Assembly: GCF_037975245.1 (NCBI RefSeq)
Contig: NC_092576.1
Coordinates: forward strand, 21,575,611-21,639,610
Length of the DNA: 64,000 nucleotides
Direction: 5' to 3'
Origin: Apostichopus japonicus
Lineage: Eukaryota > Echinodermata > Holothuroidea > Aspidochirotida > Stichopodidae
The notes beneath the pieces were generated by a model. That model saw nothing but the letters and a program-made list of their open reading frames with translations. It ran no database searches and had not been told where the DNA came from. Made by a program: the position numbers and the translations under genes. Below are positions 1-64,000 of this stretch, piece by piece (the first letter of the stretch is position 1; every line of letters starts with the position of its first letter).

Positions 1-1401
1 AAATATAAAATAAAACTTGTAAGTGAAAGTATAGTACATTTCCAAGGTGACAGCTGAAACAAAAACACACAATCTTATGATGGGGTTAACTTGTAATAGT
101 GTTTTACTGTTCGCATATTTACAAATTACAAATTACAACAAATAGAGTAAAAACTTCTTTGGTATGTGGAGCAAGTCCACTGTTGGACCACTTACATGCA
201 CGCCTGCATTACTCAAAATACAGACTCCGGTACCAGTAGTCCAGTACTAGTTCGATTACCGTACAACTCTGATATTTATATGCCTAGTCTAGGCCTAGTT
301 GTTTGTTAATGAACATAGGTAAAGATCATGATGTTTCTTGTGTAATGATCTATCTAATATTGCAGTATTTTATTTAATATAGATTGGCTTTCTCTCCCTT
401 TTTTAGAGATGAAATGACCCACATACTACTACTAGGTAATGGTCACACTGACTAAATTAGGCTTAGGCCTAGAGACAAACAGTCTCTCTGCCAAAGGCAG
501 GTTACTCATAATACCCCTCTCCATAACTCCTCATCCCAAACACAGCCATGAAGGCATATATAAAGTGTTTTGAGTTAGCATAGACTAAGCTGAGCAGTAA
601 GCTTGTTGTAACTTGTATTTGTAAGTAGCCTAGCCTAGTCAGTAGTACCTCTAGTAGTACTAAAGTAGTAGCGCAAGTAGGAAAGTTTGTGCTGCCCTAA
701 CGACAACGTTTGCTTATCTCTTTCTCACATTACCGTGGACTTCATTATAAAACACATAATCATGGACTTCGTTATTAAACAGTGTAGGCTACTTACTGAT
801 AAAGCAGGAATATCGCATAATTAGCCATATCTGACTGCAGAATCCATTTCGCAACCAAGAACTTTCACCTGAACTTTCATCGAGTTGAGGTACTTTATAA
901 ATATGGGCGGAGCCTAAATTCCTAATACGGCAAATATTCATGTTTGCGCAATATTTGCGCTAGCGGTCTAGGAAAAAATACTCGCCGCCAGATACGGGCT
1001 CCCGGTCGCGAATTTTTTTCCCCAAACGGTCCACTATTTGCATACTCCCGCCAACAAAAACCAGTGTCTAATATTCACAATTTCGAGGAAGCAAATAAAC
1101 CTTGCGCAAGATCGTGATACGTGGCGGAGGTTAATCACTGAGCATGTCGGATGGACGAGACTCAACTCACTATTACTACTAATATAGGCACCGCCCATTC
1201 GCCTGTTGTTTCCATGGTTATAACCTATGTATATGAGCTTGCCGAAGGTTACGAAATTATCGGAAAAGCCGTGCGCGACAAAATTATATGTAATGATTAA
1301 GTGACATACATATTAGTTACTATTTATAAATATATGTTATGCAAATATAAATAGGTCAAACATAAGCTATACATACGAGGAGTACGAGTAGTCTTTATAT
1401 A
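1..1401. other. Left flank, low-copy non-coding sequence
   Basis: AT-rich sequence with several TAGGCCTA-type words and no credible coding frame on either strand. A CpG-denser stretch at about 900-1160 (GGGCGG near 904 and several CGC and GCG words) could be a promoter-type region, but no exon is visible beside it. It is not repeated beyond 54003, so it lies outside the inverted duplication, whose left boundary is at 1504. Confidence 0.6.
557..564 (+). promoter_or_regulatory. TATA-like box, weak
   Basis: TATATAAA embedded in CATATATAAAG. No recognisable initiator, transcript or coding exon follows, so this is only a sequence match in AT-rich DNA and may be chance. Confidence 0.15.
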
Positions 1402-1405
1402 ATAC

Positions 1406-2373
1406 TGTAACGCCCTGGGTGTTCGGGATGCATGTACTCCGATTCGAACACGCCCACGGCTACTCAGAATATGTTTCCCCGAGTTTTAAGAATAATTGAC
1501 TATGCGATATGTTGCCCATTCACTCAGCATTCCACTTACTTTTGTTCTATTTTGCAAGTCTTTCTCGCTCTCCCCGTCGTCTGCCATCACCAGCATTCCA
1601 GGCATTACCTCTTCTATCTCCTGTTAAGCGTTTATCTATTTTACTATAGCTTGCTCTCTATACCTTGTTTAATTAAGACGGTGTTGCTTGTTATGTTTAT
1701 TTGTGTTTTGGAAGACTTGGTTTATTTCGTTGATGTTCGGGCAGAGAACTGGAGACCAGCAGTGAGCAGCACGGCTATTGCAGTTTAGTATTATTTTAAA
1801 GGTAAGGTTGTTTTATTTATTTTAGAGAGCGGGTCCAGGAGTGAGGGCTGACTACGGGCGCCATTTCCTATTGTATTTTATAACTGACAATTTCCCGTCC
1901 TGGTTGGCTTCGTTGCATGTAATTTAAACAGGTGGTAAGGTAAAATTAGGGTTCTCTCAGAGGTATTGTAATAGCTAATCTAGGCACATTGAGCAGTATT
2001 TGTCCAGCCTGTCGTTGGCGCCCCGTGTTGGGTATTCACTCTCGTAATTCTTAAGAGCCGTGCTGCCCACGCCCTGGTACGTAGTTTATTAGTTATTTAG
2101 TTCAATTGAATTTTTGCTCGTTCATGTTTGAGTACGGCAGAAAGACACTGCCTTGTTTTTGTCAAGTGTATGTTTTCAAGTGGATTAATCAAATCGGTGA
2201 ATGAGACCCACCCAGTTCTCGTAAACTATATTCTTCCCTATATTTGTGTATTGGTTTAATAAGCCCTGCTGGCATTATTCTTCGCCTCCCCCTTTCCCCT
2301 TCCCTGACATCAGTTGGCCTCAAGCTGCCTGATAACCCACGCTGCCGCTCTGCCTGGGTACAGGGGCGTTACA
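1406..2373. mobile_element. Solo LTR, 968 bp, with 4-bp target duplication
   Basis: The segment starts TGTAACGCCC and ends GGGCGTTACA, a perfect 10-bp inverted terminal pair of the TG...CA type used by LTR retrotransposons. It is flanked by the direct repeat ATAC at 1402-1405 and 2374-2377. No gag or pol follows on either side, so this looks like a solo LTR left by LTR-LTR recombination. It holds a donor-like TAAAG/GTAAGG at 1801/1802. A TGGCGCC word at 2016, resembling a primer-binding site, is oddly placed inside the LTR. Superfamily and orientation are not decidable here. A truncated, inverted copy lies at 53137-54003. The 118-codon frame at 1432-1788 has no recognisable domain and is probably chance. 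Confidence 0.8.
1799..1807 (+). promoter_or_regulatory. Splice-donor-like site in LTR
   Basis: AAG/GTAAGG, close to the eukaryotic 5' splice consensus, with the exon-intron boundary after 1801. The same site is preserved in inverted form in the right arm (CCTTACCTT at 53697-53705). It points toward the array of acceptor-like sites starting at 4740. That an LTR transcript splices from here into the array is only inference. Confidence 0.3.
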
Positions 2374-2469
2374 ATACGGAATAACTTATATATGGGAAGT
2401 TGTAATCAATTATTCGGTGTAAAGTTTTTGTCACACACGGCGCCCCATAGTATTGACATCAGTAGTAAT

Positions 2470-2632
2470 ACGTGACAATTTCGATGTCAACTTTTACGTG
2501 TCATTTTTTGTACGTGTCAATTTACATGTCAATTTTTAAATGTCAAGTTAGATGTCAAATTTAGATGTCAATTTTTAGATGTCAATTTAGATGTCAAATT
2601 TAGATGTCAATTTTTACGTGACAATTTAGATG
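2470..2632 (+). repeat. Short tandem repeat, GATGTCAATTT-type
   Basis: About a dozen degenerate copies of a unit near TTTAGATGTCAA, with variants TACGTGTCAA and TACGTGACAA. It is 163 bp here and 124 bp in the right-arm counterpart (52917-53040), so copy number changed after the arms separated. Confidence 0.8.
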
Positions 2633-3169
2633 AATACACATGAATTGAGTACATGTCAAATTAGTAATAATACATTTCAAGTTTGTAATTCATGCCACTG
2701 TGGTTCTTTTGGCGTTCCATATACGACAGATATCAGTCAATCTTCTCTATGGTTGACTGACTTTGATGAAATAACCAAAGAAGAAAACATTTGGCGCCAA
2801 AATTTAGGTTGTGTCAAACTCAGAGCAGCGTGGTTTGCATGAAGACGTTGATGTGCTGACTTTTGGACTGCGTGTGCCGATATAGTGTGAATGTGAGTAA
2901 AATATTCCAATTGAAATATTTATTGGTAGGCCATGCATACGTCAAAGTGATAACTTCAAACCCAAGCGTGGAAATATCTGCTTAGCACTTTCTTAAACTT
3001 ACTTAATGATTAAAAGAAACCTGTTGTTTTTGGTACACGTGTTTCTTCAAGAAATAGTTGTTAACATTTATTTAACGACTCAACAGTGTACTACTATTAA
3101 ATTTCCTTATTGACAAATTCAGTATCCGTACTACGTAAAAAAATCAGGGAGGTGTTTCTGTCTGGATAG
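2633..3169. other. Left-arm spacer with decayed 70-codon frame
   Basis: Low-copy sequence shared with the right arm (52381-52916). A 70-codon frame at 2630-2842 is broken in the right arm by a one-base deletion (GATGAAATAACC here, GATGAATAACC there). I recognise no protein. It is either non-coding or an old exon remnant. Confidence 0.5.
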
Positions 3170-3262
3170 TGTTTACACGGGTCCAAAAATCGGGAACCGG
3201 GTACCCGAGGGCCGTTACCCGTCGAGTATCCGGGTACCCGGGAAAAATTTGTTTACCCTCGT
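3170..3262 (+). repeat. KpnI/SmaI-palindrome-rich block
   Basis: Contains GGGTACCC and ATCCGGGTACCCGGG, with the self-complementary core CCGGGTACCCGG at 3230-3241. It is mirrored at 52304-52372. Similar words recur at 50560-50605 and, less completely, near 4140-4165, which suggests a small dispersed repeat. Function unknown. Confidence 0.5.
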
Positions 3263-3769
3263 GTATCACGATTTTCAAGAAATTACATATTGGATGCTGT
3301 AATAAATGCATTATATTCTCTACTGACAATGTTTTCATGTTCAAATACGTAGGTGTAAGATAAGGAATAAAACCTCCCTCAATAATTTGTATTTGCTTCT
3401 GTTTCTTTCATTAACTTGTTAATAAATTAATTATTTAATTATAATTAGCATTACTACTAACATCGCACTGCCGCCGCTGCTTATGCTAGCTCGTGCACGT
3501 CTATTGGATCAAACCATATAAATATCCAATTTAGCTCTTAAACAGTTTTAAATACTACTACTCTCTATTATGCAGGCCCAAGGTTCGCATTAGCCGCGAG
3601 ATTTCGCGATTCGGGCAATTTGATCGCATTTGGAATAAACGATTAGTAAAAAGCCACTTGCGATTACTACTTTTTAGTTATCCCGTCTATAATCCATAAA
3701 CATCGCGTAAAATTCCTTGTCAGCCTTTCCTTCTTTGAAATAAACGAATGAATAAATAATAATTTCTTC
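3263..3769. other. Left-arm spacer, non-coding
   Basis: AT-rich sequence mirrored in the right arm at about 51786-52303. It includes a CGC- and GCC-rich stretch near 3466-3500 (CGCACTGCCGCCGCTGC). Only short overlapping frames are seen. Confidence 0.5.
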
Positions 3770-4095
3770 CACATGGTAGCCTAACACCACACTAAGTCAA
3801 TGAGAAACTAGCTAAGCCTAACCATCTGTTTATTTGCTGGAGTTGTGACGCAGTTGTAAGACATCCATGGAATACTTTCGTCATTGCTGTTACGTTCGAC
3901 CACATGGTTGCCTAACACCACACTAAGTCAATGGGGGTAGTCTAGCCTAGCCATCCGTTTATTAGCTGAAATTGTGACGCAGTTATAAGATATCTATGGA
4001 AAGCTTTCGTTATTGCTGTTATCTTCGAACACATGGTAGCCTAACAACACACTAAGTCAATGGGAAATCAGCCTAACCATCGGTTTGCAATTTTT
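3770..4095 (+). repeat. 130-bp tandem unit, about 2.5 copies
   Basis: CACATGGTNGCCTAACANCAC starts at 3770, 3901 and 4030, a period of 129-131 bp. Each unit also carries a GTGACGCAGTTNTAAGA word. The right arm holds about nine copies of the same unit (50583-51785), so this block expanded there or contracted here. Confidence 0.85.
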
Positions 4096-4614
4096 TTTAA
4101 ACAATTAAACTTTGCGTATGATTCGGGTAATAAATTAGGAACCGGGTATTATCGCGTCGAGTGGGCCCCAGTCTTCATGCTACTAGTAGTAAACCATTTA
4201 ATCGTACATGCTATATGCCTGCCTTGTTTTCAGCTCCTTGCAGCAGTCGGTTGGGAACGTTAGGCCTAAGGAAGATACCATTTCTCTGGCTAGGATGAGA
4301 TGTAGCCAGCTAGGCTACAACACTTTTAAAAACAAGCAAATGTAAACATGTCTCTTATTCCTATTATTAATGAGCCAGGATTAAATGTGTATGCATGATA
4401 TCCATCTGCACGTACAGCTCGTTATACAAATACTTTTGGCATGGGCAACAAATAGTGCAAAATGTAGCGCTGATGTCAGGCAATATCAGTTGGTGCTTTG
4501 TACACCTTAATGGCTAAGTTTATGAGAAATTATTTGAAGGAACTCTGCCTAAACTTAAAGCCTTTTCTAAATTGCTGTAAATGTAACTTTACACCGATCA
4601 TACCAACCTGCTGG
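4096..4614. other. Spacer leading into the 285-bp array
   Basis: Shared with the right arm, but a block of about 477 bp present there (50106-50582) is missing here at about 4165. The frame at 4498-4743 (81 codons) is kept in both arms with few changes. Its C-terminal half simply reads through the first GT-rich tail of the array, so I do not treat it as a gene. It may be the ancestral upstream part of the amplified exon-like unit. Confidence 0.5.
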
Positions 4615-4622
4615 AGAACAAC

Positions 4623-4628
4623 AATAAA
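4623..4628 (+). terminator. First AATAAA of the array
   Basis: AATAAA in AACAATAAAGGTTGTG, followed within 30 bp by a GT-rich stretch (GTTCCATGTCTGTTTG). This is the arrangement of a eukaryotic polyadenylation signal and downstream element. It precedes the first acceptor-like site at 4740 and marks the start of the repeated module. Confidence 0.35.
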
Positions 4629-4759
4629 GGTTGTGTTCCATGTCTGTTTGTTTCATGCTTGTTTTATGTTTGCTTGTTCGATGTTTTCTTTCTTTAAATT
4701 GTGTCGTACCAAATCCAACAACCTTCTTTTTTTCTTCTTATAATAGGTGTAAGACAAAT

Positions 4760-4810
4760 ATGTCTACTAAAACAACGGTGTTGTTAGTGAAGGACGATGA
4801 CAAAGGTTGA
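4760..4810 (+). other. Micro-ORF of the outermost left unit
   Basis: ATG to TGA, 16 codons, encoding MSTKTTVLLVKDDDKG. It lies 14 bp after an AG acceptor-like site, with A at -3. It differs from the inner consensus at about eight residues, yet length, frame, stop position and the LVKDDD-x-G tail are the same. In the right-arm counterpart the ATG has been lost (ACAAATAAATCT). Translation is unproven. Confidence 0.3.
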
Positions 4811-5104
4811 TTGTGAAGGAAAAAAATAAAGTTGGTGTATATTCCATGTTTGATATTTGTTTGTTCGTTGTTTGTAGTTTTGATTAATGTACTTTTGTTG
4901 ATGTATTTGTTGTTTCATGTATGTTTTTTTATGGGTTTTTTATGATTTTTCTATCTTGTTTGTACGATGTTTGTCTGTTTGACACCAAATCCAAACATCT
5001 CTTTCCTTTTTTCTCGTTTATAGAAGGTGTAAGAAAAAGATGGCTACTGCAACAATGAAACAGTTGGTGAAAGACGATGACCAAGGTTGATTGTGAAGGA
5101 AAAC

Positions 5105-5110
5105 AATAAA
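5105..5110 (+). terminator. Representative AATAAA of the 285-bp unit
   Basis: Stands for the array: AATAAA follows the micro-ORF stop by about 15 bp and is followed by GGTGGTGTATGTTCC and TGTTTGTTTG. By eye the hexamer is intact in 12 of 20 left units and changed to AACAAA or AATGAA in the other 8. On the minus strand of the right array it is intact in nearly all units. Each unit could act as a polyadenylation site. Confidence 0.35.
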
Positions 5111-5626
5111 GGTGGTGTATGTTCCATGTTTGTTTGTTCGTTGTTTGTATTTTTGTTTGATGTACATTTGTTTGATGTACATTTGTTTGATGTACATTTG
5201 TTTGATGTATGTTTCTTTGTTATGATGAATGTTTCTTTGATGTATGTTGACAATGTATGTCACTTTGATACCAAATCCAAACATGATTTCTTTTTCTTGT
5301 TCCTTTAATTTTCTTATTTTATAGAAGGTTTTAGACAAAGATTGCTACTGCAACAATGAAACAGTTGGTGAAAGACGATGACCAAGGTTGATTGTGAAGG
5401 AAAACAATAAAGGTGGTGTTTTTTCCATGTTTGTTTGTTCGTTGTTTGGATTTTTGTTTGATGTATATTTGTTCGATGTATATTTTTTGGATGTTTATTT
5501 GTTTGATGTATGTTTCTTTGTTATGGTGAATGTTTCTTTGATGTATGTTTGTAAAATGTAAGTCTGTTTGATACCAAATCGAAACATGATTTCTTTTTTT
5601 TCTTATTTTATAGGTGTAAGACAAAG

Positions 5627-5677
5627 ATGGCTACTGCAACAGAGAAACAGTTGGTGAAAGACGATGACCAAGGTTGA
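5627..5677 (+). other. Micro-ORF, consensus form
   Basis: Sixteen codons reading MATATEKQLVKDDDQG, then TGA, in context AAAG-ATG-G with A at -3 and G at +4, a strong start context. Other left units vary as MATATMKQ, MTTATKKQ, MASAREEQ and MATAREEQ, always with the same length and stop. One unit (5341) has ATT instead of ATG. The peptide is charged with a DDD cluster and shows no signal peptide. I recognise no family. Confidence 0.3.
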
Positions 5678-7042
5678 TTGTGAAGGAAAACAATAAAGGT
5701 GGTGTATGTTTCATGTTTGTTTGTTCGTTGTTTGTAATTTTGTTTGATGTATATTTGTTTGACGTTTATTTTTTTGAATGTTTATTTCTTATGATGAATG
5801 TTTCTTTGATGTATGTTTGTACAATTTATGTCTGTTTGATACCAAATCGAAACATGTTTTTTTTCTTCTTTTTTCTTTCTTCTTTTCTTTTTCTTTTTCT
5901 TATTTTATAGAAGGTTTTAGACAAAGATGACTACTGCAACAAAGAAACAGTTGGTGAAAGACGATGATCAAGGTTGATTGTGAAGGAAAACAATAAAGGT
6001 GGTGTATGTTCCAAGTTTGTTCGTTTGTTGTTTGTATTTTTGTTTGATGTATATTTGTTTGATGTATATTTTTGGGATGTTTATTTGTTTGATGTATGTT
6101 TCTTTGTTATGATGAATGTATCTTTGATGTATGTTTGTAAAATGTATGTCTGTTTGATACCAAATCGAAACATCATTTCTTTTCTTTTTTTCTTATTTTA
6201 TAGGTGTAAGAAAAACATGACTACTGCAACAGAGAAACAGTTGGCGAAAGACGATGACCAAGGTTGATTGTGAAGGAAAACAACAAAGGTGGTGTATGTT
6301 CCATGTTTGTTTGTTAGTTGTTTGTATTTTTGTTTGATGTATATTTGTTTGATGTATATTCTTTGGATGTTTATTTGTTTGATGTATGTTTGTACAATGT
6401 ATGTCTGTTTGATAGCAAATCAAAACATGATTTCTTTTTTTTCACTTTTCTTATTTTATAGAAGGTGTTAGACAAAGATGGCTTCTGCAAGAGAGGAACA
6501 GTTGGTGAAAGACGATGACCAAGGTTGATTTTGAAGGAAAACAATAAAGGTGGTGTATGATCCATGTTTGTTTGTTTGTTGTTTGTATTTTTGTTTGATG
6601 TATATTTGTTTGATGTATATTTTTTGGATGTTTATTTGTTTGATGTATGTTTGTACAATGTATGTCTGTTTGATACCAAATCAAAACATGATTTCCTTTT
6701 TCACTTTTCTTATTTTATAGAAGGTGTAAGACAAAGATGGCTACTGCAACAATGAAACAGTTGGTGAAAGACGATGACCAAGGTTGATTTTGAAGGAAAA
6801 CAATAAAGGTGGTGTATGTTCCATGTTTGTTCGTTCGTTGTTTGTATTTTTCTTTGATGTATATTTGTTTGATGTATATTTTTGGATGTTTATTTGTTTG
6901 ATGTATGTTTGTACAATGTATGTCTGTTTGATACCAAATCAAAACATGATTTCTTTTTTTCACTTTTCTTATTTTATAGAAGGTGTTAGACAAAGATGGC
7001 TACTGCAACAATGAAACAGTTGGTGAAAGACGATGACCAAGG

Positions 7043-9950
7043 TTGATTTTGAAGGAAAACAATAAAGGTGGTGTATGTTCCATGTTTGTTCGTTCGTTGT
7101 TTGTATTTTTCTTTGATGTATATTTGTTTGATGTATATTTTTTGGATGTTTATTTGTTTGATGTATGTTTCTTTGTTATGGTGAATGTTTCTTTGATGTA
7201 TGTTTGTAAAATGTATGTCTGTTTGATACCAAATCAAAACATGATTTCTTTTTTTCACTTTTCTTATTTTATAGAAGGTGTAAGACAAAGATGGCTACTG
7301 CAACAGAGGAACAGTTGGTGAAAGACGATGACCAAGGTTGATTGTGAAGGAAAACAATAAAGGTGGTGTATGTTCCATGTTGTTTGTTCGTTGTTTGTAT
7401 TTTTCTTTGATGTATATTTGTTTGATGTATATTTTTGGGATGTTTATTTGTTTGATGTATGTTTCTTTGTTATGATGAATGTATCTTTGATGTATGTTTG
7501 TAAAATGTATGTCTGTTTGATACCAAATCGAAACATCATTTCTTTTCTTTTTTTCTTATTTTATAGGTGTCAAAAAACATGACTACTGCAACAGAGAAAC
7601 AGTTGGCGAAAGACGATGACCAAGGTTGATTGTGAAGGAAAACAACAAAGGTGGTGTATGTTCCATGTTTGTTTGTTAGTTGTTTGTATTTTTGTTTGAT
7701 GTATATTTTTTGGATGTTTATTTGTTTGATGTATATTTTTTGGATGTTTATTTGTTTGATGTATGTTTGTAAAATGTATGTCTGTTTGATACCAAATCAA
7801 AACATGATTTCTTTTTTTCACTTTTCTTATTTTATAGAAGGTGTAAGACAAAGATGGCTACTGCAACAGAGGAACAGTTGGTGAAAGACGATGACCAAGG
7901 TTGATTGTGAAGGAAAACAATAAAGGTGGTGTATGTTCCATGTTGTTTGTTCGTTGTTTGTATTTTTCTTTGATGTATATTTGTTTGATGTATATTTTTT
8001 GGATGTTTATTTGTTTGATGTATGTTTCTTTGTTATGATGAATGTATCTTTGATGTATGTTTGTAAAATGTATGTCTGTTTGATACCAAATCGAAACATC
8101 ATTTCTTTTCTTTTTTTCTTATTTTATAGGTGTCAAAAAACATGACTACTGCAACAGAGAAACAGTTGGCGAAAGACGATGACCAAGGTTGATTGTGAAG
8201 GAAAACAACAAAGGTGGTGTATGTTCCATGTTTGTTTGTTAGTTGTTTGTATTTTTGTTTGATGTATATTTTTTGGATGTTTATTTGTTTGATGTATATT
8301 TTTTGGATGTTTATTTGTTTGATGTATGTTTGTAAAATGTATGTCTGTTTGATACCAAATCAAAACATGATTTCTTTTTTTTTTCACTTTTCTTATTTTA
8401 TAGAAGGTGTTAGGACAAAGATGGCTACTGCAAGAGAGGAACAGTTGGTGAAAGACGATGACCAAGGTTGATTTTGAAGGAAAACAACAAAGGTGGTGTC
8501 TGTTCCATGTTTGTTTGTTAGTTGTTTGTATTTTTGTTTGATGTATATTTTTTGGATGTTTATTTGTTTGATGTATATTTTTTGGATGTTTATTTGTTTG
8601 ATGTATGTTTGTAAAATGTATGTCTGTTTGATACCAAATCAAAACATGATTTCTTTTTTTTTCACTTTTCTTATTTTATAGAAGGTGTTAGGACAAAGAT
8701 GGCTACTGCAAGAGAGGAACAGTTGGTGAAAGACGATGACCAAGGTTGATTTTGAAGGAAAACAACAAAGGTGGTGTCTGTTCCATGTTTGTTTGTTAGT
8801 TGTTTGTATTTTTGTTTGATGTATATTTGTTTGATGAATATTTTTTGGATGTTTATTTGTTTGATGTATGTTTGTACAATGTATGTCTGTTTGATACCAA
8901 ATCAAAACATGATTTCTTTTTTTCACTTTTCTTATTTTATAGAAGGTGTAAGACAAAGATGGCTACTGCAACAATGAAACAGTTGGTGAAAGACGATGAC
9001 CAAGGTTGATTTTGAAGGAAAACAATAAAGGTGGTGTATGTTCCATGTTTGTTCGTTCGTTGTTTGTATTTTTCTTTGATGTATATTTGTTTGATGTATA
9101 TTTTTTGGATGTTTATTTGTTTGATGTATGTTTCTTTGTTATGGTGAATGTTTCTTTGATGTATGTTTGTAAAATGTATGTCTGTTTGATACCAAATCAA
9201 AACATGATTTCTTTTTTTCACTTTTCTTATTTTATAGAAGGTGTAAGACAAAGATGGCTACTGCAACAGAGGAACAGTTGGTGAAAGACGATGACCAAGG
9301 TTGATTGTGAAGGAAAACAATAAAGGTGGTGTATGTTCCATGTTGTTTGTTCGTTGTTTGTATTTTTCTTTGATGTATATTTGTTTGATGTATATTTTTG
9401 GGATGTTTATTTGTTTGATGTATGTTTCTTTGTTATGATGAATGTATCTTTGATGTATGTTTGTAAAATGTATGTCTGTTTGATACCAAATCGAAACATC
9501 ATTTCTTTTCTTTTTTTCTTATTTTATAGGTGTCAAAAAACATGACTACTGCAACAGAGAAACAGTTGGCGAAAGACGATGACCAAGGTTGATTGTGAAG
9601 GAAAACAACAAAGGTGGTGTATGTTCCATGTTTGTTTGTTAGTTGTTTGTATTTTTGTTTGATGTATATTTTTTGGATGTTTATTTGTTTGATGTATATT
9701 TTTTGGATGTTTATTTGTTTGATGTATGTTTGTAAAATGTATGTCTGTTTGATACCAAATCAAAACATGATTTCTTTTTTTTTTCACTTTTCTTATTTTA
9801 TAGAAGGTGTTAGGACAAAGATGGCTACTGCAAGAGAGGAACAGTTGGTGAAAGACGATGACCAAGGTTGATTTTGAAGGAAAACAACAAAGGTGGTGTC
9901 TGTTCCATGTTTGTTTGTTAGTTGTTTGTATTTTTGTTTGATGTATGTTT
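7043..9950 (+). repeat. Higher-order repeat of 1963 bp in the left 285-bp array
   Basis: The block at 7043-7321 recurs without visible change at 9006-9284, 7370-7582 at 9333-9545 and 7651-7851 at 9614-9814, all offset by 1963 bp (about seven units). Inside it a 563-bp two-unit step repeats (7370 to 7933). This shows recent multi-unit duplication, probably by unequal exchange. Confidence 0.85.
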
Positions 9951-12032
9951 GTACAATGTATGTCTGTTTGATACCAAATCAAAACATGATTTCTTTTTTT
10001 CACTTTTCTTATTTTATAGAAGGTGTAAGACAAAGATGGCTACTGCAACAGAGAAACAGTTGGTGAAAGACGATGACCAAGGTTGATTTTGAAGGAAAAC
10101 AATGAAGGTGGTGTATGATCCATGTTTGTTTGTTCGTTGTTTGTATTTTTGTTTGATGTATATTTGTTTGATGTATATTTTTGGGATGTTTATTTGTTTG
10201 ATGTATGTTTCTTTGTTATTGTGAATGTTTCTTTGATGTATCTTTGTAAAATGTATGTCTGTTTGATACCAAATCGAAACAATATTTAGATGTACACACA
10301 TTAAGCCAACAATGCCCTCACACTAAGCCGATGCTGCTGACATACACGAAGTCAACCCTGCTGACACACACTAAGCCAACGCTGCTGACACACACTAAGC
10401 CAACGCCTGCAATACACTAAACAAACGTCTGCCGACACACACTAAACCAACGCTTGTGAAACAAACTAAGCCAACGCTGCTAACACACTAAACCAACGCT
10501 GCTGACACAAACTAAGCCAACGCTGCTGACACACTAAGGCAACCCTGAACACACAAACTAAGCCAAACGCTGCGTACAAACACTAAGCCAACGCATGTGA
10601 CACACAAAGCAAACACTGCTGACACACACTAAGGCAACACTGCTGACACACACAAAGCCAACACAGCACACAAACACTACGCCAACGCTGCTGACACTCA
10701 CTGTTTACTGTGGTAAAACAACGCTGCTGAAACAAAATAAGCACACACACACTAAGCTCAACGCTGCACACTTAACCAACGCCTGCCGACACACATTAAG
10801 CCAACGCTGCTGGCACACACTAAGCCAACGCTGCTGACACACTAAGCCAACGCTGCTGACACACTAAGCCAAACACTGCACACAAACACTAAGCCAATGC
10901 TGCACACACTGATACCGCTGCTGACACACACACAAAGCCAACGCTGCTGACACACACTAAGCCAACGCTGCCAACAAACACTAAGCCAACGCTGCTGACA
11001 CACACTAAATTAAACACTGCTTACAAACAGTAAGCCAACCCTGCACACACACACTAAGCCAACGCTGCACACAAACACTTAGTCAACGCTGCTGACACAC
11101 TAAGCCAACACTGCCCACAAACACTAAGCCAACACACATACACACACTTAGCCAAACGCTGCACTCACACACTAAGCTCAACGCTGCACACTTAACCAAC
11201 GCCTGCCGACACACACAACGCTGCTGACACACATTAAACCAACGCTGCTGACACACACAAAGCCAACGCTGCTGACACACACTAAGCCAACACTGCACAC
11301 ACCAAAAAGGAAACAATGCTGACACACACTAAGACAATGCTGCTGACACACACTAACCCAACTTAAACACACTTAGCCAACGCTGCTGACACACACTAAG
11401 CCAATGCTGCTGACACACACTTAGCCAACGCTAACTGACACACACTAAGCCAACGCTGCTGACACACACACTAAGACAATGCTGCGGACACATACTAAGC
11501 CAACGCTGCTTATACACACTAAGCCAACGCTGCTGACACACAGTAAATTAAACACTGCTTACAAACAGTAAGCCAACCCTGCGCACACACACACTAAGCC
11601 AATGCTGCGGACACATACTAAGCCAACGCTGCTTACACACACTAAGCCAACGCTGCTGACACACACTAAACCAACGCTGCTGACACACTTAGCCAACGCT
11701 GCTGACACACTAAGCCAAACACTGCACACAAACACTAAGCCAATGCTGCACACACTGACACCGCTGCTGCCACACACTAAGCCAACACTGCCTACAAACA
11801 CTAAGCCAACACACATTCACACACTAAGGTAAACGCTGAACTCACACACCAAGCTCAACGCTGCACACTTAACCAACGCCTGCCGACACACATTAAGCCA
11901 ACGCTGCTGGCACACACTAAGCCAACGCTGCTGACACACTTAGCCAACGCTGCTGACACACTAAGCCAAACACTGCACACAAACACTAACCCAATGCTGC
12001 ACACACTGATACCGCTGCTGACACACACTAAG

Positions 12033-15000
12033 TCAATGCTGCTGACACACACTAAGCCAACGCTGCCAACAAACACTAAGCCAACGCTGCTGACACACAG
12101 TAAATAAAACACTGCTTACAAACAGTAAGCCAACCCTGCACACACACACTAAGCCAATGCTGCGGACACATACTAAGCCAACGCATGTGACACACAAAGC
12201 AAACACTGCTGACACACACTAAGGCAACACTGCTGACACACACAAAGCCAACACAGCACACAAACACTACGCCAACGCTGCTGACACTCACTGTTTACTG
12301 TGGTAGACCAACGCTGCTGAAACAAAATAAGCACACACAAACTAAGCCAAACGCTGCACACACACAGACTAAACCAACGCTGCTGGCACACTAACCAAAC
12401 GCTGATGACACACACTGAGCCAACGCTGCTGACACACACTTAGCCAACGCTAACTGACACACACTAAGCCAACGCTGCTGACACACACACTAAGCCAATG
12501 CTGCGGACACATACTAAGCCAACACTGCTTACACACACTAAGCCAACATTGCTGACACACACTAAACCAACGCTGCTGACACACTTAGCCAACGCTGCTG
12601 ACACACTAAGCCAAACACTGCACACAAACACTAAGCCAATGCTGCACACTGACACCGCTGCTGCCACACACTAAGCCAACACTGCCTACAAACACTAAGC
12701 CAACACACATTCACACACTAAGGCAAACGCTGAACTCACACACTAAGCTCAACGCTGCACACTTAACCAACGCCTGCCGACACACATTAAGCCAACGCTG
12801 CTGGCACACACTAAGCCAACGCTGCTGACACACTAAGCCAACGCTGCTGACACACTAAGCCAAACACTGCACACAAACACTAAGCCAATGCTGCACACAC
12901 TACCGCTGCTGACACACACTAAGTCAATGCTGCTGACACACACTAAGCCAACGCTGCCAACAAACACTAAGCCAACGCTGCTGACACACACTAAATTAAA
13001 CACTGCTTACAAACAGTAAGCCAACCCTGCACACACACACTAAGCCAACGCTGCACACAAACACTTAGTCAACGCTGCTGACACACTAAGCCAACACTGC
13101 CCACAAACACTAAGCCAACACACATACACACACTTAGCCAAACGCTGCACTCACACACTAAGCTCAACGCTGCACACTTAACCAACGCCTGCCGACACAC
13201 ACAACGCTGCTGACACACATTAAGCCAACGCTGCTGACACACACAAAGCCAACGCTGCTGACACACACTAAGCCAACGCTGCCAACAAACACTAAGCCAA
13301 CGCTGCTGACACACACTAAATTAAACACTGCTTACAAACAGTAAGCCAACCCTGCACACACACACACTAAGCCAACGCTGCACACAAACACTTAGTCAAC
13401 GCTGCTGGCACACTAAGCCAACACTGCCCACAAACAATAAGCCAACACACATACACACACTTAGCCAAACGCTGCACTCACACACTAAGCTCAACGCTGC
13501 ACACTTAACCAACGCCTGCCGACACACACAACGCTGCTGACACACATTAAGCCAACGCTGCTGACACACACAAAGCCAACGCTGCTGACACACACTAAGC
13601 CAACACTGCACACACCAAAAAGGAAACAATGCTGACACACACTAAGACAATGCTGCTGACACACACTAACCCAACTTAAACACACTTAGCCAACGCTGCT
13701 GACACACACTAAGCCAATGCTGGTGGCACACACTTAGCCAACGCTGCTGACACACACTAAGCCAATGCTGGTGACACACACTTAGCCAACGCTAACTGAC
13801 ACACACTAAGCCAACGCTGCTGACACACACACTAAGACAATGCTGCGGACACATACTAAGCCAACGCTGCTTATACACACTAAGCCAACGCTGCTGACAC
13901 ACACTAAACCAACGCTGCTGACACACTTAGCCAACGCTGCTGACACACTAAGCCAAACACTGCACACAAACACTAGGCCAATGCTGCACACACTAACACC
14001 GCTGCTGACACACACTAAGTCAATGCTGCTGACACACACTAAGCCAACGCTGCCAACAAACACTAAGCCAACGCTGCTGACACACAGTAAATTAAACACT
14101 GCTTACAAACAGTAAGCCAACCCTGCACACACACACTAAGCCAATGCTGCGGACACATACTAAGCCAACGCATGTGACACACAAAGCAAACACTGCTGAC
14201 ACACACTAAGGCAACACTGCTGACACACACAAAGCCAACACAGCACACAAACACTACGCCAACGCTGCTGACACTCACTGTTTACTGTGGTAAACCAACG
14301 CTGCTGAAACAAAATAAGCACACACAAACTAAGCCAAACGCTGCACACACACAGACTAAACCAACGCTGCTGGCACACTAACCAAACGCTGATGACACAC
14401 ACTGAGCCAACGCTGCTGACACACACTTAGCCAACGCTAACTGACACACACTAAGCCAACGCTGCTGACACACACACTAAGCCAATGCTGCGGACACATA
14501 CTAAGCCAACACTGCTTACACACACTAAGCCAACATTGCTGACACACACTAAACCAACGCTGCTGACACACTTAGCCAACGCTGCTGACACACTAAGCCA
14601 AACACTGCACACAAACACTAAGCCAATGCTGCACACTGACACCGCTGCTGTCACACACTAAGCCAACACTGCCTACAAACACTAAGCCAACACACATTCA
14701 CACACTAAGGCAAACGCTGAACTCACACACTAAGCTCAACGCTGCACACTTAACCAACGCCTGCCGACACACATTAAGCCAACGCTGCTGGCACACACTA
14801 AGCCAACGCTGCTGACACACTAAGCCAACGCTGCTGACACACTAAGCCAAACACTGCACACAAACACTAAGCCAATGCTGCACACACTGATACCGCTGCT
14901 GACACACACTAAGTCAATGCTGCTGACACACACTAAGCCAACGCTGCCAACAAACACTAAGCCAACGCTGCTGACACACACTAAATTAAACACTGCTTAC

Positions 15001-16600
15001 AAACAGTAAGCCAACCCTGCACACACACACTAAGCCAACGCTGCACACAAACACTTAGTCAACGCTGCTGACACACTAAGCCAACACTGCCCACAAACAC
15101 TAAGCCAACACACATACACACACTTAGCCAAACGCTGCACTCACACACTAAGCTCAACGCTGCACACTTAACCAACGCCTGCCGACACACACAACGCTGC
15201 TGACACACATTAAGCCAACGCTGCTGACACACACAAAGCCAACGCTGCTGACACACACTAAGCCAACACTGCACACACCAAAAAGGAAACAATGCTGACA
15301 CACACTAAGACAATGCTGCTGACACACACTAACCCAACTTAAACACACTTAGCCAACGCTGCTGACACACACTAAGCCAATGCTGGTGACACACACTTAG
15401 CCAACGCTAACTGACACACACTAAGCCAACGCTGCTGACACACACACTAAGACAACGCTGCGGACACATACTAAGCCAATGCTGCTGACACACACTAAGC
15501 CAACACTGCACACACCAAAAAGGAAACAATGCTGACACACACTAAGACAATGCTGCTGACACACTAACCCAACTTAAACACACTTAGCCAACGCTGCTGA
15601 CACACACTAAGCCAATGCTGGTGACACACACTTAGCCAACGCTAACTGACACACACTAAGCCAACGCTGCTGACACACACACTAAGACAATGCTGCGGAC
15701 ACATACTAAGCCAACGCTGCTTATACACACTAAGCCAACGCTGCTGACACACACTAAACCAACGCTGCTGACACACTTAGCCAACGCTGCTGACACACTA
15801 AGCCAAACACTGCACACAAACACTAGGCCAATGCTGCACACACTGACACCGCTGCTGACACACACTAAGTCAATGCTGCTGACACACACTAAGCCAACGC
15901 TGCCAACAAACAATAAGCCAACGCTGCTGACACACAGTAAATTAAACACTGCTTACAAACAGTAAGCCAACCCTGCACACACACACTAAGCCAATGCTGC
16001 GGACACATACTAAACCAACGCTGCTTATACACACTAAGCCAACGATGCTGACACACACTAAACCAACGCTGCTGACACACTTAGCCAACGCTGCTGACAC
16101 ACTAAGCCAAACACTGCACACAAACACTAGGCCAATGCTGCACACACTGACACCGCTGCTGACACACACTAAGCCAACACTGCCTACAAACACTAAGCCA
16201 ACACACATTCACACACTAAGGTAAACGCTGAACTCACACACCAAGCTCAACGCTGCACACTTAACCAACGCCTGCCGACACACATTAAGCCATTGCTGCT
16301 GGCACACACTAAGCCAACGCTGCGGACACATACTAAGCCAACGCATGTGACACACTAAGCCAAACACTGCTGACACACACTAAGGCAACACTGCTGACAC
16401 ACACAAAGCCAACACAGCACACAAACACTACGCCAACGCTGCTGACACTCACTGTTTACTGTGGTAAACCAACGCTGCTGAAACAAAATAAGCACACACA
16501 AACTAAGCCAAACGCTGCACACACACAGACTAAACCAACGCTGCTGGCACACTAACCAAACGCTGATGACACACACTGAGCCAACGCTGCTGACACACAC
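12033..16600 (-). repeat. Higher-order repeat of about 1987 bp in the left minisatellite
   Basis: Identical variant patterns recur at an offset of 1987 bp: ends at 12112 and 14099, 12439 and 14426, 12667 and 14654. A related third period runs to about 16600 with an offset of 2174. Each period contains one GTTTACTGTGGTAAAC-type module and one CACCAAAAAGGAAACAATG-containing block. Confidence 0.8.
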
Positions 16601-17847
16601 TTAGCCAACGCTAACTGACACACACTAAGCCAACGCTGCTGACACACACACTAAGACAATGCTGCGGACACATACTAAGCCAACGCTGCTTATACACACT
16701 AAGCCAACGCTGCTGACACACACTAAACCAACGCTGCTGACACACTTAGCCAACGCTGCTGACACACTAAGCCAAACTGCACACAAACACTAAGCCAATG
16801 CTGCACACACTGACACTGCCACACTAAGCCAACACTGCCTACAAACACTAAGCCAACACACATTCACACACTAAGGTAAACGCTGAACTCACACACCAAG
16901 CTAAACGCTGCACACTTAACCAACGCCTGCCGACACACATTAAGCCAACGCTGCTGGCACACACTAAGCCAACACTGCTGACACACTAAGCCAACGCTGC
17001 TGACACACTAAGCCAAACACTGCACACAAACACTAACCCAATGCTGCACACACTGATACCGCTGCTGACACACACTAAGTCAATGCTGCTGACACACACT
17101 AAGCCAACGCTGCCAACAAACACTAAGCCAACGCTGCTGACACACAGTAAATTAAACACTGCTTACAAATAGTAAGCCAACCCTGCACACACACACTAAG
17201 CCAATGCTGCGGACACATACTAAGCCAACGCTGCTTACACACACTAAGCCAACGCTGCTGACACACACTAAACCAACGCTGCTGACACACTTAGCCAACG
17301 CTGCTGACACACTAAGCCAAACACTGCACACAAACACTAAGCCAATGCTGCACACACTGACACCGCTGCTGCCACACACTAAGCCAACACTGCCTACTAA
17401 CACTAAGCCAACACACATTCACACACTAAGGTAAACGCTGAACTCACACACTTAGCTCAACGCTGCACACTTAACCAACGCCTGCTGACACACATTAAGC
17501 CAACGCTGCTGGCACACACTAGACCAACGCTGCTGACACACTTAGCCAACGCTGCTGACACACTAAGCCAAACACTGCTTACAAACACTAAGCCAATGCT
17601 GCACACACTGACACCGCTGCTGCCACACACTAAGCCAACACTGCCTACTAACACTAAGCCAACACACATTCACACACTAAGGTAAACGTTGAACTCACAC
17701 ACTAAGCTCAACGCTGCACACTTAACCAACGCCTGCTGACACACACTAAGCTAACGCTGCTGACACACACTAAATTAAACACTGCTTACAAACAGTAAGC
17801 CAACCCTGCACACACACACTAAGCCAACGCTGCACACAAACACTTAG

Positions 17848-18730
17848 TCAACGCTGCTGACACACTAAGCCAACACTGCCCACAAACACTAAGCCAACAC
17901 ACATACACACACTTAGCCAAACGCTGCACTCACACACTAAGCTCAACGCTGCACACTTAACCAACGCCTGCCGACACACACAACGCTGCTGACACACATT
18001 AAGCCAACGCTGCTGACACACACAAAGCCAACGCTGCTGACACACACTAAGCCAACACTGCACACACCAAAAAGGAAACAATGCTGACACACACTAAGCC
18101 AATGCTGCTGACACACACTAACCCAACTTACACACACTTAGCCAACGCTGCACACAAACACTTAGTCAACGCTGCTGACACACTAAGCCAACACTGCCCA
18201 CAAACACTAAGCCAACACACATACACACACTTAGCCAAACGCTGCACTCACACACTAAGCTCAACGCTGCACACTTAACCAACGCCTGCCGACACACACA
18301 ACGCTGCTGACACACATTAAGCCAACGCTGCTGACACACACAAAGCCAACGCTGCTGACACACACTAAGCCAACACTGCACACACCAAAAAGGAAACAAT
18401 GCTGACACACACTAAGCCAATGCTGCACACAAACACTTAGTCAACGCTGCTGACACACTAAGCCAACACTGCCCACAAACACTAAGCCAACACACATACA
18501 CACACTTAGCCAAACGCTGCACTCACACACTAAGCTCAACGCTGCACACTTAACCAACGCCTGCCGACACACACAACGCTGCTGACACACATTAAGCCAA
18601 CGCTGCTGACACACACAAAGCCAACGCTGCTGACACACACTAAGCCAACACTGCACACACCAAAAAGGAAACAATGCTGACACACACTAAGCCAATGCTG
18701 CTGACACACACTAACCCAACTTACACACAC
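17848..18730 (-). repeat. Local duplications around the CCAAAAAGGAAACAATG block
   Basis: The same 243-bp variant string ends with the CACACCAAAAAGGAAACAATG block three times (17848-18090, 18166-18408, 18441-18683; offsets 318 and 275). This marks recent short-range duplication inside the minisatellite. Confidence 0.75.
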
Positions 18731-19399
18731 TTAGCCAACGCTAACTGACACGCACTAAGCCAACGCTGCTGACACACACACTAAGCCAATGCTGCGGACA
18801 CATACTAAGCCAACGCTGCTGACACACATTAAGCCAACGCTGCTGACACACACAAAGCCAACGCTGCTGACACACACTAAGCCAACACTGCACACACCAA
18901 AAAGGAAACAATGCTGACACACACTAAGCCAATGCTGCTGACACACACTAACCCAACTTACACACACTTAGCCAACGCTAACTGACACGCACTAAGCCAA
19001 CGCTGCTGACACACACACTAAGCCAATGCTGCGGACACATACTAAGCCAACGCTGCTGACACACACTAAACCAACGCTGCCCACAAACACTTAGCCAACC
19101 CTGCCCACAAACACTAAGCCAACCCTGCACACACACTAAGCCAACGATGCTGACACACACTAAGCCAATGCTGCTGACACACACTAAGGCAATGCTGCTT
19201 ACACACACTAAGCCAACGCTGCTTACACACACTAAGCCAACGCTGCACACAAACACTAAGCCAACCCTGTACACACACTAAGTTAAAGGCTGCACACACA
19301 CTAAGCCAACGCTGCTGACACACACTAAGCCAACGCTGCTGACACACAAAGAGCCCAACGCTGCTGACACATACTAAGCCAACACTGCCCACAAACACT

Positions 19400-20500
19400 A
19401 AGCCAACGCTGCTGACACCCACTGTTTACTGTGGTAAACCATCGCTGCTGAAACAAAATAAGCACACACACACTATAAGCCAACGCTACACACAAACACT
19501 AAACCAACGCTGCTGACACACACACTAAGTGAAACGCTGCGTACAAACACTTAGCCAACCCTGCACATACACTAAGCGAACGCTGCTGACGTACACTAAG
19601 CCAAACGCTGCACACACACACTAAGCCAACGCTGCTGACACACACTAAGCCAACGCTGCACACACACACTAAGCCAACGCTGCACACAGACTAAGCAAAC
19701 GCTCCACACACACAATAACCAAACGCTACTGACACTCACTAAGCCAACGCTGCTTTACACACACAGAGCCCAACTCTGCTGACACATACTGAGCCATCAC
19801 TCCCCACAAACACTAAGCCAACGCTGCTGACACCCACTGTTTACTGTGGTAAACCAACGCTGCTGAAAACAAATAAGCACACACACACACAAAGCCAAAC
19901 GCTGCACGCACACACTAAACCAACGCTGCTTACACACACTAACCCAACGCTGCTGACACCCACTGTTTACTGTGGTAAACCATCGCTGCTGAAACAAAAT
20001 AAGCACACACACACTATAAGCCAACGCTACACACAAACACTAAACCAACGCTGCTGACACACACACTAAGTGAAACGCTGCGTACAAACACTTAGCCAAC
20101 CCTGCACATACACTAAGCGAACGCTGCTGACGTACACTAAGCCTAACGCTGCACACACACACTAAGCCAACGCTGCTGACACACACTAAGCCAACGCTGC
20201 ACACACACACTATGCCAACGCTGCACACAGACTAAGCAAACGCTCCACACACACAATAACCAAACGCTACTGACACTCACTAAGCCAACGCTGCTTTACA
20301 CACACAGAGCCCAACTCTGCTGACACATACTAAGCCATCACTGCCCACAAACACTAAGCCAACGCTGCTGACACCCACTGTTTACTGTGGTAAACCAACG
20401 CTGCTGAAAACAAATAAGCACACACACACACGAAGCCAAACGCTGCACGCACACACTAAACCAACGCTGCTTACACACACTAACCCAACGCTGCTGACAC
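19400..20500 (-). repeat. 541-bp tandem duplication in the left minisatellite
   Basis: The string at 19499-19687 recurs at 20040-20228 with only a couple of changes, including the unusual TAAGTGAAACGCTGCGTAC word and its flanking hairpin modules. The offset is 541 bp. Confidence 0.8.
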
Positions 20501-21904
20501 CCACTGTTTACTGTGGTAAACCAACGCTGCTGAAACAAAATAAGAACACACACACGAAGCCAAACGCTGCACGCACACACTAAACCAACGCTGCTTACAC
20601 ACACTAACCCAACGCTGCTGACACACACTAACCCAACTTACACACACTTAGTCAACGCTGCTGACACACACTAAGCCAATGCTGGTGACACACACTAAGC
20701 CAACGCTGCTGAGACTCTAAGCCAAACACTGCACACAAACACTAAGCCAACGCTGCACACGGTGACACCGCTGCTGCCACACACTTAGCCAACCCTGCCC
20801 ACACACACTAAGCCAACCATGCACACACACACTATAAGCCAACGCTACACACAAACACTTAAACAACGCTGCTGACACACACACTAAGTGAAACGCTGCG
20901 TACAAACACTTAGCCAACCCTGCACATACACTAAGCGAACGCTGCTGACGCACACTAAGCCAACGCTGCCCACAAAAACTTAGCCAACCCTGCCCACAAA
21001 CACTAAGCCAACCTGCTGACACACACTAAGCTAACCCTGCTGACACTAACTGAGCCAACGCTGCTGACACACACTTAGCAAACGCTGTTGACACACACTA
21101 AGCCAACCCTGCTGACACTCACTAAGCCAAGGCTACTCACAAACACTAAGCAAACGCTGCTGACACACTAAGCCAACCCTGCTGACACACACTAAGCCAA
21201 CGCTACTGACACACTTAGCCAAACCAACGATGCGCACAAACACTAATCCAACACTGCTGACACTAACTGAGCCAACGCTGCTGACACACACTTAGCTAAC
21301 GCTGCTGACACACACTAAGCCAACGCTGCACACAAACACTCAGCCAACGCTGCACACAAACACTAAGCCAAAGGCTGCTGACACACACTAAGCCAACGCT
21401 GCTGACACACACTAAGCCAAACGCTGCACTCACACAGGCACACTTAACCAACGCTGCTGACACACACTTAGCAAACGCTGTTGACACACACTAAGCCAAC
21501 CCTGCACACACACTAAGCCAAGTCTACTCACAAACACTAAGCAAACGCTGCTGACAAACACTAAGCCAACCCTGCTGACACACAAGAAGCCAACGCTGCT
21601 GACACACTTAGCCAAACCAACGATGCCCACAAACACTAATCCAACAATGCCGACACTAACTGAGCCAACGCTGCTGACACACACTTAGCTAACGCTGCTG
21701 ACACACACTAAGCCAACGCTGCTGAAACACACAAAGCCAACGATGCTGACACAACGCTGCTGATACACACTAAGCCAACGCTGCTGACACACACTAAGCC
21801 AAACGCTGCACTCACACAGGCACACTTAACCAACGCTGCTTACACACACTAAGCTAACCCTGCACACAGACTAAGCCAACGCTGCACACACACACTAGGC
21901 AAAC

Positions 21905-21965
21905 GCTGCTGATACACCTTCAGCTAAGGTGTACACACAGAAAGCTTACACCTTCCTCACACTAT
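21905..21965. other. Non-satellite island near the palindrome centre
   Basis: Breaks the 24-bp register. It contains an 8-bp inverted repeat TACACCTT/AAGGTGTA with a 5-base loop (21913-21933), then AAAGCTTACACCTTCCTC. The word CTTACACCTTC (21945-21955) equals the inverted start of the 285-bp unit (GAAGGTGTAAG). Eleven bases could match by chance. Confidence 0.45.
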
Positions 21966-24909
21966 TCCAACGCTGATGACACACACTAAGCCAACGCAAC
22001 CGACACACACTAAGCCAATGCTGCTGACACACACTTAGCCAACCCTACTGACACACACTAAGCCAACGCTGCTGGCACTAAGTGTGTTAGCAGCGTCGGC
22101 TTAATGTGTGTCAGCAGCGTTGGTTTAGGTTGTGTCAGCAGCGTTTGGCTTAGTGTGTGTCGGCAGGCGTAAGTTAAGTGTGCAGCGTTGAACTAAGTGT
22201 GTCAGTGCAGTGTTGGCTTAGTGTGTGTGTCAGCAAGGTTGGCTTAGTGTTTGTGGGCAGCGTTGGGATAGTATGTGTCAGCAGAATTGGCTTAGTGTGT
22301 GTCAGCAGCGTTGGCTTAGTTTGTGTCACCAGCGTTGGTTTAGGTTGTGTCAGCAGCGTTTGCTTAGTGTGTGTCAGCAGCGTTGAGCTTAGTGTGTGTG
22401 TGCAGGGTTGGCTTAGTGTTTGTGGGTAGTCTTGGCATGGCGTGTGTCAGCAGCGCTGCACACAAACACTAAGTTAACCCTGTACACACAGAGATTGCTT
22501 AGTGTTGCGTGCAGCGTTTGGCTTAGTGTGTCAGCAAGCGTTAGCTTAGTGTGTGTCGGCAGCGTTGGCTTAGTGTGTCTCAGCTGGCGTTGGTTAAGTA
22601 AATGGAGGGCGTTTCCTTAGAGTATGTCAGCAGCGTTTCACTTAGTGTTTTTCGTTAGGCGTTGGATAAGTGTGTTCATCGTTGAGATAATCTTGTGTGC
22701 AGCGTTTGGCTAAGTGTGTTAGCAGCGTTGGCTTAATGTGTGTCAGCAGCGTTGGCTTAGTGTGTGTCAGCAGGGTTGGCTTAGTGTTTGTGGGCAGCGT
22801 TGGGATAGTATGTGTCAGCAGTATTGGCTTAGTGTGTGTCAGCAGCGTTGGTTTAGGTTGTGTCAGCAGCGTTTGCTTAGTGTGTGTCAGCAGCGTTGAG
22901 CTTAGTGTGTGTTTGCAGGGTTGGCTTAGTGTTTGTGGGTAGTGTTGGCGCAGCGTGTGTCAGGAGCGGGTGGGCAGCGTTGGCTTAGTGTGTGAATGTG
23001 TGTTGGCTTAGTGTGTGTCAGCAGCGTTGGCTTAGTGTGTGGCAGCAGCGGTGTCAGTGTGTGTAGCATTGGCAGCAGTGTTTGTGGGCAGTCTTTGGAT
23101 TAGTGTGTCAGCAGCGTTGGCTTAGTGTGTCAGCAGCGTTAGTTTAGTGTGTGTCAGCAGCGTTGGCTTTTAGTGTGTGTGTCAGCAACATTGGCTTAGT
23201 GTCTGTGTGTAGCGTTTGGCTTAGTGTGTGTCGGCAGGCGTTGGTTAAGTGTGCAGCGTTGAGCTTAGTGTGTGAGTAGCGTTTGGCTAAGTGTTTGAAT
23301 GTGTGTTGGCTTAGTGTGTGTAAGCAGCGTTGGCTTAGTATGTGTCGGAAGCATTGGTTTAGTGTGTGTGTGTCAGTAGCGTTTGCTTATTGTGTGTGTG
23401 GAGCGTTTGCTTAGTCTGTGTGCAACGTTGGCTTAGTGTGTGTGTCAGCAGCGTTGGCTTAGTGTGTGTCAGCAGCGTTGGTTTAGTGTGTGTGTGCAGC
23501 GTTCTCTTAGTGTATGTGCAGGGTTGGCTAAGTGTTTGTACGCAGCGTTTCACTTAGTGTGTGTGTCAGCAGCGTTGTTTAAGTGTTTGTGTGTAGCGTT
23601 GGCTTATAGTGTGTGTGTGCAGCGTTGGCTTAGTGTTTGTGTGCAGTGTTTGGCTTAGAGTCTCAGCAGCGTTGGCTTAGTGTGTGTCACCAGCATTGGC
23701 TTAGTGTGTGTCAGCAGCGTTGGGTTAGTGTGTGTAAGCAGCGTTGGTTTAGTGTGTACGTGCAGCGTTTGGCTTCGTGTGTGTGTGCTTATTTTGCTTC
23801 AGCAGCGTTGGTTTACCACAGTAAACAGTGGGTGTCAGCAGCGTTGGCTAAGTGTTTGTGGGCAGTGTTGGCTTAGTTTGTGTCAGCAGCGTTGGCTTAG
23901 TGTGTGTGCAGCGTTGGCTTAGTGTGTGTACAGGGTTGGCTAAGTGGTTGTGTGCAGCGTTGGCTTAGTGTGTGTGCAGGGTTGGCTTAGTGTGTGTCAG
24001 CAGCGTTGGCTTAGTGTATGTGAGCAGCGTTGGCTTAGTATGTGTCAGCAGCGTTGGCTTAGTGTGTGTGCAGCGTTTAACAGCGTTTGGCTTCGTGTGT
24101 GTGTGTGCTTATTTGTTTTCAGCAGCGTTGGTTTACCACAGTAAACAGTGGGTGTCAGCAGCGTTGGCTTAGTGTTTGTGGGCAGTGATGGCTTAGTATG
24201 TGTCAGCAGAGTTGGGCTCTGTGTGTGTCAGCTGCGTTGGCTTAGTGTGTTTCAGCAGCGTTGGCTTAGTGTGTGTGCAGCGTTTAACTTAGTGTGTGTA
24301 CAGGGTTGGCTTATTGTTTGTGTGCAGCGTTGGCTTAGTGTGTGTGCAGGGTTGGCTTAGTGTTTGTGGGCAGGGTTGGCTAAGTGTTTGTGATCAGCGT
24401 TGGCTTACTGTGTGTCAGCAGGGTTGGCTTAATGTGTGTCAGCAGCGTAGTGTGTGTCGGCAGGCGTTGGTTAAGAGTGCAGCGTTGAGCTTAGTGTGTG
24501 AGTGCAGCGTTTGGCTAAATGTGTGTATGTGTGTTGGCTTAGTGTTTGTGGGTAGTGTTGGCTAAGTGTGTCAGCAGCGTTGACTAAGTGTTTGTGTGCA
24601 GCGTTGGCTTAGTGTGTGTGCAGGGTTGGCTTAGTGTTTGTGGGCAGGGTTGGCTAAGTGTTTGTGGGCAGCGTTGGCTTAGTGTGTGTCAGCAGCGTTG
24701 GCTCAGTTAGTGTCAGCAGTGTTGGATTAGTGTGTGTCACTAGCATTTGCTTAGTGTCGTTGGCTTTGGTGTGTTTCAGCAGGCGTTGGCCTAGTGTGTG
24801 TCAGCAGCGTTGGCTTAGTGTGTGTGTCAGCAGCGCTGGCTCAGTTAGTGTCAGCAATGTTGGCTTAGTGTGTGCAGCGTTGGCTTAGTGTTTGTCAGCA
24901 GCTTTTGGC

Positions 24910-27085
24910 TTAGTGTGTGCCAGTAGCGTTGGCATAGTGTGTGTCAGCAGCGTTGGCTTAGTGTGTGACAGCAGGGTTGGCTTAGTGTGTGTCAGCAGCG
25001 TTTGCTAAGTGTGTGTGCAGGGTTGGCTTAGTGTTTGTCAGCAGCGTATTGGCTTAGTGTGTGCCAGTAGCTTTGGCATAGTGTGTGTCAGCAGCGTTGG
25101 CTTATTGTGTGTCAACAGCGTTTGTTTTAGTGTGTGTGCAGTGCTTAGTGTGTGCCAGTAGCGTTGGCATAGTGTGTGTCAGCAGCGTTGGCTTAGTGTG
25201 TGACAGCAGGGTTGGCTTAGTGTGTGTCAGCAGCGTTTGCTAAGTGTGTGTGCAGGGTTGGCTTAGTGTGTGTCGGTAGGCGTTGGCTCAGTGTGTGTCA
25301 GCAGCGTTGGCTTAGTGTGTGTCAAGCAGGGTTGGCTTAGTGTTTGTCAGCAGCTTTTGGCTTAGTGTGTGCCAGTAGCTTTGGCATAGTGTGTGTCAGC
25401 AGCGATGGCTTAGTGTGTGTCAACAGCGTTGCTTTAGTGTGTTGCTGGTTTTGGCTTAGTGTGTTTCAGCAGGCGTTGGCTTAGTGTGTGTCAGCAGCGT
25501 TTGTTTAGTGTGTGTGTGCAGTGCTTAGTGTGTGCCAGTAGCGTTGGTATAATGTGTGTCAACAGCGTTGGCTTAGTGTGTGCCAGCAGGGTTGGCTTAG
25601 TGTGTGTCAGCAGCGTTTGTTTAGTGTGTGTGCAGTGCTTAGTGTGTGTGTGCAGCGTTGGCTTAGTGTTTGTCAGCAGCGTTTGTTTTAGTGTGTGCCA
25701 GTAGCTTTGGCATAGTGTGTGTCAGCAGCGTTGGCTTATTGTGTGTCAACAGCGTTTGTTTTAGTGTGTGTGCAGTGCTTAGTGTGTGCCAGTAGCGTTG
25801 GCATAGTGTGTGTCAGCAGCGTTGGCTTAGTGTGTGACAGCAGGGTTGGCTTAGTGTGTGTCAGCAGCGTTTGCTAAGTGTGTGTGCAGGGTTGGCTTAG
25901 TGTTTGTCAGCAGCGTATTGGCTTAGTGTGTGCCAGTAGCTTTGGCATAGTGTGTGTCAGCAGCGTTGGCTTATTGTGTGTCAACAGCGTTTGTTTTAGT
26001 GTGTGTGCAGTGCTTAGTGTGTGCCAGTAGCGTTGGCATAGTGTGTGTCAGCAGCGTTGGCTTAGTGTGTGACAGCAGGGTTGGCTTAGTGTGTGTCAGC
26101 AGCGTTTGCTAAGTGTGTGTGCAGGGTTGGCTTAGTGTGTGTCGGTAGGCGTTGGCTCAGTGTGTGTCAGCAGCGTTGGCTTAGTGTGTGTCAAGCAGGG
26201 TTGGCTTAGTGTTTGTCAGCAGCTTTTGGCTTAGTGTGTGCCAGTAGCTTTGGCATAGTGTGTGTCAGCAGCGATGGCTTAGTGTGTGTCAACAGCGTTG
26301 CTTTAGTGTGTTGCTGGTTTTGGCTTAGTGTGTTTCAGCAGGCGTTGGCTTAGTGTGTGTCAGCAGCGTTTGTTTAGTGTGTGTGTGCAGTGCTTAGTGT
26401 GTGCCAGTAGCGTTGGTATAATGTGTGTCAACAGCGTTGGCTTAGTGTGTGCCAGCAGGGTTGGCTTAGTGTGTGTCAGCAGCGTTTGTTTAGTGTGTGT
26501 GCAGTGCTTAGTGTGTGTGTGCAGCGTTGGCTTAGTGTTTGTCAGCAGCGTTTGTTTTAGTGTGTGCCAGTAGCTTTGGCATAGTGTGTGTCAGCAGCGT
26601 TGGCTTATTGTGTGTCAACAGCGTTTGTTTTAGTGTGTGTGCAGTGCTTAGTGTGTGCCAGTAGCGTTGGCATAGTGTGTGTCAGCAGCGTTGGCTTAGT
26701 GTGTGACAGCAGGGTTGGCTTAGTGTGTGTCAGCAGCGTTTGCTAAGTGTGTGTGCAGGGTTGGCTTAGTGTTTGTCAGCAGCGTATTTTGGCTTAGTGT
26801 GTGCCAGTAGCTTTGGCATAGTGTGTGTCAGCAGCGTTGGCTTATTGTGTGTCAACAGCGTTTGTTTTAGTGTGTGTGCAGTACTTAGTGTGTGCCAGTA
26901 GCGTTGGCATAGTGTGTGTCAGCAGCGTTGGCTTAGTGTGTGACAGCAGGGTTGGCTTAGTGTGTGTCAGCAGCGTTTGCTAAGTGTGTGTGCAGGGTTG
27001 GCTTAGTGTGTGTCGGTAGGCGTTGGCTTAGTGTGTGTCAGCAGCGTTGGCTTAGTGTGTGTCAAGCAGGGTTGGCTTAGTGTGT
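24910..27085 (+). repeat. 869-bp tandem repeat, about 2.5 copies
   Basis: The string at 25459-25704 recurs without visible change at 26328-26573, and the surrounding monomers (24910 on, 25779 on, 26648 on) follow the same variant order before diverging at about 27085. It is specific to the right arm. Confidence 0.85.
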
Positions 27086-28079
27086 ATCAGCATCGTTTGC
27101 TGAGTCTGTGTGTGTGCAGTGTTGGCTTATTGTTTGTGTGCAGCGTTGGTTTGGCTAAGTGTGTCAGCAGCGTTGGCTTAGTGTGTGTCAGCAGGGTTGG
27201 CTTAGTGTGTGTCAGCAGCGTTTGTTTAGTGTGTGTGCAGTGCTTAGTGTGTGTGTGCAGCGTTGGCTTAGTGTTTGTCAGTAGCGTTTGGCTTAGTGTG
27301 TGCCAGTAGCTTTGGCATAGTGTGTGCCAGTAGCGTTGGCATAGTGTGTGTCAGCAGCGTTGGCTTAGTGTGTGTCAGCAGCGTTGGCTTAGTGTGTGTC
27401 AGCATCGTTTGCTTAGTGTGTGTGTGTGCAGTGTTGGCTTATTGTTTGTGCGCAGTGTTGGTTTGGCTAAGTGTGTCAGCAGCGTTGGCTTAGTGTGTGT
27501 CAGCAGGGTTGGCTTAGTGTGTCAGCAGCGTTTGCTTAGAGTGTGTGCAGGGTTGGCTTAGTGTGTGTCGGTAGGCGTTGGCTTAGTGTGTGTCAGCAGC
27601 GTTAGCTAAGTGTGTGTCAGCAGCGTTGGCTCAGTTAGTGTCAGCAGTGTTGGTTTAGTGTGTGTCCCTAGCATTTGCTTAGTGTGTATCAGCATCGTTG
27701 GCTTAGGTGTGTTTCAGCAGGCGTTGGCCTAGTGTGTCAGCAGCGTTTGTTTTAGTGTATGTGCAGTGCTTAGTGTGTGCCAGTAGCATTGGCATAGTGT
27801 GTGTCAGCAGCGTTGGCTTAGTGTGTGACAGCAGGGTTGGCTTAGTGTGTGTCAGCAGCGTTTGCTTAGTGTGTGTCAGCAGGGTTGGCTTAGTGTGTGT
27901 CAGCAGCGTTTGTTTAGTGTGTGTGCAGTGCTTAGTGTGTGTGTGCAGCGTTGGCTTAGTGTTTGTCAGCAGCGTTTGGCTTAGTGTGTGCCAGTAGCTT
28001 TGGCATAGTGTGTGCCAGTAGCGTTGGCATAGTGTGTGTCAGCAGCGTTGGCTTAGTGTGTGTCAGCAGGGTTGGCTTA

Positions 28080-31000
28080 GTGTGTCAGCAGCGTTTGCTT
28101 AGAGTGTGTGCAGGGTTGGCTTAGTGTGTGTCGGTAGGCGTTGGCTTAGTGTGTGTCAGCAGCGTTAGCTAAGTGTGTGTCAGCAGCGTTGGCTCAGTTA
28201 GTGTCAGCAGTGTTGGTTTAGTGTGTGTCACTAGCATTTGCTTAGTGTGTGTCAGCATCGTTGGCTTAGGTGTGTTTCAGCAGGCGTTGGCCTAGTGTGT
28301 CGGCAGGGTTGGCTTAGTGTGTGTGTGCAGCGTTGGCTTAGTGTTTGTCAGCAGCGTTTGGCTTAGTGTGTGCCAGTAGCTTTGGCATAGTGTGTGTCAG
28401 CAGCGTTGGCTTAGAGTGTGTCAACAGCGTTCCTTTAGTGTGTTGCTGGTTTTGGCTTAGTGTGTTTCAGCAGGCGTTGGCTTAGTGTGTGTCAGCAGCG
28501 TTTGTTTTAGTGTATGTGCAGTGCTTAGTGTGTGCCAGTAGCGTTGGCCTAGTGTGTGTCAGCAGCGTTGGCTTAGTGTGTGTCAGCAGGGTTGGCTTAG
28601 TGTGTGTCAGCAGCGTTTGTTTAGTGTGTGTGTGTGCAGTGCTTGGATTAGTGTGTGTCACTAGCATTTGCTTAGTGTGTGTCAGCATCGTTTGCTTAGT
28701 GTGTGTGTGTGTTCAGTGTTGGCTTTTTGTTTGTGCGCAGCGTTGGTTTGGCTAAGTGTGTCAGCAGCGTTGGCTTAGTGTGTGTCAGCAGGGTTGGCTT
28801 AGTGTGTGTCAGCAGCGTTTGTTTAGTGTGTGTGCAGTGCTTAGTGTGTGTGCAGCGTTGGCTTAGTGTTTGTCAGCAGCGTTGGCTTAGTGTGTGTCAG
28901 CAGGGTTGGCTTAGTGTGTGTCAGCAGCGTTTGCTAATTGTGTGTCAGCAGCGTTGGCTCAGTTAGTGTCAGCAGTGTTGGATTAGTGTGTGTCACTAGC
29001 ATTTGCTTAGTGTGTGTCAGCATTATTGGCTTAGATGTGTTTCAGCAGGCGTTGGCCTAGTGTGTCAGCAACGTTGGCTTATTGTGTGTCGGTAGGCGTT
29101 GGTTTAAATGGGTGGCAGGCGTTGGCTGTGTGTGTGTGTGCAGCGTTTATCTTAGTGTGTCAATTGCGTTGGCTTAGTGTGTGTTAGTCTGTGGCTTAGT
29201 TTGGGTAAGTGTGCCTGTGTGAGTGCAGCGTTTGGCTTAGTGTGTGTGTAGGGTTGGCTTAGTGTGTGTCAGCAGCGTTTGCTAAGTGTGTGTGTCTGCA
29301 GCGCTGGCTTTGTGTGCAGGGTTGGCTTAGTGTGTGTGTGCAGCGTTGGCTTTGTGTTTGTGTGCAGCCTTGGCTTTAGTGTGTGTCAGCAGCGTTGGCT
29401 TAGTGTGTGTCAGTAGCGTTTGCTTAGTGTGTGTCAGCAGCGTTGGCTTATTTTGTTTCAGCAGCGTTGGTTTAGTGTGTCGGCAGGCGTTGGCTTAGTT
29501 TGTCGGCAGGCGTTGGCTTAGTGTGTGTGAGCAGCCTTTATCTTAGTATGTGGCAGCAGTGTTGGCTTAGTGTTTGTCAGCAGCGCTGGCTTAGTTTGTG
29601 TCAGCTGCCTTGGTTTAGTGTGTGTCAGCAGCGTTGGCTTAGTTTGCGTCAGCAGCGTTGGTCTAGTGTGTGTCAGCAGGCGTTGGTTAAGTGTGTTGCA
29701 CGCGTTGGTTTAGTGTGTGGCAAGCGTTGGCTTCTTGTGTGTGTCAGCAGGCGTTGGTTAAGTGTGTTGCACGCGTTGGTTTAGTGTGTGGCAAGCGTTG
29801 GCTTCTTGTGTGTCAGCAGTGTTGGCTTAATGTTCGAGCAGCGTTGGCTTATTGTGTGTCGGTAGGCGTTGGTTAAATGGGTGGCAGGCGTTGGCTGTGT
29901 GTGTGTGCAGCGTTTATCTTAAGTGTGTCACCTGCGTTGGCTTAGTCTGTGTCAGCAGCGTTGGGTAAGTGTGTGTCGGATGGCGTTGGCTTATTTTGTT
30001 TCAGCAGCGTTGGCTTAGTGTATGTCGGCAGCGTTGGCTTAGTTTGTGTCAGCAGCGTTGTTATAGTGTGTGTCGGATGGCGTTGGTTTAGTGTGTGGCA
30101 GGCGTTGGCTTATTGTGTCACCAGCGTTGGCTTAATGTGTGTCAGCAGCGTTCGCTTAGTGTGTCAGCAGACGTTGGTTTAGAGTGTGTAGCAGGCGATG
30201 GCTTAGTGTGTGTGTGTGCAGCGTTTATGTTAGTGTGTCAGCAGCGTTGGTTAAGTGTGTGGCAAGCGTTGGCTTAGTGTGTGTCAGCAGCGTTGGCTTA
30301 GTGTGTCGGCAGGCGTTGGGTAAAAGTGTGGCAGGCGTCGACTGTGTGTGTGCAGCCTTTATCTTAGTGTGTCAGCAGCGTTGGCTCAGTGTGTGTCAGC
30401 AGCGTTGGCTTAGTGTTGGCTTAGTGTGTGTCAGCAGCATTGGCTTAGTGTGTCAGCAGCAATTGGCTTAGTGTGTCGGCAGGCGTTGGGTAAAAGTGTG
30501 GCAGGCGTTGACTGTGTGTGCAGCCTTTATCTTAGTGTGTCAGCAACGTTGGTTAGTGTGTGTCAGCAGCGTTGTCTAAGTGTGTGTCAGCAGCGTTTGG
30601 CTTAGTGTGTGTTCAGCGTTAACTTAGTGTGTGTCAGCAGCGGTGACTTAATGTGTGTCAGCAGCGTTGGCCTTTTGTGTCAGCAGTGTTGGCTTAGTGT
30701 GTGTGTCAGCAGCGTTGGCTAAGTGTGTGTCGGCAGCGTTGGCATTTTGTGTGCAGCGTTGGTTAAGTGTTAGTGTATGTGTGAAGCCTTGGCTTAGTGT
30801 GTGTCAGCAGCGTTGGCTTAGTGTGAATATGCAGCGTTTGGCTTAGTTTGTGTCAGCAATGTGTTGGTTTAGTGTGTGTGGCCGGCGTTGGCTTAGTGTG
30901 TCAGCAGCGTTGGCCTTATGTGTAACAGCAGTGCTGGCTTAGTGTGTGTCAGCAGCGTTTGGTTTAGTGTGTGTCAGCAGCGTTGGCTTAATGTGTGTCA

Positions 31001-34000
31001 GCAGTGTTGGCTTAGTTTGTGTCAGCAATGTGTTGGTTTAGTGTGTGTGGCCGGCGTTGGCTTAGTGTGTCAGCAGCGTTGGTCTTATGTGTAACAGCAG
31101 TGCTGGCTTAGTGTGTGTCAGCAACGTTGGCTTAGTGTGTGTCAACAGCGTTCCTTTAGTATGTTGCTGGTTTTGGCTTAGTGTGTTTCAGCAGGCGTTG
31201 GCTTAGTGTGTGTCAGAAGCGTTTGTTTTAGTGTATGTGCAGTGCTTAGTGTGTGCCAGTAGCGTTGGCATAGTGTGTGTGTGCAGCGTTGGCTTAGTGT
31301 TTGTCAGCAGCGTTTGGCTTAGTGTGTCAGCAGCGTTGGCTCAGTTTGTGTCAGCAGTGTTGGATTAGTGTGTGTCACTAGCATTTGCTTAGTGTGTGTC
31401 AGCATCGTTTTCTTAGTGTGTGTGTGTGCAGTGTTGGCTTTTTGTTTGTGCGCAGCGTTGGTTTGGCTAAGTGTGTCAGCAGCGTTGGCTTAGTGTGTGT
31501 CAGCAGGGTTGGCTTAGTGTGTGTCAGCAGCGTTTGTTTAGTGTGTGTGCAGTGCTTAGTGTGTGTGTGCAGCGTTGGCTTAGTGTTTGTCAGCAGCGTT
31601 TGGCTTAGTGTGTGCCAGTAGCTTTGGCATAGTGTGTGCCAGTAGCGTTGGCATAGTGTGTGTCAGCAGCGTTGGCTTAGTGTGTGTCAGCAGGGTTGGC
31701 TTAGTGTGTCAGCAGCGTTTGCTTAGAGTGTGTGCAGGGTTGGCTTAGTGTGTGTCGGTAGGCGTTGGCTTAGTGTGTGTCAGCAGCGTTAGCTAAGTGT
31801 GTGTCAGCAGCGTTGGCTCAGTTAGTGTCAGCAGTGTTGGTTTAGTGTGTGTCACTAGCATTTGCTTAGTGTGTGTCAGCATCGTTGGCTTAGGTGTGTT
31901 TCAGCAGGCGTTGGCCTAGTGTGTCGGCAGGGTTGGCTTAGTGTGTGTGTGCAGCGTTGGCTTAGTGTTTGTCAGCAGCGTTTGGCTTAGTGTGTGCCAG
32001 TAGCTTTGGCATAGTGTGTGTCAGCAGCGTTGGCTTAGTGTGTGTCAACAGCGTTCCTTTAGTGTGTTGCTGGTTTTGGCTTAGTGTGTTTCAGCAGGCG
32101 TTGGCTTAGTGTGTGTCAGCAGAGTTTGTTTTAGTGTATGTGCAGTGCTTAGTGTGTGCCAGTAGCGTTGGCCTAGTGTGTGTCAGCAGCGTTGGCTTAG
32201 TGTGTGTCAGCAGGGTTGGCTTAGTGTGTGTCAGCAGCGTTTGTTTAGTGTGTGTGTGTGCAGTGCTTGGATTAGTGTGTGTCACTAGCATTTGCTTAGT
32301 GTGTGTCAGCATCGTTTGCTTAGTGTGTGTGTGTGTTCAGTGTTGGCTTTTTGTTTGTGCGCAGCGTTGGTTTGGCTAAGTGTGTCAGCAGCGTTGGCTT
32401 AGTGTGTGTCAGCAGGGTTGGCTTAGTGTCAGCAGCGTTTGTTTAGTGTGTGTGCAGTGCTTAGTGTGTGTGCAGCGTTGGCTTAGTGTTTGTCAGCAGC
32501 GTTGGCTTAGTGTGTGTCAGCAGGGTTGGCTTAGTGTGTGCCAGTAGCTTTGGCATAGTGTGTGCCAGTAGCGTTGGCATAGTGTGTGTCAGCATCGTTG
32601 GCATAGTGTGTGTCAGCAGCGTTGGCTTAGTGTGTGTCAGCAGGGTTGGCTTAGTGTGTCAGCAGCGTTTGCTTAGAGTGTGTGCAGGGTTGGCTTAGTG
32701 TGTGTCGGTAGGCGTTGGCTTAGTGTGTGTCAGCAGCGTTAGCTAAGTGTGTGTCAGCAGCGTTGGCTCAGTTAGTGTCAGCAGTGTTGGTTTAGTGTGT
32801 GTCACTAGCATTTGCTTAGTGTGTGTCAGCAGCGTTTGCTTAGAGTGTGTGCAGGGTTGGCTTAGTGTGTGTCGGTAGGCGTTGGCTTAGTGTGTGTCAG
32901 CAGCGTTAGCTAAGTGTGTGTCAGCAGCGTTGGCTCAGTTAGTGTCAGCAGTGTTGGTTTAGTGTGTGTCACTAGCATTTGCTTAGTGTGTGTCAGCATC
33001 GTTGGCTTAGGTGTGTTTCAGCAGGCGTTGGCCTAGTGTGTCGGCAGGGTTGGCTTAGTGTGTGTGTGCAGCGTTGGCTTAGTGTTTGTCAGCAGCGTTT
33101 GGCTTAGTGTGTGCCAGTAGCTTTGGCATAGTGTGTGTCAGCAGCGTTGGCTTAGTGTGTGTCAACAGCGTTCCTTTTGTGTGTTGCTGGTTTTGGCTTA
33201 GTGTGTTTCAGCAGGCGTTGGCTTAGTGTGTGTCAGCAGCGTTTGTTTTAGTGTATGTGCAGTGCTTAGTGTGTGCCAGTAGCGTTGGCCTAGTGTGTGT
33301 CAGCAGCGTTGGCTTAGTGTGTGTCAGCAGGGTTGGCTTAGTGTGTGTCAGCAGCGTTTGTTTAGTGTGTGTGTGTGCAGTGCTTGGATTAGTGTGTGTC
33401 ACTAGCATTTGCTTAGTGTGTGTCAGCATCGTTTGCTTAGTGTGTGTGTGTGTTCAGTGTTGGCTTTTTGTTTGTGCGCAGCGTTGGTTTGGCTAAGTGT
33501 GTCAGCAGCGTTGGCTTAGTGTGTGTCAGCAGGGTTGGCTTAGTGTGTGTCAGCAGCGTTTGTTTAGTGTGTGTGCAGTGCTTAGTGTGTGTGCAGCGTT
33601 GGCTTAGTGTTTGTCAGCAGCGTTGGCTTAGTGTGTGTCAGCAGGGTTGGCTTAGTGTGTGTCAGCAGCGTTTGCTAATTGTGTGTCAGCAGCGTTGGCT
33701 CAGTTAGTGTCAGCAGTGTTGGATTAGTGTGTGTCACTAGCATTTGCTTAGTGTGTGTCAGCATTATTGGCTTAGATGTGTTTCAGCAGGCGTTGGCCTA
33801 GTGTGTCAGCAACGTTGGCTTATTGTGTGTCGGTAGGCGTTGGTTTAAATGGGTGGCAGGCGTTGGCTGTGTGTGTGTGTGCAGCGTTTATCTTAGTGTG
33901 TCAATTGCGTTGGCTTAGTGTGTGTTAGTCTGTGGCTTAGTTTGGGTAAGTGTGCCTGTGTGAGTGCAGCGTTTGGCTTAGTGTGTGTGTAGGGTTGGCT

Positions 34001-37000
34001 TAGTGTGTGTCAGCAGCGTTTGCTAAGTGTGTGTGTCTGCAGCGCTGGCTTTGTGTGCAGGGTTGGCTTAGTGTGTGTGTGCAGCGTTGGCTTTGTGTTT
34101 GTGTGCAGCCTTGGCTTTAGTGTGTGTCAGCAGCGTTGGCTTAGTGTGTGTCAGTAGCGTTTGCTTAGTGTGTGTCAGCAGCGTTGGCTTATTTTGTTTC
34201 AGCAGCGTTGGTTTAGTGTGTCGGCAGGCGTTGGCTTAGTTTGTCGGCAGGCGTTGGCTTAGTGTGTGTGAGCAGCCTTTATCTTAGTATGTGGCAGCAG
34301 TGTTGGCTTAGTGTTTGTCAGCAGCGCTGGCTTAGTTTGTGTCAGCTGCCTTGGTTTAGTGTGTGTCAGCAGCGTTGGCTTAGTTTGCGTCAGCAGCGTT
34401 GGTCTAGTGTGTGTCAGCAGGCGTTGGTTAAGTGTGTTGCACGCGTTGGTTTAGTGTGTGGCAAGCGTTGGCTTCTTGTGTGTGTCAGCAGGCGTTGGTT
34501 AAGTGTGTTGCACGCGTTGGTTTAGTGTGTGGCAAGCGTTGGCTTCTTGTGTGTCAGCAGTGTTGGCTTAATGTTCGAGCAGCGTTGGCTTATTGTGTGT
34601 CGGTAGGCGTTGGTTAAATGGGTGGCAGGCGTTGGCTGTGTGTGTGTGCAGCGTTTATCTTAAGTGTGTCACCTGCGTTGGCTTAGTCTGTGTCAGCAGC
34701 GTTGGGTAAGTGTGTGTCGGATGGCGTTGGCTTATTTTGTTTCAGCAGCGTTGGCTTAGTGTATGTCGGCAGCGTTGGCTTAGTTTGTGTCAGCAGCGTT
34801 GTTATAGTGTGTGTCGGATGGCGTTGGTTTAGTGTGTGGCAGGCGTTGGCTTATTGTGTCACCAGCGTTGGCTTAATGTGTGTCAGCAGCGTTCGCTTAG
34901 TGTGTCAGCAGACGTTGGTTTAGAGTGTGTAGCAGGCGATGGCTTAGTGTGTGTGTGTGCAGCGTTTATGTTAGTGTGTCAGCAGCGTTGGTTAAGTGTG
35001 TGGCAAGCGTTGGCTTAGTGTGTGTCAGCAGCGTTGGCTTAGTGTGTCGGCAGGCGTTGGGTAAAAGTGTGGCAGGCGTCGACTGTGTGTGTGCAGCCTT
35101 TATCTTAGTGTGTCAGCAGCGTTGGCTCAGTGTGTGTCAGCAGCGTTGGCTTAGTGTTGGCTTAGTGTGTGTCAGCAGCATTGGCTTAGTGTGTCAGCAG
35201 CAATTGGCTTAGTGTGTCGGCAGGCGTTGGGTAAAAGTGTGGCAGGCGTTGACTGTGTGTGCAGCCTTTATCTTAGTGTGTCAGCAACGTTGGTTAGTGT
35301 GTGTCAGCAGCGTTGTCTAAGTGTGTGTCAGCAGCGTTTGGCTTAGTGTGTGTTCAGCGTTAACTTAGTGTGTGTCAGCAGCGGTGACTTAATGTGTGTC
35401 AGCAGCGTTGGCCTTTTGTGTCAGCAGTGTTGGCTTAGTGTGTGTGTCAGCAGCGTTGGCTAAGTGTGTGTCGGCAGCGTTGGCATTTTGTGTGCAGCGT
35501 TGGTTAAGTGTTAGTGTATGTGTGAAGCCTTGGCTTAGTGTGTGTCAGCAGCGTTGGCTTAGTGTGAATATGCAGCGTTTGGCTTAGTTTGTGTCAGCAA
35601 TGTGTTGGTTTAGTGTGTGTGGCCGGCGTTGGCTTAGTGTGTCAGCAGCGTTGGCCTTATGTGTAACAGCAGTGCTGGCTTAGTGTGTGTCAGCAGCGTT
35701 TGGTTTAGTGTGTGTCAGCAGCGTTGGCTTAATGTGTGTCAGCAGTGTTGGCTTAGTTTGTGTCAGCAATGTGTTGGTTTAGTGTGTGTGGCCGGCGTTG
35801 GCTTAGTGTGTCAGCAGCGTTGGTCTTATGTGTAACAGCAGTGCTGGCTTAGTGTGTGTCAGCAACGTTGGCTTAGTGTGTGTCAACAGCGTTCCTTTAG
35901 TATGTTGCTGGTTTTGGCTTAGTGTGTTTCAGCAGGCGTTGGCTTAGTGTGTGTCAGAAGCGTTTGTTTTAGTGTATGTGCAGTGCTTAGTGTGTGCCAG
36001 TAGCGTTGGCATAGTGTGTGTGTGCAGCGTTGGCTTAGTGTTTGTCAGCAGCGTTTGGCTTAGTGTGTCAGCAGCGTTGGCTCAGTTTGTGTCAGCAGTG
36101 TTGGATTAGTGTGTGTCACTAGCATTTGCTTAGTGTGTGTCAGCATCGTTTTCTTAGTGTGTGTGTGTGCAGTGTTGGCTTTTTGTTTGTGCGCAGCGTT
36201 GGTTTGGCTAAGTGTGTCAGCAGCGTTGGCTTAGTGTGTGTCAGCAGGGTTGGCTTAGTGTGTGTCAGCAGCGTTTGTTTAGTGTGTGTGCAGTGCTTAG
36301 TGTGTGTGTGCAGCGTTGGCTTAGTGTTTGTCAGCAGCGTTTGGCTTAGTGTGTGCCAGTAGCTTTGGCATAGTGTGTGCCAGTAGCGTTGGCATAGTGT
36401 GTGTCAGCAGCGTTGGCTTAGTGTGTGTCAGCAGGGTTGGCTTAGTGTGTCAGCAGCGTTTGCTTAGAGTGTGTGCAGGGTTGGCTTAGTGTGTGTCGGT
36501 AGGCGTTGGCTTAGTGTGTGTCAGCAGCGTTAGCTAAGTGTGTGTCAGCAGCGTTGGCTCAGTTAGTGTCAGCAGTGTTGGTTTAGTGTGTGTCACTAGC
36601 ATTTGCTTAGTGTGTGTCAGCATCGTTGGCTTAGGTGTGTTTCAGCAGGCGTTGGCCTAGTGTGTCGGCAGGGTTGGCTTAGTGTGTGTGTGCAGCGTTG
36701 GCTTAGTGTTTGTCAGCAGCGTTTGGCTTAGTGTGTGCCAGTAGCTTTGGCATAGTGTGTGTCAGCAGCGTTGGCTTAGTGTGTGTCAACAGCGTTCCTT
36801 TAGTGTGTTGCTGGTTTTGGCTTAGTGTGTTTCAGCAGGCGTTGGCTTAGTGTGTGTCAGCAGAGTTTGTTTTAGTGTATGTGCAGTGCTTAGTGTGTGC
36901 CAGTAGCGTTGGCCTAGTGTGTGTCAGCAGCGTTGGCTTAGTGTGTGTCAGCAGGGTTGGCTTAGTGTGTGTCAGCAGCGTTTGTTTAGTGTGTGTGTGT

Positions 37001-40000
37001 GCAGTGCTTGGATTAGTGTGTGTCACTAGCATTTGCTTAGTGTGTGTCAGCATCGTTTGCTTAGTGTGTGTGTGTGTTCAGTGTTGGCTTTTTGTTTGTG
37101 CGCAGCGTTGGTTTGGCTAAGTGTGTCAGCAGCGTTGGCTTAGTGTGTGTCAGCAGGGTTGGCTTAGTGTCAGCAGCGTTTGTTTAGTGTGTGTGCAGTG
37201 CTTAGTGTGTGTGCAGCGTTGGCTTAGTGTTTGTCAGCAGCGTTGGCTTAGTGTGTGTCAGCAGGGTTGGCTTAGTGTGTGCCAGTAGCTTTGGCATAGT
37301 GTGTGCCAGTAGCGTTGGCATAGTGTGTGTCAGCATCGTTGGCATAGTGTGTGTCAGCAGCGTTGGCTTAGTGTGTGTCAGCAGGGTTGGCTTAGTGTGT
37401 CAGCAGCGTTTGCTTAGAGTGTGTGCAGGGTTGGCTTAGTGTGTGTCGGTAGGCGTTGGCTTAGTGTGTGTCAGCAGCGTTAGCTAAGTGTGTGTCAGCA
37501 GCGTTGGCTCAGTTAGTGTCAGCAGTGTTGGTTTAGTGTGTGTCACTAGCATTTGCTTAGTGTGTGTCAGCAGCGTTTGCTTAGAGTGTGTGCAGGGTTG
37601 GCTTAGTGTGTGTCGGTAGGCGTTGGCTTAGTGTGTGTCAGCAGCGTTAGCTAAGTGTGTGTCAGCAGCGTTGGCTCAGTTAGTGTCAGCAGTGTTGGTT
37701 TAGTGTGTGTCACTAGCATTTGCTTAGTGTGTGTCAGCATCGTTGGCTTAGGTGTGTTTCAGCAGGCGTTGGCCTAGTGTGTCGGCAGGGTTGGCTTAGT
37801 GTGTGTGTGCAGCGTTGGCTTAGTGTTTGTCAGCAGCGTTTGGCTTAGTGTGTGCCAGTAGCTTTGGCATAGTGTGTGTCAGCAGCGTTGGCTTAGTGTG
37901 TGTCAACAGCGTTCCTTTTGTGTGTTGCTGGTTTTGGCTTAGTGTGTTTCAGCAGGCGTTGGCTTAGTGTGTGTCAGCAGCGTTTGTTTTAGTGTATGTG
38001 CAGTGCTTAGTGTGTGCCAGTAGCGTTGGCCTAGTGTGTGTCAGCAGCGTTGGCTTAGTGTGTGTCAGCAGGGTTGGCTTAGTGTGTGTCAGCAGCGTTT
38101 GTTTAGTGTGTGTGTGTGCAGTGCTTGGATTAGTGTGTGTCACTAGCATTTGCTTAGTGTGTGTCAGCATCGTTTGCTTAGTGTGTGTGTGTGTTCAGTG
38201 TTGGCTTTTTGTTTGTGCGCAGCGTTGGTTTGGCTAAGTGTGTCAGCAGCGTTGGCTTAGTGTGTGTCAGCAGGGTTGGCTTAGTGTGTGTCAGCAGCGT
38301 TTGTTTAGTGTGTGTGCAGTGCTTAGTGTGTGTGCAGCGTTGGCTTAGTGTTTGTCAGCAGCGTTGGCTTAGTGTGTGTCAGCAGGGTTGGCTTAGTGTG
38401 TGTCAGCAGCGTTTGCTAATTGTGTGTCAGCAGCGTTGGCTCAGTTAGTGTCAGCAGTGTTGGATTAGTGTGTGTCACTAGCATTTGCTTAGTGTGTGTC
38501 AGCATTATTGGCTTAGATGTGTTTCAGCAGGCGTTGGCCTAGTGTGTCAGCAACGTTGGCTTATTGTGTGTCGGTAGGCGTTGGTTTAAATGGGTGGCAG
38601 GCGTTGGCTGTGTGTGTGTGTGCAGCGTTTATCTTAGTGTGTCAATTGCGTTGGCTTAGTGTGTGTTAGTCTGTGGCTTAGTTTGGGTAAGTGTGCCTGT
38701 GTGAGTGCAGCGTTTGGCTTAGTGTGTGTGTAGGGTTGGCTTAGTGTGTGTCAGCAGCGTTTGCTAAGTGTGTGTGTCTGCAGCGCTGGCTTTGTGTGCA
38801 GGGTTGGCTTAGTGTGTGTGTGCAGCGTTGGCTTTGTGTTTGTGTGCAGCCTTGGCTTTAGTGTGTGTCAGCAGCGTTGGCTTAGTGTGTGTCAGTAGCG
38901 TTTGCTTAGTGTGTGTCAGCAGCGTTGGCTTATTTTGTTTCAGCAGCGTTGGTTTAGTGTGTCGGCAGGCGTTGGCTTAGTTTGTCGGCAGGCGTTGGCT
39001 TAGTGTGTGTGAGCAGCCTTTATCTTAGTATGTGGCAGCAGTGTTGGCTTAGTGTTTGTCAGCAGCGCTGGCTTAGTTTGTGTCAGCTGCCTTGGTTTAG
39101 TGTGTGTCAGCAGCGTTGGCTTAGTTTGCGTCAGCAGCGTTGGTCTAGTGTGTGTCAGCAGGCGTTGGTTAAGTGTGTTGCACGCGTTGGTTTAGTGTGT
39201 GGCAAGCGTTGGCTTCTTGTGTGTGTCAGCAGGCGTTGGTTAAGTGTGTTGCACGCGTTGGTTTAGTGTGTGGCAAGCGTTGGCTTCTTGTGTGTCAGCA
39301 GTGTTGGCTTAATGTTCGAGCAGCGTTGGCTTATTGTGTGTCGGTAGGCGTTGGTTAAATGGGTGGCAGGCGTTGGCTGTGTGTGTGTGCAGCGTTTATC
39401 TTAAGTGTGTCACCTGCGTTGGCTTAGTCTGTGTCAGCAGCGTTGGGTAAGTGTGTGTCGGATGGCGTTGGCTTATTTTGTTTCAGCAGCGTTGGCTTAG
39501 TGTATGTCGGCAGCGTTGGCTTAGTTTGTGTCAGCAGCGTTGTTATAGTGTGTGTCGGATGGCGTTGGTTTAGTGTGTGGCAGGCGTTGGCTTATTGTGT
39601 CACCAGCGTTGGCTTAATGTGTGTCAGCAGCGTTCGCTTAGTGTGTCAGCAGACGTTGGTTTAGAGTGTGTAGCAGGCGATGGCTTAGTGTGTGTGTGTG
39701 CAGCGTTTATGTTAGTGTGTCAGCAGCGTTGGTTAAGTGTGTGGCAAGCGTTGGCTTAGTGTGTGTCAGCAGCGTTGGCTTAGTGTGTCGGCAGGCGTTG
39801 GGTAAAAGTGTGGCAGGCGTCGACTGTGTGTGTGCAGCCTTTATCTTAGTGTGTCAGCAGCGTTGGCTCAGTGTGTGTCAGCAGCGTTGGCTTAGTGTTG
39901 GCTTAGTGTGTGTCAGCAGCATTGGCTTAGTGTGTCAGCAGCAATTGGCTTAGTGTGTCGGCAGGCGTTGGGTAAAAGTGTGGCAGGCGTTGACTGTGTG

Positions 40001-40465
40001 TGCAGCCTTTATCTTAGTGTGTCAGCAACGTTGGTTAGTGTGTGTCAGCAGCGTTGTCTAAGTGTGTGTCAGCAGCGTTTGGCTTAGTGTGTGTGCAGCG
40101 TTAACTTAGTGTGTGTCAGCAGCGGTGACTTAATGTGTGTCAGCAGCGTTGGCCTTTTGTGTCAGCAGTGTTGGCTTAGTGTGTGTGTCAGCAGCGTTGG
40201 CTAAGTGTGTGTCGGCAGCGTTGGCATTTTGTGTGCAGCGTTGGTTAAGTGTTAGTGTATGTGTGAAGCCTTGGCTTAGTGTGTGTCAGCAGCGTTGGCT
40301 TAGTGTGTGTCAGCAGCGTTGGCTTAATGTGTGTCAGCAGTGTTGGCTTAGTTTGTGTCAGCAATGTGTTGGTTTAGTGTGTGTGGCCGGCGTTGGCTTA
40401 GTGTGTCAGCAGCGTTGGTCTTATGTGTAACAGCAGTGCTGGCTTAGTGTGTGTCAGCAACGTTG
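28080..40465 (+). repeat. 4741-bp higher-order repeat, 2.6 copies
   Basis: Strings at 28489, 29500 and 29949 recur exactly 4741 bp later at 33230, 34241 and 34690, and again at 37971, 38982 and 39431. Copies are about 28080-32820, 32821-37561 and a partial 37562-40465. They look more than 99% identical by eye; one difference is GTGTGTTCAGC at 35349 against GTGTGTGCAGC at 40090. The third copy has lost about 140 bp near 40305 and stops 90 bp before the 285-bp array. A nested 1117-bp step (32113 to 33230, 36854 to 37971) lies inside. Confidence 0.9.
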
Positions 40466-41702
40466 GCTTTAGTGTGTGTAAGCAGCGTTAGCTTTGTGTA
40501 TGTCAGCAGCATCGGCTTACTGTGAGGGCAGCCTTGGCTTAATGTGTGCAAATCTAGCAAAAATACAAACAACGAACAAACAAACATGGAACATACACCA
40601 CCTTTATTGTTTTCCTTCAAAATCAACCTTGGTCATCTTCTTTCACCAACTGTTTCTCTGTTGCAGTAGCCATCTTTGTCTTACACCTTCTATAAAATAA
40701 GAAAAGTGAAAAAAAAAGAAATCGTGTTTCTTTTTGGTATCAAACAGACATACATTTTACAAACATACATCAAAGAAACATTCACCATAACAAAGAAACA
40801 TTCACCATAACAAATAAACATCCAAAAAATATACATCAAACAAAAATACAAACAACGAACAAAAAAACATGAAACATACACCACCTTTATTGTTTTCCTT
40901 CAAAATCAACCTTGGTCATCTTCTTTCACCAACTGTTTCTCTGTTGCAGAAGTCATGTTTTTCTTACACCTATAAAATAAGACAAAAAAAAAGAAATGGT
41001 GTTTCTTTTTGGTATCAAACAGACATACATTTTACAAACATACATCAAAGAAACATTCATCAGAACAAAGAAACATACATCAAACAAATAAACATCCAAA
41101 AATATATACATCAAACAAATATACATCAAACAAAAATACAAACAACGAACAAAAAAACATGGAACATACACCCCCTTTATTGTTTTCCTTCAAAATCAAC
41201 CTTGGTCATCTTCTTTCACCAACTGTTTCTCTGTTGCAGAAGTCATGTTTTTCTTACACCTATAAAATAAGAAAAAAAAAGAAATGGTGTTTCTTTTTGG
41301 TATCAAACAGACATACATTTTACAAACATACATCAAAGAAACATTCATCATAACAAAGAAACATACATCAAACAAATATACATCAAACAAAAATACAAAC
41401 AACGAACAAAAAAACATGAAACATACACCACCTTTATTGTTTTCCTTCAAAATCAACCTTGGTCATCTTCTTTCACCAACTGTTTCTCTGTTGCAGAAGT
41501 CATGTTTTTCTTACACCTATAAAATAAGAAAAAAAAAGAAATGGTGTTTCTTTTTGGTATCAAACAGACATACATTTTACAAACATACATCAAAGAAACA
41601 TTCATCATAACAAAGAAACATACATCAAACAAATAAACATCCAAAAAATATACATCAAACAAATATACATCAAACAAAAATACAAACAACGAACAAAAAA
41701 AC

Positions 41703-44700
41703 ATGAAACATACACCACCTTTATTGTTTTCCTTCAAAATCAACCTTGGTCATCTTCTTTCACCAACTGTTTCTCTGTTGCAGAAGTCATGTTTTTCTTA
41801 CACCTATAAAATAAGAAAAAAAAAGAAATGGTGTTTCTTTTTGGTATCAAACAGACATACATTTTACAAACATACATCAAAGAAACATTCATCAGAACAA
41901 AGAAACATACATCAAACAAATAAACATCCAAAAATATATACATCAAACAAATATACATCAAACAAAAATACAAACAACGAACAAAAAAACATGGAACATA
42001 CACCCCCTTTATTGTTTTCCTTCACAATCAACCTTGATCATCGTCTTTCACCAACTGTTTCTCTGTTGCAGTAGTCATGTTTTTCTTACACCTATAAAAT
42101 AAGAAAAACAAAAGAAATGGTGTTTCTTTTTGGTATCAAACAGACATACATTTTACAAACATACATCAAAGAAACATTCACCATAACAAAGAAACATACA
42201 TCAAACAAATAAACATCAAAAAAATATACATCAAACAAATATACCTCAAACAAAAATACAAACAACGAACAAACAAACATGGACCATACACCACCTTTAT
42301 TGTTTTCCTTCACAATCAACCTTGGTCATCTTCTTTCACCAACTGTTTCTCTGTTGCAGTAGCCATCTTTGTCTTACACCTTCTATAAAGTAAGAAAAGT
42401 GAAAAAAAAAAGAAATCATGTTTTGATTTGGTATCAAACAGACATACATTGTACAAACATACATCAAAGAAACATTTATCATAACAAAGAAACATACATC
42501 AAACAAATAAACATCCAAAAAATATACATCATACAAATATACATCAAACAAAAATACAAACAACGAACAAAAAAACATGGAACATGCACCACCTTCATTG
42601 TTTTCCTTCACAATCAACCTTGGTCATCGTCTTTCACCAACTGTTTCTCTGTTGCAGTAGCCATTTTTGTCTTACACCTTCTATAAAGTAAGAAAAGTGA
42701 AAAAAAAAAGAAATCATGTTTTGACTTGGTATCAAACAGACATACATTGTACAAACATACATCAAAGAAACATTCATCATAACAAAGAAACATACATCAA
42801 ACAAATAAACATCCAAAAAATATACATCATACAAATATACATCAAACAAAAATACAAATAACAAACAAACAAACATGGAACATACACCACCTTTATTGTT
42901 TTCCTTCACAATCAACCTTGGTCATCGTCTTTCACCAACTGTTTCTCTGTTGCAGTAGTCATGTTTTTCTTACACCTATAAAATAAGAAAAAAAAGAAAT
43001 GGTGTTTCTTTTTGGTATCAAACAGACATACATTTTACAAACATACATCAAAGAAACATTCATCATAACAAAGAAACATACATCAAACAAATAAACATCC
43101 AAAAAATATACATCAAACAAATATACATCAAACAAAAATACAAACAACGAACAAAAAAACATGAAACATACACCACCTTTATTGTTTTCCTTCAAAATCA
43201 ACCTTGGTCATCGTCTTTCACCAACTGTTTCTCTGTTGCAGTAGTCATGTTTTTCTTACACCTATGAAATAAGAAAAAAAAAGAAATGGTGTTTCATTTT
43301 GGTATTAAACAGACATACATTTTACAAACATACATCAAAGAAACATTCACCATAACAAAGAAACATACATCAAACAAAAAAACATCCAAAAAATATACAT
43401 CAAACAAAAATACAAACAACGAACAAAAAAACATGAAACATACACCACCTTTATTGTTTTCCTTCAAAATCAACCTTGGTCATCGTCTTTCACCAACTGT
43501 TTCTCTGTTGCAGTAGTCATGTTTTTCTTACACCTATGAAATAAGAAAAAAAAAGAAATGGTGTTTCATTTTGGTATTAAACAGACATACATTTTACAAA
43601 CATACATCAAAGAAACATTCACCATAACAAAGAAACATACATCAAACAAATAAACATCCAAAAAATATACATCAAACAAAAATACAAACAACGAACAAAA
43701 AAACATGAAACATACACCACCTTTATTGTTTTCCTTCAAAATCAACCTTGGTCATCTTCTTTCACCAACTGTTTCTCTGTTGCAGAAGTCATGTTTTTCT
43801 TACACCTATAAAATAAGAAAAAAAAAGAAATGGTGTTTCTTTTTGGTATCAAACAGACATACATTTTACAAACATACATCAAAGAAACATTCATCATAAC
43901 AAATAAACATCCAAAAAATATACATCAAACAAATATACATCAAACAAAAATACAAACAACGAACAAAAAAACATGAAACATACACCACCTTTATTGTTTT
44001 CCTTCAAAATCAACCTTGGTCATCTTCTTTCACCAACTGTTTCTCTGTTGCAGAAGTCATGTTTTTCTTACACCTATAAAATAAGAAAAAAAAAAGAAAT
44101 GGTGTTTCTTTTTGGTATCAAACAGACATACATTTTACAAACATACATCAAAGAAACATTCATCATAACAAAGAAACATACATCAAACAAATAAACATCC
44201 AAAAAATATACATCAAACAAATATACATCAAACAAAAATACAAACAACGAACAAAAAAACATGAAACATACACCACCTTTATTGTTTTCCTTCACAATCA
44301 ACCTTGGTCATCTTCTTTCACCAACTGTTTCTCTGTTGCAGAAGTCATGTTTTTCTTACACCTATAAAATAAGAAAAAAAAAGAAATGGTGTTTCTTTTT
44401 GGTATCAAACAGACATACATTTTACAAACATACATCAAAGAAACATTCATCATAACAAAGAAACATACATCAAACAAATATACATCAAACAAAAATACAA
44501 ACAACGAACAAAAAAACATGAAACATACACCACCTTTATTGTTTTCCTTCAAAATCAACCTTGGTCATCTTCTTTCACCAACTGTTTCTCTGTTGCAGAA
44601 GTCATGTTTTTCTTACACCTATAAAATAAGAAAAAAAAAAGAAATGGTGTTTCTTTTTGGTATCAAACAGACATACATTTTACAAACATACATCAAAGAA

Positions 44701-45177
44701 ACATTCATCATAACAAAGAAACATACATCAAACAAATAAACATCCAAAAAATATACATCAAACAAATATACATCAAACAAAAATACAAACAACGAACAAA
44801 AAAACATGAAACATACACCACCTTTATTGTTTTCCTTCAAAATCAACCTTGGTCATCTTCTTTCACCAACTGTTTCTCTGTTGCAGAAGTCATGTTTTTC
44901 TTACACCTATAAAATAAGAAAAAAAAAGAAATGGTGTTTCTTTTTGGTATCAAACAGACATACATTTTACAAACATACATCAAAGAAACATTCATCAGAA
45001 CAAAGAAACATACATCAAACAAATAAACATCCAAAAATATATACATCAAACAAATATACATCAAACAAAAATACAAACAACGAACAAAAAAACATGGAAC
45101 ATACACCCCCTTTATTGTTTTCCTTCACAATCAACCTTGATCATCGTCTTTCACCAACTGTTTCTCTGTTGCAGTAG
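41703..45177 (-). repeat. 3103-bp higher-order repeat in the right 285-bp array
   Basis: The 372-bp string at 41703-42074 recurs at 44806-45177, and 41740-42003 at 44843-45106, both at an offset of 3103 bp (about eleven units). Confidence 0.8.
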
Positions 45178-46904
45178 CCATCTTTGTCTTACACCTTCTA
45201 TAAAGTAAGAAAAGTGAAAAAAAAAAAGAAATCATGTTTTGATTTGGTATCAAACAGACATACATTGTACAAACATACATCAAAGAAACATTCATCATAA
45301 CAAAGAAACATACATCAAACAAATAAACATCCAAAAAATATACATCATACAAATATACATCAAACAAAAATACAAACAACAAACGAACAAACTTGGAACA
45401 TACACCACCTTTATTGTTTTCCTTCACAATCACCCTTGGTCATCGTCTTTCACCAACTGTTTCTCTGTTGCAGTAGTCATGTTTTTCTTACACCTATAAA
45501 ATAAGAAAAACAAAAGAAATGGTGTTTCTTTTTGGTATCAAACAGACATACATTTTACAAACATACATCAAAGAAACATTCACCATAACAAAGAAACATA
45601 CATCAAACAAATAAACATCAAAAAAATATACATCAAACAAATATACCTCAAACAAAAATACAAACAACGAACAAACAAACATGGACCATACACCACCTTT
45701 ATTGTTTTCCTTCACAATCAACCTTGGTCATCTTCTTTCACCAACTGTTTCTCTGTTGCAGTAGCCATCTTTGTCTTACACCTTCTATAAAGTAAGAAAA
45801 GTGAAAAAAAAAAGAAATCATGTTTTGATTTGGTATCAAACAGACATACATTGTACAAACATACATCAAAGAAACATTTATCATAACAAAGAAACATACA
45901 TCAAACAAATAAACATCCAAAAAATATACATCATACAAATATACATCAAACAAAAATACAAACAACGAACAAAAAAACATGGAACATGCACCACCTTTAT
46001 TGTTTTCCTTCACAATCAACCTTGGTCATCGTCTTTCACCAACTGTTTCTCTGTTGCAGTAGCCATCTTTGTCTTACACCTTCTATAAAGTAAGAAAAGT
46101 GAAAAAAAAAAAGAAATCATGTTTTGATTTGGTATCAAACAGACATACATTGTACAAACATACATCAAAGAAACATTCATCATAACAAAGAAACATACAT
46201 CAAACAAATAAACATCCAAAAAATATACATCATACAAATATACATCAAACAAAAATACAAACAACAAACGAACAAACTTGGAACATACACCACCTTTATT
46301 GTTTTCCTTCACAATCACCCTTGGTCATCGTCTTTCACCAACTGTTTCTCTGTTGCAGTAGTCATGTTTTTCTTACACCTATAAAATAAGAAAAACAAAA
46401 GAAATGGTGTTTCTTTTTGGTATCAAACAGACATACATTTTACAAACATACATCAAAGAAACATTCACCATAACAAAGAAACATACATCAAACAAATAAA
46501 CATCAAAAAAATATACATCAAACAAATATACCTCAAACAAAAATACAAACAACGAACAAACAAACATGGACCATACACCACCTTTATTGTTTTCCTTCAC
46601 AATCAACCTTGGTCATCTTCTTTCACCAACTGTTTCTCTGTTGCAGTAGCCATCTTTGTCTTACACCTTCTATAAAGTAAGAAAAGTGAAAAAAAAAAGA
46701 AATCATGTTTTGATTTGGTATCAAACAGACATACATTGTACAAACATACATCAAAGAAACATTTATCATAACAAAGAAACATACATCAAACAAATAAACA
46801 TCCAAAAAATATACATCATACAAATATACATCAAACAAAAATACAAACAACGAACAAAAAAACATGGAACATGCACCACCTTTATTGTTTTCCTTCACAA
46901 TCAA
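45131..46904 (-). repeat. 885-bp three-unit repeat in the right 285-bp array
   Basis: Strings at 45131-45433, 45494-45721 and 45738-46019 recur at 46016-46318, 46379-46606 and 46623-46904, all offset by 885 bp, without visible difference. Confidence 0.85.
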
Positions 46905-48648
46905 CCTTGGTCATCGTCTTTCACCAACTGTTTCTCTGTTGCAGTAGCCATCTTTGTCTTACACCTTCTATAAAGTAAGAAAAGTGAAAAAAAAAAGAAA
47001 TCATGTTTTGACTTGGTATCAAACAGACATACATTGTACAAACATACATCAAAGAAACATTCATCATAACAAAGAAACATACATCAAACAAATAAACATC
47101 CAAAAATATATACATCAAACAAATATACATCAAACAAAAATACAAACAACGAACAAAAAAACATGGAACATACACCCACTTTATTGTTTTCCTTCACAAT
47201 CAACCTTGATCATCGTCTTTCACCAACTGTTTCTCTGTTGCAGTAGCCATCTTTGTCTTACACCTTCTATAAAGTAAGAAAAGTGAAAAAAAAAAAGAAA
47301 TCATGTTTTGATTTGGTATCAAACAGACATACATTGTACAAACATACATCAAAGAAACATTTATCATAACAAAGAAACATACATCAAACAAATAAACATT
47401 CAAAAAATATACATCATACAAATATACATCAAACAAAAATACAAACAACGAACAAAAAAACATGGAACATGCACCACCTTTATTGTTTTCCTTCACAATC
47501 AACCTTGGTCATCGTCTTTCACCAACTGTTTCTCTGTTGCAGTAGTCATGTTTTTCTTACACCTATTAAATAAGAAAAAAAAGAAATGGTGTTTCTTTTT
47601 GGTATCAAACAGACATACATTTTACAAACATACATCAAAGAAACATTCACCATAACAAAGAAACATACATCAAACAAATAAACATCAAAAAAATATACAT
47701 CAAAGAAATATACCTCAAACAAAAATACAAACAACGAACAAACAAACATGGAACATACACCACCTTTATTGTTTTCCTTCACAATCAACCTTGGTCATCG
47801 TCTTTCACCAACTGTTTCTCTGTTGCAGTAGCCATCTTTGTCTTACACCTTCTATAAAGTAAGAAAAGTGAAAAAAAAAAGGAATCATGTTTTGATTTGG
47901 TATCAAACAGACATACATTGTACAAACATACATCAAAGAAACATTCATCATAACAAAGAAACATACATCAAACAAATAAACATCCCAAAAATATACATCA
48001 AACAAAAATACATCAAACAAAAATACAAACAACGAACAAACAAACATGGAACATACACCACCTTTATTGTTTTCCTTCAAAATCAACCTTGGTCATCTTC
48101 TTTCACCAACTGTTTCTCTGTTGCGGTAGCCATCTTTGTCTTACACCTTCTATAAAGTAAGAAAAGTGAAAAAAGAAAGAAATCGTGTTTCTTTTTGGTA
48201 TCAAACAGACATACATTGTACAAACATACATCAAAGAAACATTCCTCATAACAAAGAAACATATATCAAACAAATAAACATCCCAAAAATATACATCAAA
48301 CAAAAATACAAACAACGAACAAACAAACATGAAACATACACCACCTTTATTGTTTTCCTTCACAATCAACCTTGGTCATCATCTTTCACCAACTGTTTCT
48401 CTGTTGCAGTAGCCATCTTTGTCTTACACCTTCTATAAAATAAGAAAAGTGAAAAAAGAAAGAAATCGTGTTTCTTTTTGGTATCAAACAGACATACATT
48501 GTACAAACATACATCAAAGAAACATTCCTCATAACAAAGAAACATATATCAAACAAATAAACATCCCAAAAATATACATCAAACAAAAATACAAACAACG
48601 AACAAACAAACATGAAACATACACCACCTTTATTGTTTTCCTTCACAA

Positions 48649-48699
48649 TCAACCTTGGTCACCGTCTTTCACCAACTGTTTCTTTGTTGCAGTTGCCAT
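48649..48699 (-). other. Micro-ORF in a near-edge right unit
   Basis: Sixteen codons on the minus strand reading MATATKKQLVKDGDQG, then TGA. One of the three aspartates is replaced by glycine; the frame and stop are kept. It sits after CTATAAAATAAG (inverse of the TTTATAG acceptor-like end). Confidence 0.3.
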
Positions 48700-48857
48700 C
48701 TTTGTCTTACACCTATAAAATAAGAAAAAAAAAGAAATCATGTTTCGATTTGGTATCAAACAGACATACATTTTACAAACATACATCAAAGAAACATTCA
48801 CCATAACAAAGAAACATACATCAAACAAATAAACATCCAAAAAATATACATCAAACA

Positions 48858-49090
48858 AATATCATGTTTCGATTTGGTATCAAACAGACATACATTTTAC
48901 AAACATACATCAAAGAAACATTCATCATAACAAAGAAACATACATCAAACAAATAAACATCCAAAAAATATACATCAAACAAATATCATGTTTCGATTTG
49001 GTATCAAACAGACATACATTTTACAAACATACATCAAAGAAACATTCATCATAACAAAGAAACATACATCAAACAAATAAACATCCAAAA
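48858..49090 (-). repeat. Two truncated 285-bp units
   Basis: A 133-bp segment from ATCATGTTTCGATTTGG to CATCAAACAAAT is repeated at about 48862 and 48985. It lacks the acceptor-like site, micro-ORF and AATAAA, so it is a slippage product of the GT-rich tail only. Confidence 0.75.
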
Positions 49091-49183
49091 AATATACATC
49101 AAACAAATATACATCAAACAAAAATACAAACAACGAACAAACAAATATGGAACATACACCACCTTTATTGTTTTCCTTCAAAT

Positions 49184-49234
49184 TCAACCTTTGTCATCGT
49201 CTTTCACCGACTGTTTCTTTGTTGTAGTAGTCAT
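49184..49234 (-). other. Micro-ORF in a diverged right edge unit
   Basis: Sixteen codons on the minus strand reading MTTTTKKQSVKDDDKG, then TGA. Despite several replacements relative to the inner consensus, the length, stop and KDDD tail are unchanged. The next unit outward (49471-49520) keeps the frame but has lost its ATG. Confidence 0.3.
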
Positions 49235-49651
49235 CTTTTTCTTACACCTTCTATAAACGAGAAAAAAGGAAAGAGATGTTTGGATTTGGTGTCAAACAGA
49301 CAAACATCGTTCAAACAAGATCGAAAAATCATAAAAAACACATAAAAAAACATACATGAAACAAAAAATACATCAACAAAAGTACATTAATCAAAACTAC
49401 AAACAACGAACAAACAAATATCAAACATGGAATATACACCAACTTTATTGTTTTCCTTCACAATCAACCTTTGTCATCGTCCTTCACTAACAACACCGTT
49501 GTTTTAGTAGATTTATTTGTCTTACACCTATTATAAGAAGAAAAAAAGAAGGTTGTTGGATTTGGTATGACACAATTTAAAAAAAGAAAACATCGAACAA
49601 GCAAACATAAAACAAACATGAAACAAACAGACATGGAACACAACCTTTATT

Positions 49652-50105
49652 GTTGTTCTCCAGCAGGTTGGTATGATCGGTGTAAAGTTACATTTACAGC
49701 AATTTAGAAAAGGCTTTAAGTTTAGGCGGAGTTCCTTCAAATAATTTCTCATAAACTTAGCCATTAAGGTGTACAAAGCACCAACTGATATTGCCTGACA
49801 TCAGCGCTACATTTTGCACTATTTGTTGCCCATGCCAAAAGTATTTGTATAACGAGCTGTACGTGCAGATGGAAATCATGCATACACATTTAATCCTGGC
49901 TCATTAATAATAGGAATAAGAGACATGTTTACATTTGCTTGTTTTTAAAAGTGTTGTAGCCTAGCTGGCTACATCTCATCCTAGCCAGAGAAATGGTATC
50001 TTCCTTAGGCCTAACGTTCCCAACCGACTTCTGCAAGGAGCTGAAAACAACGCAGGCATATAGCATGTACGATTAAATGGTTTACTACTAGTAGCATGAA
50101 GACTG
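49652..50105. other. Right-arm spacer outside the array
   Basis: Inverted match to about 4190-4620, with roughly 97% identity by eye. Contains the mirrored 81-codon frame (49531-49776, minus). No gene recognised. Confidence 0.6.
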
Positions 50106-50582
50106 CTTGCCATGGAGGGGTCATTTTGGAGAGTAACTAACTGTATTTTTTCGTGAAATTGGCTCTTGCTGCAGGTTGTCATGGTGAAATCGTGTATTTC
50201 TTAGGGGTGTCCGAACTTGGCAATACTGATCATACTAGTTTTCATTCTACGATTAGGCCTAACGAACTGTATGTAATGTTGCTGCTGTATAAAGTCTGAC
50301 ATTAAGTCGAAGTTCCAAGTTGACATGATAAATATCGACCCCTCCCAATAACAAAGTTGGTGTGATTGCCCTCAGAAATGTTTCAAAGGATAATTTCTTA
50401 TCAATATGGGGAGTTTAAGCTACAGCAGTGCAAAGTTTTGGACGGTATTTATGGTTAAATTAAGTGTAGAAAAAACATATCCCAGCATTTGTGCAAAGCA
50501 TGCGTTACAAACTGTTACCTCCAATGTGTCCCGGATGTTGAAACACTTTGCACGGGTTATCCGGGTACCCGGGTACCCGCCT
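50106..50582. other. Block of about 477 bp present only in the right arm
   Basis: Homology with the left arm stops after GTAGCATGAAGAC (50105) and resumes at GACGCGATACTACCCGG. The left arm reads straight across with GTCGAGTGGGCCCC, a word found in inverted form at 50736-50750 of the right arm. A deletion in the left arm, between similar GACGCGATA words, is the simplest reading. No coding sequence is seen. Confidence 0.6.
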
Positions 50583-51785
50583 GACGCGATACTACCCGGT
50601 TCCTATTTTATTACCCGAATCCTAAGCAACGTGTGATTTAAAAAAAAAAGCAAACCGACGGTTAGGCAGATTTCCCATTGACTTAGTGTGGTGTTAGGCT
50701 ACAATGTAGTCGAAGATAACAGCAATAACGAAGGGGCCCGCTCGACGCGATAATACCCGAATCATACGCAAAGTGTGATTGTTTAAAAAAAAATTGCAAA
50801 CCGATGGTTAGGCTGATTTCCCATTGACTTAGTGTGTTGTTAGGCTACCATGTGTTCGAAGATAACAGCAATAACGAAAGCTTTCCATAGATATCTTATA
50901 ACTGCGTCACAATTTCAGCTAATAAACAGATGGCTAGGCTAGACTTCCCCTATTGACTTAATGTGGTGTTAGGCAACCATGTGGTCGAACGTAACAGCAA
51001 TGACGAAAGTATTCCATGGATGTCTTACAACTGCGTCACAACTCCAGCAAATAAACAGATGGTTAGGCTTAGCTAGATTTCTTATTGACTTAGTGTGGTG
51101 TTAGGCTACCATGTGGAAAAAATTATTATTTATTCATTAGTCATTATTTATTCATTCACCCGAATCATACGCAAAATGTGATTGTTTAAAAAAAATTGCA
51201 AACCGATGGTTAGGCTGATTTCCCATTGACTTAGTGTGTTGTTAGGCTACCATGTGTTCGAAGATAACAGCAATAACGAAAGCTTTCCATAGATATCTTA
51301 TAACTGCGTCACAATTTCAGCTAATAAACAGATGGCTAGATTGACTTAGTGTGGTGGTAGGCAACCATGTGGTCGAACGTAACAGTAATAACGAAAGTAT
51401 TCCATGGATGTCTTACAACTGCGTCACAACTCCAGCAAATAAACAGATGGTTAGGCTTAGCTAGATTTCTTATTGACTTAGTGTGGTGTTAGGCTACCAT
51501 GTGGAAAAAATTATTATTTATTCAATAATAATAATTATTTAAATATAAATATTTTTTTTTTATATTTATATATAAAAATATTTAATAAACAGATGGCTAG
51601 GCTAGACTTCCCCTATTGACTTAGTGTGGTGTTAGGCAACCATGTGGTCGAACGTAACAGCAATAACGAAAGTATTCCATGGATGTCTTACAACTGCGTC
51701 ACAACTCCAGCAAATAAACAGATGGTTAGGCTTAGCTAGATTTCTCATTGACTTAGTGTGGTGTTAGGCTACCATGTGGAAAAAA
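50583..51785 (-). repeat. 130-bp tandem unit, about 9 copies
   Basis: TTGACTTAGTGTGGTGTTAGG and close variants recur about nine times, with ACCATGTGG-type words at 50848, 50977, 51109, 51250, 51364, 51497, 51640 and 51771. Same unit as 3770-4095. An AT-rich tract (about 51505-51590) interrupts one unit. Confidence 0.85.
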
Positions 51786-52303
51786 CTATTATTTATTCAT
51801 TCGTTTATTTCAAAGAAGGAAAGGCTGACAAGGAATTTTACGCGATGTTTATGGATTATAGACGGGATAACTAAAAAATAGTAATCGCAAGTGGCTTTTT
51901 ACTAATCGTTTATTCCAAATGCGATCAAATTGCCCGAATCGCGCAATCTCGCGGCTAATGCGAACCCTGGGCCTGCATAATAGAGAGAAGTAGTATTTAA
52001 AACTGTTTAAGAGCTAACTTGGATATTTATATGGTTTGATCCAATAGACGTGCACGAGCTAGCATAAGCAGCGGCGGCAGTGCGATGTTAGTAGTAATGC
52101 TAATTATAATTAAATAATTAATTTATTAACAAGTTCATGAAAGAAACAGAAGCAAATACAAATTACTGAGGGAGGTTTTATACCTTATCTTACACCTACG
52201 TATTTGAACATGAAAACATTGTCAGTAGAGAATATAATGCATTTATTACAGCATCCAATATGTAATTTCTTGAAAATCGTGATACACGAGGGTAAACAAA
52301 TTT
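51786..52303. other. Right-arm spacer, non-coding
   Basis: Inverted match to 3263-3769, including the mirrored GCAGCGGCGGCAGTGCG stretch. No gene seen. Confidence 0.6.
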
Positions 52304-52372
52304 TCCCGGGTACCCGGATACCCGACGGGTAACGGCCCTCGGGTACCCGGTTCCCGATTTTTGGACCCGTGT
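52304..52372 (-). repeat. KpnI/SmaI-palindrome-rich block, right copy
   Basis: Mirror of 3170-3262 with CCCGGGTACCCGGATACCCG and GGGTACCCGG. One copy of the motif differs from the left (GACGGGTAACGG against GTCGAGTATCC order). Confidence 0.5.
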
Positions 52373-52916
52373 AAACACTATTGACAGACAGAAACACCTC
52401 CCTGATTTTTTTACGTAGTACGGATACTGAATTTGTCAATAAGGAAATTTAATACTAGTTCACTGTTGAGTCGTTAAATAAATGTTAACAACTATTTCTT
52501 GAAGAAACACGTGTACAAAAAACAACAGGTTTCTTTTAGTCATTAAGTAAGTTTAAGAAAGTGCTAAGCAGATATTTCCACGCTTGGGTTTGAAGTTATC
52601 ACTTTGACGTATACATGGCCTACCAATAAATATTTCAATTGGAATATTTTACTCACATTCACACTATATCGGCACACGCAGTCCAAAAGTCAGCACATCA
52701 ACGTCTTCATGCAAACCACGCTGCTCTGAGTCTGATACAACCTAAATTTTGGCGCCAAATGTTTTCTTCTTTGGTTATTCATCAAAGTCAGTCAACCATA
52801 GAGAAGATTGACTGATATCTGTCGTATATGGAACGCCAAAAGAACCACAGTGGCATGAATTACAAACTTGAAATGTATTATTACTAATTTTGACATGTAC
52901 TCAATTCATGTGTATT
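52373..52916. other. Right-arm spacer with frameshifted frame
   Basis: Inverted match to 2633-3169, about 98% identical over the part aligned by eye. The 70-codon frame of the left copy is shifted here by a missing base near 52780. No coding function supported. Confidence 0.6.
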
Positions 52917-53040
52917 CATCTAAATTGTCACGTAAAAATTGACATCTAAATTTGACATCTAAATTGACATTTAAAAATTGACATCTAAATTGACACGTAC
53001 AAAAAATGACACGTAAAAGTTGACATCTAAATTGTCACGT
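52917..53040 (-). repeat. Short tandem repeat, TTGACATCTAAA-type
   Basis: Mirror of 2470-2632 with fewer copies (124 against 163 bp). Confidence 0.8.
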
Positions 53041-53136
53041 ATTACTACTGATGTTAATACTATGGGGCGCCGTGTGTGACAAAAACTTGACACCGAATAA
53101 TTGATTACAACTTCCCATATATAAGTTATTCCGTAT
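53041..53136. other. Right-arm spacer with mirrored target duplication
   Basis: Inverted match to 2374-2469. It ends in GTAT at 53133-53136, the inverse of the ATAC target duplication beside the left LTR, which shows the LTR was already inserted when the arm was copied. Confidence 0.65.
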
Positions 53137-54003
53137 TGTAACGCCCCTGTACCCCGGCAGAGCGGCAGCGTGGGTTATCAGGCAGCTTGAGGCCAACTGA
53201 TGTCAGGGCAGGGGAAAGGGGGAGGCGAAGAATAATGCTAGCAGGGCTTATTAAACCAATACACAAATATAGGGAAGAATATAGTTTACGAGAACTGGGT
53301 GGGTCTCATTCACCGATTTGATTAATTTACTTGAAAACATACACTTGACAAAAACAAGGCAGTGTCTTTCTGCCGTACTCAAACATGAACGAGCAAAAAA
53401 TTCAATTGAACTAAATAACTACGTACCAGGGCGTGGGCAGCACGACTCTTAAGAATTACGAGAGTGAATACCCAACACGGGGCGCCAACGGCAGACTGGA
53501 CAAATACTGCTCAATGTGCCTAGATTAGCTATTACATTACCTCCTGGGAGAACCCTAATTTTACCTTGCCACCGGTGTATATAACATGCAACGAAGCCAA
53601 CCAGGACGGGAAGTTGTCAGTTATAAAATACAATAGGAAATGGCGCCCGTAGTCAGCCCTCACTCCTGGACCCGCTCCCTAAAATAAATAAAACAACCTT
53701 ACCTTTAAAATAATACTAAACTGCAATAGCCGTGCTGCTCACTGCTGGTCTCCAGTTCTCTGCCCGAACATCAACGAAATAAAGCAAGTCTTCCAAAACA
53801 CAAAAAACATAACAAACAACACCGTCTTAATTAAACAAGGTATAGAGAGCAAGCTATAGTAAAATAGATAAACGCTTAACAGGAGATAAAAGAGCGAATC
53901 CCTGGAATGCTACATGGTGATGGCAGACGACGGGGAGAGCGAGAGAGACTTGCATAATACAACAAAAGTAAGTGGAATGCTGAGTGAATGGGCAACATAT
54001 CGC
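53137..54003. mobile_element. Truncated inverted copy of the LTR
   Basis: Begins TGTAACGCCCC like the inverse end of the left LTR and matches 1504-2373 at about 95% identity by eye. It stops at CATATCGC (54003), so the outer 98 bp of the LTR are missing and I saw no remainder further right. This is the right boundary of the whole inverted duplication. Confidence 0.85.
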
Positions 54004-54344
54004 GTGTACAAACAGCCATGGTGAAACAGTACAGTTTTCAGGAAAAGTATGCTGATCATGTCTACTAATTGATGGCCATGATCGTCCTCAAACGCTAGGT
54101 CCTGTTCTTGATATGGTTCTCTTAGGTCAGAGGACACCGAGTCGCCGACGGAGGAAACTTCCAACTGAATTACCTTTTCAGTTCATTGAATGTTTTCATG
54201 TTATTGTGTAAACATATTCGTGTACATACACTGTACAGGTGTGTATTGATATATTTCTATACACCCTCTCTCTTCAGTTTATCATAAACAGCACGTTACT
54301 AAAAACCGCTTATCTTTTCCATCTATTTTTGTACAACCATCGCC
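54004..54344. other. Junction flank between LTR remnant and Copia element
   Basis: Sequence unlike the left flank. On the minus strand a frame from ATG at 54164 runs to the junction; its first 50 or so codons (54164-54010) have varied composition, but I recognise no family. The rest (54170-54344) is AT-rich and may include the 5' untranslated part of the Copia element. I see no LTR end. Confidence 0.4.
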
Positions 54345-55165
54345 ATGGCATCAACATGTTATGGGCCCAGAAGGTATCGGCTGCTATTCGACGGTAACGA
54401 AAGGAAATTCGAGCTTTGGGAAATGAAGTTTCTAGGATACATGAGACTTCACAACGTCATCACAGGCCCACCGCCAGCAGGCGACCATGCGAATGCAATA
54501 GCGCAAGACAGTGAGAAGAATGCAGACGCATTCGCGGAACTAGTCCAATGCTTGGACGGTTGGAGTTTGTCGCAATTATGCCAACAAGGACGGAAGAGGG
54601 GCACAACAAATTTTGCGTGAACATTACTATATTTATATATATTTCTTTGTATACAGTATTAACCTCCTTGAAGAAATCTGCAGATGAAAGTGTGACAGAT
54701 TACATAAGTAGGGCTTAAACTGTGACAATGTCACTTTAAACATCAGGAGAAATAATCAGTGATAGTTTGTTGGTCGCTATGGTCCTGAAGGGACTACCTG
54801 CAGAGTTAAAACCGTTTGTAACCGTAATAACCCAGAAAGACAAAACTCATACATTCAGTGAATTCAAAGTTAGGTGCTTTGAAGAGACTGAAAAGGCCAG
54901 CCGTGACGTCACAAGCATGGACAGCGTGATGAAACTGCAGTCCAGCCCGTACGGTGGATCTGGAGGATTTACGGGGATGTTTCCAGTGTGGAAAACAAGG
55001 GCACCAGGCCGCAGATTGCTACACAAAGAAGATATGGTATGATGTCTGCAGAAACAACACACATTATACAAAATGGTGCTGGAAGAAAGATGCTGCAAAA
55101 TCTGTTGACAATTCGGAAATTAGTTCTAATGACAAAGGTGAATATTCATTTTCAAGGTCAGCTTA
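54345..55165 (+). pseudogene. Copia gag remnant
   Basis: Starts at an ATG in good context (ATCGCCATGG) and opens with MASTCYGPRRYRLLFDGNER, typical of Copia-type gag that begins with a substrate-like FDGNxxKFxLWE stretch. A frameshift and stop follow at about 54620. The gag frame resumes at about 54665 (SLKKSADESVTDYISRA), meets a stop at 54716 and continues through LKGLPAELKPF. A +1 shift is needed to read the zinc knuckle CFQCGKQGHQAADC (C-x2-C-x4-H-x4-C, about 54977-55020). A second, degenerate CRNNTHYTKWC motif follows. At least three disruptions, so non-functional. Confidence 0.8.
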
Positions 55166-55620
55166 GATACCGGTGACCTAAAAACAACACATGAGGTCAA
55201 AGGTTTACTTGTGCACTGTGGCGCAACAACCCACTTTATAAACGATGACACAATGATTACTTCAACCCAGCAGATCATTATTTGAACTGGCTGATGGTAG
55301 TAAAACAAATAATATTACTTTGAAAAGGGGTGATGCTAATATTTCTTGGGTAGATTAAAGTGGGAATGCCCAAAATCCAATTCTAAAGAATGTATTGTAT
55401 GTTTCTGCTGTCAAACAAGATATCTTTTCTGTGCAAGCAGCTACTGATAAGGGTGCTTCGGTTCAGTTCAATCCAAATTCTGCTGAGTTGGTAAGTCAAG
55501 ATGGTACTTAGTTTAACATTGAGAAGTGTGGACGCCTATATTTCTTGAATAATGTGGTACCATCCAAACATGCATCCCACACTTGAAAAATTGGCATCAA
55601 GTTATGGGTCACTGCAACCA
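55166..55620 (+). pseudogene. Copia protease and pre-integrase remnant
   Basis: The aspartic protease motif is readable as LLVHCGATTHFIN at about 55205-55243. The catalytic Asp expected in the Copia motif D-(S/C)-G-A-(T/S) is His here (CAC, 55214-55216), and frames break soon after. The pre-integrase part continues with LKNVLYVSAVKQDIFSVQAA (about 55386-55445) and ends with the zinc-binding start WHQVMGHCN near 55592. Stops occur at about 55353 and 55510. The sequence then jumps directly to the C-terminal half of integrase. Confidence 0.7.
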
Positions 55621-55980
55621 CATCAGAATGGTACTGTTGAAAGGGCTTGGCGTTCCTTGTTCGAGATGGCTAGATGTTTGTTGTGAGAATCCCAGTTGCC
55701 CAAAAGTCTGTGGACTTATGCTGTCATGTTTTCTGCATATGTTCGCAACAGATTTTACATTTCTAGAATCTCAAAAACCCCATTTCAAGTATTCACTGGT
55801 CAGAAACCAGACATCAGCAACATGCATACTACTGGTAATGTTTGCTATGCCTATGTTCAAAACAAAAACAAGTTGGATCCCGAGGGAATTTTTGTAGGCT
55901 ATGACAGAGGAAGCCCTGCTTATGTTGTGTACTCTCGTGAAAGTCAAAGTGTCAGGAGGGTCAAATGTGTAAAGTTTCCT
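55621..55980 (+). pseudogene. Copia integrase C-terminal remnant
   Basis: Reading from 55621 in one frame gives HQNGTVERAWRSLFEMARCL, a TGA at 55684, then LPKSLWTYAV, KTPFQVFTGQKP, KLDPEGIFVGYDRGSPAYVV. These are landmarks of the end of the Copia integrase core and its C-terminal domain. The region with the first two catalytic acidic residues is missing: GHCN of the zinc finger at about 55614 is joined almost directly to HQNGTVER, so a deletion of several hundred bases is inferred. Confidence 0.8.
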
Positions 55981-56225
55981 AAAATGTTGAGAGTGCTGGA
56001 GGTGATCATGGTGATGGTATTGTCATAATCAGAGGTAAACCAGAGTTAGCTATGGTGTCGGTGAGCATGTAGAACCTCAGCACATTGCCAATGAACAACC
56101 TGAAGGAGAAAGACTCGGTAGGTACTCTGGTAGAAGGCGAAAGAAGCCAACCTATCTTAATGAATATGATCTTGGGAATAATGATGATGATAGTGTTAAT
56201 TTTACTATACATTATTGTTACAGAT
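55981..56225 (+). pseudogene. Copia integrase-RT linker, decayed
   Basis: Only fragments of the usual hydrophilic linker are readable (for example GRRKKPTYLNEYDLGNNDDD at about 56136-56195). Frameshifts are present. No independent gene. Confidence 0.5.
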
Positions 56226-56373
56226 TAGCAGATGTATCCAAGACGTACCAATATGCAGTTGGCTCTTATGCTTCAGGTCAATGGCAGAAGGCTATGGAGG
56301 ATGAGATGTGTACCTTCGAGAGAGAATGAAACTTTTGAGTTAACTCCCTTACCAGAAGGTAGGAATGCAGTGG
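56226..56373 (+). pseudogene. Copia reverse transcriptase, N-terminal piece
   Basis: Encodes pieces of the conserved RT start such as QWQKAMEDEM and, after a frame change, NETFELTPLPEGRNAV. It is interrupted at 56374 by the inserted DNA transposon. Confidence 0.75.
56369..56373. repeat. Target-site duplication AGTGG (left)
   Basis: AGTGG immediately before CAGGGGTCG; the matching copy is at 58642-58646 immediately after CGACCCCTG. Confidence 0.75.
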
Positions 56374-58641
56374 CAGGGGTCGAAATTTACGCTATTCCGC
56401 TATCCCGAGATAGTGAAATCATGAACGGAATACCAAGTTGCTTGGGTTCACTATTCCGTATGGATAGTGCTAAAAGTGATAGCTAACAACAAACTTTGAC
56501 AAATCCACCTAAATTTACTTGTCTGTCACTAGTCAGGCAACAATTTTAATTTTATTTGTTTCCCCGTGCGTTAAAACTTGCTCAGAAATACAAAAGAAAC
56601 CCTCTTTACACGTGAGTTGCAGTTACGTACAGTGCATACATGTCCCGTAGGCCAACTGCACTTGCACAGTATAGCAAGCCTTACATTTCCCTCCGATTTA
56701 TTGCACCTTACACGTTCCGTATACCATCGCGTATGTAGGGAAAATTATCACCTCGTGGGTAACAGGTTAGTACAGTGTTGAAAATCCTTGTTCAATTTTC
56801 TGCGAACACACTAAAAACAACTGCCGATTTCCCGATTTTGGTTATATTTTTCGGGCAAGTCGTTTCAGCCCCCAAATCAAATAAGGCTCCTATGCCTATG
56901 CTTGTGGGTGTCCAGAGGCGAAGGCCCCGGAAAATATTGGTAATTTTGGGTGTCTGGCGATAAAAAATTAGCAGTTGAAGATGCAAAATAATAACAAATT
57001 TTGGAATTTAAATTGTCACGAAACTGATGAAAATTTTAAAATGACAAGTTGGAGACTGTAGCAATATTATGTTATGAAAAGAGATTTAAATTGTCTTACT
57101 GTACAATCTTTAAAAAGTTTAACTTACAAAACTTCCGATATTATGAAACAAACAACGTTCGGCAAAGCCCCGTTTCTAGACTGCCATATTATAACAATGA
57201 ATATACGTAAATCAGTTTACAACTGCAGTGTTTACCCCTACTTAAATACTACAGTACGTTAGGCTACACATGTGCTGCAAATTTTCCCAAGTACATTGCT
57301 AAACAACTGTGAGCTCATCCCCTGTCTAACACCTGTTTGTTAACATTTTTTGGCACGTTTCCAAGAAACGTTACATGGGGTTCAACTGTTTTGGCTCCAT
57401 TCTAGAATTAATTAGGTCAGTCAGTAAAGGATCGGTAAAGTAATGCGAAATATTATCTTAGGCGTTCAAGAAAAGAAGGTAAAATATCCCCGTAACATTT
57501 AGATAAGTAAAACACACCTCAAGCCAACTGAACTCCTTCCCCATGATACACGAGACACAGTCCATACTATACAAGCATAGCACGATATCAAGGCCCCTAT
57601 AGTTACCATCTTTATGAAAGTAACCCTTGTAATGACATGTTTTAGGCCACTTGGCATGATTCACTAAATGCTTAATATTGTTTCCATGTTCTTGTAGAAA
57701 ACGTCAACTTCGCAAAATACAATAAGTTGTGTTTTGTAGTTACGTGTGATCCGTAACCGACGAGGTGGTTAGGCTATTTGCTATACACTTAACTATGGTA
57801 GGATATTATTTTTGCGTATATTCGGAAATTCTAGAAAATACTTTTTCTCCCGCTTAACACCAGATGTGGTCTTACGGTTTATTCATAAATGGGTGTACTA
57901 GAGCCTTGTTTTCATGACATTAGTTGCATTTAGCATGATATACCAGATTCGCGTGAATTTTTCGAAAGTGTTTTGCTCGATCTTTTTGTAAAATCTGAAA
58001 GGTGTACCAACTTACATTTTGTACACAATTGGTATTTTTTCTACTGATTTTCTTTTTTCCCCTCTATACAGTGAAGTGAATACGTTGTGCATTGAGTATA
58101 AACTTAACGCGAATGCAAGAAAACTATGCGGGGACTTCCAGCAGACAAATGTTTCCTTTGCGGGATTACTGAGTCAGTTGGAGGGAATCCTGCACATTAG
58201 AGGGAACGCTGAACTGAAGTCAAATTCATACGAAAGAAAACGTTAACTAACTAACATACAATATTAATTAAAAAAAAATGTGGAATGGCAATATTGTTCA
58301 AAACATTTCCCGCGAGGCTGATTTATTACAGCAACCTTCCCGCGCGGGGCCGTAGATGTCCGTGTGACCCGTATACCCTGAAGTGTGCGAAACTAGCCTT
58401 TAACATTGCCCTTGTGAGTGGGTTTTACAACCTGCGTCATGGGTTACCTGCTTTCTTGCCTCAGTACACAAAACACTAATGATTATCAATAACCCAACAA
58501 AAGAATCAACATATAATTTTGTTATGTTTTTTTCTTCTTTTGATTGTTTCAAAGGAATAGTGGAAAATGAGACGGAATAGTGTATTTTCAAATCCACTAT
58601 TCCGCTGGAATAGTGGTAAATATTCTAAATTTCGACCCCTG
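56374..58641. mobile_element. Non-autonomous DNA transposon, 2268 bp, 5-bp target duplication
   Basis: Termini are CAGGGGTCGAAATTTA and its exact complement TAAATTTCGACCCCTG (16-bp perfect terminal inverted repeats), flanked by AGTGG on both sides. Near both ends are many short ACTATTCCG/CGGAATAGT words (56391-56475 and 58555-58620), the subterminal repeats expected for transposase binding. No transposase frame is present. CA...TG ends with a 5-bp duplication fit a hAT variant, but the superfamily is not settled. A frame at 58019-58246 follows an acceptor-like CTCTATACAG and could be a captured exon; I do not recognise it. Confidence 0.8.
56830..56965. repeat. Segment shared with the 883-bp MITE
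   Basis: TTGGTTATATTTTTCGGGCAAGTCGTT with CCCCCAAATCAAATAAGGCTCC and CCTATGCCTATG parallels 63429-63500 inside the hAT-type MITE (same word order, about 80% identity by eye). One element family may have inserted in, or recombined with, the other. Confidence 0.55.
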
Positions 58642-58646
58642 AGTGG

Positions 58647-58855
58647 GTTTATGCTTACAAGTCAAACTTGACCTAAATAATGAAGGGCAATGTAAAGCTC
58701 GCTTTGTTGCAAAAGGGTATTCCCAACTCCCTGATATAGACTATCTTGAAAAATCCATATCACTAACCTGTATGTGTTTTTCATATGTGTGGTTCCTCAG
58801 AAATGTAATGATCTCAAAATATTTATTGTTCTGTGCAAATGCAACGTTCAATTGA
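58647..58855 (+). pseudogene. Copia reverse transcriptase, continuation after the insertion
   Basis: After the second AGTGG the frame reads LDLNNEGQCKARFVAKGYSQ, the classic Copia RT stretch before the IDYxE motif (here PDIDYLEKS). It then loses similarity by about 58800. The RT active-site region and RNase H are not seen in the next 2 kb. Confidence 0.75.
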
Positions 58856-60217
58856 GCAGAATTTGACCACAAAATGTCTGCCGTGTCAAGTTCTTCCATA
58901 CCCCTGAATTGACACAATTTTCGATAAGCTTACTGTAACTTTGGTGTAAGTATACATCAATTGACTGTGGATGCTGTACATTTGCTATGCTCTGAGCCTC
59001 TAAGCTCAGACAGGTCAGGTCCCAGAGAGTAATGGTATAATGCTGAGGTAATACTGGTTATTTTTAGGGAGTAAAATTTCCAATCCAAATCCCCAAATTA
59101 CATGCAAAAATGGATGGAGGGTGTTAAAAAAACACAAATTGATTAGCACATAGCTGAAATGGATTCAGACTCATGAAGTAGTTTAGGTTGCCTGCTGTAT
59201 CGATGCTAGTAATATTTGAAGGTGTGTCAATTACGAAGGTGTGCCTTTAGTATACTACTAGTACTACAAAGCATAACTGCATGTTAGGAATGTAACTGTG
59301 TAAGCCTTACATAAGCCTGCAAACTTTACTGTTAGTGTCACAGCCATTCACTCTCATATTTTAATAATTAATACTACCCTAGGGCCTAGAGGTAATACTT
59401 AGTTTTGTACTGGTGGATCCAAGGGGGAGGGGAATGGGGTCATGCTTACCCAAAGGCGATTTTACAATATGTCTAATTCCCCATTGTTTGTCCTATGTAC
59501 ACCGTCTAACAATGTGCAGCTAGTGTCTGCAACTTTGAAAAAGATTACCAAGTACTCATTCCACATGTTATTCAGCACTTAGGCTACATGTTTTTCATGG
59601 ACTTTTGTAAATGAAATTAGAAGTCCTTCTAGTTTTTAATGTCTTTGACTCTTTGTAAACTGCAGTGATTTAGATCCTTGTTTGGACAAGGTGTTGAGCT
59701 ATTTTAATAAAATTGTGACAGGTAATCAGTAGTGTTCGATTGATTATATTACAATCGGGCCGATGCCAAGTACCGATTAAATTTCAACATTTTTGTAGAA
59801 CTGTATGATATAGTGTTATGCATGATTACCGACTACTAGGCCAATACAATCAAAGATGTAAATGAACGACTTAACGTTTCACAGTAAAGATTAATTGAGC
59901 AAGTAAAGAACACTGTAATACATACATGAGGCAGGCGCTGTACGTTTATAACGAGGAGTCGCAAAATTGCAATCCTCCCACAACACGGTTAATGACAGTG
60001 CTGTACAGACAACAGAAGGGGAAAAATAGTAGTCATTGGCTATGAAATGAAGAAAAAGAAGTTAGGAACAGCTTTTACAACTGGTTATTATAACCATTAT
60101 CAGTGTTGCAACTCCAACGTAAATAAAGGGAATAGTATATCGCACAGAAATAAAATATTCGTTATTTCATTAGCTAATATCGAAAATTATAATCTGATAT
60201 GAAAAATAATGTGGAAG
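58856..60217. other. Non-coding region right of Copia
   Basis: No gene recognised. A stretch at about 59733-59790 (GTGTTCGATTGATTATATTAC with CGGGCCGATGCC) resembles a degraded DNA-transposon end, but no partner was found. The rest is AT-rich low-copy sequence. Confidence 0.5.
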
Positions 60218-60274
60218 AGTAAGTAAGCCTGACGTTTCGATCATAGCAGGATCGAAACGTCAGGCTTACTTACT
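60218..60274. repeat. Perfect 25-bp inverted repeat with 7-base loop
   Basis: The left arm (60218-60242) and right arm (60250-60274) are exact complements around ATAGCAG. The arm contains GCCTGACGTTTCGATC. A perfect stem of this length is unlikely by chance and suggests a dispersed hairpin element or transposon terminus. It is preceded and followed by AT-rich sequence. Confidence 0.85.
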
Positions 60275-60696
60275 TGTACACATATTCTTACACAGGCTCT
60301 CTAATGGATAAGCAGTTTGTTAACACTTTAATTTTACTATGAAAAATAAAACAATCCTGAACATTTGATTCAAGGTTTCATAATTGCATCTGCTAGGTAT
60401 AACTTCCGATGGAACGTTGTTTCAAACAATCATACACAGTAAGTCAATGGTGCTTCTTTCATTGACTTAACTACATGTGAGAAAATAACACACTAAAGTC
60501 CCATTGACTTTGTCGCACATGCCGCTGAAAATTGCTGGAAAGGGATTATTTAGCAAGTATAGAACATGCGTTCAGAGAAAATAAGTTGCTTTGGGCTTTT
60601 TGCAAAAATATGCGAAAGAATGTTTGACTAATCTCAAAATACTGTAATGCAGTAGAACTACTGAGGGCGGGTTGCCAAAATTGTTTACAATTTTTT

Positions 60697-60727
60697 GGTT
60701 CCTTGCTTTTTTGCAAAGCAAGGAACC
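60697..60727. other. 13-bp hairpin
   Basis: GGTTCCTTGCTTT and AAAGCAAGGAACC are perfect complements around TTTGC. Confidence 0.75.
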
Positions 60728-61144
60728 TATGCATTCAACTTGGCGTGTGTGTGTGTTTGCATCTGTGGGTGCATGTGTGTGTGTGTACATGTGACGCTTG
60801 GCTTGTGTACACAATATCTCAATTGGGAAATGATGTATCATGATCAAACTTGGTGGGTGGATAGCTCATAGTGAGAGGAAGATCCCTATTGTTTTCGGTG
60901 CCTGTAAAGGTCTCCAAAGATCAATAAGGGGCACAAACCAAAATAGTTAACAAAGCAATAACTCCCATTAACAGGGTCCGAAATGTTTTTTTTTTGGAAC
61001 TAGTTGTAAATGAGGTAGGAGATTGTTTTCAAACATAACAGTCATGTGATCCAAGGTCAACAAAGGTTAATTAGCGGTAAAAAACTAGTATTTTTGCGAT
61101 AACTTAAGAACAAGGTTGAGAGTTACTCTCGACCTGCATCTTTG

Positions 61145-61178
61145 TGACCTTTGACCTTAGGTTGACCTCTGGTGACCT
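61145..61178 (-). promoter_or_regulatory. Cluster of four TGACCT half-sites
   Basis: TGACCT at 61145, 61152, 61163 and 61173, with spacings of 1, 5 and 4 bases. On the minus strand these are AGGTCA half-sites in direct-repeat layouts DR4, DR5 and DR1, the layouts bound by RXR-partnered nuclear receptors. Further AAGGTCA words lie nearby (61054, 61578, 61588). Binding is unproven. Confidence 0.4.
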
Positions 61179-61691
61179 GTATTAGTTTCTATGGTCTTTT
61201 GAATTTTCGTGGCCATGTTCAGATCTGAAATGGTCTGCCGATCAGAATTGTTCATAGGTTCTGTGCTACCTTCTGGTGCAAAGTTATCAGAGTTTAAGTG
61301 TTTTTTTATCAATATGCTCATTTTAGGAGACACAGGGCAAAGATAAGAAAAATTGGTCAATATTTTAATATATGATAGAGTTCTGTGTGATCTATGGAAG
61401 AAACTAACTCCAGGTTTGATCTGACACCTGGTTCTTCAGTTATGAGATGCCAAAAGTTGGATTTGATACCTTCTTAGCAATAACATTGTGTGTGTACATT
61501 GGAGTGCATATCAATTTTAGGATGGAGTGCACTTCATCAAAGGTATCATTTTTCATAAAAAACTGTCATGCCATCCAAGGTCATTCAAGGTCGCATATGG
61601 GCAAAAAACTACCCACTTATGCTAATTTTTGCAACAACTTCCAGTGACAAAGTTTGACATGGATGATATTGGGACAAGTTGTGAATGTAGG

Positions 61692-62339
61692 CAGGGGCGT
61701 CAATCCGATATGAAACGTGGGGGGGACGTAATCGATTCGAGTATTCCAGCCGTACGTGCTATCTAAGCGGAGCGCCACCATCGGTTGGCGCGCAGCATAC
61801 CAAGAAAATTTCAGATTTCAATATCTGCCAGATCGTTGGAGATGGCACTTGCCAGGCTGGATAGCAGCCATCTAGTTGCGTGATTTCGGGAGAAAATTAC
61901 AAATTCGTCACTCAGGAAATCTGCAATAAATTCATGCGACCTTCATTTTTGGTGGATTATTTCTTTTAGTGATTCCAATTGACATGAACATTAGAACCTT
62001 TTTTAATGAATGGGCCAGATTTTAGGAGTGAAAGATTGACAGGGCCGCAACTAACCAACGACCTGCTGTTGATTTCAAACCTTTGCTTCCGAAGACGTTC
62101 AAGCAATAGATGTGTGTACTAATCTGTATTCAAAAAAACATAATGTCAATACAGTCCAGTCGATAATTAATGGTGATAATAGACCTGACAGCATCATTAG
62201 TGCAGATAAATTCTAAGCAGCTAGTTCGTTTATTGTGATGATGTAAAATAGATTGATTTTTTTTCTTTCTTGAGACATCTCACGGGCCGCAAAAAAATCA
62301 CTGGCATGTGGCCCGCGGGCTGTAGGTTGCCCAACCCTG
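61692..62339. mobile_element. Fragments of hAT-like DNA transposons
   Basis: CAGGGGCGTCAATCC at 61692 has the form of a hAT 5' end, and the segment ending GTAGGTTGCCCAACCCTG (about 62321-62338) has the form of a hAT 3' end of another family, with the GGCCCGCGGGC palindrome before it (62310-62320). The two do not form matching inverted repeats and no target duplication is visible, so these are remnants. Confidence 0.35.
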
Positions 62340-62732
62340 GCCTATAGGAACGATGTCCCAAAATGTCCCCGGATATAGGAGATGGAAGCTATCTGCCGCG
62401 ACTGCATGTGAGTTTCTCGACTTGCCGTCCTGGGAGTCATACCACAAATGGTGCATTTCCTCATACGCCATTATTAATAATAATTTAAATAACTAACTAA
62501 TTAGGCACAGCCCAGATCCGAGTTCGTATATTGAGCTTAGCACAAATTTGGCCAAAAGTCGTCATTTACGCCAGCATGTTAAACCACCAATGACTTTTAA
62601 TGCCACCCGTGACACACTTCCAATGGGACTGTGTCAGTTTAAAGGTTTTGCTAGGTCTACGAGAATACATTTCTATGAATTTGTGAAACAAGGATGGGCA
62701 AGACAAACCACGTTAATTATGTTTTCAGGACC
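62340..62732. other. Non-coding region before the candidate exon
   Basis: No recognised gene. A 76-codon plus-strand frame (62548-62778) overlaps the minus-strand open frame and has no known motif. Confidence 0.4.
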
Positions 62733-62916
62733 TCACACCTGCGTATGTATCGTCAGACTTAGAAAAGGTCCCATGTGAGTGGTGGCTAAAGTGATGAAGG
62801 CATCAAAATAAATCAGTGGTTTTTCGTTGGAGTCCTCACGCAAGTTACCTCGGTTGCTAGGTGGATCTGCATCTGGTAATCGGGTGAATTCTGGTCGGAG
62901 CGTACTATGTAACCAC

Positions 62917-62924
62917 CGTGTACC
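62917..62924. repeat. 8-bp target-site duplication CGTGTACC (left)
   Basis: Exact copy at 63808-63815 on the other side of the MITE. Eight bases is the usual hAT target duplication length. Confidence 0.85.
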
Positions 62925-63807
62925 CAGGAACGTAGCTAAGGCCTTATGATTGGGGGGGGGTGTAGTGGCTGAAAATCTAACTGGATGGGTTTTGAAGCAA
63001 GAAAATTCCGACTGCTGCTTTGTACCGCCCCCCCACACCTCGCGCTACTCGTCAACGATACGGTCAGTGTCAGTCAGACACCCAATCTTTCGCGACTGTA
63101 CTTTTGTTCCGAACTTTTTTTCGATAAATTTGTACCCCACTGGCACTCATTTCACAAACTTATTAGCCCCCCCACCCCAACCAAATATTTTTGGGAAAAT
63201 TCGGGCAATATGCTTTTTGGGCCCCTACTGAAAGAAAGATAATTTGCATTGTGTTTTACAGTGGTTAAAGTTATATTATTATTACCATTAATATTGTAAC
63301 GACTTCCCCAATAATTCTAACCAATGTGGTAATAAGACGGAAAATGATTGTATGTTATTTGCATGCGATGTAAAAACCGATGCATGTCTACATGATATGC
63401 ACATTAACATGTGGAACGTGTGCTAATATTGGTTATATTTTTTGGGTAAGTCGTTACAACCCCCCCCCCCAATCAAATTGGGCTCCTGAGCCTATGATGG
63501 TAGTTCTATTAGGCATTTTTTGGGAGTATTCAAAATCATACGAAGTTTTGTACGGTGGAGTATAAGAATCACGAGATACAATTTCTCAAAGTGGCAAGGA
63601 AAACGTGGTAAATATAACAGATTAAAGGTCAATTTTGACCAAAATTTTTTAGGTGATGCACAATCACAGGAATAAATGCATAGGCTTAGATAAACTAGAG
63701 TGCGACAGTCGGAAATTCCGACTGTTGCACTACAATTTTCCAACTATCGTCACTTTTACCTAGTTTGGGGGTGAGATACCCCCACCCCCCCTCTAGCGAC
63801 GTCCCTG
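62925..63807. mobile_element. hAT-type MITE, 883 bp
   Basis: Ends are CAGGAACGTAGCTAAGG and CTCTAGCGACGTCCCTG, imperfect inverted repeats (14 of 17 match) with the CA...TG form of hAT. They are flanked by CGTGTACC on both sides. C-rich and G-rich tracts lie near both ends and in the middle. There is no transposase; the 60-100-codon frames inside are unlike any protein I know. It shares a segment with the 2268-bp element at 56374-58641. Confidence 0.85.
63699..63731. other. 16-bp hairpin inside the MITE
   Basis: AGTGCGACAGTCGGAA pairs with TTCCGACTGTTGCACT around a single A, with one mismatch. It lies about 75 bp from the MITE end, a subterminal position. Confidence 0.7.
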
Positions 63808-63815
63808 CGTGTACC

Positions 63816-64000
63816 CAGTGTTCTCACTGTGGAGTAAACTCTGGTATCACTCAACAACAAGGTAACATGCGATGCGCTGCCACGGAATATGCTCCTTATT
63901 TCATTTCCCCAATATTAGGGAACAGGCACCGTCTTTGAAACACCATCTACAACTAAACAACAACTATGTACAAGCTTTGGTTCTAGCTATGAAGTGCTGT
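63816..64000. other. Right end of window
   Basis: Non-repetitive sequence. The part up to 63914 belongs to the candidate split exon on the minus strand. Nothing else is recognised. Confidence 0.4.

What the first reader, a model, noticed from the sequence alone, without database searches (positions are those of the whole stretch)
1504..54003. 52.5-kb inverted duplication with layered repeat content
Every block from 1504 inward recurs in mirror order to 54003, with 95-98% identity in hand-aligned unique parts. Palindromes of this size are rare outside sex-chromosome amplicons and giant fold-back elements, and this one has tandem arrays making up most of both arms. Sea urchin TU fold-back elements also have long inverted arms built of tandem repeats, but they are far smaller. 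The object could be a palindromic amplicon or a giant fold-back-like element.
Basis: partly seen in the sequence, partly recalled or inferred. Interest (0 to 1): 0.85.

Follow-up and report, generated by a model that had tools for sequence, protein, structure and literature searches.

The report
Lopsided inverted duplication of tandem arrays
A 52.5-kb stretch of what is probably a sea cucumber chromosome holds the same block twice in opposite directions; it looks like one ordinary inverted duplication whose tandem repeats then changed separately in each half, not a giant transposon.

Summary
The inverted duplication is present in the assembly. Its arms are unequal: 1504-22079 (20.6 kb) and 22082-54003 (31.9 kb). 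Non-array parts are 98.0% identical base for base (60 mismatches in 2,967 aligned bases). About 85% of each arm is two tandem arrays, and these are not mirror-identical: the 24-bp arrays match at about 76-94% and carry different long internal repeats.

It is not a fold-back element. Neither outer edge is a terminus: 1504 lies 98 bp inside a solo LTR that is intact on the left, and at 54003/54004 the cut LTR is joined to another dispersed repeat that is itself cut. The 24-bp array and all close copies of the arm sequence that were found lie here.

Best explanation: one interstitial inverted segmental duplication, with a strand switch inside the minisatellite and an outer join with about 1 bp of shared sequence, followed by independent array turnover. 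A false join is less likely: no N within 104 kb, and the flanks do not continue the mirror. But ~15-kb HiFi reads, if the assembly is the published one, cannot anchor the centre in unique sequence on both sides. Interest is modest.

The parts
1504..22079 (+). left arm (20.6 kb)
   Evidence: mirror homology
22082..54003 (-). right arm (31.9 kb), inverted copy
1406..2373 (+). 968-bp solo LTR (TGTAACG...CGTTACA) with ATAC on both sides; the arm boundary 1504 lies 98 bp inside it
   Evidence: a related pair on C9, 6.4 kb apart and 99.8% identical to each other, encloses RVT_1 and RNase H pieces
53137..54003 (-). same LTR in the right arm, lacking its outer 98 bp
54004..54198 (+). cut dispersed repeat joined to the right arm; 6 of 6 fetched relatives continue upstream past this point. 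Followed by copia-like gag (weak) and SH3-like pieces to about 56.1 kb
3167..4169 (+). mobile element, 38 listed genome copies at 94-97%, shared by both arms (right copy rearranged, within about 50.1-52.4 kb)
4259..4602 (+). ~340-bp leader block, also beside related arrays on C10, C15 and C11 (two loci), about 70-73%
4724..10293 (+). array of exon-like units (mostly 257-301 bp), left arm, 20 units found
40557..49550 (-). same array, right arm, 31 units found (one spacing of 534 bp)
10294..22078 (+). 24-bp minisatellite ACACACACTAAGCCAACGCTGCTG, left; long repeats at ~1,987-bp offset
22082..40556 (-). 24-bp minisatellite, right; 4,741-bp higher-order repeat with a 6,916-bp exact repeat (28438-35353 = 33179-40094)
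22070..22090 (.). strand flip, GGCACTAAGTGTG around it
22456..22496 (+). short flip-back to forward orientation

Best explanation
A single-locus inverted segmental duplication. Inferred steps: (1) the ancestral block was solo LTR - 0.8 kb - mobile element - leader block - exon-like array - 24-bp minisatellite; (2) a replication or repair event switched strand inside the minisatellite (fold-back or template switch; by inspection the flip CACTAAGTG is near-palindromic and leaves about 2 bp of shared sequence) and copied back outwards to 98 bp short of the LTR end, where it was joined to a dispersed repeat with about 1 bp of shared sequence; (3) each arm's arrays then expanded and contracted independently. 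The intact LTR with ATAC on both sides makes the left arm the likelier original. Shown: the two copies, the flip, the cut repeats at the right outer edge, the array differences. Inferred: mechanism and order; a later deletion could also have made the right edge. No function is indicated; it behaves as a structural variant.
For: Non-array parts 98.0% identical. Both arms share the solo LTR and the mobile element at matching positions, so these probably predate the duplication. The 39-base minisatellite pattern (up to 3 mismatches) has 101 + 174 matches in the whole genome and the same numbers in this window alone. The best non-self match of 2640-3160 and of 4172-4720 is the right arm (98% and 99%); the next are at most 77% and 72% over more than 150 bp. 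At the right edge the arm's LTR ends at 54003 while its own left copy goes on, and the repeat that follows is cut although 6 of 6 fetched relatives go on upstream. The array edges still match at the exon-like/24-bp boundary for roughly 90 bp. Large inverted duplications with 2-8 bp inverted microhomology at 13 sequenced junctions and a proposed fold-back mechanism are published (PMC3907307, abstract and passages).
Against: Mirror homology inside the 24-bp array is weak. Left blocks at 19.3-21.1 kb best match right 23.4-24.4 kb at similar distances from the flip (87-93%), but over half of all left blocks (21 of 39) best match right 23.3-24.8 kb, 15 of them from non-mirror positions and some as well or better (up to 94%). 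The innermost ~1 kb on each side shows no mirror match above array background, and no unique spacer is seen, unlike the published fold-back cases. No unduplicated allele was seen.
Confidence: 0.75

Rival explanations
1. Assembly artefact: two haplotypes, or two array-bearing contigs, were wrongly joined head to head inside the minisatellite.
For: The arms differ by 2.0%, which could be allelic. If the assembly is that of PMC10344927 (HiFi mean 14.7 kb, hifiasm; passages), a read over the flip cannot reach sequence outside the 24-bp array on both sides (11.8 kb left, 18.5 kb right). The 6,916-bp exact repeat in the right array leaves copy number uncertain.
Against: No N in the window or in 20 kb on each side. 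Haplotype copies should stay inverted-homologous outside the arms. The left 21.5 kb against 30 kb and then 50 kb on the right gave 13 and 45 matches, none touching the 3 kb next to 1504. Two matches near -8.6/63.6 kb do sit at about mirror positions, but they are copies of a dispersed repeat (40 long matches listed, itself included; best other copy 92% on C20; 40 of 3,924 candidates scored) and are only 83-89% alike. A missed-adapter read would give identical arms. A head-to-head join still needs sequence containing the strand switch.
Confidence: 0.15
2. Giant fold-back (TU- or Tetris-like) transposable element with tandem-repeat arms.
For: Long inverted arms made mostly of tandem repeats, as in fold-back elements (PMC4079207, abstract and passages: Tetris TIRs up to 1,735 bp).
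Against: No target duplication around 1504/54003 and no terminal motif; the outer edges lie inside other repeats; no second close copy found; the arms contain ordinary dispersed elements.
Confidence: 0.02
3. Gene-converted palindromic amplicon under selection, as on sex chromosomes.
For: Arm length is of the order used for primate X palindromes (37 kb, 99.953% identity; PMC8981503, passages).
Against: Identity only 98.0% and arrays diverged; no Rfam match in the window; the nine ORFs of 110 aa or more touching the arms lie in the LTR (1) or the exon-like arrays (8) (not put to Pfam, introns not considered). Sex linkage not testable here; sex determination in A. japonicus is reported as XX/XY or polygenic (PMC11757944, passages and reference list).
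Confidence: 0.04

Closest known systems
Inverted duplications formed by fold-back or template switching (e.g. PMC3907307)
   Same: two inverted copies, strand flip with minimal shared sequence
   Different: the published human cases are large rearrangements next to terminal deletions and have a single-copy spacer; here it is interstitial, tens of kb, the flip lies in a minisatellite and no unique spacer is seen
Fold-back elements (sea urchin TU, recalled; Tetris, PMC4079207)
   Same: long inverted arms rich in tandem repeats
   Different: no defined termini, no target duplication, no other copies found
Sex-chromosome palindromes (primate X, PMC8981503; willow W, PMC7023750, passages)
   Same: inverted arms of tens of kb
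   Different: lower arm identity, no recognised genes, strong array divergence

Membership tests
Inverted segmental duplication | two inverted copies of high identity at one locus | tested here: met
Inverted segmental duplication | close copies confined to the locus, flanks not mirrored | tested here: met
   (candidates scored: 40 of 103, 21 of 21)
Inverted segmental duplication | physical presence in DNA (spanning reads) | not testable with these tools
   no reads held
Fold-back formation | single-copy spacer at the flip | tested here: inconclusive
   innermost ~1 kb shows no mirror match, but array turnover could hide or mimic a spacer
Fold-back transposable element | target site duplication at the outer ends | tested here: not met
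   bases outside 1504 and 54003 differ
Fold-back transposable element | same termini at several loci | tested here: not met
   (only top candidates scored)
Gene-converted palindromic amplicon | arm identity above 99% | tested here: not met
   98.0%
Gene-converted palindromic amplicon | sex linkage and expressed genes | not testable with these tools
   no sex or expression data
Haplotype-join or hairpin-read artefact | flanks inverted-homologous, or identical arms | tested here: not met

The most novel reading that the evidence does not exclude
The exon-like array is one member of a dispersed family of loci (here, C10, C15 and two on C11 with a shared leader block; C2 and C20 by array similarity only) made of tandem exon-like units (polypyrimidine tract-AG, short ORF, purine-rich). 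Such arrays may tend to flip strand: the C2 array also ends with a ~480-bp flipped stretch. Here the flip makes the two arrays converge, so one transcript through the centre would fold into long double-stranded RNA, a possible small-RNA source.
Probability: 0.07. Interest if true: 0.6.

Novelty: new member of a known kind. Interest (0 to 1): 0.33.

Why it matters
It is a clear case in which slowly and fast changing sequence were duplicated together: the non-array parts have drifted 2% while the tandem arrays have been rebuilt, so the relative turnover of arrays and ordinary DNA could be measured from one event. It also shows that mirror order alone does not mark a transposon.

Tried and rejected
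Fold-back element: rejected on ends, target duplication and copy number. Right edge as the end of an inserted copia LTR (54005-54198 starts TG and ends CA): I held this after and dropped it, where all six fetched relatives continue upstream; the edge is again a breakpoint inside two repeats. My odds did not change. A larger, older palindrome: the matches at about -8.6/63.6 kb and -13.8/102.6 kb are dispersed repeats (40 long matches listed, itself included; 37 other near-full-length copies listed, 40 of 1,815 candidates scored); the -15.5/58.4 kb match (88%) was not checked for copy number. Coding selection on the short ORF: 49 of 51 units compared (two dropped as too different); 49 keep the stop, 48 the ATG, none has an internal stop; 12 nonsynonymous and 5 synonymous distinct changes against 107 and 28 possible, p = 0.37, so no sign of selection. 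The version of this test used a wrong offset and is void. A search for the species by assembly size found nothing; one search found the paper.

Full report
What is there. The window is G000:C16:21575611-21639610 of a 671.58-Mb, 35-contig assembly. Contig C35 (16,099 bp) reads as COX1 under the echinoderm mitochondrial code. Size, longest chromosome (C16 46.04 vs 46.02 Mb) and contig count fit the Apostichopus japonicus assembly of PMC10344927 (671.60 Mb, 34 scaffolds; abstract and passages). That identification is an inference.

The duplication. Self-comparison gives inverted homology from 1504 to 54003. Non-array parts: 60 mismatches in 2,967 aligned bases (rows 1504-3770 and 4169-4918; the rows 4919-5287, at the array start, hold 23 in 369 and were left out). 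The strand flips at 22079/22082, with a short flip-back at about 22456-22496. Within 10001-41000, at 18 of 24 matches or better, all 327 forward unit positions lie at 10296-22053 and all 522 reverse ones at 22086-40524.

The arrays. The 39-base minisatellite pattern has 101 forward and 174 reverse matches in the genome, the same numbers as in the window; weaker relatives would not be seen. The two 24-bp arrays share their outer edge for roughly 90 bp and show weak mirror homology near the centre, but over half of the left blocks (21 of 39) best match one part of the right array, 23.3-24.8 kb, whatever their own position. Each carries its own long repeats: about 1,987 bp apart on the left, 4,741 bp on the right, the latter with a 6,916-bp exact repeat. 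The exon-like units number 20 and 31.

The edges. The left edge lies 98 bp inside a 968-bp repeat, TGTAACG...CGTTACA, with ATAC on both sides. Its relatives (38 other places listed besides the right arm: 37 at 81-84%, one at 78%; 40 of 212 candidates scored) include two pairs 6.4 kb apart; one pair has 99.8% identical ends around reverse transcriptase and RNase H pieces, so it is an LTR and the copy here is solo. On the right the LTR ends at 54003. What follows, to 54198, has eight partial relatives; the six fetched all continue upstream of the point that corresponds to 54004, five of them with a common sequence for the 39 bases shown. So both repeats are cut at this join, with about 1 bp shared by inspection. 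Copia-like gag (20 bits, below the Pfam cut-off of 27) and SH3-like pieces follow.

Flanks. The left flank 1-1500 has no near-identical long second copy: no match above 83% over more than 200 bp, though a ~115-bp piece recurs at 91-96% in many places (40 of 735 candidates scored). Matches between the left 21.5 kb and the right 30 and 50 kb do not touch the 3 kb next to 1504. Two at about mirror positions are copies of a dispersed repeat.

Uniqueness of the arms. 2640-3160: right arm 98%, next at most 77% over more than 150 bp (40 of 103 candidates scored). 4172-4720: right arm 99%, next 72% over more than 150 bp, with short matches up to 86% (21 of 21 scored). So the arms have old, distant relatives but no other close copy found.

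A family of arrays. Parts of the exon-like unit recur at 68-80% in arrays on C10, C2, C15 and C20 (list cut), and the ~340-bp leader block recurs beside arrays on C10, C15 and two C11 loci, but was not found at C2 or C20. In the slices fetched (25 kb of C10, 20 kb of C2, 10 kb of C15, 7 kb of C20; not the whole C2 and C15 arrays) the longest inverted match is 404 bp. C2 ends with a ~480-bp flipped stretch.

Mechanism and status. The simplest account is one inverted duplication with the switch inside the minisatellite, then separate array evolution. The mechanism is borrowed from published fold-back inverted duplications (PMC3907307, passages) and is inferred, not shown. The main doubt is whether the centre was assembled correctly. 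A literature search with sea cucumber, palindrome, inverted duplication, satellite and minisatellite terms (8 of 50 papers listed) showed no report of this locus in the listed titles and abstracts; nothing wider was searched.

Noticed in passing
4172-10293 and relatives at C10:11273391, C15:8963979, C11:5618264, C11:8844013: Dispersed family of loci: conserved ~340-bp leader block beside tandem exon-like units with splice-acceptor-like tract, short ORF and T-rich spacer.
   Followed up: partly
L009 (C2:7329418-7329898): Related array on C2 ends with a ~480-bp strand-flipped stretch.
   Followed up: partly
28438-40094: 4,741-bp higher-order repeat with 6,916 bp of exact identity: very recent amplification or an assembly loop.
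   Followed up: no
L015 and L016 (C11:5.62 Mb and 8.84 Mb): The leader blocks at two distant C11 loci look identical over the aligned stretch: recent duplication or assembly duplication.
   Followed up: no
50106-50750 and 51150-51582: Extra sequence and a further partial copy of the mobile element seen only in the right arm.
   Followed up: no
C16:37.46-39.27 Mb: Nine places listed match a ~65-85-bp piece of the leader block (around 4447-4524) at 77-85%, as in a clustered family.
   Followed up: no
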